Assembly: GCA_964036665.1 (NCBI GenBank)
Contig: OZ038531.1
Coordinates: 23,890,591 to 23,954,590 of the forward strand
DNA from: Gordius sp. MW1
Taxonomy: Eukaryota; Nematomorpha; Gordioida; Gordea; Gordiidae
DNA length: 64,000 nucleotides
Direction of reading: 5' to 3'
A program made the translations under genes and the position numbers. The notes under the pieces were generated by a model, which was given only the letters and a program-made list of their open reading frames with translations, searched no databases and was not told the DNA's origin. Shown piece by piece: positions 1 through 64,000 of this stretch (its first letter is position 1; each line of letters begins with the position of its first letter).

Positions 1-729
1 AATAAATTAAAAAAAAATTAAGAATTGTAAATATTGGGAAAACATTCCAATTATATTTACAGTTATGCCGATTTTCAAAAACGATCGATTATCATGAGAC
101 AGTAGTTATTTCCCTATTTTTTAAAAAAGTTGTAAGGCTTGGGGGCCAAAGGTTGTTAGGGTGGTTGTCGCAATAAGACAAAAAATTATAGTAGTATTGT
201 TAATTTCTATATTCTGAAATTTTCAGAGCCTCGGCTGAAGACAAGGAATCTTTATTGTGATATGGGGCAAAATATGTCAGTACATGTATAGTCCCATGCT
301 AAACTGAGTCCTTTTTCTCAGGTGCCTAAAGTTTGGCCATCGGGTCGTTTGTTATCTTCACAGAGGCCTGTAAGTTCGAGAATATTAAATAATTATCTTA
401 ATTATCTTTGCACAGCGTACATAATATAGCTTCCGAACTTCAGCGTTTTCCCCCTGTCTATTATAATACAACTTACCTGAATTGCAAATATTCTAGTATT
501 TAAATATATTCAAAGTAGGTGTTAGAACTTTAGAAATATGATAGGTAAATATTTCAAAAAGTTTTTTATTTAGAATTTAAAAAAATATATTTTACAAAGT
601 TAGATTTTTAGTTTTAAATTGTTTGCTTAATAAATTGTAACGAGAGAAAATGGATTTTTTATTTCAAGTTATCTTTACGAGTAATAACAATCTAATGCAT
701 TTTATATTTGGATGGTCAAATAATTTTCA
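1..729. other. No gene seen (AT-rich intergenic or intronic)
   Basis: I find no coding signal, splice-flanked exon or clear repeat in this stretch. It is AT-rich with short homopolymer runs. Confidence 0.5.
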
Positions 730-890
730 AAAATATTATTTTGAAAAATCGGGTCGCGCTTGGGTCGGGCCAAAAATAAAAGTGGCTTTTGGGCTCGGGC
801 CGGGCTTGGGCAAAATTAAAATTGAGAGGTCGGGCTTGGCCCGGGCTCGTGCAGAGGAATTCATTTTGCAGGCCTCTAGCTATCCCACAG
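730..890. mobile_element. hAT-type terminal fragment, GGGC-rich
   Basis: The stretch is a run of GGGC/GGGCTTGG motifs ending in GCAGGCCTCTAG. Similar GC-rich ends followed by GCAGG(CC)TCTAG-type termini occur at 15.3, 25.8 and 34.5 kb in this window, where they close hAT-like elements. Only one end is visible, so it is probably a truncated copy. An open frame of 81 codons crosses it but follows the simple GGGC composition and is not credible as a gene. Confidence 0.4.
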
Positions 891-1235
891 GTTAGTCATA
901 ATCTTTAATATTTGCTTTTTTATTATTTTAATGACTAAAAAAGCTGTAGACTATCAAAAATATAATTTAATGAAGCTTAGCGGTCACGCATATTTGTCAT
1001 AATCTTCATTATATATTAAAATAAATATTTATTCAATTGACCTATTCTATGATTGAACCAAGTTGTACTTTTACGAAAATTTTTTTTATGAATTTTAACG
1101 GTCATGCAGGTGAGTCATAATCTACGATATTTATTTTTTAAATTATTTTAATGACTAAAATGTCGTATACTATCAAAAAAATATTTTCATGACGTTTAGC
1201 GGACACACAGGTGATATAGTAGTAATCTTAATTTC
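880..1235. repeat. Diverged ~110-bp tandem repeat related to the 62-kb satellite
   Basis: About four decayed units each contain a version of 'GCGGTCnnnCAGGTnAnnnnTCATAATC' (near 885, 980, 1105 and 1195). The same words, in this orientation, form the first (inverted) unit near 61.80 kb of the 128-bp satellite at 61.7-62.9 kb. The copies here are much more diverged. I infer common ancestry from the shared words and spacing. Confidence 0.45.
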
Positions 1236-1679
1236 ATAACCGATTATACCAAAATATTCATATAAAATTCAAACCTTTTTATATGCTAAATTAAATTCTT
1301 TAAAAACAAAAGTATTCGCAAACTGTGACAACATTAAGAATACATCCAGTAGCATAAGCCGGTGCAAGGTTTAAGTTAGAACCATCCACCCCCCTCCAAT
1401 GAATACTAAGTTATAATAATCAATAATATTATAAAGAATTTTAAAACACGTCATTTACAAATTTTTTAAATGGTAATAGTAGTTAAATTTACTATTTTAT
1501 TATTTAACATTTTCCTCATCTAAATCAATTTTTACTATAAACTGTGATCAACGCTTATTCTACAGCTTATTCACTCTAGTGTGAGTCTAAAAACGAAATG
1601 AAATGACAAATAATACAAATTTTTAGTGTACTAAAATATGTAACAAATTTAGAAAGTTTTAACAATAAATGCTTTCATT
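1236..1679. other. No gene seen
   Basis: AT-rich sequence with no recognisable coding or repeat structure apart from the 8-bp duplication CTTTCATT at its end (1672-1679), which belongs to the next element. Confidence 0.5.
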
Positions 1680-2004
1680 TAGAGTTGTTAAAGTTAATTT
1701 ACCATAGTAACTAGTTAAGTTACAGTTACTTACGCAGAAAATGAAACTAGTTACAGTTACAGTTACATTTGAAAAAATGTAATTGATTATAGTTCCATTT
1801 ACTTATCTGATGGAACTAGTTACACCCAAAGTTATTTTTGAAAAACGATTTTTTTTAATTTTATTTATTTAAACATTTGTATAAATCAGATGGTAATAAA
1901 TGATTATTTAATTCAATAGAACGTTATTTTTTATATTGTCATCTAATAAGCTGGTCCGATTTTCTCTGAAAATTAATTTACCAAGACGGAGAGATAATCA
2001 ATAA

Positions 2005-2158
2005 TGTAATATCCGTATTAACGAACTATACATCGTATCTTTATATTGCTTATGTTCGGTATTCCTAGGGAATACAATTTGTATATATTTAACATATGAC
2101 CTTATTTGAATAAACATTTTTAATTGAGTACAAATTACTAACTGTGTTCCACGTTATA
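2005..2158 (+). repeat. 5' LTR of gypsy copy 1
   Basis: 154 bp starting TGTAATATCC and ending CACGTTATA, matching 7814-7967 nearly base for base. Just downstream (from about 2162) TGGCGCGACCGACAG is in the position of the tRNA primer-binding site. The LTR ends in TA rather than the usual CA. The exact 5-bp flanking duplication supports these limits. Confidence 0.93.
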
Positions 2159-2190
2159 TTCTGGCGCGACCGACAGAATCTAAGAAGATC

Positions 2191-3047
2191 ATGGAATCTA
2201 TTCCTAGCTACAACCCTGCAGATAAGATAGAATCATATTTGTCATATTAGATAATATATTCACATCTAGGAACATTACGGATCTAAATTAAAAAGGAACC
2301 ACATTGATTCTGGCATATATGGGCCAAGGCAATGTTAAAAAGATTAGATTTTATTTATATCCTAAGGATATTACCATTCTCACCTATAAGGAATTAATTG
2401 ATGCAATCAAGAAAGTTTTTCAAATCAAAAGAACCATATTCCCAAACAGGTTGAATTTTATACGTTGCATTAAACAGGAAGGAGAAGCAATAAAGGACTA
2501 TGCAATAGACTTAAGACAATAGCAGAAGATAATTTTGCTACTAATTTAAATGAACATCTCAGGGACCAGATGTTATATGGGATCCAAAACAAAACTTTAG
2601 AAATTGAAGTAAGAACACGATGGCCTGAGGCACAGATTCCAATGGCAATACAATAACATTTGAAGAGGTATACAAGATAGCTGAAGCCATGGAGTTGGCC
2701 AAGAAAGAAGTCATAACTTATGAAATTGATGCTATAAATTCAAGGTACATGCCAAAAACTAAACAACAACACTACGTGAAACAACAACATCACGACTGTT
2801 CTAGGTGTGGCAGACATCATCAACCAAAGAAATGCCCTCCGTTCTACAAAGAATATTTCATCTGTCAGAAAAGGGTCATTTTTCAAAATTCTGTCACACA
2901 AGAAATGTAAATATGGTGAACACAGTTAAAAATTTGAATAATTTTGAAACATTCAAAAAGCCTTGTATAGATCAATCAAATAACTTGCATTGGATTAAAG
3001 CCTTCCAACTTGATCTTCCAGAAGTGGTAAAAATAAAAAAAATTTAA
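2191..3047 (+). pseudogene. gag of gypsy copy 1, frameshifted, protease deleted
   Basis: An ATG at 2191 opens a frame that soon breaks. Gag-like sequence resumes at 2304 and 2689 in other frames. A zinc-knuckle region (about 2797-2900) keeps the first C-x2-C-x3-H-x4-C pattern, but the second knuckle is corrupted. Where gypsy copy 3 has its protease, this copy jumps from the gag tail straight to the motif WIKAF(Q/N)LDLP, so roughly 90 codons including the DTG-type active site are missing. Gag packages the RNA and the protease matures the polyprotein; neither could work here. Confidence 0.8.
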
Positions 3048-4454
3048 GATGACATTGTTACTAAATTACTTAAGCAATATGAGGCTGTATTCAGTGATGG
3101 GCCAGATATTACAAAAAATTATAAAGTCAAAATTCTAAATGAAGGGGCCCAACCCAACTTATTGCATTACAAACCAGAAGGGTACCATTTCCTTTAAGAC
3201 AGAAAGTAGAAATGGAATTAAACAGAGTGAGTGCTAAATGAAGACATTATTAAGCGTGTTGACCCTTTTATTAATGAAATAAAATAGATTACACCCACAG
3301 TTAATGTAATAAAGAGTAACGGAGCCATACGCATTTGCGGTGATTTTAGGGTAACATTGAACCCATACTTGAATACAAACAACCATATGTTACTAACGTT
3401 TGACGACCTTATCAGAAAAATAGCTGGTGGGGGAAGGTATACAATAATTGATCTGCGTGATGCCTACTTGCAAATGGTGGTAGACGAAGATTGCAGACAT
3501 ATGCTTACAATCGCTACGCACATAGGGCATTTTCAATATAAAAGACTACCATTTGGATTAGCGACTGCTCCCAACTTATTTCAAAGATATATGGAAGATT
3601 TTTTAAATGGAATTCCGCACACTGGGGTACTGTTAGATGATATTATAATCACTGGGTTAAATCAAGATGACCATTTGAAAAATCTAAACGAGGTCCTAAC
3701 AAGAATACAAAATGCTGGGCTGAAAGCAAAAAAGGAAAAAGTCAAATTTTTCCAAAACTCAGTTACCTATCAAGGACATAAAATTGATTCGACAGGTATC
3801 CACCCGGCAGAGGAACGCATTGAGGCAATAAAAAATTTTAAGGTACCAGAAAATAAAAAGGAGCTACGCTCCTCATTTTTTGTGAATCATCAGGAACGTT
3901 TTATTCCTCGATTACATGAAAAATGTGCTCCACTACATGCCTTAACGGGTACCATAATATGGAGATGGACAATTCAGGAACAGAAAATTTTTGATGAAGT
4001 TAAGTTGATGCTTTCATCTTCTGACACCTTAGTACCGTATAGTACAACGTTACCAGTTAATCTTGCAGTTGATGCGTCCGAGACAGGTGTAGGCGCCTTG
4101 ATATGTAATGTTTTTCCCGACAAATCTGAAAGACCCATAGCTTATGCTTCTAGTACGTTGAGCCAATCAAAAAAACAATATTCGACGATTGACCGTGAAG
4201 CTAGAGCCATAATTTTTGGAATTGAAAAATTTAATCAGTATCTCGGGGGACCAAAATTTACGTTAACAACGGACCACAAACCGTTAGAAAGAATTTTCGG
4301 TTGTAAAAGGGATCTACCCAAAATGGTTAATAACAGGCTGGTACGGTGGGCTTTACTATTAAATTCATATCAATATGAAATTAAATATCGTATGGGTAAA
4401 GACAACAAATGTGCAGATGCTCTGTATATAGTCAATAATAATCCGTTTATATAA
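3048..4454 (+). pseudogene. Reverse transcriptase-RNase H of gypsy copy 1
   Basis: The frame from 3357 runs 365 codons. The RT contains IIDLRDAYLQ (first catalytic Asp), the LPFGLATAP motif and LLDDIIITG, the equivalent of YxDD. RNase H follows with AVDASETGVGAL, an acidic REARAI helix and TTDHKPL. The tether (RWALLLNSYQYEIKYRMGK) and a NKCADAL end are typical. About 100 codons of the RT N-terminus lie upstream (3048-3356) with frameshifts, and an internal stretch after the thumb is shortened. The enzyme would copy the element RNA into DNA. It looks recently lost rather than anciently decayed. Confidence 0.9.
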
Positions 4455-5019
4455 ATTTGATTGTATAAATACGGTGGATTTTGACTACTCACGAAGATGG
4501 TGACGATGCCAATATAAACAATGTCGGGTTATTAATGATAGATGACTTAACACTGAATAGAGAAATGATTAAAAATGCAATAAAGACAGATAGTAGTTGT
4601 CTAGAATTAGTTTGTGCTATTGAGCGCAATTGGCGCATAGATATGTCCAAATTTCAGTTAGACATAAAAGGATATTTCAATAAACGTGAAGAGACCTCGT
4701 ACGAAAGTGGACTATTATTTTTAGGAAATAGGTTGATCATTCCAAAATCTTTATATAATTTGGTTCTTAGGATTTTACATCAAGGACATCCAGGAATTAC
4801 TGGGATGCGAAATGTTTGTCGCTATTGTGTTTATTGGCCGAGAATGGATGAAGACATTGACAGACATGTAAAATCATGCGAAGGATGTCAAGAGGTGCGA
4901 CCTTCAGAAAAGCAGGTACCGCTCAATCCGTGGAATTTACCTGATCGGGTGTGGGAACGTGTGCACATTGATATAGCTGGTCCAATAGAAGGAAATGGTG
5001 GTTGGTACTAATAGACTCA
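4455..5019 (+). pseudogene. Integrase N-terminal half of gypsy copy 1
   Basis: A frame from 4481 holds the HHCC zinc-binding domain (HQGHPGITGMRN..., then C-x2-C in SCEGCQE) and the start of the catalytic core (VHIDIAGPIEG, first catalytic Asp). It is in a different frame from the RT, and a stop falls just after GNGGWY. The coding sequence is cut at 5028 by the MULE and resumes at 7062. Confidence 0.88.
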
Positions 5020-5028
5020 TTCTCAAAA
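5020..5028. repeat. Target-site duplication of the MULE, left copy
   Basis: TTCTCAAAA here and at 7062-7070. Nine-base duplications are characteristic of Mutator-like elements. The same bases encode the FSK of the integrase on either side of the insertion, so the interrupted frame is easy to recognise. Confidence 0.85.
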
Positions 5029-5040
5029 GAGAACAAATTA

Positions 5041-5330
5041 ATGTGCACAGTAAAAAATTAAATTTTCGCGCAGTAGAAAATTCAAATGCACAGTAAAATA
5101 ATCAAATGCGCAGTAAAATAATCAAATGCACAGTAAAATAATTAAATGCTCAGTAAAAAAAATAATATTCAGTAAAATAATTTTTTGCACAGTAAAAAAT
5201 TAAATTTTCGCGCAGTAGAAAATTCAAATGCACAGTAAAATAATCAAATGCTCAGTAAAATAATCAAATGCACAGTAAAATAATTAAATGCTCAGTAAAA
5301 AAATAATATTCATTAAAATAATTTTTTGCT
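5041..5330. repeat. Left subterminal TGCACAGTAAAA array of the MULE
   Basis: More than ten copies of a 13-16-bp word (TGC(A/T)CAGTAAAA plus AT filler), including a duplicated block of about 130 bp. The right end of the element has the inverted versions (ACTGAGCAAT, TACTGTGCA). Such arrays are candidate transposase-binding sites. Confidence 0.85.
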
Positions 5331-5571
5331 TAGTATTAAATTCATTTGTTCAGTTATTTATTAAGATGCTGTTCAATAAATATGATTTTTGCACAGTTAT
5401 TTAAAATTACTTTCAAAATAATATATAGGTATAAGCTGGTCTCGAACTCGCAACCTAAGTTCGAGAAGACTATATAGTAGGGCGTGGATTACCAGTGGTC
5501 TCCTTAAAAGTTGATTTTTTTCGTTAATATATTAATAGCAAAAAGCTTTTTTTCCTAAATCTCATACTCAT

Positions 5572-6104
5572 ATCGAAAATACTGACAAGCTTAAAATAAA
5601 TAATGAAATTAAAGATGAGATAAAAAAACTGTTTGATTTAGGCCTCAAGCCTAAATTTATTATGCATAATCTCAACAAAATGAATTATAATATTTCATTG
5701 GCTCAGCTAATAAAGACATTAATTGCATTGAGAAGAAATAAATATGGTGTGTCAACAATTAGTTTAGGAGAGTTGGAGCAGTGGCTAATTGCTCATTCTC
5801 AAATACCCTTTGATGATGATGAATTCTATATTGTATCTTACATGGTGTCATACAAAGATTCCAATTTCAAATTTTTCATGTCAACAAAAAGGTATTTAGT
5901 TATTTATAATCTGTTAGTTTTAGGCTTTTATTAAATTGTAATTGTCCATTGTTTTTCAAACAGTATATTTGCAAGCATATAGTGGGTTTGGCAATTAAAT
6001 TGAAACTTTGCATACCACCCAAAGAAGCTAAGTGTGTGCCTTTAGGGCAAAAAAGAAAGAGGGGCAGACCCTCAAAAGCCAAATCAGCCTTCATTGTTAA
6101 ATAG
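5572..6104 (+). pseudogene. MULE transposase remnant (N-terminal region plus SWIM finger)
   Basis: The first part, about 5572-5934 (an ATG lies at 5662), reads HTHIENTDK... followed by TISLGELEQWLI and FFMSTKRYL, the N-terminal DNA-binding region of this MULE class. The frame then jumps to 5943-6104, encoding YICKHIVGLAIKLKLC, a SWIM zinc finger (C...C-x-H), and the basic tail GQKRKRGRPSKAKSAF. The whole DDE catalytic domain that should lie between them is missing, and a stop separates the parts. This is the usual anatomy of a deletion derivative. An intron cannot be excluded, but no intron could hide the missing domain. Confidence 0.82.
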
Positions 6105-6599
6105 TGGTAAGTTTAAATTATGTGCCTTGACTATAACAAATTTTAGGCTTGAATTAAAGGTTGCTCCATTAAAAGGTGTTCACTATGTATATCTATTTAA
6201 AACTATTTATGTTTATATTGTCAGCAAAATATGTTCATTATGCATTTGTATTTGAAATTATTTATGTTTATACTCTAATAAAAATTTCAAAAATTCATTA
6301 GATTTAAATTTATGACATATGCATAACATTAAGAGGAAGGGCAATGTATATTATCAAGCCTCCAAACTATTTATTTTAGCTAAAATAAATAAGTGCTTAA
6401 TTTTATTCACAAACTAAATTTTTTTTTTAAAAAACTTAAAATCAATGATAATTTAATTATTAGTTATTGCATTATAAACTGAGTATTTTTTTAATTTAGC
6501 ATCTAAATATTATTGAACAAGTTGTAAAGATTATTAGACATTTTTTAAAATATATTTTAAAAAACCAATCAATTCTATTGAAAACTAAGTTGTGTTTTT

Positions 6600-7061
6600 A
6601 TTACTGAGGAATGCTCAAAAACCACTTATCAATTAAAATTATATTAAGTAATTTTATTAAATTATTGAGGTACTGAGCAATGTTATTTTTTACTGAGCAA
6701 TGCTCAAAAATTACTTATCAATTTAAATTATTATTAAGCAATTTTATTAAATTATTGAGGTACTGAGCTATGTTATTTTATTACTGAGCAATGCTCATTG
6801 CTACAAAATTACTGAGAAATATTATAAAATTACTAGGCAAGGCTATATAATTACTGAGCAATTTTTCTAAATTACTGAGCAATTTTATTAAATAACTGAG
6901 CAATTTATTGTTAATTAATTGTGCAATTTTATTTAATTACTGAGCAATTTATTATTAATTAACTGTGCAATTTTTAATAATTTACTGCGCACTTAAATAT
7001 ATTACTGAGCATATTTTACTGCGCATTTTTTAATTTCTTACTGTGCACTTAAATAACATCC
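6600..7061. repeat. Right subterminal array of the MULE
   Basis: Inverted counterparts of the left array, words such as ATTACTGAGCAAT and TACTGTGCA repeated about twenty times, together with a tandem pair of roughly 100 bp near 6600-6800. Confidence 0.82.
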
Positions 7062-7790
7062 TTCTCAAAATGGGTTGAGGTAGCAACGGTAACTTCGACA
7101 ACAACTCGGCCGTAATCAATATCTACGAAATTGGTTCTGTAGATTTGGAATCCCAATTTGCTGGACAAGAATTTTTCAAATTCTGTGTTTCAAATAATAT
7201 TACTCACATAAAATCGACTCCATTTCATCCGAAAACCAATGGGCAGGCCGAAAGAATGATAAGTAAGTTAAAAACAAGATATTATGCGGCAAGAAAACAG
7301 ACTTGGAACAAAGAACTTTGTCTCCAACAGGTCTTGATAAGTTACAGAAACTCTCCTCAAACGACGACGGGAAAAACCCCATCCGAATTACTTTTAGGAA
7401 GGAGATTACAAACCGCACTAGATTTAATAAAGCCGGATTTAAGAAACGTAATAAGGGAGAAGATATGGAAGCAGAAAACATATCATGATCAAAATGTACG
7501 TTATAGGGAATTTAATGTTGGAGATCCAGTATGGATTCGCAACGAAATTAAGCCGAGATGGTACAAAGGTATTATTGTAGAACGGAAGGGCATTCGTATA
7601 ATGTCCGGACAGACGGTGGAATCAAAAAAAAACATGCTGATCAAATGAAGTTTAGGCTGCGATCACAGTTTATGCCAAGTTTAGAGAATGCGACAACAGG
7701 TTTGGAACAAAACAAGAAGGAGTTGAAAGTCCCCCTATATTGCGACGTTCAACAAGAATATAAAATCCACCGGTAAGATTCCAGGATGAA
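7062..7790 (+). pseudogene. Integrase C-terminal half of gypsy copy 1
   Basis: Directly after the right copy of the 9-bp duplication the frame encodes KWVEVA, then a frameshifted LRNWFCRFGIP. The next block, QFAGQEFFKFC, arrives early, so about ten codons that normally carry the second catalytic Asp (the V-S-D-N-G-P-Q motif) are absent. The third acidic residue is kept in TNGQAERMI. The C-terminal domain (DPVWIRNE, HADQMKFRLRS) is readable across one frameshift to about 7770. Confidence 0.85.
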
Positions 7791-7813
7791 TTTAACTTTA
7801 AGAAAGGGAGAAA

Positions 7814-7967
7814 TGTAATATCCGTATTAACGAAATATACATCGTATCTTTAAATTGTTTATGTTCGGTATTCCTAGGGAATACAATTTGTATATATTTA
7901 ACATATGACCTGATTTGAATAAACATTTTTAATTGAGTACAAATTAATAACTGTGTTCCACGTTATA
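7814..7967 (+). repeat. 3' LTR of gypsy copy 1
   Basis: 154 bp, near-identical to 2005-2158, preceded by the polypurine tract AAGAAAGGGAGAAA and followed by the AATAA duplication. Confidence 0.93.
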
Positions 7968-8403
7968 AATAAATTATTAAATGTTAATTTAAATGGCCGG
8001 AATAATTATAAAACATTAAAATTTTTACCTGCAAATAAACAATATATAATCTTCAAATCAAAATTTTGAATTTGTGTTAATTGTAAAATTTTTTGGTTTT
8101 AGACTTTGCATTTGAATACAAATTTGTGCTAAAAATATTTTATATAATATTGGTAATTTATTGATAGGATGGATTATTTATTCGAAATTTAAATTTGATC
8201 AAAAAGGAATTTGAATTTAAAAACAAAAACTTGACGTGTAATTTTAATACTTAATTTATCCAAATTTTAATTGTAAAAAGTAACATTAATTACAGTAAAA
8301 CAGTTACTGAAATTACCCTAAAATAAACAGCCAGTTACTTTTCTGAAGAAAAGGAACTAGTCCCAGGAACTTGTTACATTTACTTAACAGTTCTACTTTC
8401 ATT

Positions 8404-8763
8404 TCATTCAATGTTATTAAGCAAAGAGTAAAATTTATAATTTTTGGCTCGGTTCGGTTTGGTAAAGAAACTTGGGTCGGGTCAAAGGTTATGAATCTTG
8501 AACAGCAAAATAATTGGACAGTTTTTTAAAAGCTCGAATATTAATATTTTTATTTAAATCATTCATTTAATTGATTATATTTTTTTCCGAGTTAATAATT
8601 TAATTGTTTAAATTTAGACGCAAATTTAAATTTAACTCATGGAAGGTAAGATATATCAACAAAATAATTTTTAATTGTATTCAAATTGTGTGAAACGGTA
8701 GTTAATTTATTATTATAAATTACATAGATATATATTCATATCTAACATAAAAGTAAGTTTTAA
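8404..8763. other. No gene seen
   Basis: AT-rich sequence downstream of the hAT element. A short GGCTCGGTTCGGTTTGG run near 8452 may be another degenerate GC-rich transposon end, but nothing more can be supported. Confidence 0.45.
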
Positions 8764-8769
8764 TTTATT
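8764..8769 (-). promoter_or_regulatory. Candidate poly(A) signal AATAAA (minus strand)
   Basis: TTTATT on the plus strand is AATAAA on the minus strand, about 95 bases after the stop codon of the exon at 8864-9210. Position and spacing fit the 3' end of that gene. In AT-rich DNA such hexamers also arise by chance. Confidence 0.5.
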
Positions 8770-8863
8770 GAATGGTACATTTGCAAAGCTATTATTTTAA
8801 ATTAATACGATCTATAATTGGTATTAATAAACATAATAATTTGATCAAGAGATAGTGTTATTG

Positions 8864-9210
8864 TTACACATAGTTTTCTTCATTATAGCTTTCGACGTAA
8901 TAATCATTATCCTTTGGGTCATCATTTATAAAATCATCTAAATACTCTTCTTCATTGCCCAACATAAATTGATATTCATAGTTCATATCATATTCAAAGT
9001 TATAATCAAAATCATAATATATCATATAATAATAATTCAAATATATATCCCTTAATGTTGTGTATCTTAAAGCACCAACATTATCTATGTATTCGATCAA
9101 GTTCAATTCACAAAATTGTTGTACAATATCCACTAAGAATTCATGGGGTGGTATATATATATTCTTTAAGTATTTTGAATGTTTCCATGGAACCAAGTTA
9201 TTAAGTGACT
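8864..9210 (-). CDS. Terminal coding exon: acidic, Tyr/Asp/Glu-rich C-terminus
   Basis: Starts after the acceptor ...AAATATAG at phase 1 and runs 114 codons to a TAA at 8864-8866. The first half is mixed (NLVPWKHSKYLKN, then EFLVDIVQQFCELNLIEYI). The second half is strikingly rich in Tyr, Asp, Glu and Asn (YYDFDYNFEYDMNYEY, EEEYLDDFINDDPKDNDYY). There is no membrane segment. It fits the upstream exon at 17865-18084, which ends with one leftover base. A poly(A) signal follows. The open frame could also begin at the Met at 9196, but the sequence stays open up to the acceptor, so I prefer the exon reading. I do not recognise the family. Confidence 0.6.
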
Positions 9211-10259
9211 CTATATTTATAATTTAGAAAGACTCAGTTAGAATAGTAAATTTAAATTGCTTTAAAATTAATCTTTAAGGAATATTAATATAACAACTAA
9301 TAACTTTTCCTGGTTATAAATAATAATCTTCAGGAAACGTCATGGCAAATATTAGTAATTTTATTTAATAATTTCCTTTCTTGGTTAATATCAACTTTTT
9401 ATGGTATAACTGCATAAGTTGCAAAATAAAGTGTAAAAGAATAATTAATTATTTAAGAGTATTAACGCAATATCTAGTTATAAATTCAGTGATAGTAGGA
9501 AGCTAATTAAAAAGTTAGTAAAAAATCTTTTAAATTGCATTTGTTAACACTTATATGATATCACCATCTTATAATGCTTGAAATATCTAAAGTAAAGTCT
9601 TGGATAATTTAATCAATTAAAACAGATAATCTCTCCTGACATAATAAGCTATCAAACCCAAGACCCATATGACTGTGGGTGAGACGACCCAAAATTTAAT
9701 ATCATTTGAGCGTACCATCTTATAAAAGATGTGGTTTTAAAAATGTTCTTAAGATCTACGCTATGACGATGGAGAAAGGCGCATATCATTAGCTATAACC
9801 GTGTTGACACAAGCTTGCAATTTTTTATTGACGTTTGCTGCACGCATTAAACTGCGATATATGCGATGCAAAATTTATGTTGTCATTGTAGTTTGGAATT
9901 GATGTGAGCATCTATGGTTTAAGTATTTGGTTCCTTGGGTTAGTACTCTTTAAAAAAAGGACTGGTACGGGCTGGCTTACAAAATAAAAATCTCAACGGC
10001 CTGAGCTTGGGCAGGCGAAACAAGTTTTAAATAAGGCCCGACTGAGCCTAAATTGTTTAATTGGTCCTGGAATATATTTTGATTTTAAATCGACAACAAG
10101 TGGGCTTTTAGAAAATTTATTAAAATTTCTAAGTATAAAATCTTAATAATTAGGACAATTTTAGATGACTATATAAAATTTACTTGCATTAATCCCTATA
10201 TGTAAACAAATTGTTGTTTATGATTATTTAATCAAGAAACTTATTTAAGGAACATTTAT
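9211..10259. other. Intergenic/intronic, with a GC-rich transposon-end fragment
   Basis: Mostly AT-rich without features. Between about 9955 and 10050 there is a run of GGGC/GGCC words (GTACGGGCTGGC, GGCCTGAGCTTGGGC) like the ends of the hAT-type elements elsewhere in the window. No termini or target duplication could be defined. Confidence 0.45.
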
Positions 10260-10289
10260 ACCTGTATGGTACTGTTCAGGGTTGTTTGT

Positions 10290-10488
10290 GTAATATTTCG
10301 ATTAATGTATTATTATATATTTCGTTATTCCTCATTCATGAGGTGATATAAATTTTGTATTTCCTAATTCGCATTGTTTATCGCTCTATCTCTCCTTCTT
10401 AATAAAGTAATGTTTGTGATGGCTTCCCTTAAATAATCGTTTTTGAATTCATTCTTTTTTCACATTTATTTCTCCAACAATTTGGCGT
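10290..10488 (+). repeat. Probable 5' LTR end and primer-binding site of the CsRn1-like element
   Basis: An AATAAA at about 10400 is followed by sequence ending CTCCAACAATT, then TGGCGTCATTGGAGTAGG from about 10481-10490. The latter resembles the TGGCGCAGTCGGTAGG primer site used by several insect gypsy elements. The LTR start is not defined because no second copy is visible. Confidence 0.45.
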
Positions 10489-10599
10489 CATTGGAGTAGG
10501 ATTTGAACCTACATGGAATCATATAAATTGGGAGATTCAATTAAGTTCTTTATTCTGCGTTTGAAGCTCACGTCATAAGCCAAGCAATTCTAGCGACTG

Positions 10600-11062
10600 G
10601 GGCCCAAAAGATTAAACTGCTGAGTTGTCTATCAACTGAACCCCTTCGGGTGGTGGTAGAGGATGCCATTCCGGACAACCTTAGAGAATGGGCATTCGAG
10701 GAAATTAACGAACAGGTTGAAGACACTATTTAAGAAAATATTGCGCGTGGCTCAACGATTTCCATTGGGAAATATCAGACTAATGGAAGGGGAGACAATA
10801 ATGCAATTCGTACGTAGACTGAAATTAGCATCGAGACTGCAATTTCACAAGCGGGGAGTTACCCAACAAGCTGATGGACCAATTCATTTTGGGATTGCAG
10901 AATCCGACGGTTCAAGCTAGATTGATGGCTGAGTGTGAACTGAAATGGGGCAGGGTCATCGAGTTAGCTCTGGGAATGCAAACGATCGAAGAAGGGATAA
11001 GAACGAGGCACGGGCCAGTAGGAGAAGCATTCGCGGTGGATATGTCAAGAGCGGGCCATTGA
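10600..11062 (+). pseudogene. gag of the CsRn1-like gypsy
   Basis: Two overlapping frames together look like a gypsy Gag capsid: GETIMQFVRRLKLASRLQF followed, after a frameshift near 10870, by DQFILGLQNPTVQARLMAEC, the classic '(D/E)QF-x-x-GL' motif. No zinc knuckle is recognisable downstream. Confidence 0.72.
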
Positions 11063-11429
11063 CTAGGTTGGAGGGAGCCCCTACCAACCGAGCAGAACCC
11101 AGCCCACCGTCTACGTAACAGGGAAATAAGGCTAACTGTGATTAAATCTAAATAGATTGATGATCTTAAAGAGTTAGTGAAAAGCTTAATGTTTACCCTA
11201 GATAAATTAAAAAAATACATGCAAAAAATAGGATCACGATCCTTCTCCAGACACCGGTCTTATTCTTGACCCATACGATTTTCAAATACAACCGATCCTA
11301 AACTATGATGTATCACAACAAACATCAAGAAAAAGCTACTAAATGCCCTGAGCTTTGTACGTTCCTACGCAGAGAATAAAACTAACAGGCCGGTCAGTCA
11401 AAGCGACAACCATAACTGGCCTCGTAAAA

Positions 11430-11700
11430 CCTAGTCACTAGTTCTATATTTATGACAAATCATCAACTTTTAATTTCTTAATTGATACTGGTGCAGAAAT
11501 TAGTGTGATACTTACAACAAAGCAAGAACGTCTAAAATTATCCAATTTACAACTTTATACAGCAAATGCCAGTGCCATAAAAACATATTGGCAAGAATTG
11601 CTGACTTTAGATCTAGGGCTCAAAAGACGATACCAATGGGTTACAATGGCTAAAACTTCCAATATTAGGTGCAGATTTTTTAAATTACTTTAACTTAATA
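11430..11700 (+). pseudogene. Retroviral-type aspartic protease of the CsRn1-like gypsy
   Basis: LIDTGAEISVI near 11475-11510 is an intact active-site motif. A downstream segment ending LGADFLNYF (in the reading around 11660-11690) is the normal protease C-terminal motif. Frames change between the two. Confidence 0.65.
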
Positions 11701-11759
11701 GAAAATATTCAAAGGAAACATCTAATAGAATAACAAACCACATATGTCAAACAAACTAC

Positions 11760-13113
11760 ATTTAAAGAAGCAAATTCACATTAGCTTTTGTACATCCTCC
11801 TGAATTGTTCGTTATTAGAACCCCGCAGTTTTCAAACACACAATCAATACACCAACAACAAAACACAATACCCATCACCAGATTATATTTCAAACCCAGA
11901 CGTTTGAATGCTGAAAAAATAAAGATTGCTAAAGATAAATTCATGCACATGATGGAGGCACCATCAGAATATGAAATAGCAACTGGGTCCACTAAACATG
12001 GCACCCAAAAAGAACAATAAAGTGTGGAGACAATTTGGAGATTATCGGGCTCTCAATATCAAAACAGTTCGATTGCTACCCTCTGTTTTATATACACGTA
12101 TTTTCACTTTCTTGGCAGGTAAAAATATATACTAAATTGGATTTAACCCGTGCTAATCAATCAAAATTCAAGGGCACTAGAAGATATCCAAAAAACCGCA
12201 ATCACAACCCCATTCGGTTTTTTTGAATTCTCACTCATGCCTTTTGGTTTAAGAAATACAGCAAAAACGTTTCAGAGATTTATCGATCATGCTATCAAAG
12301 GATTGGACCATACATTTGCATATTTAGATGACATATTAATCGCCAGTTCTTCACTTGCAGAACACAAAGTGCACGTCAAACGAGTAAACAACGACTTATT
12401 ATTAATGATGGGATTAAGTTAATTTGCAAAAATGTAAATGGCGAGTAAAGGAAATAAAATTCTTAGGACACACCGTAATGTCCAAAGGGTTTAAACATAT
12501 ACCCGATAAAATAGACACCATCGACAAATTTCCAACCCCAACTTCAATGACACAATTGAGAAGATTTAGAGGCATGATAAGTTTTCACCGACGTTTTATC
12601 CCAAATGTGCAGATCTTCTCAAACCATTAACCGACCACCTCGATGATACCAAAAGACCAATCGTAACATAAGAAGCAAAAGACGCGTTCATTCAGGCTAA
12701 ACATGCCCTTAAACAAATAACTAGTCTATCTTATTTAACGAAAAGAACAAGCTGCCACTTTACAGATGCTTCAAATTATGCTGAAGGAGGAGTTCTACAA
12801 CAACAAACATTAAATGGTCAAACTTACTACTTGCCTTCTTTTTAAAGAAATTATCACAAACTCGAACTCGCTACAGCACTTTTAGCCGAGAACTGTTGGC
12901 CGTTTATCTCATGATAAAACATACAGCCACGTTCTTGAATAACGCAATTTCACCGTATATACAGACCACAAACCCCTCTTATGCACTTAAGTCAAATATG
13001 GATAAAAACTCACCTCTAGAAATCCGCAGTTGGACTACATTTTACAATATACATTGAAAATTCAATACATCATGGGTAGTACAAACATCGTGGATGCCCT
13101 GTCTCGTACAGAC
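11760..13113 (+). pseudogene. RT-RNase H of the CsRn1-like gypsy
   Basis: RT blocks are TPFGFFEFSLMPFGLRN (12210-12260) and TFAYLDDILIASSS (12310-12360), with an intact YLDD. Then come FLGHTV and LRRFRGMISFHRRFIPN (12440-12610), the connection domain. RNase H follows with FTDASNYAEGGVL near 12760 and the end motif NIVDALSRTD at 13080-13113. There are at least four frame changes. The reading frame stops exactly where the hAT element has inserted and resumes after it. Confidence 0.82.
13106..13113. repeat. Target-site duplication of the 13-15 kb hAT element, left copy
   Basis: GTACAGAC here and GTATAGAC at 15328-15335, seven of eight bases identical. Removing the insertion rejoins the gypsy reading frame across the duplicated Thr-Asp codons. 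Confidence 0.75.
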
Positions 13114-15327
13114 TAATGACCTGCAACGGGCCTGTTTAGGTCAGTCGGCCCGCCTGTGATAAAAATTTAAAAACCCGTGCCCGGCCCGCTAATTTTATAC
13201 AAAGCCCGAGCCCGGCCCTTGACCGTAAATTTTTTTTATTTTTCTTGTTTAATATTTTTTATTGATATGGTAAACAATATATATGTGTTAAAAATGTTAA
13301 TAGAAATATTGTAAAAATAATAAATTTGTGATTTCGGTCACTCTAGTTCTTCTATCTTTTAAAAAACGACCTACATGGAAAATTTTATTTACATGTGCAC
13401 ATAGGATACATAAAACCATATAAGCCAAATAAACTTTTAAAACCCTTATTTAAGGTTGTAATGTTTTTAATAAAGTTTCTTAGCTTCTTTTCATTTCCAC
13501 CATTTTAAATAATTAGTTTATTGATATAAAATGAAAAAACACTGATAAAAGTTACTTGAAGAAATAAATTTTAGAATTAGTTTAAATTTGTTAATAATGA
13601 TGAGTATATAAATTTTGGCATTGGCCGGGGTCAGATAAAGTAGAAGTTATTAAGGGTCAGCATTAATTTTCAGGGAGCCAATTACACATTCATCTGGTAT
13701 AATTTTGTATCCTAGACAAATTGCCAAAAGACATTTACAAAGCAGCAAATATAAATAGCAATTAACCAGAATTGTGGCCTCTGACCGGGTCAGACAAATT
13801 AGATTTAAGCAACGGTCAGCATTAACTTGCGGGGAATTATACAGTTTTGTGATCATCCGATCAGAGATAGTGCATATGGTTAATTGTGTGTCAAATTTTC
13901 CTCCATTTTGAAGAATGTAACTGGTGTATTTTACGTGTAATTTTGCCCTATAACAGTCAATTTACCTTCCTCACTAGTTTATAGATTAAAACGAACGTCA
14001 ATAAATAAATGTTATACAAAATATTGATGGCGCTATATTATTAAACAAACTTTAATCGCAGTTCTTACACTTTTAATTTTTACGTACTGTGTAAATGATA
14101 TTTATTTTAAAATGCTGTTTTTGATATCTACCCAATTCAATATTTTTTTATCTACCTTTAAGATTACTTAATTTGCGAAAATTACTAATTTCTATATGAT
14201 TACCACTTAACTATGTTCACATCAAAATGGTGGAAAAAAGGGTACACATTTAGTGCGTTGATGAGAAGTCTATCTAGTTTATGTTTCCGATATATAGCAA
14301 CAACCTAGTTAAGTTGCCCAAAGAAATTCATAACGGTAATCAGTCGGGCAAAAAAACAATATTAAATTTTGATCTTGGGCGAGATCGGAAAAAATAAATC
14401 CAATCAGCGGTCAGCAAAATAAAAGTATTTTACAGAAGCATAAGGCTACAGTCATTAAAAACCCGTATAACGGGGCGTTCGTGATGACGCGCGAAGCGAA
14501 TTTTTGGGCTAATTCATCAAACTCTTATTATTTTCCTTAACATTTTTATACTTATCGTGAAATTTATCTTATATCAATGTTATTTCACGAATATCATAGA
14601 TAAGATCGTAATTAATCTATAAACATATAAAATTACATAAAAAATAAATACATATCAAATTCAGTTTTTTAACCATCGCGCGAAAAGTACAAAATGATTT
14701 GTATCTTATTTTCGATCGCTTTTTGGCGCGGGCGAAAATAATCGTCTGCGGTTTCGCTATGAACCCTCTTATTTACAATTGTTATTTTCGTGCGAAAGCC
14801 CCGTAAATTTCCACGCCAATTATTGAAAAATTACAAGTTGAACAGAACGGATAACCAAAAGAGAGTTTATAAATTGCATAGCAATCAATATAAATAATCC
14901 TAACTAATATTAAATTAATTCACTCAATATTGCTAGAGAGTAGAAATGGGAGGCAAGGATGGGCAGCTGCCCCCTCCTAATCCAAAAATTCTTGATGAGA
15001 AAAACATTTTTTGCCCTATATAAACTGCTCCCCACTAATTTAAATTGGCTTCGCCCATGGGATAAATTATCTTTATTTATAATGCGCGTTGATATATTGA
15101 TCAATTAATGAACTAGGATTGAAAAAAAATTTAACTTTCCTTGTTAATTTAATATACATAAAATAATTATAAATTAGAAACCTTCTTTTATACTATAATG
15201 GGCTTTTAGCGGGCCTTAAGTAAAACTAGGCCCGGCCCGAGCACGTTAAGTTATATATCGGCCCGTCCAGGCTCTGCCCGTTGTTTAACGTTTAAGCAGA
15301 AGCCCTGCCCGGCCGTGCAGGTCTCTA
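13114..15327. mobile_element. Non-autonomous hAT-like composite element in gypsy
   Basis: Ends read TAATGACCTGCAACGGGC and, reversed from the right, TAGAGACCTGCACGGCC. Subterminal GGGC/GCCCGG arrays (13120-13220, 15200-15320) are typical of several arthropod hAT families. The 8-bp duplication supports hAT. No transposase is present. The interior carries a repeat also found at 26.2 kb and a MITE at 14470-14804. A paralogous copy at 28355-29516 has the same nested arrangement, so this composite has moved as a unit. Confidence 0.8.
14470..14804. mobile_element. MITE nested in the hAT composite
   Basis: About 335 bp with imperfect terminal inverted repeats (ACGGGGCGTTCGTGATGACG at the left, ACGGGGCTTTCGCACGAAAA reversed at the right). 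It interrupts a repeat whose uninterrupted form is at 26170-26520. The same element sits in the same place in the copy at 28.4-29.5 kb. Superfamily not assigned. Confidence 0.6.
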
Positions 15328-15335
15328 GTATAGAC

Positions 15336-16525
15336 ATCGGCACAGTCCAAATTCATGCATCACAGTCATTCCTAGAGCTTTAGCTACGAGACAGGAGGTC
15401 GAAAGTTACACAAAAGACGAAGCCAAATCTTCGATACTGGAACAATTCCCAATCCCCTGTTCAAAACTAAATATCATTTGCGATGTTTCCCAAATAGCAC
15501 CTCGACTTCTGATACCTCCCACCTTATGCCAAACCTTTTTCTACCAATATAACTGGTTAACACATCCTGGTATCCGATCAATTCTTTAACTTATTTGTAA
15601 ACGTTTTTTCTGGCCTGAAATGAACCATGATGTACGAAGATGGGCTAAACATTGTCATAACTGTCAGGTTAGCAAATTACATAAACATGTTCTTTCTCCT
15701 CCAGTTACATTCACTTAAGCGGATGCTTGGTTGGTCCATTAACGCCATCCAATAAATATAGCTACATTTTTACCGCCATCAATTCACCGGGTGGCCAAAA
15801 GCGATTCCTATTAATGATACATCAGCCGAAACCGTGGCTATTACCTTTTTCAAACATTTGATAACAAATTTTGGCATACCAACCACATTAACAACGGATA
15901 GAGGACCTCAATTCTAATCGATGCTCTTCAAAATTTTCTCTACTTCTCGTTACCATCATATAGCCACAACCGTCTATCACCCCCAAGCCAACGGACTAGT
16001 AAAACGTTTCCACCGACAGCTAAAGAGTTCTATCATGGCAAAAGACAATGTTAACAAATGACCCGAGCTACTTCCTTTGATACTTCTGGGGGCATCAGAA
16101 CCACAGTCAAGCAAGCTTTAGCATGCTCTAGTTCTGAATTCGTATATGACACTTCCTTAAGACTCCCGGAAGATTTCATAAAACGCTTGTCACTCGACAC
16201 CAATGCTACCGATTTTATACAACGACTTCGACACCACTTCGACAGCGTCCGTTTCTCACCACCACGTCCGTCAACAAACAACAACTCCCTGCCGATTTGT
16301 TTTCAACCCCTTAAATTTTTATTTGGACAGATAAAGTTGGCTAAAGTTTATCTCCACCGTACCAAGGTCCCTTCAAAGTACTGACCGACATGCTAAATAT
16401 TTTGTGATAGACAGAAACGGGAAACAAGATTAAATATCTATTGACCGTTTAAAACCAGCATATGTCGAATCAGTTAACCCACCAAAACCACTCACAAAAG
16501 ACCAATCACTCCCATGGAAAAGAAT
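15336..16525 (+). pseudogene. Integrase of the CsRn1-like gypsy
   Basis: After the hAT insertion the sequence encodes a zinc-binding region (THPGIRSIL, then the RFFWPEMNHDVRRW segment and HCHNCQ). The core includes TTDRGPQF (second catalytic Asp) near 15893-15917 and YHPQANGLVKRFHRQLKS, where the expected catalytic Glu is replaced by Lys. The family-specific GIRTTVKQALACSSSEF follows (16095-16145). Stops occur throughout. The final ~40 codons (KPAYVES... to 16560) are the variable C-terminus. Confidence 0.8.
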
Positions 16526-16569
16526 GTGTCCGCATGAACGTGATGTTATTAAATTAGATAGAGATTTAT

Positions 16570-17864
16570 AATGCTTATCAATCTTTTAATTTTATAAATG
16601 ACAACCAAATATTTATACAAACCCATTTTAGCCCTAAAAGCACAAGGTATATTAAAAATATAATGTTAAGTATCGGCAAAATAGCAATCAATGTTGCATA
16701 CATTTTTAGTTGCTTTAATGGGGTGGACCCAACGCGCCGAGCCTAACACGGCCATATTGGTAAGAAATGCATTAACCAATATATACGGGCCAGAACAGGA
16801 TTGAAAGTTTTTCAAATGGATATAAGGGGCCTCATGTGCCCCAAAACTATGGAGGGTGGGCTTGAAAGTTTCCAAAACAGGTAAGGGCGAGCCGACCTCA
16901 GTTCCAGATCTAGTTGTGATCGATGGAAATTATTCAACTATTTTGTGACAAGGCCTATATACATGTGTAAAAAATATACATGTCCCATCCAGCTGCCACG
17001 CCAAACATTTTAAAAAAATAATGCATCTTTACCGCATTCACTTTATTTTCCATCATATGTTTTAGTCCGATCCGACCTCATTATTTGTTTAATATATTGC
17101 GAGCGCCTTAATAATAAAATAATTTTCCCCTTTGATTTACTTAAAGGCCTGTACGGATAGCTCGATCTTTCACGAAATACCCACTAGCCGTTTTAAAAAC
17201 AATAAATTTTTAGCTTTAAGAAAGCATATTAAACGCGTTTAAATTTAATTATGAATTAATTATTAATAAAACTCGGCTTGTATTAGCATCTTCCTCTTTT
17301 TAGAAATTAAAACACTTCTTTTATAAAATAATTAAAACTTAATTTTTGTACATATCCAAACACGTATTAGGGAAATCTTTATATAAGTCTTAGAATAAGT
17401 AGAATTTTTTCTAAAATTCGATCTCAAATTAATTGAGATTGGATTAAATAAAATTATTACCAGAGCAATGCTGACAAAAGTCTCGTTTTTTCATATTCAA
17501 TTTTATTAAAATTTTTTTGTCAATAGATAGGGGGGGGGGGACGGGGGTGGATAGCTCTAACGCTGACCCCTCCCCCCCCCTCCCCCCGCCTATCTCTCCA
17601 TTGTACTGAACTGTTGCAAATAATAATTTTACATATTTGATTAAGAATACTAAAAAACCAACAAAACCATAAATACATAAGATACGCATTAAAATAAATA
17701 TTTATTACTTTTATAGTTGATATAAAGCAATCCCACTAAAACACTTATTATCATCCCTATGAAAAGTAGAATCAATGAAATGTGTAAGATGCTTTCGCTC
17801 TTCTTAGTTTTGACGCAAATGCCTATATACAATAACTACATTCAAGACAAAATATTATTAATAC
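16570..17864. other. No gene seen; G/C homopolymer foldback near 17.55 kb
   Basis: The first kilobase shows no coding or repeat signal I recognise. At 17518-17605 a G-run and a C-run face each other with the inverted words GATAGG/CCTATC, a small foldback like those around other poly-G hAT ends in this window. Its boundaries are not clear. Confidence 0.4.
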
Positions 17865-18084
17865 CTTGCGTCGTCTCTATAATTATTTGATTAGGTTCAA
17901 ATGACATGGCTATGGGAGAATCAATTTGAAGTTGATCAATTAAAAAATTTGTCAAATTATGGGAGACATCATCAAAAACATCATAAAGATATATATAACC
18001 TTCCAAAATTCCTTCATAGGGGCTTTTGTATAGTACAATTGATGTGAAGACCATTGAAATTTTTTGCTTAAAGATGGAATCAAT
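17865..18084 (-). CDS. Internal exon of the predicted host gene (C-terminal domain, part 2)
   Basis: Acceptor ...GATTTTATAG, then 73 open codons (IDSIFKQKISMVFTSIVLYK ... SFEPNQIIIETTQ) and a GTATTA donor that leaves one base, i.e. phase 0 in, phase 1 out. It joins in frame to 22346-22461 before it and 8864-9210 after it. Predicted strands and helices alternate: a helix, an amphipathic strand, P-Y-E-G-I-L-E-G turn, strand, helix DVSHNLTNFLIDQL, strand. This loosely recalls a SEA fold, but I would not assign it. No cysteine is present, unlike in the EB exons. Confidence 0.55.
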
Positions 18085-18234
18085 CTATAAAATCATACAT
18101 ATTATAAATACAAATCAATACCAAAATGTAAAGATTTTATTTTAATTTTCAAAAAATACCATTTGTATGTAAGACCTTATAATATGTATTAATTTATGTT
18201 GGTGGTTTTTATCGGATTAAATTCCAGCTAAATT

Positions 18235-18410
18235 GCAAACTTTAAATTTTTTTACTAAATCACGTGGAACAAATTTTTAGTTGAATTTTTACATCAATTT
18301 TTACTGCAGAATTAGCACGCACAATTTGTAAAGAAACTAGATTTTTAAGTATGCTAAAAATTGGAGCATGCATGAATCAAATGTGCAAAACGCTTTTAAA
18401 ATTATCATTT
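18235..18410. repeat. Dispersed ~150-bp repeat (second copy at 63850-63995)
   Basis: Shared words include TACATCAATTT(C/T)TAC, GCAGAATTAGCACGCACAAT and the ATGCATGAAT segment. The two copies run in the same orientation and are clearly homologous but with no visible ends, so the family is unknown. Confidence 0.6.
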
Positions 18411-18999
18411 ACATTGCTATTTTATTATTATACTCTTCTTTAGAAGTATACCCGCAATTTCTATAAACAAGTAACTAATGTAAGTTCAAATAACCATGTT
18501 AATACTTAAAAAAATATTTTTATTAGTAACCTTTTTAACTAAAATTTGGCTTGATTAGCATCTTCCTCGTAAATTAAATAGTTTTTTAGAGATATAATAA
18601 ACAATTAAATTTGTTCTTATTAGAAAAAACGCACTTGGGAGAAAATTTTTCGCCGCTACATTTTTTCAAAAAAAGCTGGAGCGCCCCTCCTTTTTAAAAA
18701 AGAGGAGCGGGCGCCGGGAGTAGCTCCTTTTAGCGCTGGAGCGGAGCAGCGCCGCTCCTCCGCTCCTTTAAATTTAATATATAAATTATTTTATTTTTTA
18801 AATATTAATGATATTTGTTAATTAAAATTTAATGAAAATATAAATTTATTTTATTTAAATTTATTCATTATTAAATGTTGAGCTGAGTTTTATATTGATT
18901 TTTCATCTAATCATTTGAAACATTTAACATCAGTTTTTCCTTTTTATATTGAAATTTTTTGAAAAATCTTGTAAGTCACATTAATATTCATTTTATATA

Positions 19000-19648
19000 T
19001 CTATATATATAAAGTAAAGTGTATGTGTGTGTGTATATGGATAAGGGCTAAATTCTGAAACTACCGGCACGATTCGCGCCAAAATTTAGCCATAGATGCC
19101 CAGGGCGGCCAGGGGTAAAATAGCTTTTTCAGAATCCTAAAATTCCTTTTAGTTTTAAAAATATCGGAAATTACGTTTAAAAAAAAGGCTAAACTCTGAA
19201 ACTACCGGCCCGATTCGCGCAAAAATTTAGCCATAGATGCCCAGGGCGGCCAGGGGTAAAATAGCTTTTTCAGAATCCTAAAATTCCTAGTTTTAAAAAT
19301 ATCGGACATTTTCCGGCCAGTTTCATTTATAACATCATATAAAATAATGACGTCATACATACAAGGCTGAAAAATGTTATGTATGTAAGGGCTAAATTCT
19401 ATAACTACCGGCCCAATTCGCGCGAAAATTTAGCCGTAGATGCCCAGGGCGGCCAGGGGTAAAATAGCTTTTTCAGAATCCTAAAATTCTTTTTAGTTTT
19501 AAAAATATTGGATATTTCCCGGCCAGTTTCATTTATAGCATCATATACAATAATGACGTCATACATACAAGGCTGAAGTTTTCTCAAATTTTATCATATT
19601 AAAGAAAATTGTATTTTTAGCAAAACAACGTTTGCCGGGTCAGCTAGT
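19000..19648 (+). mobile_element. Helitron-like (HINE-type) non-autonomous element, copy 1
   Basis: Starts TCTATATATATAAAG and ends in CGTTTGCCGGGTCAGCTAGT, the terminal signature of Helentron-associated elements in insects. There is no target duplication. Inside are three direct copies of a ~150-200-bp unit beginning GGCTAAATTCTGAAACTACC. A second copy of the family lies at 54055-54753. Confidence 0.8.
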
Positions 19649-19671
19649 ATATAATAAAAAATAGTTTTATT

Positions 19672-20481
19672 ATGGATTTAGTAGAGATTATAGAAGAAGA
19701 AACAAATTTCCATTTCCACCACAAAAAATATTTTAAGCTTATAGATGATACAGATGATAAAGTCAACTTAAAGGCGAAATGCCTATTGTGCATTAACAAC
19801 AAAATGATATCTTTCTTATAATCGTGATCTTAGTGATAGAAATAAATTTTAGGTTAAGGAACCTATGAAAAAAGCTCTGAAAATCCTTGAAGGGGAGCTT
19901 CATATGGACATGGGTTTCCTAAGTCCTCTACCATTTTTAACTCATTTCAAAAATTAATTAATTTAGAGTTTTGCCAACCTCTTGTAAAGTCTCTCATCAG
20001 CGGTGTATAAAAGGTTTAAATAACACATAAATTATATCTATTTAAATAACCTTATTGCAGATTTATAAATATTTATAATGATGATAACATATTTGCAGCG
20101 ATTGTCCATCCTGCATTTAAAATGAATTGGGTATGGATAAAAGATCCAAAAAATATGGAACTAAAAGCTAGATTAATTAATTTTTTAAGGAAACATATAC
20201 CCGACGAAAAATAGTTACAACTAGTTCACGGAAACCTTGTAATAATTTGGAAGATTTCTTTGGATTCCCTGAAATCGATTATCATGAAATTAATTTATTG
20301 GATAAATATTTTTTAAATAATGAAAAAATATTTATAGTTAATACACTACCCCGCTTCCCCGTAGTGCTCCTGTGGAGCGCCTATTTAGTATCGCAAAACA
20401 GGTCTTAGGGGAGAAGCGTGGGTGTTTGTTAGATTCTAATTTAGAAATTTTATTACTTTTAAAAGCTAATAAAAGACTATA
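19672..20481 (+). pseudogene. hAT transposase remnant
   Basis: An ATG at 19672 opens MDLVEIIEEETNF and then KAKCLLC, resembling the start of a BED-type zinc finger. After a gap, IVHPAFKMNW (about 20098-20130) matches the conserved 'hPxFK' block. The C-terminal dimerisation motif is clear near 20352-20481 in one frame: SAPVERLFSIAKQVLGEKRG followed by a Leu-rich end (LEILLLLKANKRL). The middle of the protein is missing, and frameshifts separate the pieces. Confidence 0.78.
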
Positions 20482-20765
20482 AATATTTTGATATATCATA
20501 TAATATAAATAAAATGTTTTGATAAAAAAATATGATTTTGTTTCGTTTACCTTCTAAAAAAATAAAAATCAAAGGAGCGGTTATGGAGCGGCACTCCATT
20601 AGTTGGAGCGGGAGCGCTCCTTTTAATATGTAGTAGCGGGAGCGGGAGTTCGCTCCTTTTGAGAAGGTAGTAGCGGGAGAGGGAGTCGCTATTTTAAAAA
20701 GGAGCGTTAACAAGACTGGTTAGAATTAATAGATTTTTTCTAAAATTAAGTATCATATTAATCTG

Positions 20766-22062
20766 AATTGAGGAGAAAGTTCGGTAGGGTGCAACACATG
20801 TTGCATTATTTTATCGATTTTTTGCTTCTGATGAATTATATAAAATTCATTAAATAGAATCATTAAGTAGAACTCTTTCCCCTCTACAAAACTGTGCCAA
20901 TCGTGATTTTAAGAAATTTAGTTTTTTATAACTTTCGCGACGTCAAAATGGAGTATTTAAACGATAAAAATCAACATTTTCGACACCTGCTATTCTTCGC
21001 TTTTCATCGTGGTCAAAACGCTGCTGAAACAGCCCGAGACATTTGTAAAGTATACGGAGAAGGTGTCATAGTTGAGTCTACAGCACAAAAATGGTTCGCA
21101 AAGTTCAAAAATGGCGATTTTGACATTGGTGACAAGCCCCGTAGCGGAAGACCCTCGGAATTCGACGAAGAGTGTCTCAGAGCACTTTTTAAGGAGGACG
21201 GTCGCCAAATAAGTCTTGAATTGGCGGAAATAATGAAGTTCGATCCGAAAACCATCCTAAATCATCTTCATTCGATGGGATTTGCCGAAAAATTTAGATC
21301 TTGGATCCCTCACGAGCTTAACGAAAGCCACAAAGAAAGTCGCCTTCAAATTGCTTCTCAACATCTCGCCCGTCATAGAGCTACCCGCGGTCATAAACAG
21401 CGCTTTTTATACCGAATCGCCACGGGAGATGAGAAATGGTGTTTGTACGTATATTTGAAGCAAAGAAAGGAGTGGGCGGCTCCTGGAGCGACTCCAAAGC
21501 CGAGGGTCAAGCCTGACCTCCATCCAAAAAAGACCATGATCTGCGTTTGGTGGGACTGGGAGGGCATTCTGCATTGGGAAATTCTGGAAAGGAATGCCAC
21601 GGTCAATAAGGAGCTCTATATATCCCAGCTACACCGCTTGAATGAGGCTATTCGACTCAAAATACCCCATCGACAAGGCCAGACCATACTCCTTCACGAC
21701 AACGCAAGGCCCCATGTTGCTCAAGTCGTAAAAGCCGCACTCCAAGAGCTCGAATGGGAGGTCCTTCAGCATCCACCATATTCTCCGGACCTTGCACCGA
21801 CGGATTACCATCTTTTCCGCTCTCTCTCGAACCATATGAGGGGCCTTGGACAATGTAGAGGGCCTTAAAAACTGGCTCAACAACTTCTTCGATACCAGAC
21901 CGGTCGATTTTTGGCGTAAAGGCATCGAAAAATTTGTCAAAAGGTGGGAGGAGGTCGTAAACAGCAACGGCGAATATATTATTGAATAAGTTATTGTTAT
22001 AACTATAAATAATCGTTAAATAAAAGACTTAGATAAAAACTGTACGAACTTCTTCCTCAACG
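20766..22062 (+). mobile_element. mariner (DD34D) transposon, nearly intact
   Basis: About 1297 bp, the usual mariner size. The inverted termini share TTGAGGA(G/A)(A/G)AAGTTCG (20768 onward and, reversed, 22060 downward). The right end is followed by TA, as expected for a TA target; at the left the two outermost bases and the TA have mutated. One gene fills the element. Confidence 0.88.
20948..21989 (+). pseudogene. mariner transposase with a single frameshift
   Basis: Probable start MEYLNDKNQHFRHLL at 20948; the upstream Met at 20894 adds residues not typical of the family. The N-terminal helix-turn-helix pair and the linker motif WVPHEL-equivalent (SWIPHEL) are present. The catalytic triad is complete: ATGDEKW, HDNARPH and YSPDLAPTDYHLF, with exactly 34 residues between the last two Asp, which defines DD34D mariner. 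One base change in length near 21842 shifts the frame after SLSNHMRG. The remaining ~46 codons (NWLNNFFDTRPVDFW ...) to the TAA at 21987 are intact in the next frame. Confidence 0.9.
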
Positions 22063-22345
22063 TATAGATAATTCATTATTTTTATTGCGCACACTAACAA
22101 GACTACTATTAATATCATTGAGTTTTTCCGTATAATTTGGAAAAAAATTCAATTTATTTTGTCAATGGGGAGGAGGGGGGTTTTAATCCGACCCCCTAGT
22201 GGCCTTTATTCAACCTGACTATGCTCTTTTATTTAAAATCGTTGTCTATAGAGGTTTGAGAACTATTGTTTTTAAGGATTTGTTATAAAGTAATATTAAT
22301 TAGCATTACCATTTGTATATAAAAGGAATCCATAATGTTACTTAC
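22063..22345. other. No gene seen
   Basis: Intronic or intergenic sequence with a short G-run (about 22165). Nothing else supported. Confidence 0.45.
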
Positions 22346-22461
22346 TTTATATTCAATCATCTTCAAAACATCATACCAATCGAGTTCCAATATGACATAT
22401 GTGGTATACTCGCTAAGGTCAATTTTAATAGTGAAACCGCAACTTGTATTGTGACCCATTA
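22346..22461 (-). CDS. Internal exon of the predicted host gene (C-terminal domain, part 1)
   Basis: A strong acceptor (TTTATTTATTTATCATTCAG) and a consensus donor (AAA|GTAAGT) bracket 38 open codons with two leading bases, so phase 1 in and phase 0 out. This matches the phase-1 output of the last EB exon (32786-32917) and the phase-0 input of 17865-18084. The peptide contains one Cys (HNTSCGFTIKIDL) and ends in an amphipathic LDWYDVLKMIEYK helix. The in-frame Met near the start is probably internal. Family not recognised. Confidence 0.6.
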
Positions 22462-23096
22462 CTGAATGATAAATAAATAAAAATACAGTAAATATTCAAA
22501 AAATCCAAATATAAAATTATAACCTTATTATTAAAAATTAAAATGATTGAATGTTAATCAGAGTGACAAGTGAAGACAGCATATGTATATATAATATCAA
22601 ATTTAAACACTATTTAACTTAAAGATTACACAGGTCTACAAAAAAACATCGTGCAATAGACGTATAATTATGATTGAGAAGTTGCGCTGATTGCTGCGGC
22701 ATTTTTAATTTTTACTGAAAAATATTTATTTATTATTGTAGATTAAAGTGTCTGTTAACAAAATGTTAACATGAAAAGAGCATATGACAAGAAGCACCAA
22801 TGACATTCATTCATTGGCACTCCATTTATTATTCATATATCAGCAATCCCTAAACTTCCTCCCTGTTAACACATTTAACAATCGCATCATCACCACACAT
22901 TTTATAATCAATCATATTCATTCGCATTCCATAACAATACATATTAAGCAAGTTTTCACATTCGCAATCTCACATGTTATACGTTTTTACTTCATTCACA
23001 TAAATTCAATCTAAAACATTTAAATAAACAAAATCATCACAGTGTCATCTATATATCAATTATTTTAGTTTTTTTGTTTTACCTCTATATTTAAAT
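22462..23096. other. No gene seen
   Basis: AT-rich sequence. An open frame at 22784-23014 is rich in His, Ile and Asn in the way low-GC noise is, and has no recognisable domain. Confidence 0.45.
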
Positions 23097-23402
23097 TCAT
23101 TTGCGTTTACTGAACCTATTACAATTCGTCCCCCTATGCTTGGAAAACGGAATACATTTAGGTACATACCGTACGCGATGTTTACTAACACATCTATCTC
23201 TTCCTTCACCTACTCTCCTATCTTTGATCCTCCACTCAGGCCTCTGTGTTCTTGGATAGATATGGGACGGGTGGAAGAGAAGGAAAGGAGAGACATATGT
23301 GTTATTTAACATCGCGTGTCTAGTATGAATTTTAATGTATCCGTTTTCCAGACTTAGCGGGACAAATTTTAATAAGGGGAAGGGGGTCACGTAAACGTAA
23401 AT
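23097..23402. mobile_element. ~300-bp foldback MITE
   Basis: Two arms of about 100 bp are imperfect inverted repeats: outer (T)TT(A/G)CGTTTAC, a central GGAAAACGG(A)ATACATT block, and the inner ACGCGATGTT...ACACAT. The interior (about 23206-23285) is unrelated. No target duplication was found. No coding capacity. Confidence 0.6.
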
Positions 23403-23529
23403 AAAATTATTTTTTTAACATTCTTTATAATAGAAGAATATTAATTCTATAATGGAATTAATAAAAAGATACAAGAACTAAAATATTTATAAAAAAAATG
23501 ATTAAAAGACATTATCCGTTTTTCATCTC

Positions 23530-24430
23530 CCTAAAGGATGGGCTTTGAATCCATCAGGGAATAAAAATTGGATTTAGCGATCGCCATGGCGATTGATTGT
23601 CTTAGTAGAAAACTATTCGATATTTTTGAAGGAGGCGAACGTTTATTAAGTTCTTTAAAAAAATTTAAAGCCCTCTTCCCAAACGTCCCTGGGAATAAAA
23701 ATAGAGGTTTCTGATAAAGCTTTTACGGATTTACGATGCTTTGCCGACCTAGAGGTCGTGAGTATCGTTGGAGAGTGCAAACAAGTCAATACAAGTGTCG
23801 AGTTGCGATGCCTACCAGCACCTCTGATTAAGTCTTTGGTTTTTGATGAATCGGGTCACGATTAGCTAGAAGCTTATCCTAGTTCACTTTCTGGATTGAT
23901 GTTGGAGGACCCAGAGCTAGCATACTCCATCGCCCTCAGACTAGGAATTCCCTATTCAAAGGAATAATCCTTCCGCAACTGCTCCCAGAACATAGACATT
24001 TATGCAAGGCACCCCCTACACTGCCTTTACAATAAATTTAAATACATAAGGCATGAAAAAGTGAATAGCCTTATTCAAGCCGTTTTTAAAAAAGCCAATA
24101 TCCCGTCTGTTTTAGAGTCAAACCTTTCTTTGGAGGGAAGGATGCGACCAGACGACTCTACCCGTATCCCTTGGCAAAGATCTTCCCCTTAAATGGGATT
24201 TCACCTCCATAGATATTTTCGCCCCCTCTAACCAGAACTACAACGCTCTGATTCTCGCCGAACACCGCAAAACGGTAAAAGACCTGGCCCTTTTACCCTC
24301 TAATATCTTTACCCCTATCGTTGCCTCGAGTTCTGGGACTTTTCGTCCGGCCGTCATTAAGCTTTTCAAAGAAATCAGACGTCGCTGCCCGCCCTCTAAA
24401 TATTCCACAAATTTTTTACTTCAACAAATT
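23530..24430 (+). pseudogene. Relic of a reverse-transcriptase C-terminal region (copy A)
   Basis: Translated blocks in changing frames include SLVFDESGH, LEAYPSSLSGLMLEDPELAY, ALRLGIPY, the block NSLIQAVFKKANIPSVLES, and LEGRMRPDDSTRIPW. This block order (Ala-rich 'W-L..P.SS.G' segment, then 'RPDG.T..PW...WD.T..D..APS') is known downstream of RT in a group of invertebrate RT ORFs. Its clade I cannot name with certainty. Two more copies occur at 24.8-25.3 and 33.6-34.0 kb. Confidence 0.6.
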
Positions 24431-24779
24431 GGTATTTTTATAACAATTTTAAATCCTTGGCCGATAGATGGCCTTTAATAGATGACACATGCAACGCTTT
24501 GAGTTATAATTTTTTATTTTGTTTTATACCCGCTCTTATATTTTTCGAATTTTAGCACTTCGTTTTTATAATGTTCTTCGTTCAAATAAACAATATATAT
24601 ATTTTAAAAAAAAGTGTAGACCCATTTTAAAAAAAGGCCTTTGTCCCATGGGACAAGTGACGTACCGTCAGGATGCATCGGCCCTTCAAGAGAAGGATCT
24701 GACGGTTCAAGGATAAAGGGAACATTTGTCCGTTTGAGGGCAGCTTGTAGCAGTGTATTTATTAATTGATGCCTACTAT

Positions 24780-25270
24780 ACCGGCTTTTGTTAAATTTAC
24801 AATGCCCTCATCTACAAGTGAATACAAAGCCGGCAGAGGTATGGTGTCGTGTATTTACAGCCCAAGCGAATGTAGAAGGACGGTAGGGTTCTCTATAAAC
24901 ATTCCTGAAAACTTACTAGGGTAAGCTTCAAGCCATTCATGACCGGATTGGTCAAAAGCCAATGACCTAAGATTGCAATGCTGTTTAGCGTCGCCTGTCG
25001 AGAGAAGGTAAGCAACGGACCGCGACACTAAACTTGCATCCAAATCTTTTTGAGCGTATGATTGTGGTATATTCATGACGTTCTCATTCCATAAAGATAA
25101 GGTTGATTGATGATGGATTAAGTGAGAATTGGACAAGGTTGTTAATATGTTTTTTTAAAAGATAATGTGGAAGAAATAAAGGCGGCTAGGGAAATCGCAG
25201 ATGGTGAGCGAATACCTAGACCACCGGATTTTGTTTGAAGAGTGGCTTGAAGTCAAGTATTGGTGCTAAA
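24780..25270 (-). pseudogene. Relic of the same RT C-terminal region (copy B, inverted)
   Basis: Minus strand: TKSGGLGIRSPSAISLAAFI (about 25255-25175), then a 93-codon frame at 24855-25136 with AQKDLDASLVSRSVAYLL, LRSLAFDQSGHEWLEAYPSK. GGLGIR-S followed by an Ala-rich helix is the usual RT C-terminal motif, so this copy extends further upstream than copy A and confirms the RT link. Confidence 0.62.
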
Positions 25271-25579
25271 AGAAATATTTAAAATTGATTAAAGCGTGGA
25301 TTTAAAAAAGTTTTTATAGTTGTGTAAAACATCTTTAACAAAAAAGCTTGCGTGGAGCTTAAACAGAATAAAATTTTGCCAATGTTGTAATAGTTTTTAT
25401 AATATAAAAGGAATGATGAGAGGGCATAGATTTCAAAATGTCTGATTTGTAATTTTTTACTGTAATTTAAAGGACTATAATAAAATTTTTTAGGTGTAAT
25501 AACTATGGAAATAATTGGTAATTTATTTTACATGATAATTATTGATATTTTTATGAATATGTCATAAAATAAAATTAGG

Positions 25580-25815
25580 CAAATTTTTTGATGAATTGAG
25601 CCGGGCGCGGAGTTCTTTTAAAAAAAATTTGAACGGGCTTGAGCGGGTTTGACGCTTTTCTAAACGGGTATGAACGGGCTTGAAAAACTTAGGGACGGGC
25701 TTGGACGGGCCGGAAGTTTTTGAAAAAAAATTACGGGCGGACTTGGACGGGCCTTGAAGATTTAAAAACGGGTACAGGCGGGCCGACTTCTAAGAACGGC
25801 CCGTGGCAGATCTCT
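25580..25815. mobile_element. hAT-type end, GGGCTTG(G/A)ACGGGC array
   Basis: About ten copies of ACGGGC(T)TG words end in CCCGTGGCAGATCTCTACTC, which reversed gives GAGATCTGCCACGGGCC, the pattern of hAT termini. The opposite end is not seen. Confidence 0.5.
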
Positions 25816-25879
25816 ACTCAGATTCGCCTAAGCAGGTGTTATTAATTACAAATTTAGAGCCGTAAATGTTAATCGACAC

Positions 25880-26072
25880 TAGTGTTGTAAAAACGGCTGG
25901 GTTTTGTTTTGTCGACCTTTGTTTCAACTAAGACTAACGGTAGACTCTGGTCTGTTTTCAAATTTCAACCTGGAGGTCGGCATATAAAAATACACAAAAA
26001 TTTGATCTTTTATGTTTAGTAGACTAAAACCAAAGGTCGACCAAACTAAACCAAGCCGTTTTTACAACACTA
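25880..26072. mobile_element. 193-bp hAT-type MITE (copy 1)
   Basis: Perfect-looking terminal inverted repeats TAGTGTTGTAAAAACGGCT / AGCCGTTTTTACAACACTA and inverted internal blocks (GGTCGAC). The flanks ATCGACAC and ATCTTCAC agree at six of eight bases, fitting an aged hAT 8-bp duplication. A second copy is at 48313-48503. Confidence 0.75.
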
Positions 26073-26169
26073 ATCTTCACCTATCACAGGCATTAAATGC
26101 TGTCAATTTAATCCTAATAACTTACAATTAAATAAAGGCAAAATATAGAAAAAAAATTAGGATTGACAC

Positions 26170-26520
26170 TTTGGCCAGTGGTCCTTTTTTCCTATTAGTC
26201 AGAAGCCATCAGACGGCCAACCAGCCTAGACAAGTTCCCCAAAGAAATTTACTTAGAAAGCTAATCAGTAGGGCACAACAACAATAATGGATATTGGGCT
26301 CGGGCGAGGTCGAAAAAATAAAAGCCAACCAGCAGTAATAAGCAAGTCCACAGCCATTAAAAATCCGTCTATCCACTACAAACTACAAGTTGGACAACGG
26401 ACGGACGGACGGACGGACGGACGTACAATCAAAAGCGAGCCTGTAAATTGCATAGCAATTGATAAACAGAAAAATCTTTTTTTACTTAAATATTACAGCC
26501 TAAATCACCAAACTTAATTT
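26170..26520. repeat. Dispersed repeat with a (GGAC)n tail
   Basis: The block from about 26220 (GTTCCCCAAAGAAATTTAC, then GGGCGAGGTCGAAAAAATAA) to GCATAGCAATTGATAAA is the uninterrupted form of the repeat inside the hAT composites at 14.3-14.9 and 29.0-29.2 kb, where a MITE has inserted into it. (GGAC)7 at about 26398-26425 is specific to this copy. A 76-codon frame across it is not coding-like. Confidence 0.65.
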
Positions 26521-28354
26521 CCAGTTATGTGAATTATGAGTTTAGATTTTATAACATTTCAATTTTTGAACTTCATTCTTAAGTTTTGTGCAATAGAGCA
26601 CTCAAATTCTCAGAGTGATATAATAAATCACCGAACTATGCTCCCCGTAATCTTTATGATAGTATTTTATGTAACAAATCAAAACTGGCTAAAAAACAGT
26701 TTTTAAATATTTTACTATCTTTGCATTTAATATTTTATAATCAATCTTTGCATTTTTATATGAGATTTGAAATGTATAAATCAATTAATGCGATTTTATT
26801 ATAGAAACTTGAAAAATATTCGAATCGAATTCGAATCTCTTCCGAATTGATTTCGAATCATAATTTAAATTCGGCCAATCTCAAATCAAATATTGTCTTT
26901 GTAAAAAATTTTGAATTCGAGTCAAATACCAAAAATATTCGATTTGATTCAAATTCTAGAGGCAGGTAAAGGATGCAATTTTCGAATGTTATTAAAATGG
27001 AATATTTTTCAACTTTTGAGTACTTTGCCCATTTTTGCTATTAAACCGTAATTCTATCAGTTATATCTTAAAAAATTTCAAAATGAATATTTGATATATT
27101 TGGTGAAAGGAAATTAGAATAATATTGGAAATAATAATAGAGATCATTTTTAGTTGAATTTATATTTAAAAATAACTATTAAATACAGCAGTAAACTCAG
27201 TTGAGATCAAGGTCTAATTTAAACCCACTTACAAAGAATTCAATTATATATCTTTTTACGGATGATATTCAATATATGATCAGTGTTTATATTTTTAAAC
27301 ATTACAACTTTATTTACTCTCTGATTCAATTCTCTATAAATTCATCTGTGGATTCTGAAGATGACCTAGCTTAAACCAGGAAGTCTGGCTAGGTACCTAG
27401 ACTATCAATCTAAGCTCTTACTCAAATTCACAAAGTGTATTTTCTTTCATCGTTATTGGAATGAATCTCACTAATTGTAGACTAAAATATATCGGGAAAA
27501 CAATTAAAGAGGATAGCAAAAATATCCTAATTTCAAGACAAATCTTTTAGAGGACACGCCTTTCCACCACAATTCCCCCATATACAGATTACAAACAAGC
27601 TTTTTTTGGAAAAAAAACATTGCAATGTTGCTTATTAATTTTCATGGCAGAGCTGCATAAGTTCATAGGCTGGTAACACATATAATAGTTATACCTATAC
27701 ATTTATATCTTCTCCACAAAAATGTGGACTAAGCATGTGTTAGCGTCGAAATTTTAGGTTAAGGCTCAGCCCATAACAGCACTAACATATTTTTTCTGCC
27801 CGCACACAGCCCGCTAAAACCCAAATTTGCGCCTCAGGAAAAGTACTAATAAGAACAAATTATTATTTTTTTTTTAAAAATTTGTATTAATCATATAGTA
27901 ACGTAGATGGATCACATAAAATCGGCTTTAATCAAAAATAAAAATGTGAAAGTCGTCAGCTATTTATTTTATCAGGCAATACTTTAAAGCTAATGCTAAG
28001 TAGTTTTTAATAAAACATCATGACTTAATAACCGTAAAAAGCTAAGGCCAATATTTAAGTCTTTTTAAGTGACTGAATGTATAGCTAATGCTAAGTAAAT
28101 ACTTAAATAAGAGGATCACTAATTACCGTAAGAAATATTTGATCAATAGATGAGCTTTTGATAAGCAAGGGAAATGTTTCAGAATAAAAGTTAAAAACAA
28201 ACGTTACCGGCCTTTAAATCTATTTTTTGTTTGATTATGCGAAATATAAAAAATAATATCTTTCCTTGAATTACGTTATTATGTAAAAATCCCCTAATTA
28301 GGTTCAAATAAATATATAATTTTCACGTCCAATTAAGTGTTCTTTTGTTCCTAT
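26521..28354. other. No gene seen
   Basis: Nearly 2 kb without a recognisable exon or transposon gene. A GCCCGCACACAGCCCGC segment near 27800 resembles a hAT end. The rest is AT-rich and intron-like. Confidence 0.45.
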
Positions 28355-29516
28355 TAGAGACCTACAACGGGCATGTTTAGGTCAGTCGGCCAGCCCGTAA
28401 TAAAAATTTAAAAGCCCGTGCCCGGCCCTGGCCCGTCAAAATATTAAATTATAAGCCCTTGCCCGGCCCGCTAATTTTATACAAAGCCCAAGCCCGGCCC
28501 AGGCCCGTAAAATTTTTTTATTTTTATTTTTCTTGTTTAATTTTTTTAAACGATAGTAAACAATATGTATGTGTTAAAAATGTTAATAAAAATATTGTAA
28601 AAATAATAAATTGGTAATTCCCGGTCACTCTAGTTCTTCTATCTTTTAAAAAACGGCCTACAAGGGAAAAATTTTTTACAAGTGGCACTTCAGGATACAT
28701 AAACCCATATAAGCCAAATAAACTTTTAAAACCCTTATATAAGGTTATAATGTTTTTAATAAAGTTTCTTAGTTTCTTTGCATTTCCACCATTTTAAATA
28801 ATTTAGTTATTGATATAAAATTAAAAAACAGTGATAAAATTACTTGAAGAAATAAATTTTAGAATTAGTTTTAAATTTGTTAATGATAATGTGTATATAA
28901 ATTTTGGCATTTGGCCCGGGTCAGATAAAGTAGAAGTTAGTAACGGTCAGCATTAATTTTCAGGGAGCCAATTTTACATTCTTCTGATATATTTAACTCC
29001 TAGACAAATTGCCAAAAGAAATTCATAAAGGTAATCAGCCGGGCACAAAATCAATAATGGAATTTGATCTTGGGCGAGGTCGAAAAAAGTAAAGCCAATC
29101 AGCGGTCAGCAAAATAAAAGTCTTTTACAGAAGCATAAGTGTACAGTCATTAAAAACCCGTATAACGGGGCTTTCGTGATGACGGGCGAAGCGAATTTTT
29201 GGGCTAATGTATTAAGCTTTTCATTCTTTTCCTTAACATTTTTTTATTCATCGTGAAATCTATCTATATCAATGTTATTGCACGAGTATCATTGATAATA
29301 TCGTAATTATTCTATAAACATATAAAAAATAAATACATATCAAATTCAATTTCTTAACCACCGCGCGAAAAGTACAAAATGATTTGTATCTTATTTTCGT
29401 TCGCTTTTGCCGCGGGCGAATAATCGTCTGCGGTTTCACTATGAACGCCTCTTATTTACAATTGTTATTTTCGTGCGAATTAATTCGCAATTCACGCGTC
29501 ATCATAAACGCCACGT
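28355..29516. mobile_element. Second copy of the hAT composite, right end lost
   Basis: Starts TAGAGACCTACAACGGGC and matches 13114-14804 over almost its whole length, including the same internal repeat and the same nested MITE (29165-29516). It lacks about 550 bp present in the 13-kb copy (13730-14285) and breaks off where the RTE-like LINE begins. No right terminus or 8-bp duplication is visible. Confidence 0.75.
29165..29516. mobile_element. MITE nested in the second hAT composite
   Basis: Matches 14470-14804, but keeps a longer right arm (TTCGCAATTCACGCGTCATC), so the inverted repeat (GATGACGCG-GAA) is clearer here. It occupies the same site as in the other composite. Confidence 0.6.
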
Positions 29517-29527
29517 AAATTTCTACA

Positions 29528-30920
29528 GAAGTTAAAGTTGCTATGGGTAAACTAAAGTCAGGAAACTTGAAAGCAGACAATATACCAATAGAGGGCTTTA
29601 AAGCGTTCGGCAATACTGGTGCACAATTCCTCGCCAACCTTTTCAACAATATCTTGAAAACGGATAAAATGCCTAACGAGTGGAGGGATAGCTACATGAT
29701 TCGGATATACAAGATGAAAGGGGACATTAAGGATTGCAACAATTACAGAGGGATAAAGCTTATGAGTCACACTTTTAAGGTGTGGGAAAAAGTAATCGAA
29801 AAACGGCTTCGGAGTTTGGTTCAAATTCGAGGTAACCAATTCGGATTCAAGCCGGAGAGGTCTACAGCAGACGCTCTAAAGAGTATTAAAAGATAAATGG
29901 AACGGTTAATGAAAGGAAAGGGGATTTGCACAGGTGTTTCATCGATCTAGAAAAAGCGTTCGATAAAGTTCCTCGTACTTTAGTATGGAAATGTCTTAAA
30001 GAAAACAGTGTGCCAAAATTATCCGTCAGAGCAATAAAAGATATGTTCAAGGGAAATAGAACGTATGTTAGAACAACGGTGGGGACTACAAAGGGCGTTG
30101 CCATAAACACTGGAGTCCCTCAACGTTCAGCTCTTAGTCCCTTTCTATTCATAATGATAATGGATATTATTACCAAGGATTTGGGCGAGGAAGCTCCTAG
30201 GGCCATGATCTTTGCAAACGATATAATGCTCTGTGCCAAAAGTGAACAAGAATTTGCTAATACTGTAAATAGATGGGTAAATGCAATGAAGAAGGTGGTC
30301 TCAGGGTAAATCGAAAGAAAACAGAATACATGAAGACAAAGTTTAAATCGTATAAAAACCAGCTAAGTGCGTTCCTTACTTTAGGCTATTGGCAACTTAC
30401 AAGCGTGGATTCCTTCAAATATTTAGGATAAACACTTAAATCGGAAGGTGGAATGGATAAAGAAATAAATTCAGATGGCTCAAGTGGAGGGACTTGACAG
30501 GCGTTCTGTGTGACAAAAACATCCCGAGAAGACTAAAAGGCGCACTGTATAAATCCATCATACAGCCAACAGTCCTGTATAGCTCGGAATCATAAGCTAT
30601 ACGTAAAAGAGAAGAGCAGCGTCTTGCGGCTATGGAGATGAGAATGCTAAGATGGGTGCTAGGAGTAAGCAAAAAGGAACACAGGCAAAATGAGAAAATA
30701 AGAAGAATTTTGGGTACTACATCTATTACGACAAAGCTCCTAACAAATGGACTAAGATGGTATGCCCACGTCGAAAGAAGGGACGATAGCTACGTCGGAA
30801 AGAAAATCGAGATGATTACTTTTTCAGGAAAACGAAGGAGAGAAAGAGCCAAGCTTACCTTGATTCATAAAAAACGGCACGATATGAAAGTCCACAAGAT
30901 AAAGAAAGATTAATTTAAAA
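29528..30920 (+). pseudogene. RTE-like LINE, RT and C-terminal part
   Basis: RT domain in two main frames. 29543-29896 has LKADNIPIEGFKA, NEWRDSYMIRIYKMKGD and NNYRGIKLMSHTFKVWEK. 29926-30309 has FIDLEKAFDKVPRTLVWKCL and VPQRSALSPFLFIM, then FANDIMLC where an active RT has (F/Y)ADD. The Asn is a missing catalytic Asp. The C-terminal region at 30632-30913 (MRMLRWVLGVSKK, LRWYAHVERRDDSYVGK) is the conserved RTE/Proto2-type tail. The endonuclease is absent: the copy is 5'-truncated against the preceding hAT composite. Confidence 0.85.
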
Positions 30921-31084
30921 GTAGAAATAAATGAAAACGAATGCTAAAAGGATTGACCACCAGCCTAAATAACAAACAGTCATCGAAAGAAGAAGCTATA
31001 TATTTTTTGTTTTTAATGTTTAGATTATAATACAGATAAATTCATAAAATATATAGACAAAAATCTAATTAAGTGTTTTTTGGC

Positions 31085-31600
31085 CAGGCTTTAACCCCCC
31101 CCCCCCCCCCCCCCCCCTTAAAAAATAAACTTTGAATTAAAATATTAAGTTATATTATTATAATTTTTATATATCATATTTTAACTTATATAAATAATAG
31201 AAAGTTTAAATAGGCGAAATAAGTTAATTTTGTATCTAATTTAGGATTTATGATTGCAACACGCGCACCCCCCCCCCCTATTAACTTTGATTAAATCATT
31301 TTATATCATTTGTTTTTTATTCATTTTTAATATAATATTTGAATTGAAATTATATAATAAATAAATAGACCCCATAAAAACAAATTCATAATGGCAAAAA
31401 AATTAATTTACTTGAATGGGACATTCCCCCCCCCCCCCCCCCCTGAAAATTCACTTTGCTCAAATTTTGTATTATTTAGCTTTTATTTATTTTTTATATA
31501 ATATTTAAATTAAAATAATAAATTTCTCCAAAAAAACAATCTGTGATGGAAAAAAAAAAATAATTCATTCGATGGGACTTTGCCCCCCCCCCTTCCGCAA
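31085..31600. repeat. Minisatellite of ~160 bp with poly-C tracts
   Basis: Four units, each with a C-run (at about 31096, 31267, 31423 and 31582, 9-23 C), followed by AT-rich sequence with AACTTTG/TCACTTTG and TATAATATTT(A/G)AATT words and, in the later units, ATGGCAAAAAAATTAATT and a TTCGATGGGACTTTGCC-like lead-in. Unit ends are loose. Confidence 0.65.
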
Positions 31601-32128
31601 AAAAATATTTAATCATTTAAATTTGTTTTTAATTTAAATTCTATTAATGTTAGACAAATTACTAATAGGAGAAAAGAAATTTGTAGTGTTTTGGATAAGT
31701 TTAGTTAAAGGGCGAATGAATAATTGTTTTTATTAAAGAACATTAGCTCAGTAGTAACACGATGAACGCTGTGTAGTAACAAGATAAACGCTGGGTGTTA
31801 ACACAAGCAATTCTCTTAAAAAATCTCCTCTAACACGCCTCTACCCAATCCCATTGAAGGGAGAATGCGAAAAAACAATTAATCATCTTTTTACCCAATA
31901 AAAAGGGGTGTTTTTATAAACTTGTATTATTGTGTTTATTAGCCTTAATATAGCCTTTTCTACCTCTTGCCGTTGTTATTTTACAATATGTTCTATAAAA
32001 ATGAATAAAATTTTTGAAGATATGCCTAAAGTTTAAATATGTAATAATATGGATTTAAAAGGTAATAGTTTAAACATTTCTTGGTGAGGTAAAATGTGAG
32101 AAAATAAATAAAAATCGGATTTTAAAAT
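31601..32128. other. No gene seen
   Basis: AT-rich. A short duplicated phrase (AACACGATGAACGCTG / AACAAGATAAACGCTG) at 31755-31795 is the only structure noted. Confidence 0.45.
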
Positions 32129-32140
32129 ATATTTTGTAAT

Positions 32141-32731
32141 AAATGTCATTGTTTAAAGTCGGTGGGTTAGGATTGATAGCATAGGTAGAGGGAAATGGAA
32201 CGCGATATTTCTGGCTATAAAAGCCCATCGTCAGGGGAAAAAATAATAAAAATACAAAAGGGATGAAGGCTCGAAAAATAAAAAATAAAGTAAAGTGAGT
32301 AAATACGGAGATATCGATACAAAAAAAAACAATAGAAATTACAAAACTAGTTATAGCGAGAAATTAACTATAGCGATTGTAGGGATGGATGTTTTTTACA
32401 ACAATGTAATAGGTACACATGGAGTTAGGTAAAAGGTGCAAAAATAAATAGCTAAATAATAAAAGGCGAAAAAGAGAAATTTCTCGCTATAACCAGTTTT
32501 GTAATTTCTATTGTTTTTTCTGCATCTATATCTCCGTATTTACTCATTTACTTCATTGTTTATTTTTCGAGCATTCATCTCCCTTTTTTATTTATGTTAT
32601 TTTTTCCCCTGACGATGGGCTTTTATAGCCAGAAATATCGCGTTCCATTTCCCTCTACCTACGCTATCAATCCAAATCCACCGACTTTAAACAATGACAT
32701 TTATATAAACGGATTGAAAATTCTTGGTTAC
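32141..32731. mobile_element. Penelope-like foldback insertion with hammerhead-like cores
   Basis: Two ~250-bp arms (32141-about 32375 and about 32470-32702) are inverted copies; the middle is unrelated and short. The insertion is bracketed by the 12-bp duplication ATATTTTGTAAT (32129-32140 and 32732-32743), with about 29 extra bases only on the right. This asymmetric design is the same as the coding Penelope-like copy at 42651-43379. Each arm contains CTGACGA, a short hairpin, then GAAA (plus strand 32609-32635; minus strand 32234-32208), the conserved core of a hammerhead ribozyme. Hammerheads are known in the terminal repeats of Penelope-like elements. No coding sequence remains. Confidence 0.7.
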
Positions 32732-32785
32732 ATATTTTGTAATGCATATTAAATTTTTTAGATTTTGTATTTTATATTAAATTAC

Positions 32786-32917
32786 TTGGTACGCAAAAAC
32801 TTTTCTTTTCTACTTGAAACATAGAAGCACATTGACAAAGGTAATTAACGCACGAACTATGTTTAGTAAAACTCTGACATTCGTCATCTTTAGAGCATGC
32901 ACTACCAGGTGTTTTTC
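32786..32917 (-). CDS. EB-like six-cysteine module exon, long type (5th in chain)
   Basis: Acceptor ...ATTTATAAAG, donor A|GTAATT, phase 1 in and out, 44 codons. The six cysteines are spaced C-x5-C-x8-C-x4-C-x-C-x11-C, starting GSACSKDDECQS and ending KSFCVP. This matches the EB module (Pfam EB) of arthropod and nematode extracellular proteins, likely folded by disulfides. Only a ~40-bp intron separates it from the preceding exon, showing intron size where no transposon has landed. The next exon in frame is at 22346-22461. Confidence 0.75.
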
Positions 32918-32957
32918 CTTTATAAATTAATAAAATTAATTTCATAATTAATTATAC

Positions 32958-33074
32958 CAATCAAGCAAGTCTTTGCATCGAAGTAATATCCAATCTTGCA
33001 TCTACATCTTTTTTCTTCACAAAAATTAGATTTACATTGATAGCTTTTATTGCAATGAGCACCAAGTATTCTCT
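32958..33074 (-). CDS. EB-like six-cysteine module exon, short type (4th in chain)
   Basis: Acceptor ...ATAAAAATAG, donor G|GTATAA, phase 1 in and out, 39 codons. Cysteine spacing is C-x5-C-x4-C-x4-C-x-C-x10-C (HCNKSYQCKSNFCEEKRCRC, then KIGYYFDAKTC). Length, phase and spacing equal the short exon at 59358-59474, so the two are clear duplicates within one repeat-module gene family. Confidence 0.75.
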
Positions 33075-33209
33075 CTATTTTTATATTAAAATATAAAAAG
33101 TAAACAATATAAATATATCCACTCCCAATTAGTTTAATGTAAAGAAAAGTATAAAAATATTAATAATGTACATTCATAATTTACTATTATTTAAGTAATT
33201 AGGTTATAC

Positions 33210-33580
33210 AAGAATTAAGGAGATGAAGAGGGGGGGGGGGGCAACGGGTGAAGAAGAGGATAAAAAAAGGGGGGGGGGAGGAAGTTCTTAATTTGTTTAG
33301 GATATATAAAATGAGCAAAATTGTAAAATTACTAATTCGTAACAATTGCTTCAATTATATCTGCTATCTGCACGAGTTTGTGCTCGGTAAATCTGCTTAA
33401 TACTTGAACAGATTTTGCTGTTTCGACTCGCCGCTCGGGCAATTATGCTAATATTCTGCTAGTGCATAAAACAGCAAGAACAGATTTTGCTAACGCGCAT
33501 ATTAAACAACTGCTTGCGAATGGAGTTGAAGCAAGTTAGCACCCTAGCTTTTTTGTAGAAAAGCCTACCTTGTACAACCG
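33210..33580 (-). mobile_element. Right arm of a TAGAGTTGTTAAATTGC hAT-type element
   Basis: From poly-G tracts (33229-33282) through GCTGTTTCGACTCGCCGCTC and GCGCATATTAAACAACTGC, the sequence is the inverse of the left arm at 49379-49670. The terminal bases are not preserved, and it is followed by the RT relic. Confidence 0.6.
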
Positions 33581-33584
33581 CTAA

Positions 33585-33995
33585 TTAAAAAGCTTAATGG
33601 CGGCCGGACCAAAGGTCCCAGAGCACGAGGCTAAGATATGGGTAAAGATATTAGTGGGTAGGAGGGCCTGGTATTTTACCGTTTTACGGTCTTTATTGAA
33701 GGTTAAAGGGTTGTAGTTCTGGTTAGATGGGGCGAAAATGTCTATGCACGTGAAATCCCATTTAAGGGGTAGACCATTTTGCCAATAGATCAGGGTAGAG
33801 CCGTCTGGTCGCATCCTTCCTTCCAACGAAGGGTCTGACGGCTCTAAAACGGACGGAAAATTGGCTTTTTAAAGAGCGGCTTGGATAAGGCTATTGACCT
33901 TTCCCTGCCTTATGTATTTAAATTTATTATAAAAGCGGGGGTGCCTTGCATAAATGTATACCTTCTGGCAGCAGTTTTAAACACCTAATTATAAA
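33585..33995 (-). pseudogene. Relic of the RT C-terminal region (copy C)
   Basis: Minus strand, 81-codon frame at 33581-33826: MEGRMRPDGSTLIYWQNGLP, then KWDFTCIDIFAPSNQNYN and a segment ending SGTFGPAAIKLF. The 'RPDG-T' and 'WD-T--D--APS' blocks are better kept than in copy A. Upstream (33830-33960) the sequence matches copy A as well. Confidence 0.62.
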
Positions 33996-34385
33996 ACCCC
34001 AGGTCGAGGTTAGGTCCCCTTAAGGTTTCAACACCTATGATTCATTTTTTATATCTAAATTTAAATACTAAATTATAGTCACTAATAATTTTTTTTATTA
34101 AGTTTATATATATATATATATATTAAAAATAGTTCAAATAAATTTTTTTAATAGCAAATTATGTATAGAATCTATAAATTTTGCTTTCTAATAATTTATT
34201 ATTTTATTTAATAGAATTAATATGCTGCCATCTACATTGTGTCATATTTTTATAACACATTTCTCCACTTCCCTGTGTATCTATATTCTGTGATATACAC
34301 ACCTTGTTTTTTTAATAATTTTTTTATGGACACAAAATAACAGCATATAAAAAATTTTCAAATTCATTAAATATAAAGATCGTAG
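33996..34385. other. No gene supported
   Basis: Includes a (TA)n run near 34110. On the minus strand at 34330-34235 a 30-codon stretch with three Cys is flanked by AG, but it does not fit the EB spacing, so I do not call it. Confidence 0.4.
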
Positions 34386-34860
34386 TCTAAAAGGGGTCAG
34401 TCGGCAAAGCGATAATTGTATTAATTATTTTAGATTGTATAAATAATAAGATGGCCTGGCTTTGTACGGCCCGTGCAGGCCTCTAGAATGCATATAAAAG
34501 GTCTATAGCGGCGAGTCGAAGAAGAAAAATCTGTTCAAGCATTGAGCAGATTGCCCGAGTAGAAACTCGAATAGATAGCAGATTTATCAGAAGCTTTTGC
34601 TACTAGTGACTTTAAAAATTTACTCATATTATATATCATAAATCAATTAAGAACTTTGCCCCCCTTGACCCTACCCCCATCTTCCACCCTCTCGATTCCC
34701 TAGACGAAGGGGGAAGGGGGAACTTTTTTTACCCTCTTTCTGATTTGCCCCCCGCCCTTCCTTTTTACCCTGTCACTTACCAAAATAGGCGAGAGACATT
34801 TGCCACCCCCCGCCCCAATTATTTTGCCCCTCTTCTTCCACCCTCTCCCTCCTCCAGCCT
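34386..34860. mobile_element. hAT fragments: GGGC-type end and a left arm of the TAGAG family
   Basis: 34395-34484 has GGTCAGTCGGC and ends GGCCCGTGCAGGCCTCTAG, a near-terminal relic of the 13-kb type composite. From about 34490, GGCGAGTCGAAGAAG, GATTGCCCGAGTAGAAACTC and ACTTTGCCCCCC match the left arm of the element at 49379. A poly-C/G mixture follows to 34860. Confidence 0.5.
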
Positions 34861-37139
34861 CTATTAATGTTTTGATCTCGTCTCGGTCTCGACAGAAAAA
34901 CATGTCTTGGAAACGATTATGAATATCTTGATCTCGTTTAAGTCTAGAAAAATATCGACCTCGTCTCGTCTCGACGAGAATTTATGACTTATCGACTTTG
35001 GAAAAATAACTTTACGACACAAATTTTCATTTATTAAAATTATTAAATAGGTGTTAGAAAAATCCAAATGGCAAACCTTTATATTTTTAAAAAACAATAC
35101 ACAAAATTTTTAAAGATTTAGCGCCACACGACATCTCACTGATAATATGGTATAAACTAATTCCTAAAGATAACATTTTCTAAAGTGTAAATTGAAAAAA
35201 ACTATAAATTAATTTGAAGTATAGTACGAAAGGACCGCTTTTTGTTTAATATATAAAATAGCATAATTGTGCATTAAATATAGAATTTAATAATGGTGCT
35301 TATTGACACTTTTTAGATTTGAGATTAAACCAGTCTCTTGTGTTTCAAAGCTGAACTTATATGTAGTAAATATACAAACTGATTGTTAAATTTAAGCCTT
35401 ATTAAATTTTAAAACAAATTATAACATTTGCATCAAATTCTCTATGTCTGTCTAATATAAAAGACTTAGAAATTTATAAGTTCACCTAACAAAATTCATT
35501 AATAACAAATTGGTATTCTAGATAATCACTTTTCAATTCTAAGTTTTTGCCATTATATATTTATTTATCTTGTGTGTTTATTAATTTTATATTGCACAAT
35601 TGCCACAATTATTGAAATATAGTAAACTCGTATGCACCTACGAACCCCAGTTTATAATGAGAAAAGTAATGCATATGACAAATGTATTCAGATTATGTGT
35701 TTTTAAGATTAAAAATGTGGAAGTTATAATATAGGTTGAAGCATAAAAACTTTTAGAAAACTCATTATTTTATCTATTACCGTGTCCTCGAATACTCAAT
35801 TGTACTTTTGAAATCGTTAGGCAGAGACAAATGACAGGGTGGTAAAAACAACTCAAGATAAACTGGCCTCTTCTTCTTTGTCAGTTATTTGGTCCTACAG
35901 CGGTGGGATATGTTTCAAATTTCTTCCATCTTAACCGTGTGAGTGCCGTGTCTTGACTGATCTCTTTTGTTTTCATAACTTTATCGATTTGCCTTTCCAC
36001 GTTACACAGGGTCGTCCTCTTCCTCTCTTTCCCGGTACCTCCATGTCCAGTAATATTCAATTTAGGACCACCTTCGCCGATTTTCGTTAATCATGTCCGC
36101 CATAGGTTCAATAGCCATAAGTCATTCGTCATATGGTCGAGCTTAGTATACCCCAAGCTCCACAGTATCATTCTCATCTCTGTGGCTTGTGATAGCTTTC
36201 CTTCCGTGGTGTTTAATGCCCATGTTTCACTTTCATAGGGTAACACCGGTCTTACGATAGATTTGTAAGCTTAGCTGTTCAACTATATTGGCATTTTCTT
36301 GCCGCACGTTACACCGGATATACTCCGCCATTTAAGCCATCCTTTTTGGATCCGATGTGGCAGGTTAAAAAACGCCAGGATATTTGTGCGCCGCAATTTG
36401 ATTGGTTAGATTCAAATTTGATAAATATGATTAGCGTAAATGTACTTTACACGTGGAGTGGAGCGTATTTCAATTGGTTTCCTATCGCGTTTTCAATTGA
36501 ATAGCATTCAGGATATTTGTACAGGATATTTGTACATTACCAATTCTTACCAAATAACCATTTAACTTAATCCCTTTGATTTAGTTATACTTTATAGGAA
36601 CTAAAAAGGCCAAATATTAGAAAACCACTAAATTTTGCCAAGTATCCATCATATTTTTCCAGGATATTTGTACACGATATTTGTACACTACTAATTCTTA
36701 CCAAGTAACCATTTAACTTAATAACTTTGATGTAATTATACTTTAATAGTAAGTTAAAAGGCCAAATATTAGAAAACCACTAAATTTTGCCAAGTATCCA
36801 TTATCCACTTATACTTTCATAGGAACTTAAAAGGTAAAATATTATACTTTATTAACAACTCATTTAATTTATAACCAGTATTACTAACTAAATAAAACTC
36901 TTTTTTGCAATATTGTTCATAATCATATAGATATTGTTTTTCAAGATACATATTAATACATTAAATTTTGCAAACAACTACACTTAATTTATAGCCAATA
37001 TTATTTACTAAATAAAACTCTTTTTTGCATTATTGTTCATAATATAGATATTGTTTTTCAAGATACATATTAATAAATTAAATTTTGCAAACAACTATCA
37101 CTTAATTTATAACCAATCTACTATATCCCAGTTATTATC

Positions 37140-37381
37140 CACCCATCTTCTAGTTCGCAATATCTGGTGGAGAAAGAGATGTGGACACTGGAGGTTTGGT
37201 CCACAGAATTGATATAATCCCAGCGGCCACAGTTTTTAAAATAAATATATATGTTTATTCTTATCAATTGGGCAAATGGGCTGTTTATACACCGAAATTG
37301 AAAGACGAATTATCAACTCATAATATTTATTTACATCATCGTATCAATTATTTTCTATATATATTGGATTGTAACGAATAA
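37140..37381 (+). pseudogene. OTU-like cysteine protease C-terminal fragment
   Basis: A 66-codon frame from 37181 contains AATVFKINIYVYSYQLGKWAVY and IYLHHRINYFLYIL. This looks like the C-terminal half of an OTU domain ('EI.A.A..~.I.VY...W..Y', then 'IYL.H...HY..V'). The expected catalytic His before the aromatic residue is Tyr here, and the N-terminal Cys region is absent. OTU domains accompany several eukaryotic transposons. The homology is by eye only. Confidence 0.45.
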
Positions 37382-37429
37382 ATTTATTTCCACCTAATGA
37401 TTCGATCTATAAAATTAAACATCAAACAG

Positions 37430-37680
37430 AGAAATATCCTAAAAATTTAGACAGAAATTTATAAAAAATCAAAAAATTTAGACAGAAATTTATAGATCAA
37501 CATAGAAATACTAAAAAATTTAGACAGAAACTTGAGAAAAATTAAACAATTTAGACAGAAATTTATAGAATATCCTCAAATTTAGACATAAATTAGAATA
37601 TCAAAAAATTTAGACAGAAACTTGAAAAATATTACAAAATTTAGACAGAAATTAATAAATAAAACAGAGAATTATTAAAA
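37430..37680. repeat. Minisatellite of AATTTAGACAGAAA
   Basis: About eight copies of AA(A/T)TTTAGACAGAAA(T/C)TT with AT-rich spacers of 10-30 bases, within the OTU-bearing insertion. Confidence 0.8.
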
Positions 37681-39039
37681 AATTAAAATCAAAATTATTT
37701 AGACATTTTTAGTCATAATTAGTTATATTTTATTAAACTATTTAGATAGAATTAATAATTATATATGCAACACGTAATTGACGTGTGTAAAAATTTCAAA
37801 TTGTATCTGTCATTAGAACGTGATTGACGTGTATAAGCGTATTTCCTACTTAGCGCACAAACTCAACCTTACACCGGGCATTGACTTTTGTTGCCCAACC
37901 TCCCTCTTAATGTAGCATCGGGGTGAGGTATGTAAACATGTCTACATTTGGTACTTTAGATGGTAATCCAGCTCTGTAACATTCATTCCCATGTTTACCG
38001 TGATTCGGTCGTTGACCCCTAAACCATTCAGGCAAGCGCTTTGACCACATTTTGGCTTCTTCCAATACTTTCTCCTTTGTTTCTTTGCCTAGTACTTATC
38101 ATCGGCAGCATACACAATGGCGATGGCTTTTGAATGTCTCTCGTAATCGTCTCTATAATTACATTAAATAGAAAGGAACTTAAAGCAGATCCTTGATGGA
38201 ATCCAATTGTAACCAGAATAGGTTTTGAGTCTACAACTGTTGTCCTAACGCAAAAATTTGAGGGTTCTTATATATTTTTCTTTAGCCGTATATATGCGTC
38301 AGGGATATTTTGTCTCCTAAGGATACCACATTAAACGCGAGGGAGTGTCTTAAACTTTCTCCTAGTATATAAAGACCAAATGTAGGTCTCTTCTCTTTTC
38401 ACCATATTTATCCATCATTTGTCTTGGGGCGAGGATTGGTTCGATTGTGGATTTGTCGGCCACAAATCTGAATAGCCGATGTTTTCACCTCGTTTTTCTT
38501 GTTACTAAGAGCCTTTATATAAGCTTCAAGGAGTGGCAAGTTTGCTTGATACCTCTATAATTGCCACAGCCCTAAGGGTCTTTCCTTTAAACAAGGGTAT
38601 AATCGTGCTTGCTGTCCATTGATAAGGAATTCGCTCTTCTACCAATACTAGTTAAGGAGGATCGTCATGGACGCTCATTCACAGCATCCGAGCAATGCTT
38701 CTATGGGTATTTAATCTAAGTCATGCTTTTATTTTTTGCATCTTGTTCATTTGTGTCCTAACTTTTTTATCCTCAAAGAGTTCGACCATACTTATTTTTG
38801 ATTTCTCTTCTCGTTTTTGACTATTTAAAGAACTGCGACACCTCGACTTTTCTTCTCCCTATCTCCAATTTTTACATAAGCCTATCGTCCCCTTTATGGC
38901 CTTTTGTTTGCCATCTAGGTGTACGCGGCAATCTTCGCTATTGCAACGGCCTTTTTGGTGGCTATCTTTGCCTCTCTATACTCTTATAATCCTCCGACCT
39001 TTGATCTATGGCACCGTCTATATAGATTTTTCTTTCTTT

Positions 39040-39579
39040 CTATGACATCCCTAACCGATTTACTAGTTCCCTATTCATAAATTTGCCTCCTTTGGTTTGT
39101 CCAAGATCACAAATAGCTATTTTCGTTATGTATTTAGTTAGCGTCTTCCAATCCTCGTCTACGTTCCTTTTCAAACTCCTTGCATTCAGGAGTTGCCTGG
39201 CAATTTCTTCTCTCGGTATTAATTTGCAATCTTTGAAACCCCATAAGTCCTTTCGCCGTATGAACAGATAGTTAATTAAAATGCTTCTCACTTGCATAAG
39301 TCACAATCTGATCCTCGTGATTTGAAAATAGGTGTTAAAAATAGCCATGTCGTATGCTTTGGATAATTGGAGAAGTTTTTCTCCTTCTTTGTTCTTCAGA
39401 CGATGGCCATAGCCTCCTTGATTAAGTTCATATTCGAGGCGATGAGCCGAGAAATCAGCGCCAATAATTAGCCTTACTTCCTCTCCTATTCCTTGTATTT
39501 CCTTTCTAATGAATCTAAGAATAAATCTTTCTCTGATTCCATACACAAAATTTGGAAGGGGAGGATCATATGCGCACAT
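39040..39579 (-). pseudogene. AP-endonuclease domain of the minus-strand RTE LINE
   Basis: Two frames. 39301-39579 reads EEVRLIIGADFSAHR, GGYGHRLKNKEGEKLLQL and NTYFQ, where active RTE endonucleases have G-D-x-N-A-H-V/L and GG-G-G--N-EG-. The Asn of the GDFNAH motif is Ser here. 39040-39297 continues with DYLFIRRKDL-equivalent and CKLIP(R)EEIA, the C-terminal endonuclease blocks, but the usual S-x-H-x-L motif is lost. The enzyme would nick target DNA for target-primed reverse transcription. Confidence 0.78.
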
Positions 39580-40529
39580 AACCGTTAGGAGGCCCTTGAT
39601 CTGAAATCTTCACCCATACCTGTCTGAACAACGCTTGACTTCCACCACCTTGTTGAACGACTCGCTTAGAACAATACCGATCGCGTTTCTAAGATTTGGT
39701 GACCAACTGCAGAATTGTTTTATTTATTCTCCTAACTCCCAAGCTTTAGTTCCATTCCACTCGTCTCTTATAGGCACGTTGTGTAGCTTTCTTCTTTTTA
39801 GCATCTGTGCGACCTCGATGGTCTTTTCCGTCAATGTTCCCACCAGCCGTTATTCGGATTCATTCCACAACTATTCTTCTTAAATGCTTCGTTGTGAGTT
39901 GGACTGTTACCCTAGTGTATTTATTACATTGCGTGTGGAGAACGCCCTAGCTTTCTGTTGTAAAGTTTTGTTTTTTAAAATTGCTTTTCGACCTGACGCC
40001 GAACCTCCAACTTTTGCACACGAGTTGGGATCGACATAGGTAAACTTGTATAATTAAAACTAACTGACCACCAATTTCTAATTACCGCATCATGCAGGTG
40101 CGAAACTGCGAAATTCAAATATGCTTTAATTACTAGTCTATCAAAACTCATTCTAAGTCTAAAATTTTGTAACATTTAATAATGCTAAGAAAATAAATAT
40201 GTGATAAATATATTATTGAATAGTTACCTACCCAAAAGGCCATATGTACCAAATAAACTATAATTGCCAAACTTTAAAAATTTTGCAAAAACATATAATA
40301 TTTCTAAACCTGGGTGTTATTTTAGTGTCAATTTTATTCCTATCATATTGTTTTATATTTAATACCTTAAATGTAAATCATGTTAAAATACACAATAATT
40401 TACTAAAACCTAATGATCAATAAAAAGTCGAGATCTCGCCAAAAATATCCCGTATCGTCTCGTCTTGATATCAAAATTCTCGTCTCGATCTCGGATCAGC
40501 TTTTCAAATTCGTCTCGTCTACTTTTTTG

Positions 40530-41224
40530 CTTAGGCAGCTTATTCGCATGCAAGACCCGTACCTCGACAGCGCCCTTCAGTCCATTTATGGCCTTTTCTT
40601 ATAAAATTTTATTCATATAATAATTAATACAATATATATACACAAGGTAAATAGAACTTAAGTATATCATTCATAACGTGAATAAACATAGATTATATAA
40701 CATGGGACAAATACACGACACAAAATAATCCTTATTTAAAAAATATCGTTTGATCTTCATACGGTGCCTGCTCGAACCTCTCCAGAAATTTAAATTTACA
40801 ACAGATGTCTGCCGGGGTCGGGCATTCTGGTCTGTGTATCAAATACCAAACAAAATATCATTTTGACACTCTATTATTATGAATGTCTGACAGTTTATTT
40901 TGTTCAGAATTCCATCTTACACCTGAAAAGGCCCAAAAAGTGTCGAAAAAGTTAACCTATCTTACGAATAGGTTAAATTATAGATAAACATATCGAATTG
41001 TTAAAAAGAATAACATAAGGAATTAAACGTCCTAAGTTGTGGAATAATTGCCATATCAATTCAATTTGTTGTGTTATAGAGATTAAAGTAGTTAACATAA
41101 ACCAGAGGCTTGGCTCGTGGTGAGGAGAAAGAGTAGGGGGGGGGCCGAGATTTTGACTTGCAACTCTTTGAATTTCCTTTAAACTTGCGCCTAATTTTAA
41201 GGTACTATCTTTGCTAATCTATGG
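40530..41224 (-). other. Spacer between inverted element copies; possible Cys-rich exon at 40760-40825
   Basis: No transposon is recognised here. On the minus strand, after TTGATACACAG (about 40827), a short open stretch reads PECPTPADICCKFKFLE with a possible GT donor. A C-P-x-x-x-D-x-CC signature recalls the end of clip domains in insect serine-protease homologues. It is too short to be sure and is not linked in phase to the EB exons. Confidence 0.3.
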
Positions 41225-42388
41225 TAGTGATGCGAAAAAATCAATAAAATTCTGAAGCTGACCCGAGATCGAGACGAGAATTTTGATTCGAGACGAGACG
41301 ATACGAGATTTTTTCATCGAGATCTCGACTTTTTATTTATCTTAGATATTAATAAATTTAAGAGTATTTTAATTTACATGATTAATACTTAAGGTATAAA
41401 TATAAATCAATATGATAGAAATATATTTAAAAATATAATAAGTCCTAACTGTAATAAAAAAAATATAATATTGTTTGCAAAAAGTTTTAAATTTGCCAAA
41501 TACAGTTCATGTAATTTCAGTATGGATGGCCCGTAGGGTATGTGAATAATTTAATAAATTTATCACATATTTGTATCCTTAGCGTTATTAAATGTTACAA
41601 AAATTTAAAATTAAAATAAGTTCTGATGGAGTAGTAAATATTACTAAAGCATATTTGAATTGTGCAGGTTCTCATCCTGCATGATGCGGTGATTATAAAT
41701 TGGTGGTCAATTAGTTTAAATAATTATACAGGCTAAGCTAATGTGACTTGAAATTTTTGAGCATCCTAGCGTCGTTTGTGCCTGCTTAACAATTTCAAAA
41801 GTCCAATTGAGCATTGGATGACACGGTAATAGATTAAATCACGAGTTTTCTAGAGGTTTTATGATTCAACTTATAGTGTAACTCTCAAATTTTTAAACGT
41901 AAATAAGACATTATGTGAATATATTGTTTTGTCATATGCATTGCTTTCATATAATTAACTGGGTTGGCAGGTGCATTCGAATTTACTATAATTTCTATAA
42001 TTGTGGCAATTGTGCAATTATAAATAACACACGAACTTATACTGTACTAGATAAATAATTATTTAATGACAAAGTTAGTTAGAATTGAAAGGTAATAATT
42101 AAGAATACAAATTTAATTATAATGATTTTGTTCATAAAATAAAATACGTGCACTTTAATTTAAAGTTTAAAACGTTATGTGCTGCTATTATTGTTTTTAC
42201 AACGTTTTAATAGGTGTAACTAGTTATCAATTCCGTAAATAATAATCAAAAGTCACCACTTTGCGATTTATAACGCTATAGTAAACAAGCAATAAGCTCT
42301 ATGGGATATAATTTATGATGGTAATATAATAAAACGTTTGCCTCAAGTATGTTAAGGGCAACTTTGACGCTTTAGCCAGAGTTAATAA

Positions 42389-42590
42389 GGGGTCTCAATT
42401 TGCTCAAATATATAATTAAGTCAAATATAGCTAAACTTATAAATATCTAAGTCTATTTATATTTGACAGTCAAAGCGTATTTGTTACGGGGTGTCAATTT
42501 GCTCAAATATATAACTAAGTCAAATATAAAACTTATAAATTTTTAAGTCTATTTATATTTGAAAGTCACAGTGAATTTGGTACAAATTTT
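42389..42590. repeat. Tandem duplication, ~98-bp unit
   Basis: Two successive units start GGGGT(C/G)TCAATTTGCTC (42389 and 42487) and continue alike through TAAGTCAAATATA and GTCTATTTATATTTGA. Part of element X. Confidence 0.75.
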
Positions 42591-42650
42591 AAAATTTGCT
42601 TGAACTATAAAAACTAATAACTCTTTAATCTAACAATCAGTTAGTATTTT

Positions 42651-43379
42651 AATGGATAAATTTTCGGGAATTGTCGAGGGTGTTAAAAAGTAATTATAAT
42701 TATTATAATAATATTTCGTCCTATTTAAGGACATCTTCGGATTAAAATTAAATAGAATTACAAAATAAAATCATTTTAAGGAACAACAATATGAACAACA
42801 TTATAATAAGTCAGAAACCCAACAGATCTTTACTAAATATTATACAAAATAATTACCAATCATCTCCTACTACAAACAACTTAATATATAAGAATACTTG
42901 TAATGATTGCAATAATTTCTATATTGGTGAAACAAAAAGAGATTTTAGAACACGATTCAAGGAACATCTAGCGGCTTATATCGCTCAAACGCAAATTTAA
43001 CCTCCGTTTCAAATCATTTATTACAACTAAATCACGGAAACAATTTAAAAACAACCATTTTAGTTAACACCGAGACCTATTTTGAAAGAAAAACCCTAGA
43101 GTCCTTTTTCATTCGAAGATTACACCCAACACTCAATGAAGATATGGGTTAAGAGAACCTGTATCCTTTCTTACATTATAATATTAACCTCCCTTTAGAA
43201 CGTTCGATTTAATTGTATTATTTTATTTTATTTTGTAATTCTATTTTATTTTAATCCGAAGATGTCCTTAAATAGGACGAAATATTATTATAATAATTAT
43301 AATTTCTTTTTAACACCCTCGACAATTCCCGAAAATTTATCCATTAAAAACATCGAATATGAGGGTAAAAATCTTCTAA
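42651..43379 (+). mobile_element. Penelope-like element, 5'-truncated, with inverted terminal repeats
   Basis: The ends are inverted copies of ~120 bp (42651-42770 and, reversed, 43357-43215), with about 25 extra bases at the right side only. A 13-bp target duplication AATCAGTTAGTAT lies at 42635-42647 and 43380-43392. The coding part is the GIY-YIG endonuclease tail. Each arm has a hairpin GTCCTTAAATAGGAC followed by GAAA and preceded by CCGAAGA, close to the hammerhead core CTGANGA...GAAA with one changed core base. Confidence 0.8.
42791..43152 (+). pseudogene. GIY-YIG endonuclease domain of the Penelope-like element
   Basis: The frame from 42791 reads NLIYKNTCNDCNNFYIGETK followed by RDFRTRFKEHLAAY. 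This has the zinc-ligand-like C-x2-C just before the GIY-YIG core (here YIGET) and the conserved Arg/His helix. A frameshift near 42990 leads to NANLTSVSNHLLQLNHGNN and TYFERKTLESFFIRRLHPTL before the TAA at 43150. The C-terminal endonuclease is what distinguishes Penelope-like elements. The RT domain that should precede it is missing. Confidence 0.85.
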
Positions 43380-43824
43380 AATCAGTTAGTATATTTATTA
43401 CATAGAAGTTTCAGCTCTAAAAACTCACAAGGTTACTCGCTGAAACTCAACTCTAATAAGTGTCAAACACCACCATTTAATTCTAAATGTAATGCACAAT
43501 TATGCTATGGTCCTTTCGTACTATAATTCAAATTAATTTTTAGTTATTTTAATTTGCACTGTCCATAGAAAATTTTATCTTTAGGAAATATTTCATATCT
43601 TTGAATTGTCAGTGAGAGTCGTGATGGGCTAAATTTTAAAGATTAATTCAAAAATATATATGTTTGCTATTTGAATTAATAACACTTATTTAATATATTT
43701 ATTAAGTCGAGAATTCTCGTCGAGATCGAGATTTTTTATAAATTGAGACGAACGAGATCGAGATTTTCATAATCGTTCCCGAGACGAGATTTTTCTTTTG
43801 AGACCGAAACGAGACGAGATTAAT

Positions 43825-43937
43825 TGTAATATAATAGATTAATATATTGTATTTATATATAAGTTTAAGCTCGTTGTTCCTAGTGTAAAATACACGATTG
43901 TTATCATATGTTTTAAGTTTATTATATTTGCATAATA
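43825..43937 (+). repeat. 5' LTR of gypsy copy 3 (truncated)
   Basis: Matches the first ~115 bp of 47228-47366, including TTGTTCCTAGTGTA and ATTTGCATAATAAAGC, then is lost at the gag junction. Internal AATAAA is shared by both LTRs. Confidence 0.85.
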
Positions 43938-44284
43938 AAGCTTTTGATGATTTGTAGAAAATTGCTGAAGAAATGGAATTAGGAAGAAATGAAGTAGTAA
44001 ATCATGAAATAGATGTAGTATATCAAAAGTCTAAGCCAAAATTCAAACATTTCACCACAAAGAAATTTTTTCACCAAGGATCATCATCTACTAAAAGATG
44101 TGAGAGGTGTGGAAAGGTGCATGAAGTTAACAAGTGCCCAGCATTTTTTAAAGAATGCTATAAATGCCACAGAAGGGGACACTTTGCAAAATTTTGTCAA
44201 ACAGAATCTGTCAATATGATTAACACTTTACATGTAAAAATATTACACAAGTTTGGGGATGAAGAAACCATATATCAAGGTTAA
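43938..44284 (+). pseudogene. gag C-terminal part of gypsy copy 3 with two zinc knuckles
   Basis: The frame from 43973 ends in CERCGKVHEVNKCPAF and CYKCHRRGHFAKFC: the first is C-x2-C-x3-H-x4-C and the second the canonical C-x2-C-x4-H-x4-C. This is the RNA-binding nucleocapsid region. The capsid part is deleted upstream. Confidence 0.85.
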
Positions 44285-44648
44285 TATCAACCAAAAACTG
44301 TGCAAGATGCTTTTCGACATCGGAGCAGCAGTTTCAATTATAAACCAAGAAATTTATAATTTGATTCATAATCCAACTCTTGAAGAATGCCCTAAATTAA
44401 GATCTTTTGGAGATCATCCTATACCAATATTAGGAAAAACAAAAGTTAAAGTTCTACTGGGTCTCAAAGCTTTAACATTACCAGTTGTTGTAACTACGGC
44501 AAACGAAAGAGCAATATTTGGTCTTGATTGGATAAAAGCGTTTAACCTTGACCTTCCAGGAGAAGTTTTAATCAACAAAAAAAATGAATTAGATTCCCAA
44601 TTACGTACACAGTATCAAGCTATATTTAGAATAGCCCTGAAATTATAA
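44253..44648 (+). pseudogene. Aspartic protease of gypsy copy 3, active-site mutant
   Basis: The 131-codon frame overlaps the end of gag in another frame, as is normal. MLFDIGAAVSIINQEIYN shows the catalytic D-T/S-G changed to D-I-G. The distal ANERAIFGLDWIKAF block (the 'LG-DWL' motif) and LDLPGEV follow. This is the region deleted from gypsy copy 1. Confidence 0.82.
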
Positions 44649-45910
44649 AGTTAAAATCTTTTTAAAAGATGAATCCCAGCCAATAGCATTACAAACCCGA
44701 AGGGTACCTTTTCCCTTAAAACACAATGTAGAAATGGAATTAACGGTTGGAGGAGGAAGACATTATTGAACGTGTGGACGCATCTATAAGTGAAATTAAA
44801 TGGATCACACCATCAGTAAATGTTATTAAAGCTAATGGTTCTATTCGAATTTGTGGGGACTTCAGAGTTACTTTAAACCCTTACCTTAGTACCAAGATCA
44901 TATGCTGCCAACGTTTGATGATTTAATTACAAAAGTAGCAGGTGGTGATAAATATAACCGTGATAGATTTGCGTGACGCGCACTTACAAATGTTGGTAGA
45001 TGTAGAGAGAAGACATTTGCTACGCATGTTGGTCATTTTAGGTACAAACGTTTGTCATTTGGTTTAGCGACGGCACCAAATCTTTTTCAAAGATATATGG
45101 AAAATTTATTATATGGAATTCCGTAGACCGGAGTACTATTGGACGATACAATTGTAGAAACCAAAATGATAACTTAAAAAATTTAAATGAAGTACTAATG
45201 AGGATGCAAATGCCGGTTTGAAAGCGAAGAAGGAAAAAGTGAAATTTTTCCAAGATTCCGTAATTTATTTGGGACACAAAATTCAGCTGGTATTCACCTT
45301 ACTGACCAACGTGTATAAGTAAATTTAAAGTACCATCTAACAAGAAAGAACTACGATTATTTTTGGGATTGGTGGTTTTATTCCTAGGTTACATGAAAAA
45401 TGTGCACCCATACATGCACTGACCGGTTCTTCCGTGATGTGGTAATGGACGGCTACAGAACAAACAATTTTTTAACGATGTTAAGAAATTGCTGTCATCT
45501 GATACTTTAGTTCCTTATATGCCTATGTTGCCACTAAACCTTGCAATAGATGCATCGGAGACGGGGTTAGGCGCCGTTTTATCTCAGAAATTTCCGGACG
45601 GTTCGGAGAAACCGATCGCTTATGCATCCCGAACTTTAAGCAGTGCCGAAAAAAGATATTCTACCATAGATGCATCGGAGACGGGGTTAGGCACCGTTTT
45701 ATCTCATAAATTTCCGGGCGGTTCAGACCCGAACTTTAAGCAGTGCCGAAAAAAGATATTCTACTATTGATCGTAAAGCTCGTGCGATCATTTACGAGGT
45801 TGAGAAGTTTAATCAATATCTTCGGGGTAGACAATTTACTTTTACAACCGATCTCATACCCTTGGAGCGGTTATTCGGATGTAATCGGGATTTGCCAAAA
45901 ATGGTTAATA
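44649..45910 (+). pseudogene. RT-RNase H of gypsy copy 3, with an internal duplication
   Basis: RT blocks are present with many frameshifts: RICGDFRVTLNPYL near 44860, FGLATAPNLFQRYMEN near 45060, then LLDDTI where copy 1 has LLDDII, and LFLGLVVLFLG-like connection sequence. RNase H (45489-45770) is odd: about 120 bp starting ATAGATGCATCGGAGACGG at 45546 is repeated at 45666, the second copy with a 20-bp deletion. The DASETGLG motif therefore appears twice. Confidence 0.82.
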
Positions 45911-47220
45911 ATAGGCTAGCATCAATAATGTCGGTTTATTAATGTTGGATGATTTGACATTAAATAGGGAGATGTTGAAGAATGCAATTAAGACGGAGAC
46001 TGGGTGTCGAGAAGTAATTCGCGCTATTGAAAGGAATTGGCGAATAGATGTGTCGAAGTTTCATATAGATTTGAAAGCGTATTATAATAGAAGAGACGAA
46101 ATTTCTAAGAAGATGGCCTTTTATTTTTGGGAAATCGTTTAATAATTCCAGAAAGCGTACAAAGACTTGTGTTAAAGATTTCACACCAAGGTCATCCGGG
46201 CATAACGGGAATGCGTAATATTTCACGTACGTTTACTGGCCTGCAATGGATCGTGACATAGATTTATATGTTAAAGGCTGTGACGGCTGTCAAGAGTTGA
46301 GACCAATAGATAAGCCAGTACGGTTGCCATGGAGTTTGACGGATCGAGTATGGGAGCGCGTTCATATCGATATAGCAGGGCCCGTTGAAGGCAGATAGTG
46401 GCTAGTTTTAATTGACTCTCTATCGAAATGGGTTGAATTGGCCACCCTGATATTAACAACATCATCCGTTATGTTATTTTAATCATCCGTTATAATTGAC
46501 CATTTACGCAATTGGTTTTGTCGTTTTGGGATACCACTCAGATAGTGTCCGATAACGCACCACAATTCGCCAGAATTGAATTCCATAAATTCTGTCTTCA
46601 GAATAGTATTAAACATATAAGGTCTACTTCCTATCACCCTTAAACTAATGGGCTAGCTGAAAAAATTATATGTACTTTAAAAAGTAGATATTAGGCAGGA
46701 TGAAAGGAGATGTTAGACAAAGAATTATGCCTTCAGCAAGTTCTTATGTGTTATCGGAATTCGCCTCAAGCGACTACTGGAAAAGCACCTGCAGAAATGT
46801 TTATTGAGAAAGGTTACAAACAGCCATCAACTTTATCAAGATTGACCCAAGAAGGAAGAAAACGTGTGGAAACAAAAAATATATCACGATCGCAAAACAA
46901 ATTTTAAAGAATTTACCGTTGGGGATCCAGTGTGGATTCTAAATGAAACAAAATCAGGTTGGCATAAAGGAGTGATCGTTGAACGGAAAAGCTATTATTC
47001 TTATCTGGTGCGCACAAATGAGGGAATACGAAGAAAACATGCCGACCAGTTAAAATTTAGACTACGTTCCGAGTTTATGCCAAATGTGGAGACACCGATG
47101 AAAGCGAATCTTGAACCAAACATTGATATAGCTGAAAATCCAACTATTTATTATAAGACGGTCTACAAGAATGTCGAAGGAACCTATGCGTTTTCAAGAT
47201 GAGTTCAATTTTTAAAATAG
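45911..47220 (+). pseudogene. Integrase of gypsy copy 3
   Basis: 45942-46142 matches the spacer (LDDLTLNREMLKNAIKTETG...) of copy 1. The HHCC finger (SHQGHPGITGMRN, then GCDGCQE) is readable at 46180-46300. The core has HIDIAGPVEG, IVSDNAPQF and TNGLAEKI, so all three catalytic acidic residues remain despite frameshifts. The C-terminal domain is open at 46864-47202 (DPVWILNETKSGWHKGVIV, RRKHADQLKFRLRS). The start of the RNase H-integrase junction is deleted near 45915. Confidence 0.82.
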
Positions 47221-47227
47221 GGGGAAA

Positions 47228-47366
47228 TGTAATATAATAGATTAATACATTGAATTTACATATACGTTTAAGTTCGTTGTTCCTAGTGTACAATACACGT
47301 GATAGTTATCATATACTTTAAGTTTATCATATTTGCATAATAAAGCTTCAGCGCATTTCAGAGTAG
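47228..47366 (+). repeat. 3' LTR of gypsy copy 3
   Basis: 139 bp beginning TGTAATATAATAG, preceded by the polypurine AATAGGGGGAAA and followed by TTAAT. The end is set by the target duplication. Confidence 0.78.
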
Positions 47367-47389
47367 TTAATAATACTACAGAGACACTA

Positions 47390-48312
47390 ATCATGTGATT
47401 TAATTTGCAAATTGCTTATCAAGATTACCAAAAGTCTAAATTATATTAAGAGGCATATTTAAATTAATAAATAAACCAAATTCTTGAATATTTTATCCAT
47501 TGAAATATTAGATTGTTATTTTATTATTTCTTCTACTTACATCTTTATTTACCAAAAGTATAATAATACTAATCGGCATAATATCATTTAAAATAACGAA
47601 GACGCAGGAAAGAAAATATATTGATATACGGGCAGCTAGTGACGCGCCGAGGGGTCCAGAGGGGTATTATGGTGGGAATAAAATAGCAAGAAAGTGATTG
47701 TTTTGTATTATTTTGAGGACTTTCGACAAATATATTCGGACAACACTATAAATCTTGTCACAGAAAATTGGTTGTGGTTTTAGATATATGTTCGCGGGGT
47801 CTTAGCTAGTTATTGTTAACAACACGCTGTATGCTATTTTGTGCAGTCGTGTTTAAATATAATTTTCAGGTGTGTAGCTAAACAATAAGGCACATTTAAC
47901 GGTGCTAAAAATAACATGGCTTGCCACAGTAATCTTCTCGAAGATTTAGGACCATATAGGAGGGAATCAGCTAAAAAAGAGATCGTACACAGCCAAGCGC
48001 TTCTTATGATAGACACTTTTTATGGTGATGGCACTAAGCCTATTTTCGTCTTTTAACAACGCAGGTTGAATAAGACGTGCTAGATATCATCACTAGAAGA
48101 AGTACAAGTAAGTTAAATAAAAGCGCTTGATTACACCATCTACGCTAGCAAGCGGCATTTCACAAAGGCATTAATTATAATGAGAGAGAGAGAGAAAGGG
48201 GGCAGGTATTTTAGTGCATTGCATTTGGTCCACGACACATATATATAAAATTTATTATTGGTGGAAGATTCTACCTTTTTAATTAAATTTATATTTAAAC
48301 ATAGCATAATAC
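47390..48312. other. No gene; possible Helitron-end fragment and GA microsatellite
   Basis: At 47790-47812 TTCGCGGGGTCTTAGCTAGT is similar to the end of the HINE copies (GCCGGGTCAGCTAGT), but no matching start is present. (GA)7 lies at 48181-48194. Otherwise nothing is recognised. Confidence 0.4.
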
Positions 48313-48503
48313 TAGTGTTATAAAAACATCGGGCTTTTGTTGGGTCGACAGTTGGCTTTGGTCGACTAAAATTAATAGACCAAAGGTTTTTTTCTGTTTC
48401 TTAGTCGACCTCTAGGATTAGAAAAAAAACAGACAGAGTCGACCGTAATTTAAATTAAAACCGAAGGTCGATCAAACAAAACTCAGTCGTATTTACTACG
48501 CTA
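48313..48503. mobile_element. 191-bp hAT-type MITE (copy 2)
   Basis: Ends TAGTGTTATAAAAACATCGG and, reversed, TAGCGTAGTAAATACGAC, with inner GGTCGAC/GTCGACC blocks as in 25880-26072. Older than copy 1: the termini are more diverged, and no target duplication is recognisable. Confidence 0.65.
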
Positions 48504-48880
48504 ATTACATAAAAGAAATAGTGGTGGAAATTCGAGAAATGTCTTATTTTTGAAAATAGAAGGTAGCAAATTTAAAATTAACTTATCCAGTTAACCTATT
48601 ATAATTAAAAGGTTATGATTTTAAAATCTACAATAAAATAGCTTAAGAAGGATAATAACTATACTAATTTGACTTAGATGTTTCCTATTGATTCCAGTTT
48701 GAAATTTCTTTGTATTTAATTTTATATTGATTTTTCTTATTTTTATAATATTTAAAATAGTAATGCTAGGTATTTATCTTATAAAAATTTCAAATTAATA
48801 TTTTTATTCTTCGGTACATATATACTAAAAAATCTTTCAAAATTTTATCCGCTTTTCAAATAGTGCATATAATTGAATAC
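48504..48880. other. No gene seen (intron-like)
   Basis: AT-rich sequence directly downstream (minus strand) of the EB exon at 48881-49009. Confidence 0.45.
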
Positions 48881-49009
48881 TTGGAACGCAAAATTCATCT
48901 ATTCTGAAGGTATTATTGTTGCATGTGCAGAGCTTTTTTCTAATGTGGCACACTGTATAGTTCCTTGATGTACAATCGCGATCTGATTCACACGTAGAGT
49001 TGAATATGT
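48881..49009 (-). CDS. EB-like six-cysteine module exon, long type (3rd in chain)
   Basis: Acceptor ...TTGATCAAATATAG, donor A|GTATTC, 43 codons, phase 1 in and out. Cysteines: C-x5-C-x7-C-x6-C-x-C-x10-C (STCESDRDCTSRNYTVCHIR..., LCTC, then DEFCVP). The ending F-C-V-P is shared with the exon at 32786-32917, and the spacing class is the long type. No other exon is visible within several kilobases on either side; transposons occupy both flanks. Confidence 0.72.
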
Positions 49010-49378
49010 CTATATTTGATCAATAAACAAAATTACAATGAGTTTTTGTTAAATTTGATATGAGTGAGAAAAGTATCCTTAACATTTTTGTAGATATATT
49101 GGGTATTGGCAATCCTTTGAATATAAGTGGGAAGGAGGGGAAAAGTTCAAATATGCCAGACGCAGAGCCGGGATTTTGTTAATAGGGCGGTGAAATTGTC
49201 AAAAAAATTGACAACATTTTATATATTAAACGAACAAAGACAAGTTTTGTTTTTTAATTGTCACTTTAGTATTAGATTATATAATATTCATTAATTGATA
49301 TCCAAAAAGGATTAGATACAAAAATTTTTGCAAATTGAACGTGATTCCTGCTAAATATAGGGCAGCTAGTGCGGCAAC

Positions 49379-49827
49379 TAGAGTTGTTAAATTGCTAACT
49401 TGCTTCAACTCCAGACGCAAGCATGCACACTGAGTTGTTTAATATGCGCGTTAGCACAATGAGTGCTTGCTGTTCGGTGCACTAGGCAGAACAGTAGTAT
49501 ATATAAATGCTCGAGTGGCGAGTCGAAACAGCAGAATCTGTAAAGCATTAAGCAGATTGCCCGAGCGGAAACTCGAGCTGATTGCAGATAATAGAAGCAA
49601 TTGCTAAAAGTTATTAACTTTAAATATTTGCTCATACTATTTATCATAAATCTATTAATAATTTTGCCCCCCCCCCTTTTTATTGTCCCGATGATTTGCC
49701 CCCCTACCCCCCCCCCCCCTCATCTCTTCTCTGGGCGACCACCGATTGTGTTAATGCGCATATTAAACTACTCAGTGTGCGTGCTCGAGCAAAACACATA
49801 GTGAGCATTGCTCACGCGAGCAATCTA
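49379..49827. mobile_element. 449-bp hAT-type element, TAGAGTTGTTAAATTGC family
   Basis: Left end TAGAGTTGTTAAATTGC. The right end is inverted but eroded (GCGAGCAATCTA). Flanks GCGGCAAC (49371-49378) and GCCGCAAC (49828-49835) agree at seven of eight bases. The left arm has paired GCTCGAG/CTCGAGC words. The centre is poly-C. Related, longer copy: 61247-63333. Confidence 0.72.
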
Positions 49828-50039
49828 GCCGCAACAATGGTGTAAGAAAGGGAAGAGCGCGGGGTTGCCACACCCTTTCCTTATTTTTCTCAGTTGTAAC
49901 ATAATTACGTATTTTAAAATATATAAATTTATCGTCTGCGTATGTTTATTAAACGTTATTTCCGATGAGAAAAAATATTTAACCGAAGAAGTATTTTCAA
50001 ACAATTTCCAACGGTTTTTAGTTAGAAATTAGGTAAAGT

Positions 50040-50930
50040 AAAAGATCTTAAAGTTGGTATTAAGGTAGAAAAAACAGCACGTCCTATAAGTTTCACCGCA
50101 AGACGCGTATCATTTCCGCTACGTCACGCTGTCGAAACAGAATTGGAACGTTTAAAAGGTGAAGTGGTTATTAGAAAGATCGACCCGACAACAACTCCGA
50201 TAAGTTGGGCGACGCCTACGTTGAACATTAGGAAGGAATCTGGTGACGTCCGCATATGTGGGGATTTAAATTGACTTTCCTATCAAAAGATAATGATCTT
50301 CTGCCAACGTTCAAAGATGTTGAAAGTGAAATAGCAGGTGGTAAATTATTCTCGATTTAAGAGATGTTTTCCTTCAATTACCAATTTCTGAGGAGAGTTT
50401 TTTGTTAAACATAGCTACTTATATTGGGTATTTTCAATATTTACGGTTGCCTTTACGGTTAACTACGGCGCCTATAATATTTCATCGTTATATGAAAACT
50501 TGCTCAAAGGTTTATAAGGCGTAAGCGTTTTTATGGATGATGTCATAATAAGCGGGAAAAACAACGAGGAATATAATAAAAATCTAATGGAAACATGAAA
50601 CTTGATCAAAAACGCAGGATTAACGACAGCATTTAATAAACTACAATTGTTCAAAAAGTCATTAAAATTTTTGGGTCATACTATAGATGACAATGGCATT
50701 GATAATGAAGACAAGGTTGAGGCAATTAAGATTTTAAAGTACCAATTAATCGTACAGAATTAACATTCCTAGGTTTAGTTAATTATCTTGGAAGTTATAT
50801 TCCCCAATTACAGTCCAAAAGTTCAATTTTATATAAATTAACATCTACAAAATTAAAAAGGAATTGGAACATGACAGAAACACATGCCTTTAACTAAATA
50901 AAAAACTTAACTTCAATGGATAAAACAATA
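50040..50930 (+). pseudogene. Reverse transcriptase of gypsy copy 4
   Basis: Blocks in order: RPISFTARRVSFPLRHAVET (N-terminal palm), TPISWATPTLNIRKESGDVR ICGD, FSI-DLRDVFLQLPISEE (first Asp), RLPLRLTTAP, VFMDDVIISGK (equivalent of YxDD), and KFLGHTIDDNGI. Stops and frameshifts occur roughly every 100-200 bases. Confidence 0.82.
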
Positions 50931-51640
50931 ATCCCTTATCAAAATAACCCATTATAATTTTAAGCGACCATTATACAAAGGTTTATTAGCTGTAATTGCA
51001 CATAAATTTATTAGTGGTCAAGAAAGACCGATAGCTTTGCCTATCGTACTCTAAGCAGAACGGAATTATTCTGTAATTGACCGCGATGCCGCGGCTTTAA
51101 TGTTCGCCTTACAGAAATTTCACGAGTACATTTTTGGGAGGAAATTTACATTAGTCACAGACCATCGTCCTTTTGAAAGAATTTCTGGTTTAAATAGAGA
51201 TTTAAATAAAGTCACTAATAATCGATTAGTTAGATGGGCAGCAAAGCTCTTACACTATGATTTTGATATTAAATATTTACTTGGATCAACGAATAAATGT
51301 GCGGATGCTTTATCACGTTTAATTCCTATTTCGAATTATTCCGACCCAAAATCGGATCACAAAGATAAATTAATTAAATCAAACTTAATAGACGACTTAT
51401 CCATTAATCGTAAAACTTTGATAAATGAAACCTCAAAAGATGATTTACTAAAGGAAGTTACAAAATTATTTCAAAGTAATTGGCAAGGTGATGTCTCCAA
51501 TAAAAAGTTAAAAAATATTTCGATTTGAAAAATTATATATCGTGCGAATATAACATTCTATATTTCAATGATAGACTCATTATATTCTCTAGTTTGAAAT
51601 CAGAGATTTTAAAAATACTACATAATGGACACTGTAGAAG
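50931..51640 (+). pseudogene. RNase H and spacer of gypsy copy 4
   Basis: RNase H starts degraded near 50960. The frame from 51100 is clean for 142 codons with FTLVTDHRPFERISG, RWAAKLLHYDFDIKYLLGS and NKCADALSRL, then the charged spacer LIDDLSINRKTLINET that matches copies 1 and 3. After 51530 the sequence moves into the integrase zinc finger (LHNGHC). Confidence 0.83.
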
Positions 51641-52612
51641 ATTAAATTTCTACTTTATTATAACCCAAAAGGAAAGTGATTCAAGTGAATAAAATTTAGT
51701 TAAAACATCGTGTTTATATACCCAAGCGAGGTGAGTGGTGAAATAATAAGGTTAAGATATATAAATAGTGAGAGTTGTGAATGCTCGAATAATAAAGGTT
51801 AAGTTGTATGAATAGGTAACCAATGATCGAGTTTATATATTCAAATTAATGGTTACGTTAATACTTGAGAGAGAAAGGTTACGTTTTTGCATAGGTAACC
51901 ATAGAAATCCCCTTTTATTTGCAAGGAGTGCTAAAAATAAAAGTTAAAATACTTTGTTGGCCAATGTTTTAGTGTGCACTAGTGTTTGCTGGTGTGGTGA
52001 CCGAGGTGTGAGTGATGATTGGGAGTTCATATGTTATCCAATATAATAGCAGATTTGTCGGAGCAGACATATCTATTTTGGAAACGCATTCTTCCCTCAG
52101 TTCAATCGGTAAGTATTGGTTAGAATTTTGGTAGTAAGTGTTTTTGCTTTGTCGAACGCCGTCCTTGCTCGTGCAAGAGGTCATGTGATGTTGATTAATT
52201 AGATATATGTTTTGTAGTTGGGCAATGGCAGGACAGGGGAACATTTTTACTTTCGGTAGATGATGTTGTTGCTTGTGTAGAGGTGTAATATGGTAACATG
52301 GTTTTCTTCGTATTAACAATCAGATAAGTAGGTAGTTTGTATCTTTCACAGCAGCCACATGTTTCGAATTTAGCATTAAGGTCGAAATTGTTGTTGCAGC
52401 TTGATTGTATGCCGGATTGAAAAGATAATGCCCTATATCTGAATTGTTTTATTTTAACTAAGAAAAACCAAACGCCATTACTCAAGGGACTGTTATGGGG
52501 AAGAAAAAATTATGTCTTTCCCGAAAGTCGGGGTCAATGTGGACCTGGGTTATAAATTTTTAAGGGGGAGGGAGAAAAAAAATCGGCTCCCCCGAAAATG
52601 CGGGGTCACCAA
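51640..52612. mobile_element. Unidentified insertion in the gypsy copy 4 integrase
   Basis: The integrase finger breaks off after GAAGATTAA (about 51635-51646) and resumes just after a second GAAGATTAA at 52618-52626, a possible 9-bp duplication. About 25 codons of the finger between His and Cys ligands are also missing. The insert has no recognisable gene. Its right part has inverted-looking CCCCGAAAATGCGGGGTC and CCCGAAAGTCGGGGTC words. Identity unknown. Confidence 0.5.
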
Positions 52613-53286
52613 TTTGTGGAAGATTAATAATTGTCAAGAAGGTAGACCATCAGCGAAAGGAGTATTAGTGTCTTCCTGGAACATTCCCAATAAACATTGG
52701 GAAAGGATCCACATTGATTTGGCGGGGCCAATATCAAACAATATTGGTTGGTATGCAGTAATGCTCTTACAAAATGGCCGGGGGTATGTTATTAGGCAAA
52801 TCAGCAGTGCGATCATAATTAAAAATTTACAAGTTTTGTTTTCCAGATATGGGCTGCCACGTTACATAGTTAGCGATAATGGACCACAATTTACGTCGGA
52901 CCAATTTAAAACTTTCTGCAAAGCAAACGGCATTCGACATTTTCGTGGCGCACCTTATCACCCTAGAACCAATGGTTTGGCGGAGAGATACATTAAGGCA
53001 ATTAAAAGCAAATTTTTTGCGGGGAAAAGACAGGGGTTAGATGATCATAAAAATTTGTTGCAAGTTTTATTTAATATGCGTACGATTGTGAATACCACTA
53101 CTGGTATTAGTCCGAGAGAAGGCATGTTTAACCAAAGACTCCGTACAATTCTCGACCAACTAAAATGGAGGCACAATGATAGAATTGGTGATGCCCATGG
53201 AAACAAAAAGACAACATACCCACGTACAAAAAGTATCCGTACCATCTGTCAGATACACCGAGGGTTCCGCTTAAAGAAGGGTGAAG
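52613..53286 (+). pseudogene. Integrase core and tail of gypsy copy 4
   Basis: Within the frame 52512-53291, from NNCQEGRPSAK onward: WERIHIDLAGPISNN (first Asp), a short damaged segment, YIVSDNGPQFTSDQFKTFC (second Asp), YHPRTNGLAERYIKAIKS (third, Glu). All three catalytic acidic residues are kept, unlike in copy 1. The residues before the Cys pair come from the inserted sequence and are not integrase. The C-terminus is shortened. Confidence 0.85.
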
Positions 53287-53482
53287 TGTAGTGACCGTAT
53301 TAATTATTTAGTTATTTGAATATACGCTTCGTTATATGTAACATAATTACCTATTTTAAAAAAATATGGATTTATCGTCTACTTAAGTTTTTATCGTCTG
53401 CTTTTAATTATTATTCGCGGTATTGAAATAAAAGTCGTTAAATCTAAGTTGTTTGGTATTCTACCACTGCCACTTCACTACA
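53287..53482 (+). repeat. 3' LTR of gypsy copy 4
   Basis: 196 bp from TGTAGTGACC to CACTTCACTACA, with canonical TG...CA ends. The terminal inverted repeat is unusually long (TGTAGTGA/TTCACTACA). It is preceded by the purine tract AAAGAAGGGTGAAG and contains AATAAA at about 53429. Confidence 0.82.
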
Positions 53483-54054
53483 CCCCCCATTGACAAAAAA
53501 AAAAAATTTGCCATTTATATGCAAAAACTCAATGAAATTACCGCTTATTGAAACCAATTAACATTTATTTCGGTTTAGTTTTACAAGAAAATCTACTAAT
53601 TTTAAAGCTATTTATACACAAAATTTACGTCCTAATGCGTGTAGCAAAGTTAATATAAAACTCCAACCTCAGTGGCCTTAAAACGCGACGAGTATGGATG
53701 CGCTTTTAAAAAAATACGGGCCAATTTTAACAACCAAAATTTACAATAATGATTTTATTAATGTCATTTTCCTAATCATTTATTCATTCATAGAATGTGA
53801 TTTGTAAATAAGTGGATGCCAAAAGTTTTTATTTTCTTAATAATATTTTCCTATCAATATTAATTTCCTCACTAATCAATAGAACTTGTGCTTTTAGTGG
53901 ATCCTAACTTTTTATATTTTATTAAATAAAAAAACCTTGTATACAGCTTCCAGTTATATATAAAAATGATTTTATACAGCAACAAGTGGTAGAAGGGAAA
54001 GTTTGGCGGGTCGCTTGTTCGAAAAAATAAAAGCCCGTTTGAGACTGATGATCT
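53483..54054. other. No gene seen
   Basis: AT-rich, with a possible GC-rich transposon end near 54000-54045 (GGCGGGTCGCTTG, AAGCCCGTTTGAG). Confidence 0.45.
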
Positions 54055-54753
54055 TCTATATATATAAAGTAAAGTGTATGTACGTATGTGTGTATGTATG
54101 TGGATAAGGGCTAAATTCTGAAACTACCGGCCCGATTCGCGCGAAAATTTAGCCGTAGATGCCCAGGGGCGGCCAGGGGTAAAATAGTTTTTTCAAATTC
54201 CTAAAATGCCTTTTCGTTTTAAAAATATCGGACATTTCGTTTTAAAAAAGGGCTAAATTCTGAAACTACCGGCTCGATTCGAGCGAAAATTTTGCCGTAA
54301 ATGCCCAGGGCGGCCAAGGGTAAAATAGCTTTTTCAGATTCCTAAAATACCTTTTCGTTTTAAAAATATCGGACATTTCCCGGCCAGTTTCATAATAGAA
54401 TCATATACAATAATGACGTCATACATACAAGGCTGAAGTTTACTCGAATTAAATATTTAAAAGTATAATAAAAATGTTACAGTATACGGTCAAATTATTT
54501 AAATTAAATAATAAAATTTAAATTATGATAATAGCATTAAATTAACAAACTACTTTGCTTTATGTGTTTATATTTTGTATTTAGCGTGTTAATTCTTCCT
54601 CATTAAGTTCGTGAATTATTTCCCATAGGACAATTATATTTTAATAGCTCATTATATGATCGAGGCATAACGATGAGCATGCACATAACTTATAGTATTG
54701 TATTTTCTAAAAATAATGTATATAGCAAAACAACGTTTGCCAGGTCAGCTAGT
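54055..54753 (+). mobile_element. Helitron-like (HINE-type) non-autonomous element, copy 2
   Basis: TCTATATATATAAAG start and CGTTTGCCAGGTCAGCTAGT end, as in copy 1. Two internal direct repeats begin GGGCTAAATTCTGAAACTAC (54107, 54250). Copy 1 has three. The sequence before the end differs from copy 1 (an AT-rich stretch, 54440-54720), as often in HINE families. Confidence 0.8.
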
Positions 54754-55783
54754 TTATCATAATTTTATTATTGAACATTTTCAATATACAACGTTTTTCT
54801 TTAATTTGCACCTATTGACTCTTATCCTCCACTTTAATGTGAGAGAAAAAGGTGATCAATCATAGCTTTTAAAAGAGAACGCCTTTTCTCTATTCCTCCT
54901 TTGCATGAAACTTACTCCTTCCCTTAGTTTGTTTTTTCGCCACTCTTGAACAATACAAAAAAATCAAAAGGCATAGCTAAAATTTAAAAATTATAAGTTG
55001 GAATTTTACTTAATTTTTTAAATAATTTGTTTAAAGTTTAAGATTAATCTAAACTTGATTATTTATTAAAATAACCTTTGACAATAGTTTTTTCTAACTT
55101 TTATAACAATTTTTTGATGTATACCTATTATTGTCAAAAATTTAATAATTTTAAAATATAACATTTTTTAGATTAAGAATTCTACTCAATAATTTTAAAA
55201 ATCCAGCCGAGAATTTCTTTGATGTTTTTTAATTATCAAAAATTTACGAAGAAAATTGACAAATTTAGAACAAAACTACCAAATATAAAAAAGTGCGGGA
55301 TCAAATTCATGAGCTATGATTGATCACCCTTTTGCTCTCCTACTAATGTGCATTAAAGAGTTAAGACGTGCAGAAGCATCAAACGTTATAATAAATGATT
55401 ATTTTAATTTTGACAAAAAGTTGCATTTAAAAGGCAGCAAAATATCAAAAAATATTTTTCGGGCGGGTTTAGGCTGGGCCCGTCCTTTGCAAAAAAATTA
55501 GCAAGTCCGGCCCCTATAATTTAATCCTACCAAGCCAGTGATCGGATTTTTTAATTTTTTCTACTGGTGGCCAATTTAAAAGGCCTGAAAATATCTTTAA
55601 CTTAAACAGTGGCCCTAGCATAGACTAATAAACTGCTCATCGTCTAGGCATAGAGCATTTTCACCATTTTTAATATTGCTCGGGTATTAACTGTTCCAAT
55701 ATAAGGAAATTTACAGAATATGTTTTTGATATATTAAAATTTTTATTTTGCTTTGTATTTTTTTTATTTTCAAATTTTAATTA
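54754..55783. other. No gene seen; GC-rich hAT-like end at 55.46 kb
   Basis: Mostly AT-rich. GGGCGGGTTTAGGCTGGGCC and GTCCGGCCCC near 55459-55515 resemble hAT subterminal motifs. Nothing else supported. Confidence 0.45.
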
Positions 55784-55933
55784 GATTTCCACTCAGAGAC
55801 AAATTGATCATCCAAGCTTGGCTGCATGAAGTTAAAAGACACATTCCAAATAAAAAATCTGCCCTCTGTAGTGCCCATTTCACCCCTGATCTATTTATTC
55901 CATTTGTTATTAAAACAGACAGCTTAAAGAAGG
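55784..55933 (+). CDS. THAP zinc-finger exon (partial)
   Basis: After the acceptor ...AAATTTTAATTAG the frame reads FPLRDKLIIQAWLHEVKRHI, then SALCSAHFTPDLF and SLKK before a GTACTA donor. This is the second half of a THAP domain: the conserved Trp, the C-x2-H zinc ligands (CSAH), the following Phe and the Leu-Lys-x end. The first half, with the C-x2-4-C pair, should be on an upstream exon that I could not find. THAP domains bind DNA in host regulators and in P-element transposases. Which one this is cannot be told, since an RTE copy follows closely. Confidence 0.6.
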
Positions 55934-56389
55934 TACTATACCTACCTTATTTAATTTTGCAGATCATATTTAAAAAGTAATAGCTATATATTAAACTAAA
56001 ACAAAGATGAAATTTCAGAAACCACGATCGACAAGAACTATTTACATTTCAGCAATAAGTCTCCTTGTAAATATTACAAATAATTTGCCTAAAAAAAGAA
56101 GGAAGCTACAAAATAAATTCTTAACCCCCCTTGAGGTAGTGGAGCCTCTAAATGACCCTTCTTCAAGTCGAAGGATGTCATGGAAAGGAGGAAAGGATAT
56201 TTTAAGAAACTTAGGAATATTGCAAATGACAAGGATTCCCTTCCCTATATTAAGCCAAACGTATGTTCGAACTCTTTCAGGGGAAGTTAGAACACAAAAG
56301 CATTGCTCAAATGTCTTAAAAAAGAGGTCACCACACCCCATGACGAACCTCCTAAGCAAGATATTGGTAGAAGAGCGAATACTAATTTA
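55934..56389 (+). pseudogene. Uncertain coding remnant between THAP exon and LINE
   Basis: A 127-codon frame (56007-56390) has basic stretches (NLPKKRRKLQNKFL). Another frame reads RNIANDKDSLPYIKPNVCSN, then PHDEPPKQDIGRRANTN, in the manner of the RTE linker between endonuclease and RT. The region from about 56130 probably belongs to the LINE. The first part is unassigned. Confidence 0.35.
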
Positions 56390-57590
56390 AGATGAAGTAC
56401 GAATCCTCAGGAACGTGGCAATTACATAGGTATCAGGCTAAATTGTCACTCCTTGAAGCTTATGGAAAATATCTTAGTAACAGCCGAAAAACGAGGTGAA
56501 AATATCGGCTAACCAATTCGGATTTGTGACCTGCAAATCTACAATCGACCCATATAAATATGGTGAAAAGTGAAGAGACCTTTATATACTTTTTATCGAC
56601 TTGGAAAAAGCTTATGACAGGTTCCCTCGCGATTAATATGGTGGTGCCAGAGAAAACAAAATATCCCTGATGAATATATACGGCTTATGAAAAATATTTA
56701 TGAAAATTTAAACTCTTGCGTTAGGACGTCAGTTGGAATCTCTACACCTTCTTGGATTAAAATTGGATTATAGCAAGTATCTACTTTAAGTCCCTTTTAG
56801 TTTAATATAATTATAGACACGATTACGAAAGACATTCAAAAGCCATCGCCATGGTGTATGCTATATGCCGATGATATGGTACTAGTCATAGAAAAAAGTA
56901 AGTTAAGTGTTCGAAGAAGCCAAATTGTGGTCAAAGCGCTTAGCTGGAACTGTTCAACGATCGAAAACTGTTATACATAAAATTGAACGTTACAGGTAGA
57001 GCATCTCTGGATGACCATCTAAACCAAAAGTGGATAGGTTTGCATACCTCGGCTCGGTGCTACATCAAGAGGGAGGTTGGGCAACAGAAGTTGATTCCCG
57101 GATGCAAAAAAGATGGCTTAAATGACGAAGTATATCCGGTGTAATGTGCGACAATAAAATGTCAATTTGGTTTATAAAAGCTTGCAAATCCATCGTAAGA
57201 CTGGTGTTACTCTATGAAAGTGAAACATGGCCATTAAACACCACGGAAGGAAAGTAATTCCAAGCCACAGAGATGATGATATGTTGAAGCTTGGTAATAC
57301 TAAGCTTGACCATATGGCGAATGACTTTCTAATGACAAAAATGGGTATTCAACCTATGGCGGACATGATTAACGAAAATTGGTTAAGGTGTGGGCATATA
57401 CTATGAAGGGACACGGACGACGTCAATCAAAAAGTACTGGACATGGAGGTACTAAGAAAGAGAAAAAGAGGACGACCCCGTGTCACGTGGAAAGGGCTAG
57501 TGAACAAAATTATGAAAGCAAAAAGATTAGTCAAGACATGGCACTCACCGGGCCCAAACTTATTAAAACAAACCCCACGACTGTGGGACC
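56390..57590 (+). pseudogene. RTE-like LINE, RT and C-terminal part (plus-strand copy)
   Basis: Short frames in order: GNYIGIRLNCHSLKLMENIL, ANQFGFVTCKSTID, YILFIDLEKAYDRFPRD, CYLYADDMVL-type catalytic region near 56855-56885 (YADD kept), then RMQKRWLK and the CDNKMSIWFIKACKSIVRL segment. Finally comes the basic tail MEVLRKRKRGRPRVTWKGLV (57443-57502). It aligns with the minus-strand copy at 35.9-39 kb and gives the uninterrupted version of the site hit by the OTU-bearing insertion. Frameshifts throughout. Confidence 0.8.
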
Positions 57591-57990
57591 TAGAGTTGTT
57601 AATTGCTCGCGTGAGCAATGCTAACTATGTGCTTTGCTCGAGCACGCACACTAAGCTGTTTAATATGCTAGTTAGCACAATGAGTGCTCGGTGTTCTGTG
57701 CAATAGTTTTAACAGTAGCATGTAAAAATGCTCGAGAGGTTAGTCCAACAGCGAAATCTGTTAAAGCATTGAGCAGAGAGCCCGAGCAGTAAACTCGAGC
57801 AGATAGAAGATTTAATTGCTATTTTTTATAATTTAGTAAATTACAATATTTGCTCATATTATATATCATAAATAAATTAAGAACTTTGCCCCCTTCCCAA
57901 TTTTTACCCTCTTTCTCACCAAGAGGAAAAGAGAGGGGGGTGATTTCCCCTTATTATTTACCCTCTTTCTCACCGAGGGGGGCTGATTTA
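57591..57990 (+). mobile_element. Left arm of a TAGAGTTGTTAAATTGC-family hAT element
   Basis: Starts TAGAGTTGTTAATTGC directly within LINE tail sequence and continues with GCTCGAGCACGCACACTAAG, AGCCCGAGCAGTAAACTCGA and ACTTTGCCCCC as in other copies. No right arm follows, so it is truncated. Confidence 0.68.
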
Positions 57991-59357
57991 TAATTTTCTT
58001 ATATAAAAGAGACTTTTTGAATTTCATATAGAGCAAAGTTTTTTTAGTTTATGCGATTTTATATAATTACTTTGCTCTATTAGCATGACCGCGAGATTTA
58101 TTTATAAAATAAATAGCTCCTGTTATATTCCTTAATAATTAAGTTTATAATTATAAATTTTCTCTATTAAAATTTCCTCTTTTTTTCCCTATATCCGGCA
58201 AAATATTTACAATTTGCCTATAACAATATATCAGTATCACCTTGAGGATGTACTAAGCCTAAAATTAGTAAAATTAAGCCCATTTGATTTTGTGTGATTG
58301 TAACGATTTAAAAATTTCTTAATTTATCACCTAAAACTTTCATAAATGTGGCTATTCTCATATAAATTGTACTTTCATCCAAAATAGTTCTTACTTTATC
58401 ATTGTTTACTATACCACAATTAAAAAGTAATTGGAGGAGCATTATGCATATAAATTAAAAGCAGACTATTTTTTCATGTGTTTCAATGAGCGCATGGGTT
58501 AGGGAATGCAGAGAGAGCAAAAGCATTCTAAAAACTATTAAAATTTTTAGATGGAGCGAAATAGGAACCAACCTTAAAAGAGATACCAAATATATTTTCA
58601 TCACAATTTTGGTAAAATATATTACCCAATCGAACTTTTGCTTTAAAATTTTAAAAATTGCGGATAAAGCACTCCAATTTTCAGGGAGCGATGTGTATAT
58701 ATAAATGATAAATTGAATCTAAATTTATTTCCTCACATTTGTATTATTACGTGCATATACCTAAATAACGTTTTTATTAAAACGCGTTTATAGTAAAAAT
58801 AATTTTGTAAATGAAATCGAAAGTTTGTAAAAACACAAATTATAATTTTTTCTTTTGATCGATTTCAGTATTAACCTATTATTCCTAGTCCCTTCTTATA
58901 AATAAATTTAGGTCTGATTAAATTAAATTATAAAAATGTTTTAAATTTAAATATTCTACAATACTATTCTTGAAAGCCTCGTGATTTTTTTCTTAAGTCT
59001 TGATGCTGTCTGCTAATTTTACCTTTGATTTTATCTTATTTTTTGCTAATAATATTAATAAATTATTTTAGGGTTAGTCAGAGTCAGTTTGTTTAAATAA
59101 GAAAATCTATCTATGTACATTAATATAGTTTACTTTTAAATTGAGATAATGAATAGTTGAATAGATTAATACAATCAGAAAAAATAATCAAAGACAAAAA
59201 TTTCAAAATATACAAATCTAAAACTTTTGAATGAGTTTTAACCAAATATGTTGCGTATGCCCTATTTTTAATTAAATATTTTTTTTTTTCTTTAAATGGT
59301 TCATTTGACACCGGAGACGTATATTTAAATTCTGTTATAGCTACAAAACATGCATAC
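57991..59357. other. No gene seen (intron-like)
   Basis: AT-rich sequence. Open frames at 58486-58704 (plus) and 59120-59368 (minus) show no domain; the minus one is read-through past the donor of the EB exon. Confidence 0.45.
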
Positions 59358-59474
59358 TTTTGAGACATCTTTTATTATCCTCTATATATCCGTAGGGACA
59401 AACGCATTTTTTATCCGAGCAGACGCCACTCTCGCAATAATCATTTCTCAGGCAACCTTCATGTAATTTTTTTT
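59358..59474 (-). CDS. EB-like six-cysteine module exon, short type (2nd in chain)
   Basis: Acceptor ...TGTTTATTTATAG, donor A|GTATGC, 39 codons, phase 1 in and out. Spacing C-x5-C-x4-C-x4-C-x-C-x10-C: GCLRNDYCESGVCSDKKCVC and then PYGYIEDNKRC. This is identical in length and spacing to 32958-33074. It lies 103 bases downstream of the first exon. No alternative reading frame gives cysteine order. Confidence 0.78.
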
Positions 59475-59577
59475 CTATAAATAAACATTTGTGATAATTT
59501 ATTAGAACAAATCTAATATAATTAAGTATAAAATTTATTAACAAACTCTATATATAATTCATCTAAATTCAAATAAC

Positions 59578-59700
59578 TTAATATGCAGTATTGATCTTCT
59601 TCGTACCGTATTTCTTTATTACATTGGCATACATTGTTTACACAGTCTGAAAGTGCTGTACAAGCATCATCAACATCACAACGTCCACCTACGTTAGACA
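59578..59700 (-). CDS. EB-like six-cysteine module exon, long type (1st seen in chain)
   Basis: A strong acceptor (TTTTTCTTATTTCAG), a weaker donor (A|GTTATT), 41 codons, phase 1 in and out. Spacing C-x5-C-x5-C-x4-C-x-C-x11-C: GRCDVDDACTALSDCVNNVC, then QC and EDQYC. Because it is internal by phase and has no signal peptide, at least one more exon must lie upstream, to the right of 59.7 kb. I did not find it within the window. Confidence 0.75.
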
Positions 59701-59937
59701 CTGAAATAAGAAAAATTAAAAACTTTAATTGATTTTTAAGTTGGAAATTTGAGATGGTGCATTACTATGGGGGAGATAGACACAAATAGGCTTGATATTT
59801 AATAGTAAGTTTTTTGAATTAATCAAACTTATAACTTAGATGTTCTAATTACGTGCATAATCTAATGGGAAGGGATTTATATCAATTTTAAATTGATCTT
59901 CGTAAATATATATAGGTAAAATTGGATATTTAAATTA
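59701..59937. other. No gene seen (intron-like)
   Basis: AT-rich, upstream of the first EB exon on the minus strand. No exon recognised. Confidence 0.4.
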
Positions 59938-59945
59938 GATTCCAT

Positions 59946-60670
59946 CAGGCGCTTAGCCAGGATTTTTACGAGGGGGGGGGGGGAAATTCAAAAATTTTCC
60001 CCTCATTTTATTTGTAATTAAAAGTAAAAACCAATCAAATTCGGGCTCGCTGCTGAGCCCACTCAACTAAAGGGTCGGGCAGGCTACCGTTCTAAATTGA
60101 GATTAAGTAGGCTTGGGCGGGCACTATAATGATTTTTTAATAGTTTACTATTTTTTTGTCACCTTTGTATATATAAAAATTCTAGAATTAGATAAAAAAC
60201 TTTTTGAAAATAAGACAAAATTAATTCTTGAAATTTAAAATTGTCATTTTGGGCCCAGCTGTTCGGACAGCATTAATGAATTGGGAAATTAAAGAGTTTT
60301 GGCTGGCCTTGGTAGTTATCGAACCGTAATGGGTTCTAGCAGCAGAAAATTTTAGACAATTATGATAAATGATAAAAGTATTGATATTTTATACAATGAG
60401 AAACATTATAATAATCGCTCAGTTATCTACTTCCTGGGGCTGGTGTTTTCACGGGAAATAAACGTTCAAACTAGTTTCTTTTATAACAATTTTCACAATC
60501 ATATTCGGAATTTACAACGCATTTTGTCAAAAATTAAATCAATATGCTTCTAGGTTTTTGTAAGTGAAAAGTCTTTGATGTAATAATATTTAACCCATTT
60601 TATTTAGTTGTTAATTAAAAAACAGGGGGGGGGAGGAATTTCCCGCCCCCCCCCCTCATTTACGCCACTG
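59946..60670. mobile_element. hAT element, CAGTGGCG-type ends
   Basis: Left end CAGGCGCTTAGCCAGGATTT, right end reversed CAGTGGCGTAAATGAGG, both followed by G-runs. Perfect 8-bp duplication GATTCCAT at 59938-59945 and 60671-60678. CAG(T/G)GGCG(TA) ends with an 8-bp duplication are typical hAT. The 725-bp interior has no transposase. Confidence 0.82.
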
Positions 60671-60678
60671 GATTCCAT

Positions 60679-61238
60679 TAATGACGCGATAAGACATAAT
60701 CCTTTAGAATGATTGACTTCGAATTATGGCTATGATTGACATGCACTTTCAAAACCTAAAATCCCTGCATCCCCGCTTATTCATTAATTGTGGTCATAGG
60801 CGTACAGGATTGCCTCAGGAGGGTTTCAAATAAATTAATAAATTATATTATTAAACAAAATTTATTAAGCTTATCTACATTCACATTAATGGCGGAGGCA
60901 GGACTATCCAGTAAAGGGGGAGGGGGGGGGGGAAGTAAACTGAGTGTTAAAGGATTTCGATTAAACAAAAATTAATTAAAATTATATATATTCAGTCTTT
61001 ACGATGGGTTTTTGGTAAAAAATGCATTAATAATATTTTCGGGGACGTACACCTGGATTATTAAAATGAAAATAAGCCCGAGTTTACCCCGCTGTTTTTT
61101 TGCAAAGCACAGGCCCAGCCTACATCCTTCCCACAAAAATTCTTATATATTCTGGGACTTTTTAAACATTTTATGTCAATACTAAAAAAATCATTTATTT
61201 ATACTGAAAATGTTCAATAAATCATGGAAAATATATCA
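60679..61238. other. No gene; degenerate poly-G transposon end
   Basis: GGCGGAGGCAGGACTATCC with a following G-run at 60892-60930 looks like another CAGTGGCG(G)AGCCAGGA-type hAT end. A 61-codon open frame across it ends in Gly-rich simple sequence and is not a gene. Confidence 0.45.
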
Positions 61239-61246
61239 GTCTCAAA

Positions 61247-63333
61247 TATAGTTGTTAAATTGCTAACTTTAGCAATGCTAACTATGTGCTATGCTCGAGC
61301 ACAAACACTAGCTGGGTAATATGCTAACACAATGAGTGCTAAGCTAACTGTTCGGTGGAATAGTTTTAACAGTAGCACGTAAAAATGCTCGAGAGGTTAG
61401 TCGAAACAGCCAAATCTGTTAAAATATTTAGCAGGAGCTCGAGCAGTAAATTCGAGCAATAGTAGATTGAATTGCTTTTGTTAAACTATTTTAGTTACTT
61501 ACAATATTTGCTCATGGTAAAGTTATTATATTATAGTTTTATAAGAAATTAAGCATGTTGAGCATAAATGTGGATTGCACGATAATAAGATGAGATTGTA
61601 TATTTGATTTTTTACTTGACATGTTATTATATACATTTTGAGTTTAGGTATAAATATTTTGTACAGGTGGTTAAATAAATATATATGGGGTAAATGTCAT
61701 AATCTGTGTTTATGATGCGATTTAAATTTTTTTTTCAAATTGTGACTCACTAAAAACTTAAAAAATGTTTTTCACCTTTGAAATTAAGATTTTTAAAAGT
61801 TTAGCGGTCGCCCAGGTGACAAATGTCATAATCTACATTTATAACAGTTTGCCGCAGGAGTTCGTCCCAACCCCTGAACCCGCCGGGTAAAACCCGTTGT
61901 TTTACGGAACCCGAACCCATTTTAAAAATACCCTTAAAACCCGAACCCGATGAATACAAAATTTTCGCCATCTATTAGTAAAAATTTTAAATCGCACCTG
62001 AGCCACCGCTAAACTTTCAAAAATCTTAATTTCAAAGGTGAAAAACATTTTTTAAGCTCCTAGTGAGTCACAATTTGAAAAAAAACATTTAAATCGCATC
62101 ATAAATGTAGATTATGACATTTGTCACATGGGCGACCGCTAAACCTTCAAAAATCTTATTTTCAAAGGTGAAAAACATTTTTTAAGTTCTTAGTGAGTCA
62201 CGATTTGAAAAAAAATTTAACGCATCATAAATGTAGATTATGACATTTGTCACCTGGGCGACCGCTAAACTTTTAAAAATCTTAATTTCAAAGGTGAAAA
62301 ACATTTTTTAAGTTCTTAGTGAGTCACAATTTGAAAAAAAAATTTAAATCGCATCATAAACATAGATTATGACATTTGTCACCTGGGCGACCGCTAAACT
62401 TTTAAAAATCTTTTTCAAAGGTGAAAAACATTTTTTAAGTTCTTAGTGAGTCACAATTTCAAAAAAAAATTTAAATCGCATAATAAACATAGATTATGAC
62501 CTTTGTCACCTGGGCGACCGCTAAACTTTTAAAAATCTTAATTTCAAAGGTGAAAAACATTTTTTAAGTTCTTAGTGAGTCACAATTTCAAAAAAAAATT
62601 TAAATCGCATAATAAACATAGATTATGACATTTGTCACCTGGGCGACCGCTAAACTTTTAAAAATCTTAATTTCAAAGGTGAAAAACATTTTTTTAGTTC
62701 TTAGTGAGTCACAATTTGAAAAAAAAAATTTAAATCGCATCATAAACATAGATTATGACATTTGTCACCTAAGCGACCGCTAAACTTTTAAAAATCTTAA
62801 TTTCAAAGGTGAAAAACATTTTTTAAGTTCTTAGTGAGTCACAATTTCAAAAAAAAATTTAAATCGCATCATAAACACAGATTATGACATTTACCCCATA
62901 TATATTTATTTAACCACCTGTACAAAATATTTATACCTAAAAACTCAAAATGTATATAATAACATGTCAAGTAAAAAATCAAATATACAATCTCATCTTA
63001 TTATCGTGCAATCCATCATTTATGCTCAACATGCTTAATTTCTTATAAAACTATAATATAATAACTTTATAATATACCATGAGCAAATATTGTAAGTAAA
63101 AATAGTTTAACAAAAGCAATTCAATCTACTATCTGCTCGAATTTACTGCTCGAGCTCCTGCTAAATTTTTTAACAAATTTGGCTGCTATCGACTAATCTC
63201 TCGAGCATTTTTACGTGCTACTGTTAAAACTATTGCACCGAACAGTTAGCTTAGCACTCATTGTGTTATATTACCCAGCTAGTGTTCGTGCTCGAGTTTT
63301 TAGTTGAAGCTGCTTAGCAATTTAACAACTATA
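61247..63333. mobile_element. hAT element with ~480-bp terminal inverted repeats and a satellite core
   Basis: Ends TATAGTTGTTAAATTGC in perfect inversion. 8-bp duplication GTCTCAAA at 61239-61246 and 63334-63341. The arms (61247-about 61740 and 63333-about 62880) are near-identical in inversion, including ATCTGTTAA/TTAACA blocks and the whole stretch TTACTTGACATGTTATTATA. Between them is an array of a ~128-bp unit. There is no coding sequence. It is the longest and best preserved member of the TAGAG/TATAG family, others being at 33.2, 34.5, 49.4 and 57.6 kb. Confidence 0.88.
61690..62895. repeat. 128-bp satellite array inside the hAT element
   Basis: Units contain GTCACCTGGGCGACCGC, TTTCAAAGGTGAAAAAC and GTTCTTAGTGAGTCACAA. 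Successive GTCACCTGGG words start near 62250, 62379, 62506, 62635 and 62765, so the period is 127-130. There are about seven units in this orientation, the first (about 61980) being diverged and interrupted by an ACCCGAACCC stretch (61870-61955). One unit at 61690-61850 is inverted, as part of the left arm. Confidence 0.88.
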
Positions 63334-63341
63334 GTCTCAAA

Positions 63342-63849
63342 CAGGCTTTTGTTCTTCCAAAGAGTAACGCGCTGTTAAATTTTCACTAGTAATACTTGTA
63401 GCTGAATAAAACCATTTATGAGAATTAAAACTCTATTCGAGGTTAATTTTACATAACTAAATATACCTATTTTAGTTAATTTCACGATCCCCCTATTAAA
63501 TTATAAAAAATCCAGGAATCCGCTTATTTAAAAATCACAAATTCTATGAATAAACGAACAAGTATTAATATGGATTTAATTATACTTTAAAGTTTAATAA
63601 TAATACAATTTGATTAACATCATAAAAAACACCATTTTTGATATTAAAACGAAAAGGTTTTGCCCCAAAGCTAGGCCCGTCCCGAGCTCGTTTTATCACC
63701 ATAACGCTGGTCCAAGTCCGGCCCGCTATTTTTAACAAAAAGCCCATCCATGCCCGGCTTTGGCGGTGCCAGCTCTATTTGTAATAAAGTTAGCTATATC
63801 ATGTCATTAAAAAGTAAACCTTAAAAAATAAATTCACTAAACCATGAGG
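63342..63849. other. No gene; GC-rich hAT-type end at 63.66-63.77 kb
   Basis: AGGCCCGTCCCGAGCTCG, AGTCCGGCCCGC and AAGCCCATCCATGCCCGGC followed by GGTGCCAGCTCTA form a one-sided hAT end (reversed TAGAGCTGGCACC). The remainder is AT-rich. Confidence 0.45.
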
Positions 63850-63995
63850 AATATTGATTTTTAGTTGTATTTTTACATCAATTTCTACGTAGAATTAGCA
63901 CGCACAATTTCTAAAGAAATTAGATGAAGTATGTTTAAAAATGAACCATGCATGAATGAAATGTCCAAAACGCTTTATTAGATGATCATTAAAAT
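63850..63995. repeat. Dispersed ~150-bp repeat, second copy
   Basis: Homologous to 18235-18410 (shared AGAATTAGCACGCACAAT and CCATGCATGAAT-type words). It runs to the window edge. Confidence 0.6.
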
Positions 63996-64000
63996 TGAGT

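What the first reader, a model, noticed from the sequence alone, without database searches (positions are those of the whole stretch)
8764..59700. A >50-kb host gene of EB-like cysteine modules hidden among transposons
Five minus-strand exons each encode one six-Cys module with identical phase-1 borders. Three more exons with matching phases lead to a stop and a poly(A) signal. Eight junctions with agreeing phases and no stop created at any joint are unlikely by chance. Only ~1.3 kb of 51 kb would be coding, and gene finders would probably miss it. The C-terminal part does not resemble known EB proteins, so the architecture may be undescribed.
Basis: partly seen in the sequence, partly recalled or inferred. 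Interest (0 to 1): 0.88.

Follow-up and report, generated by a model that had tools for sequence, protein, structure and literature searches.

The report
Chromosome-end family of giant cysteine-module genes
In a horsehair worm, the suspected giant gene is real and is one of about eight copies near chromosome ends, in which two of the cysteine-rich building blocks change unusually fast while the rest of the protein is held constant.

Summary
The finding holds and understates the case. The eight minus-strand exons lie at the stated places with AG/GT borders and one open frame to a stop and AATAAA; the first five are EB modules (Pfam E=1e-23). The genome is a horsehair worm's (COX1 95% to a Gordius sp.). 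Six further complete copies and one partial copy keep exon order, phases and open frames. All lie towards contig ends (7 of 8 within 14-42 kb), 5' end toward the telomere. Three more cysteine-module exons lie upstream in all eight copies, beyond the window: at least 84.5 kb, 11 exons, about 560 aa. No signal-peptide exon was found. dN/dS is about 0.2 overall, but modules U3 and EB1 change faster than adjacent introns while every cysteine stays (for EB1 in one of two independent pairs). Copies are mosaics, implying exchange between chromosome ends. The C-terminal part has no Pfam match over cut-off; a SEA-like fold is unproven. Transcription and function are untested; a secreted recognition protein is my best guess. 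New variant of a known kind.

The parts
59578..59700 (-). Exon EB1: EB module with six Cys, phase 1-1; one of the two fast-evolving modules
   Evidence: Borders; Pfam EB; conserved in 8 of 8 copies; pooled dN/dS 1.24 among copies B-F
59358..59474 (-). Exon EB2: EB module, phase 1-1
   Evidence: present in 8 of 8 copies; dN/dS 0.61
48881..49009 (-). Exon EB3: EB module, phase 1-1, strongly conserved
   Evidence: dN/dS 0.11
32958..33074 (-). Exon EB4: EB module, phase 1-1, 40-bp intron to EB5
   Evidence: dN/dS 0.11
32786..32917 (-). Exon EB5: EB module, phase 1-1, most conserved module
   Evidence: dN/dS 0.06
22346..22461 (-). Exon C6: first part of the C-terminal region, phase 1 to 0
   Evidence: conserved in 7 of 7 complete copies; dN/dS 0.23
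17865..18084 (-). Exon C7: predicted alpha/beta order H-E-E-H-E-E at low confidence (pLDDT 57), phase 0 to 1
   Evidence: model; dN/dS 0.44
8864..9210 (-). Exon C8: last coding exon with stop; tyrosine-rich acidic tail with NYYYxxYYDFDY
   Evidence: 19 Tyr in 114 aa; single-sequence model pLDDT 39
8764..8769 (-). AATAAA poly(A)-type signal about 100 nt after the stop
   Evidence: similar position in copies B-F, not in G

Best explanation
This is copy A of a chromosome-end gene family of a horsehair worm (Nematomorpha, Gordiida). SHOWN from sequence: at least 11 exons over at least 84.5 kb encode about 560 aa: eight six-Cys modules (U1-U3 beyond the window, EB1-EB5 inside it), a region without a Pfam match over cut-off (C6-C7) and a Tyr-rich acidic tail (C8). 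Seven complete copies and one partial copy lie towards different contig ends, all with the 5' end toward the telomere side. The protein is under purifying selection overall, modules U3 and EB1 change faster than adjacent introns with all cysteines kept, and the copies are mosaics of one another. INFERRED: the eleven exons form one transcript; copies spread and mix by exchange of chromosome ends (a terminal exchange keeps orientation relative to the telomere, which would explain the uniform direction); the product is an extracellular disulphide-rich protein whose constant EB3-EB5 and C-terminal part is a stalk or assembly region and whose U3-EB1 region binds a target that changes in antagonistic coevolution, most likely a factor of the arthropod host, with a mating or gamete partner as second choice. 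The confidence given is for gene, family and selection; the host-directed recognition role alone I put at about 0.3.
For: Model and EB match. Replication of all eight window exons in six more complete copies. Upstream exons in 8 of 8 copies. Eleven exons joined are open in 7 of 7 complete copies, 559-563 aa, 49-51 Cys. dN/dS of A against B-G 0.18-0.22. Per-exon dN/dS from 0.06 (EB5) to 1.35 (U3). Exon against flanking intron in the two independent pairs: E-F U3 20.0% against 2.3% (p=4.5e-10), EB1 16.3% against 1.9% (p=1.3e-5); C-D U3 12.8% against 5.0% (p=0.0038). 0 of 49 Cys columns vary among B-F. Mosaic ancestry. Telomere arrays beside copies. EB-module transcripts upregulated in one tissue (PX, which I take to be pharynx) of parasitic Anisakis: PMC5763927, passages.
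Against: No transcript evidence was available. No start codon or signal-peptide exon was found, so secretion is inferred from the cysteine modules alone. U1-U3 of copy A score below the EB cut-off (EB 17.6 bits, EGF 20.0 bits). In pair C-D, EB1 is not faster than its flanks (p=0.24), and N:S in U3+EB1 (76:16) is only slightly above the neutral site ratio of 4.2-4.5. Flanks were aligned locally, which favours similar parts. Gene conversion between copies can mimic fast change. Copy F lies 178 kb from its contig end, which carries no telomere repeat.
Confidence: 0.82

Rival explanations
1. Structural extracellular protein: a cuticle, eggshell or secreted-glue component, disulphide-linked through the cysteine modules and perhaps tyrosine-cross-linked through the tail; several copies serve dosage.
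For: C8 has 19 Tyr in 114 aa in copy A and 17 in 113 in G; EB3-EB5 and the tail are strongly constrained; related tails exist in internal clusters.
Against: Dosage does not predict U3 and EB1 changing faster than introns.
Confidence: 0.25
2. Reproductive recognition protein: a gamete or seminal protein whose U3-EB1 part coevolves with a mate's receptor.
For: Fast modules inside a constant scaffold are as expected for gamete recognition as for host interaction.
Against: Nothing found that points to the germ line; untested.
Confidence: 0.2
3. Subtelomeric relics: the copies were active once but are now silent or decaying.
For: Chromosome-end position, transposon-holding introns, no transcript evidence; U3 and EB1 N:S close to neutral; copy H is incomplete in the assembly.
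Against: Seven of 7 complete copies keep 11 open exons, splice dinucleotides and one terminal stop; EB3-EB5 dN/dS 0.06-0.11 among recent copies; 0 of 49 Cys columns vary.
Confidence: 0.05
4. The exons belong to two or three neighbouring genes: U1-U3, EB1-EB5 and C6-C8.
For: No transcript joins; modules with phase 1-1 borders fit any neighbour in phase; the first exon is unknown.
Against: Same order and orientation of C6-C8 behind EB5 in 7 of 7 complete copies and of U1-U3 before EB1 in 8 of 8; EB5 ends in an open exon with a donor in every complete copy; in the internal C1 cluster weak EB matches (7 of 9 members, E 0.03-0.3) also lie shortly before the C7-like and C8-like exons.
Confidence: 0.1

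Closest known systems
Multi-EB-module proteins (Pfam PF01683), for example the EB-module transcripts of parasitic Anisakis (PMC5763927, passages read)
   Same: Several adjacent six-Cys EB modules; the Anisakis transcripts carry three to five
   Different: Anisakis ones are described as often associated with Kunitz domains; here a C6-C8 region without a Pfam match follows, genes are 77-122 kb and sit at chromosome ends
Chromosome-end variable gene families of parasites such as var of Plasmodium or VSG of trypanosomes (recalled; not compared by sequence)
   Same: Several diverging copies beside telomeres, mosaic copies, fast change in an exposed part with a conserved scaffold
   Different: Unrelated protein; an animal; huge multi-exon genes; about eight copies only; no evidence here of switching or exclusive expression
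SEA domain (Pfam PF01390)
   Same: C6+C7 are about 112 aa; by eye a beta-alpha-beta-beta-alpha-beta order; SEA is the only family listed for copy C, in matching register
   Different: E=0.072 and 13.7 bits against a cut-off of 26.4; 1 of 6 copies tested; copy G instead lists an unrelated family at E=0.077; no SEA entry among the 50 PDB matches shown for the low-confidence C7 model

Membership tests
EB module (PF01683) | Match over Pfam's curated cut-off for EB1-EB5 | tested here: met
   Copy A EB1-EB5: 83.6 bits against 24.3, five stretches
EB module (PF01683) | Match over cut-off for U1-U3 | tested here: inconclusive
   Copy A U1-U3: 17.6 bits, below 24.3 (EGF 20.0 against 21.5). Copy C U1-EB2 together: 48.5 bits, four stretches, but this includes EB1-EB2
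EB module (PF01683) | Conserved cysteines in every module | tested here: met
   Six Cys columns in each of eight modules, none variable among copies B-F
SEA domain (PF01390) | Match over Pfam's curated cut-off | tested here: not met
   Best 13.7 bits against 26.4, in copy C only; none in A, B, D, E, G
SEA domain (PF01390) | SEA fold | tested here: inconclusive
   C7 alone: H-E-E-H-E-E at pLDDT 57; no PDB match at E<=0.001, best 0.016, none of the 50 shown named SEA
Chromosome-end variable gene family | Several diverging copies beside telomeres | tested here: met
   Eight copies; U1 13.6-41.9 kb from the contig end in seven, 178.5 kb in F; telomere repeats at the ends for A-E, G, H
Chromosome-end variable gene family | Exchange of segments between copies | tested here: met
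   Copy F is C/D-like upstream of U1 and U2 and E-like at U3; EB1 exon of E is D-like in an F-like surrounding
Chromosome-end variable gene family | Exclusive or switching expression | not testable with these tools
   No transcript data held
Gene carried by a mobile element | Exons lie inside an element or its reading frames | tested here: not met
   None of the eight window exons overlaps the nine ORFs with transposon domains found among 19 ORFs tested; element boundaries were not mapped

The most novel reading that the evidence does not exclude
An animal parasite has evolved a telomere-linked variable-protein system: about eight chromosome-end copies of one giant gene swap module exons by recombination between chromosome ends, with one or few copies expressed at a time under telomere position control, so that worms present different recognition surfaces to their arthropod hosts.
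Probability: 0.08. Interest if true: 0.92.

Novelty: new variant of a known kind. Interest (0 to 1): 0.66.

Why it matters
Horsehair worms change the behaviour of their arthropod hosts, and to my knowledge (recalled) few worm molecules involved are known. A chromosome-end family with two fast-changing modules in a rigid scaffold is a concrete candidate that can be followed by expression, localisation and population sequencing. It also shows a gene of about 2% coding sequence keeping one exon structure in seven copies while intron lengths differ widely, and it is the sort of gene that annotation can easily miss.

Tried and rejected
Chance alignment of splice sites: rejected by seven complete copies. 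Transposon gene: none of the eight window exons lies in an ORF with a transposon domain. Of the 21 stop-to-stop frames of at least 110 aa I scanned 19 (13 plus, 6 minus); nine matched transposon families (seven at E<=0.001, two at E<=0.01), all nine on the plus strand, opposite to the gene; the two not scanned were exon C8 and 55995-56390. Allelic duplicates in the assembly: rejected, because copies lie on different contigs or arms, have different intron lengths and dS from 0.035 to above 1. C11 as the missing part of copy H: rejected, no match of C7-C8 there. Signal-peptide exon: sought three ways, none convincing. Relatives in the protein database: none at E<=0.001 with copy A, none at E<=1 with an alignment of four of the seven complete copies; the database holds nematomorph mitochondrial proteins but its nuclear coverage of the phylum is unknown, so this says little. 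Solved structures: none for that alignment; for copy C C6+C7 five chains at E<=10, best gasdermin at E=0.057, taken as chance. The C7-like exon of the internal cluster gave no Pfam match. C8 model pLDDT 38.6, not used. SEA sequences for a profile comparison could not be fetched.

Papers (open-licence library only, so nothing here shows absence from print): 'EB module' with 'subtelomeric' 0 papers; 'Nematomorpha' with 'subtelomeric' 0; 'Nematomorpha' with 'telomer' 8 listed, none opened for that question. Searches were used as listings; passages were read in PMC11603191, PMC11408602 and PMC5763927; no paper was read whole.
Full report
Observation. The script read every claimed border on the minus strand: each acceptor ends in AG and each donor begins with GT. 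The first exon starts after TTTCAG at 59700. Joined, the eight exons give one open frame, SNVGG...ENYV-stop; the other two frames hold many stops. Five exons are six-Cys modules with phase-1 borders; Pfam gives EB at E=1e-23 with five stretches, and nothing over cut-off for the C-terminal part. AATAAA begins 97 nt after the first base of the stop codon. The coordinates of the finding are right.

Organism. The window is C5:23890591-23954590 of a 211.8-Mb, 12-contig assembly with eight chromosome-sized contigs. Of 14 ends of these contigs that I looked at, 10 end in TTAGGG repeats, and an eleventh, the right end of C5, has an 8-kb TTAGGG array 1.7 kb from its end. C12 is a 14.8-kb contig with mitochondrial genes; its COX1 is 95% identical to 'Gordius sp. 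VVA-2019', 87% to Gordionus alpestris, 80-81% to two other gordiids and at most 67% to the other 116 of the 120 listed. The animal is therefore a gordiid horsehair worm; the species is not established.

Family. A whole-genome search with exons C7-C8 found six further loci with both exons at 42-53% identity; a search with EB1-C6 found the other exons of the same six loci and EB1-EB2 of one more. I name the copies A (C5 right, the window), B (C2 right), C (C1 right), D (C6 left), E (C3 right), F (C8 right), G (C2 left) and H (contig C10, partial). A script that sought AG...GT exons of the right phase recovered all eight exons, open, in B-G, and EB1-EB2 in H. The later exons of H were not found in the assembly.

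Extension. Comparing A with H upstream of EB1 showed three further conserved exons. A genome search with them found all three in all eight copies, same order and orientation, with phase 1-1 borders. Joined, the 11 exons give 559-563 aa with 49-51 Cys and a single terminal stop in 7 of 7 complete copies. From U1 to the stop the copies span 77.5-122.5 kb (84.5 kb in A); U1 lies 13.6-41.9 kb from the contig end in seven copies and 178.5 kb in F, whose contig end lacks telomere repeats. In A a TTAGGG array starts about 8 kb beyond U1, and C10 with copy H also ends in TTAGGG. All eight copies have the 5' end toward the contig end. No convincing first exon with start codon and signal peptide was found.

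Module identity. EB1-EB5 are EB modules. For U1-U3 of copy A, EB scores 17.6 bits (cut-off 24.3) and EGF 20.0 bits (cut-off 21.5); U1-EB2 of copy C score 48.5 bits for EB with four stretches. I therefore call U1-U3 six-Cys modules, EB-like.

Divergence and selection. Copy A is 56-60% identical to the six other complete copies, G 69-70% to B-F, and B-F 86-92% to each other; dN/dS of A against B-G is 0.18-0.22. Among B-F, pooled over 10 pairs, dN/dS is 0.43 (U1), 0.66 (U2), 1.35 (U3), 1.24 (EB1), 0.61 (EB2), 0.11 (EB3), 0.11 (EB4), 0.06 (EB5), 0.23 (C6), 0.44 (C7) and 0.24 (C8). In 10 of 10 pairs the U3 exon is less identical than both of its flanks. Pairs share history, so I tested two independent pairs: E-F, U3 20.0% against 2.3% in flanks (p=4.5e-10) and EB1 16.3% against 1.9% (p=1.3e-5); C-D, U3 12.8% against 5.0% (p=0.0038) and EB1 13.0% against 10.0% (p=0.24). 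No other of the 22 tests reached 0.05; U2 in C-D came to 0.052. Minimal changes are 76 nonsynonymous to 16 synonymous in U3+EB1 and 13 to 25 in EB3-EB5 (Fisher p=1.8e-7); the 76:16 alone is only slightly above the neutral site ratio of 4.2-4.5. None of 49 Cys columns varies among B-F although U3 shows 50 minimal nonsynonymous changes in 44 codons, which speaks against simple loss of constraint. Caveats: flanks were aligned locally, which favours similar parts, and conversion between copies can mimic fast change.

Exchange between ends. Upstream of U1 and of U2, copy F is 95-97% identical to C and D but 74 and 84% to E; beside U3 it is 96-99% identical to E and 85-94% to C and D; the flanks between are mixed. 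The EB1 exon of E is 93% identical to D and 84% to F, although the following 350 bp (short intron, EB2 and beyond) are 94% identical to F and 81% to D, as an exon-sized conversion tract would give. C and D share long blocks upstream of and across U1-U2 at 92-96% identity. Exchange of terminal segments keeps orientation relative to the telomere and would explain the uniform direction; that step is inference.

C-terminal part and relatives. C8 carries NYYYxxYYDFDY. Related tails occur in a C1 cluster at 26.75-27.09 Mb (nine members, one with two stops inside), at one locus on C4, and in a C6 cluster at 3.03-3.14 Mb (about six loci, four without stops); 15 columns are invariant in an alignment of three chromosome-end and three internal sequences. 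In the C1 cluster an exon of C7-like layout lies before the tail exon in 9 of 9 members; its likeness to C7 was judged by eye, and the tblastn of C6-C8 against it gave nothing significant. Weak EB matches (E 0.03-0.3) lie near 7 of the 9. C6+C7 could be a SEA domain: SEA is the only Pfam family listed for copy C, in register, but at E=0.072 and in 1 of 6 copies tested, while copy G lists an unrelated family at E=0.077; the C7 model has the order H-E-E-H-E-E at pLDDT 57 and no PDB match at E<=0.001. I leave it open.

Introns. In copy A the five long introns inside the window are about 10.3, 15.8, 10.3, 4.3 and 8.7 kb (from the borders), and four of them hold ORFs with transposon domains. Positions give quite different lengths in other copies, for example 0.6-15.8 kb between EB3 and EB4.

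Function. What EB modules do is not settled (recalled). EB-module transcripts are reported upregulated in the PX tissue (which I take to be pharynx) of parasitic Anisakis (PMC5763927, passages). With the cysteine scaffold kept and two modules diversified, I think a secreted recognition protein most likely: host-directed about 0.3, structural 0.25, reproductive 0.2. None of this was tested.

Novelty. No homologue was found in two protein searches, and no paper in the open-licence library joins 'EB module' or 'Nematomorpha' with 'subtelomeric'. Multi-EB proteins and chromosome-end variable families are both known kinds; the combination, in an animal, with giant transposon-holding introns, is a new variant.

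Noticed in passing
G000:C5:6316312-6346863 (L001-L003, L005, L007 lie in it): A 30-kb stretch holds 54 of the 76 EB matches listed for the whole genome (150 of 197 candidates scored): a very large EB gene or cluster.
   Followed up: no
G000:C2:24402985-24404157 (L004, L008): Six EB matches in one 378-aa open frame and a seventh nearby with a stop inside: an EB protein apparently without introns.
   Followed up: no
contig ends L024-L026, L028, L029, L031, L036, L038-L040, and C10 end: Chromosome ends of this nematomorph carry TTAGGG, not the TTAGGC of nematodes or TTAGG of arthropods (the latter two recalled).
   Followed up: partly
window 3288-5011, 20867-21868, 29519-30309, 44238-45770, 51055-53291: All nine ORFs with transposon domains (retrotransposon parts and one Mos1-type transposase) lie on the plus strand, antisense to the gene; none of six minus-strand ORFs matched. 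Perhaps sense insertions are selected against.
   Followed up: partly
G000:C1:26753801-27091092, C6:3033101-3138100, C4:5588131-5588418: Internal clusters of genes with the same YYDFDY tail as C8: nine on C1, about six on C6, one on C4.
   Followed up: partly
L042 about 3707-3950 (C12, mitochondrial contig): A tandem repeat translating as repeated LPYYYLTIT lies between ND1 and COX1.
   Followed up: no
L037 (C8 right end), L032 (C9 start), L027 (C4 start): These contig ends consist of a GGACAACGGAC-type satellite instead of telomere repeats.
   Followed up: no
window 61995-62892: Seven copies of a 129-bp tandem repeat, 94% matches, just upstream of EB1, in the U3-EB1 intron.
   Followed up: no
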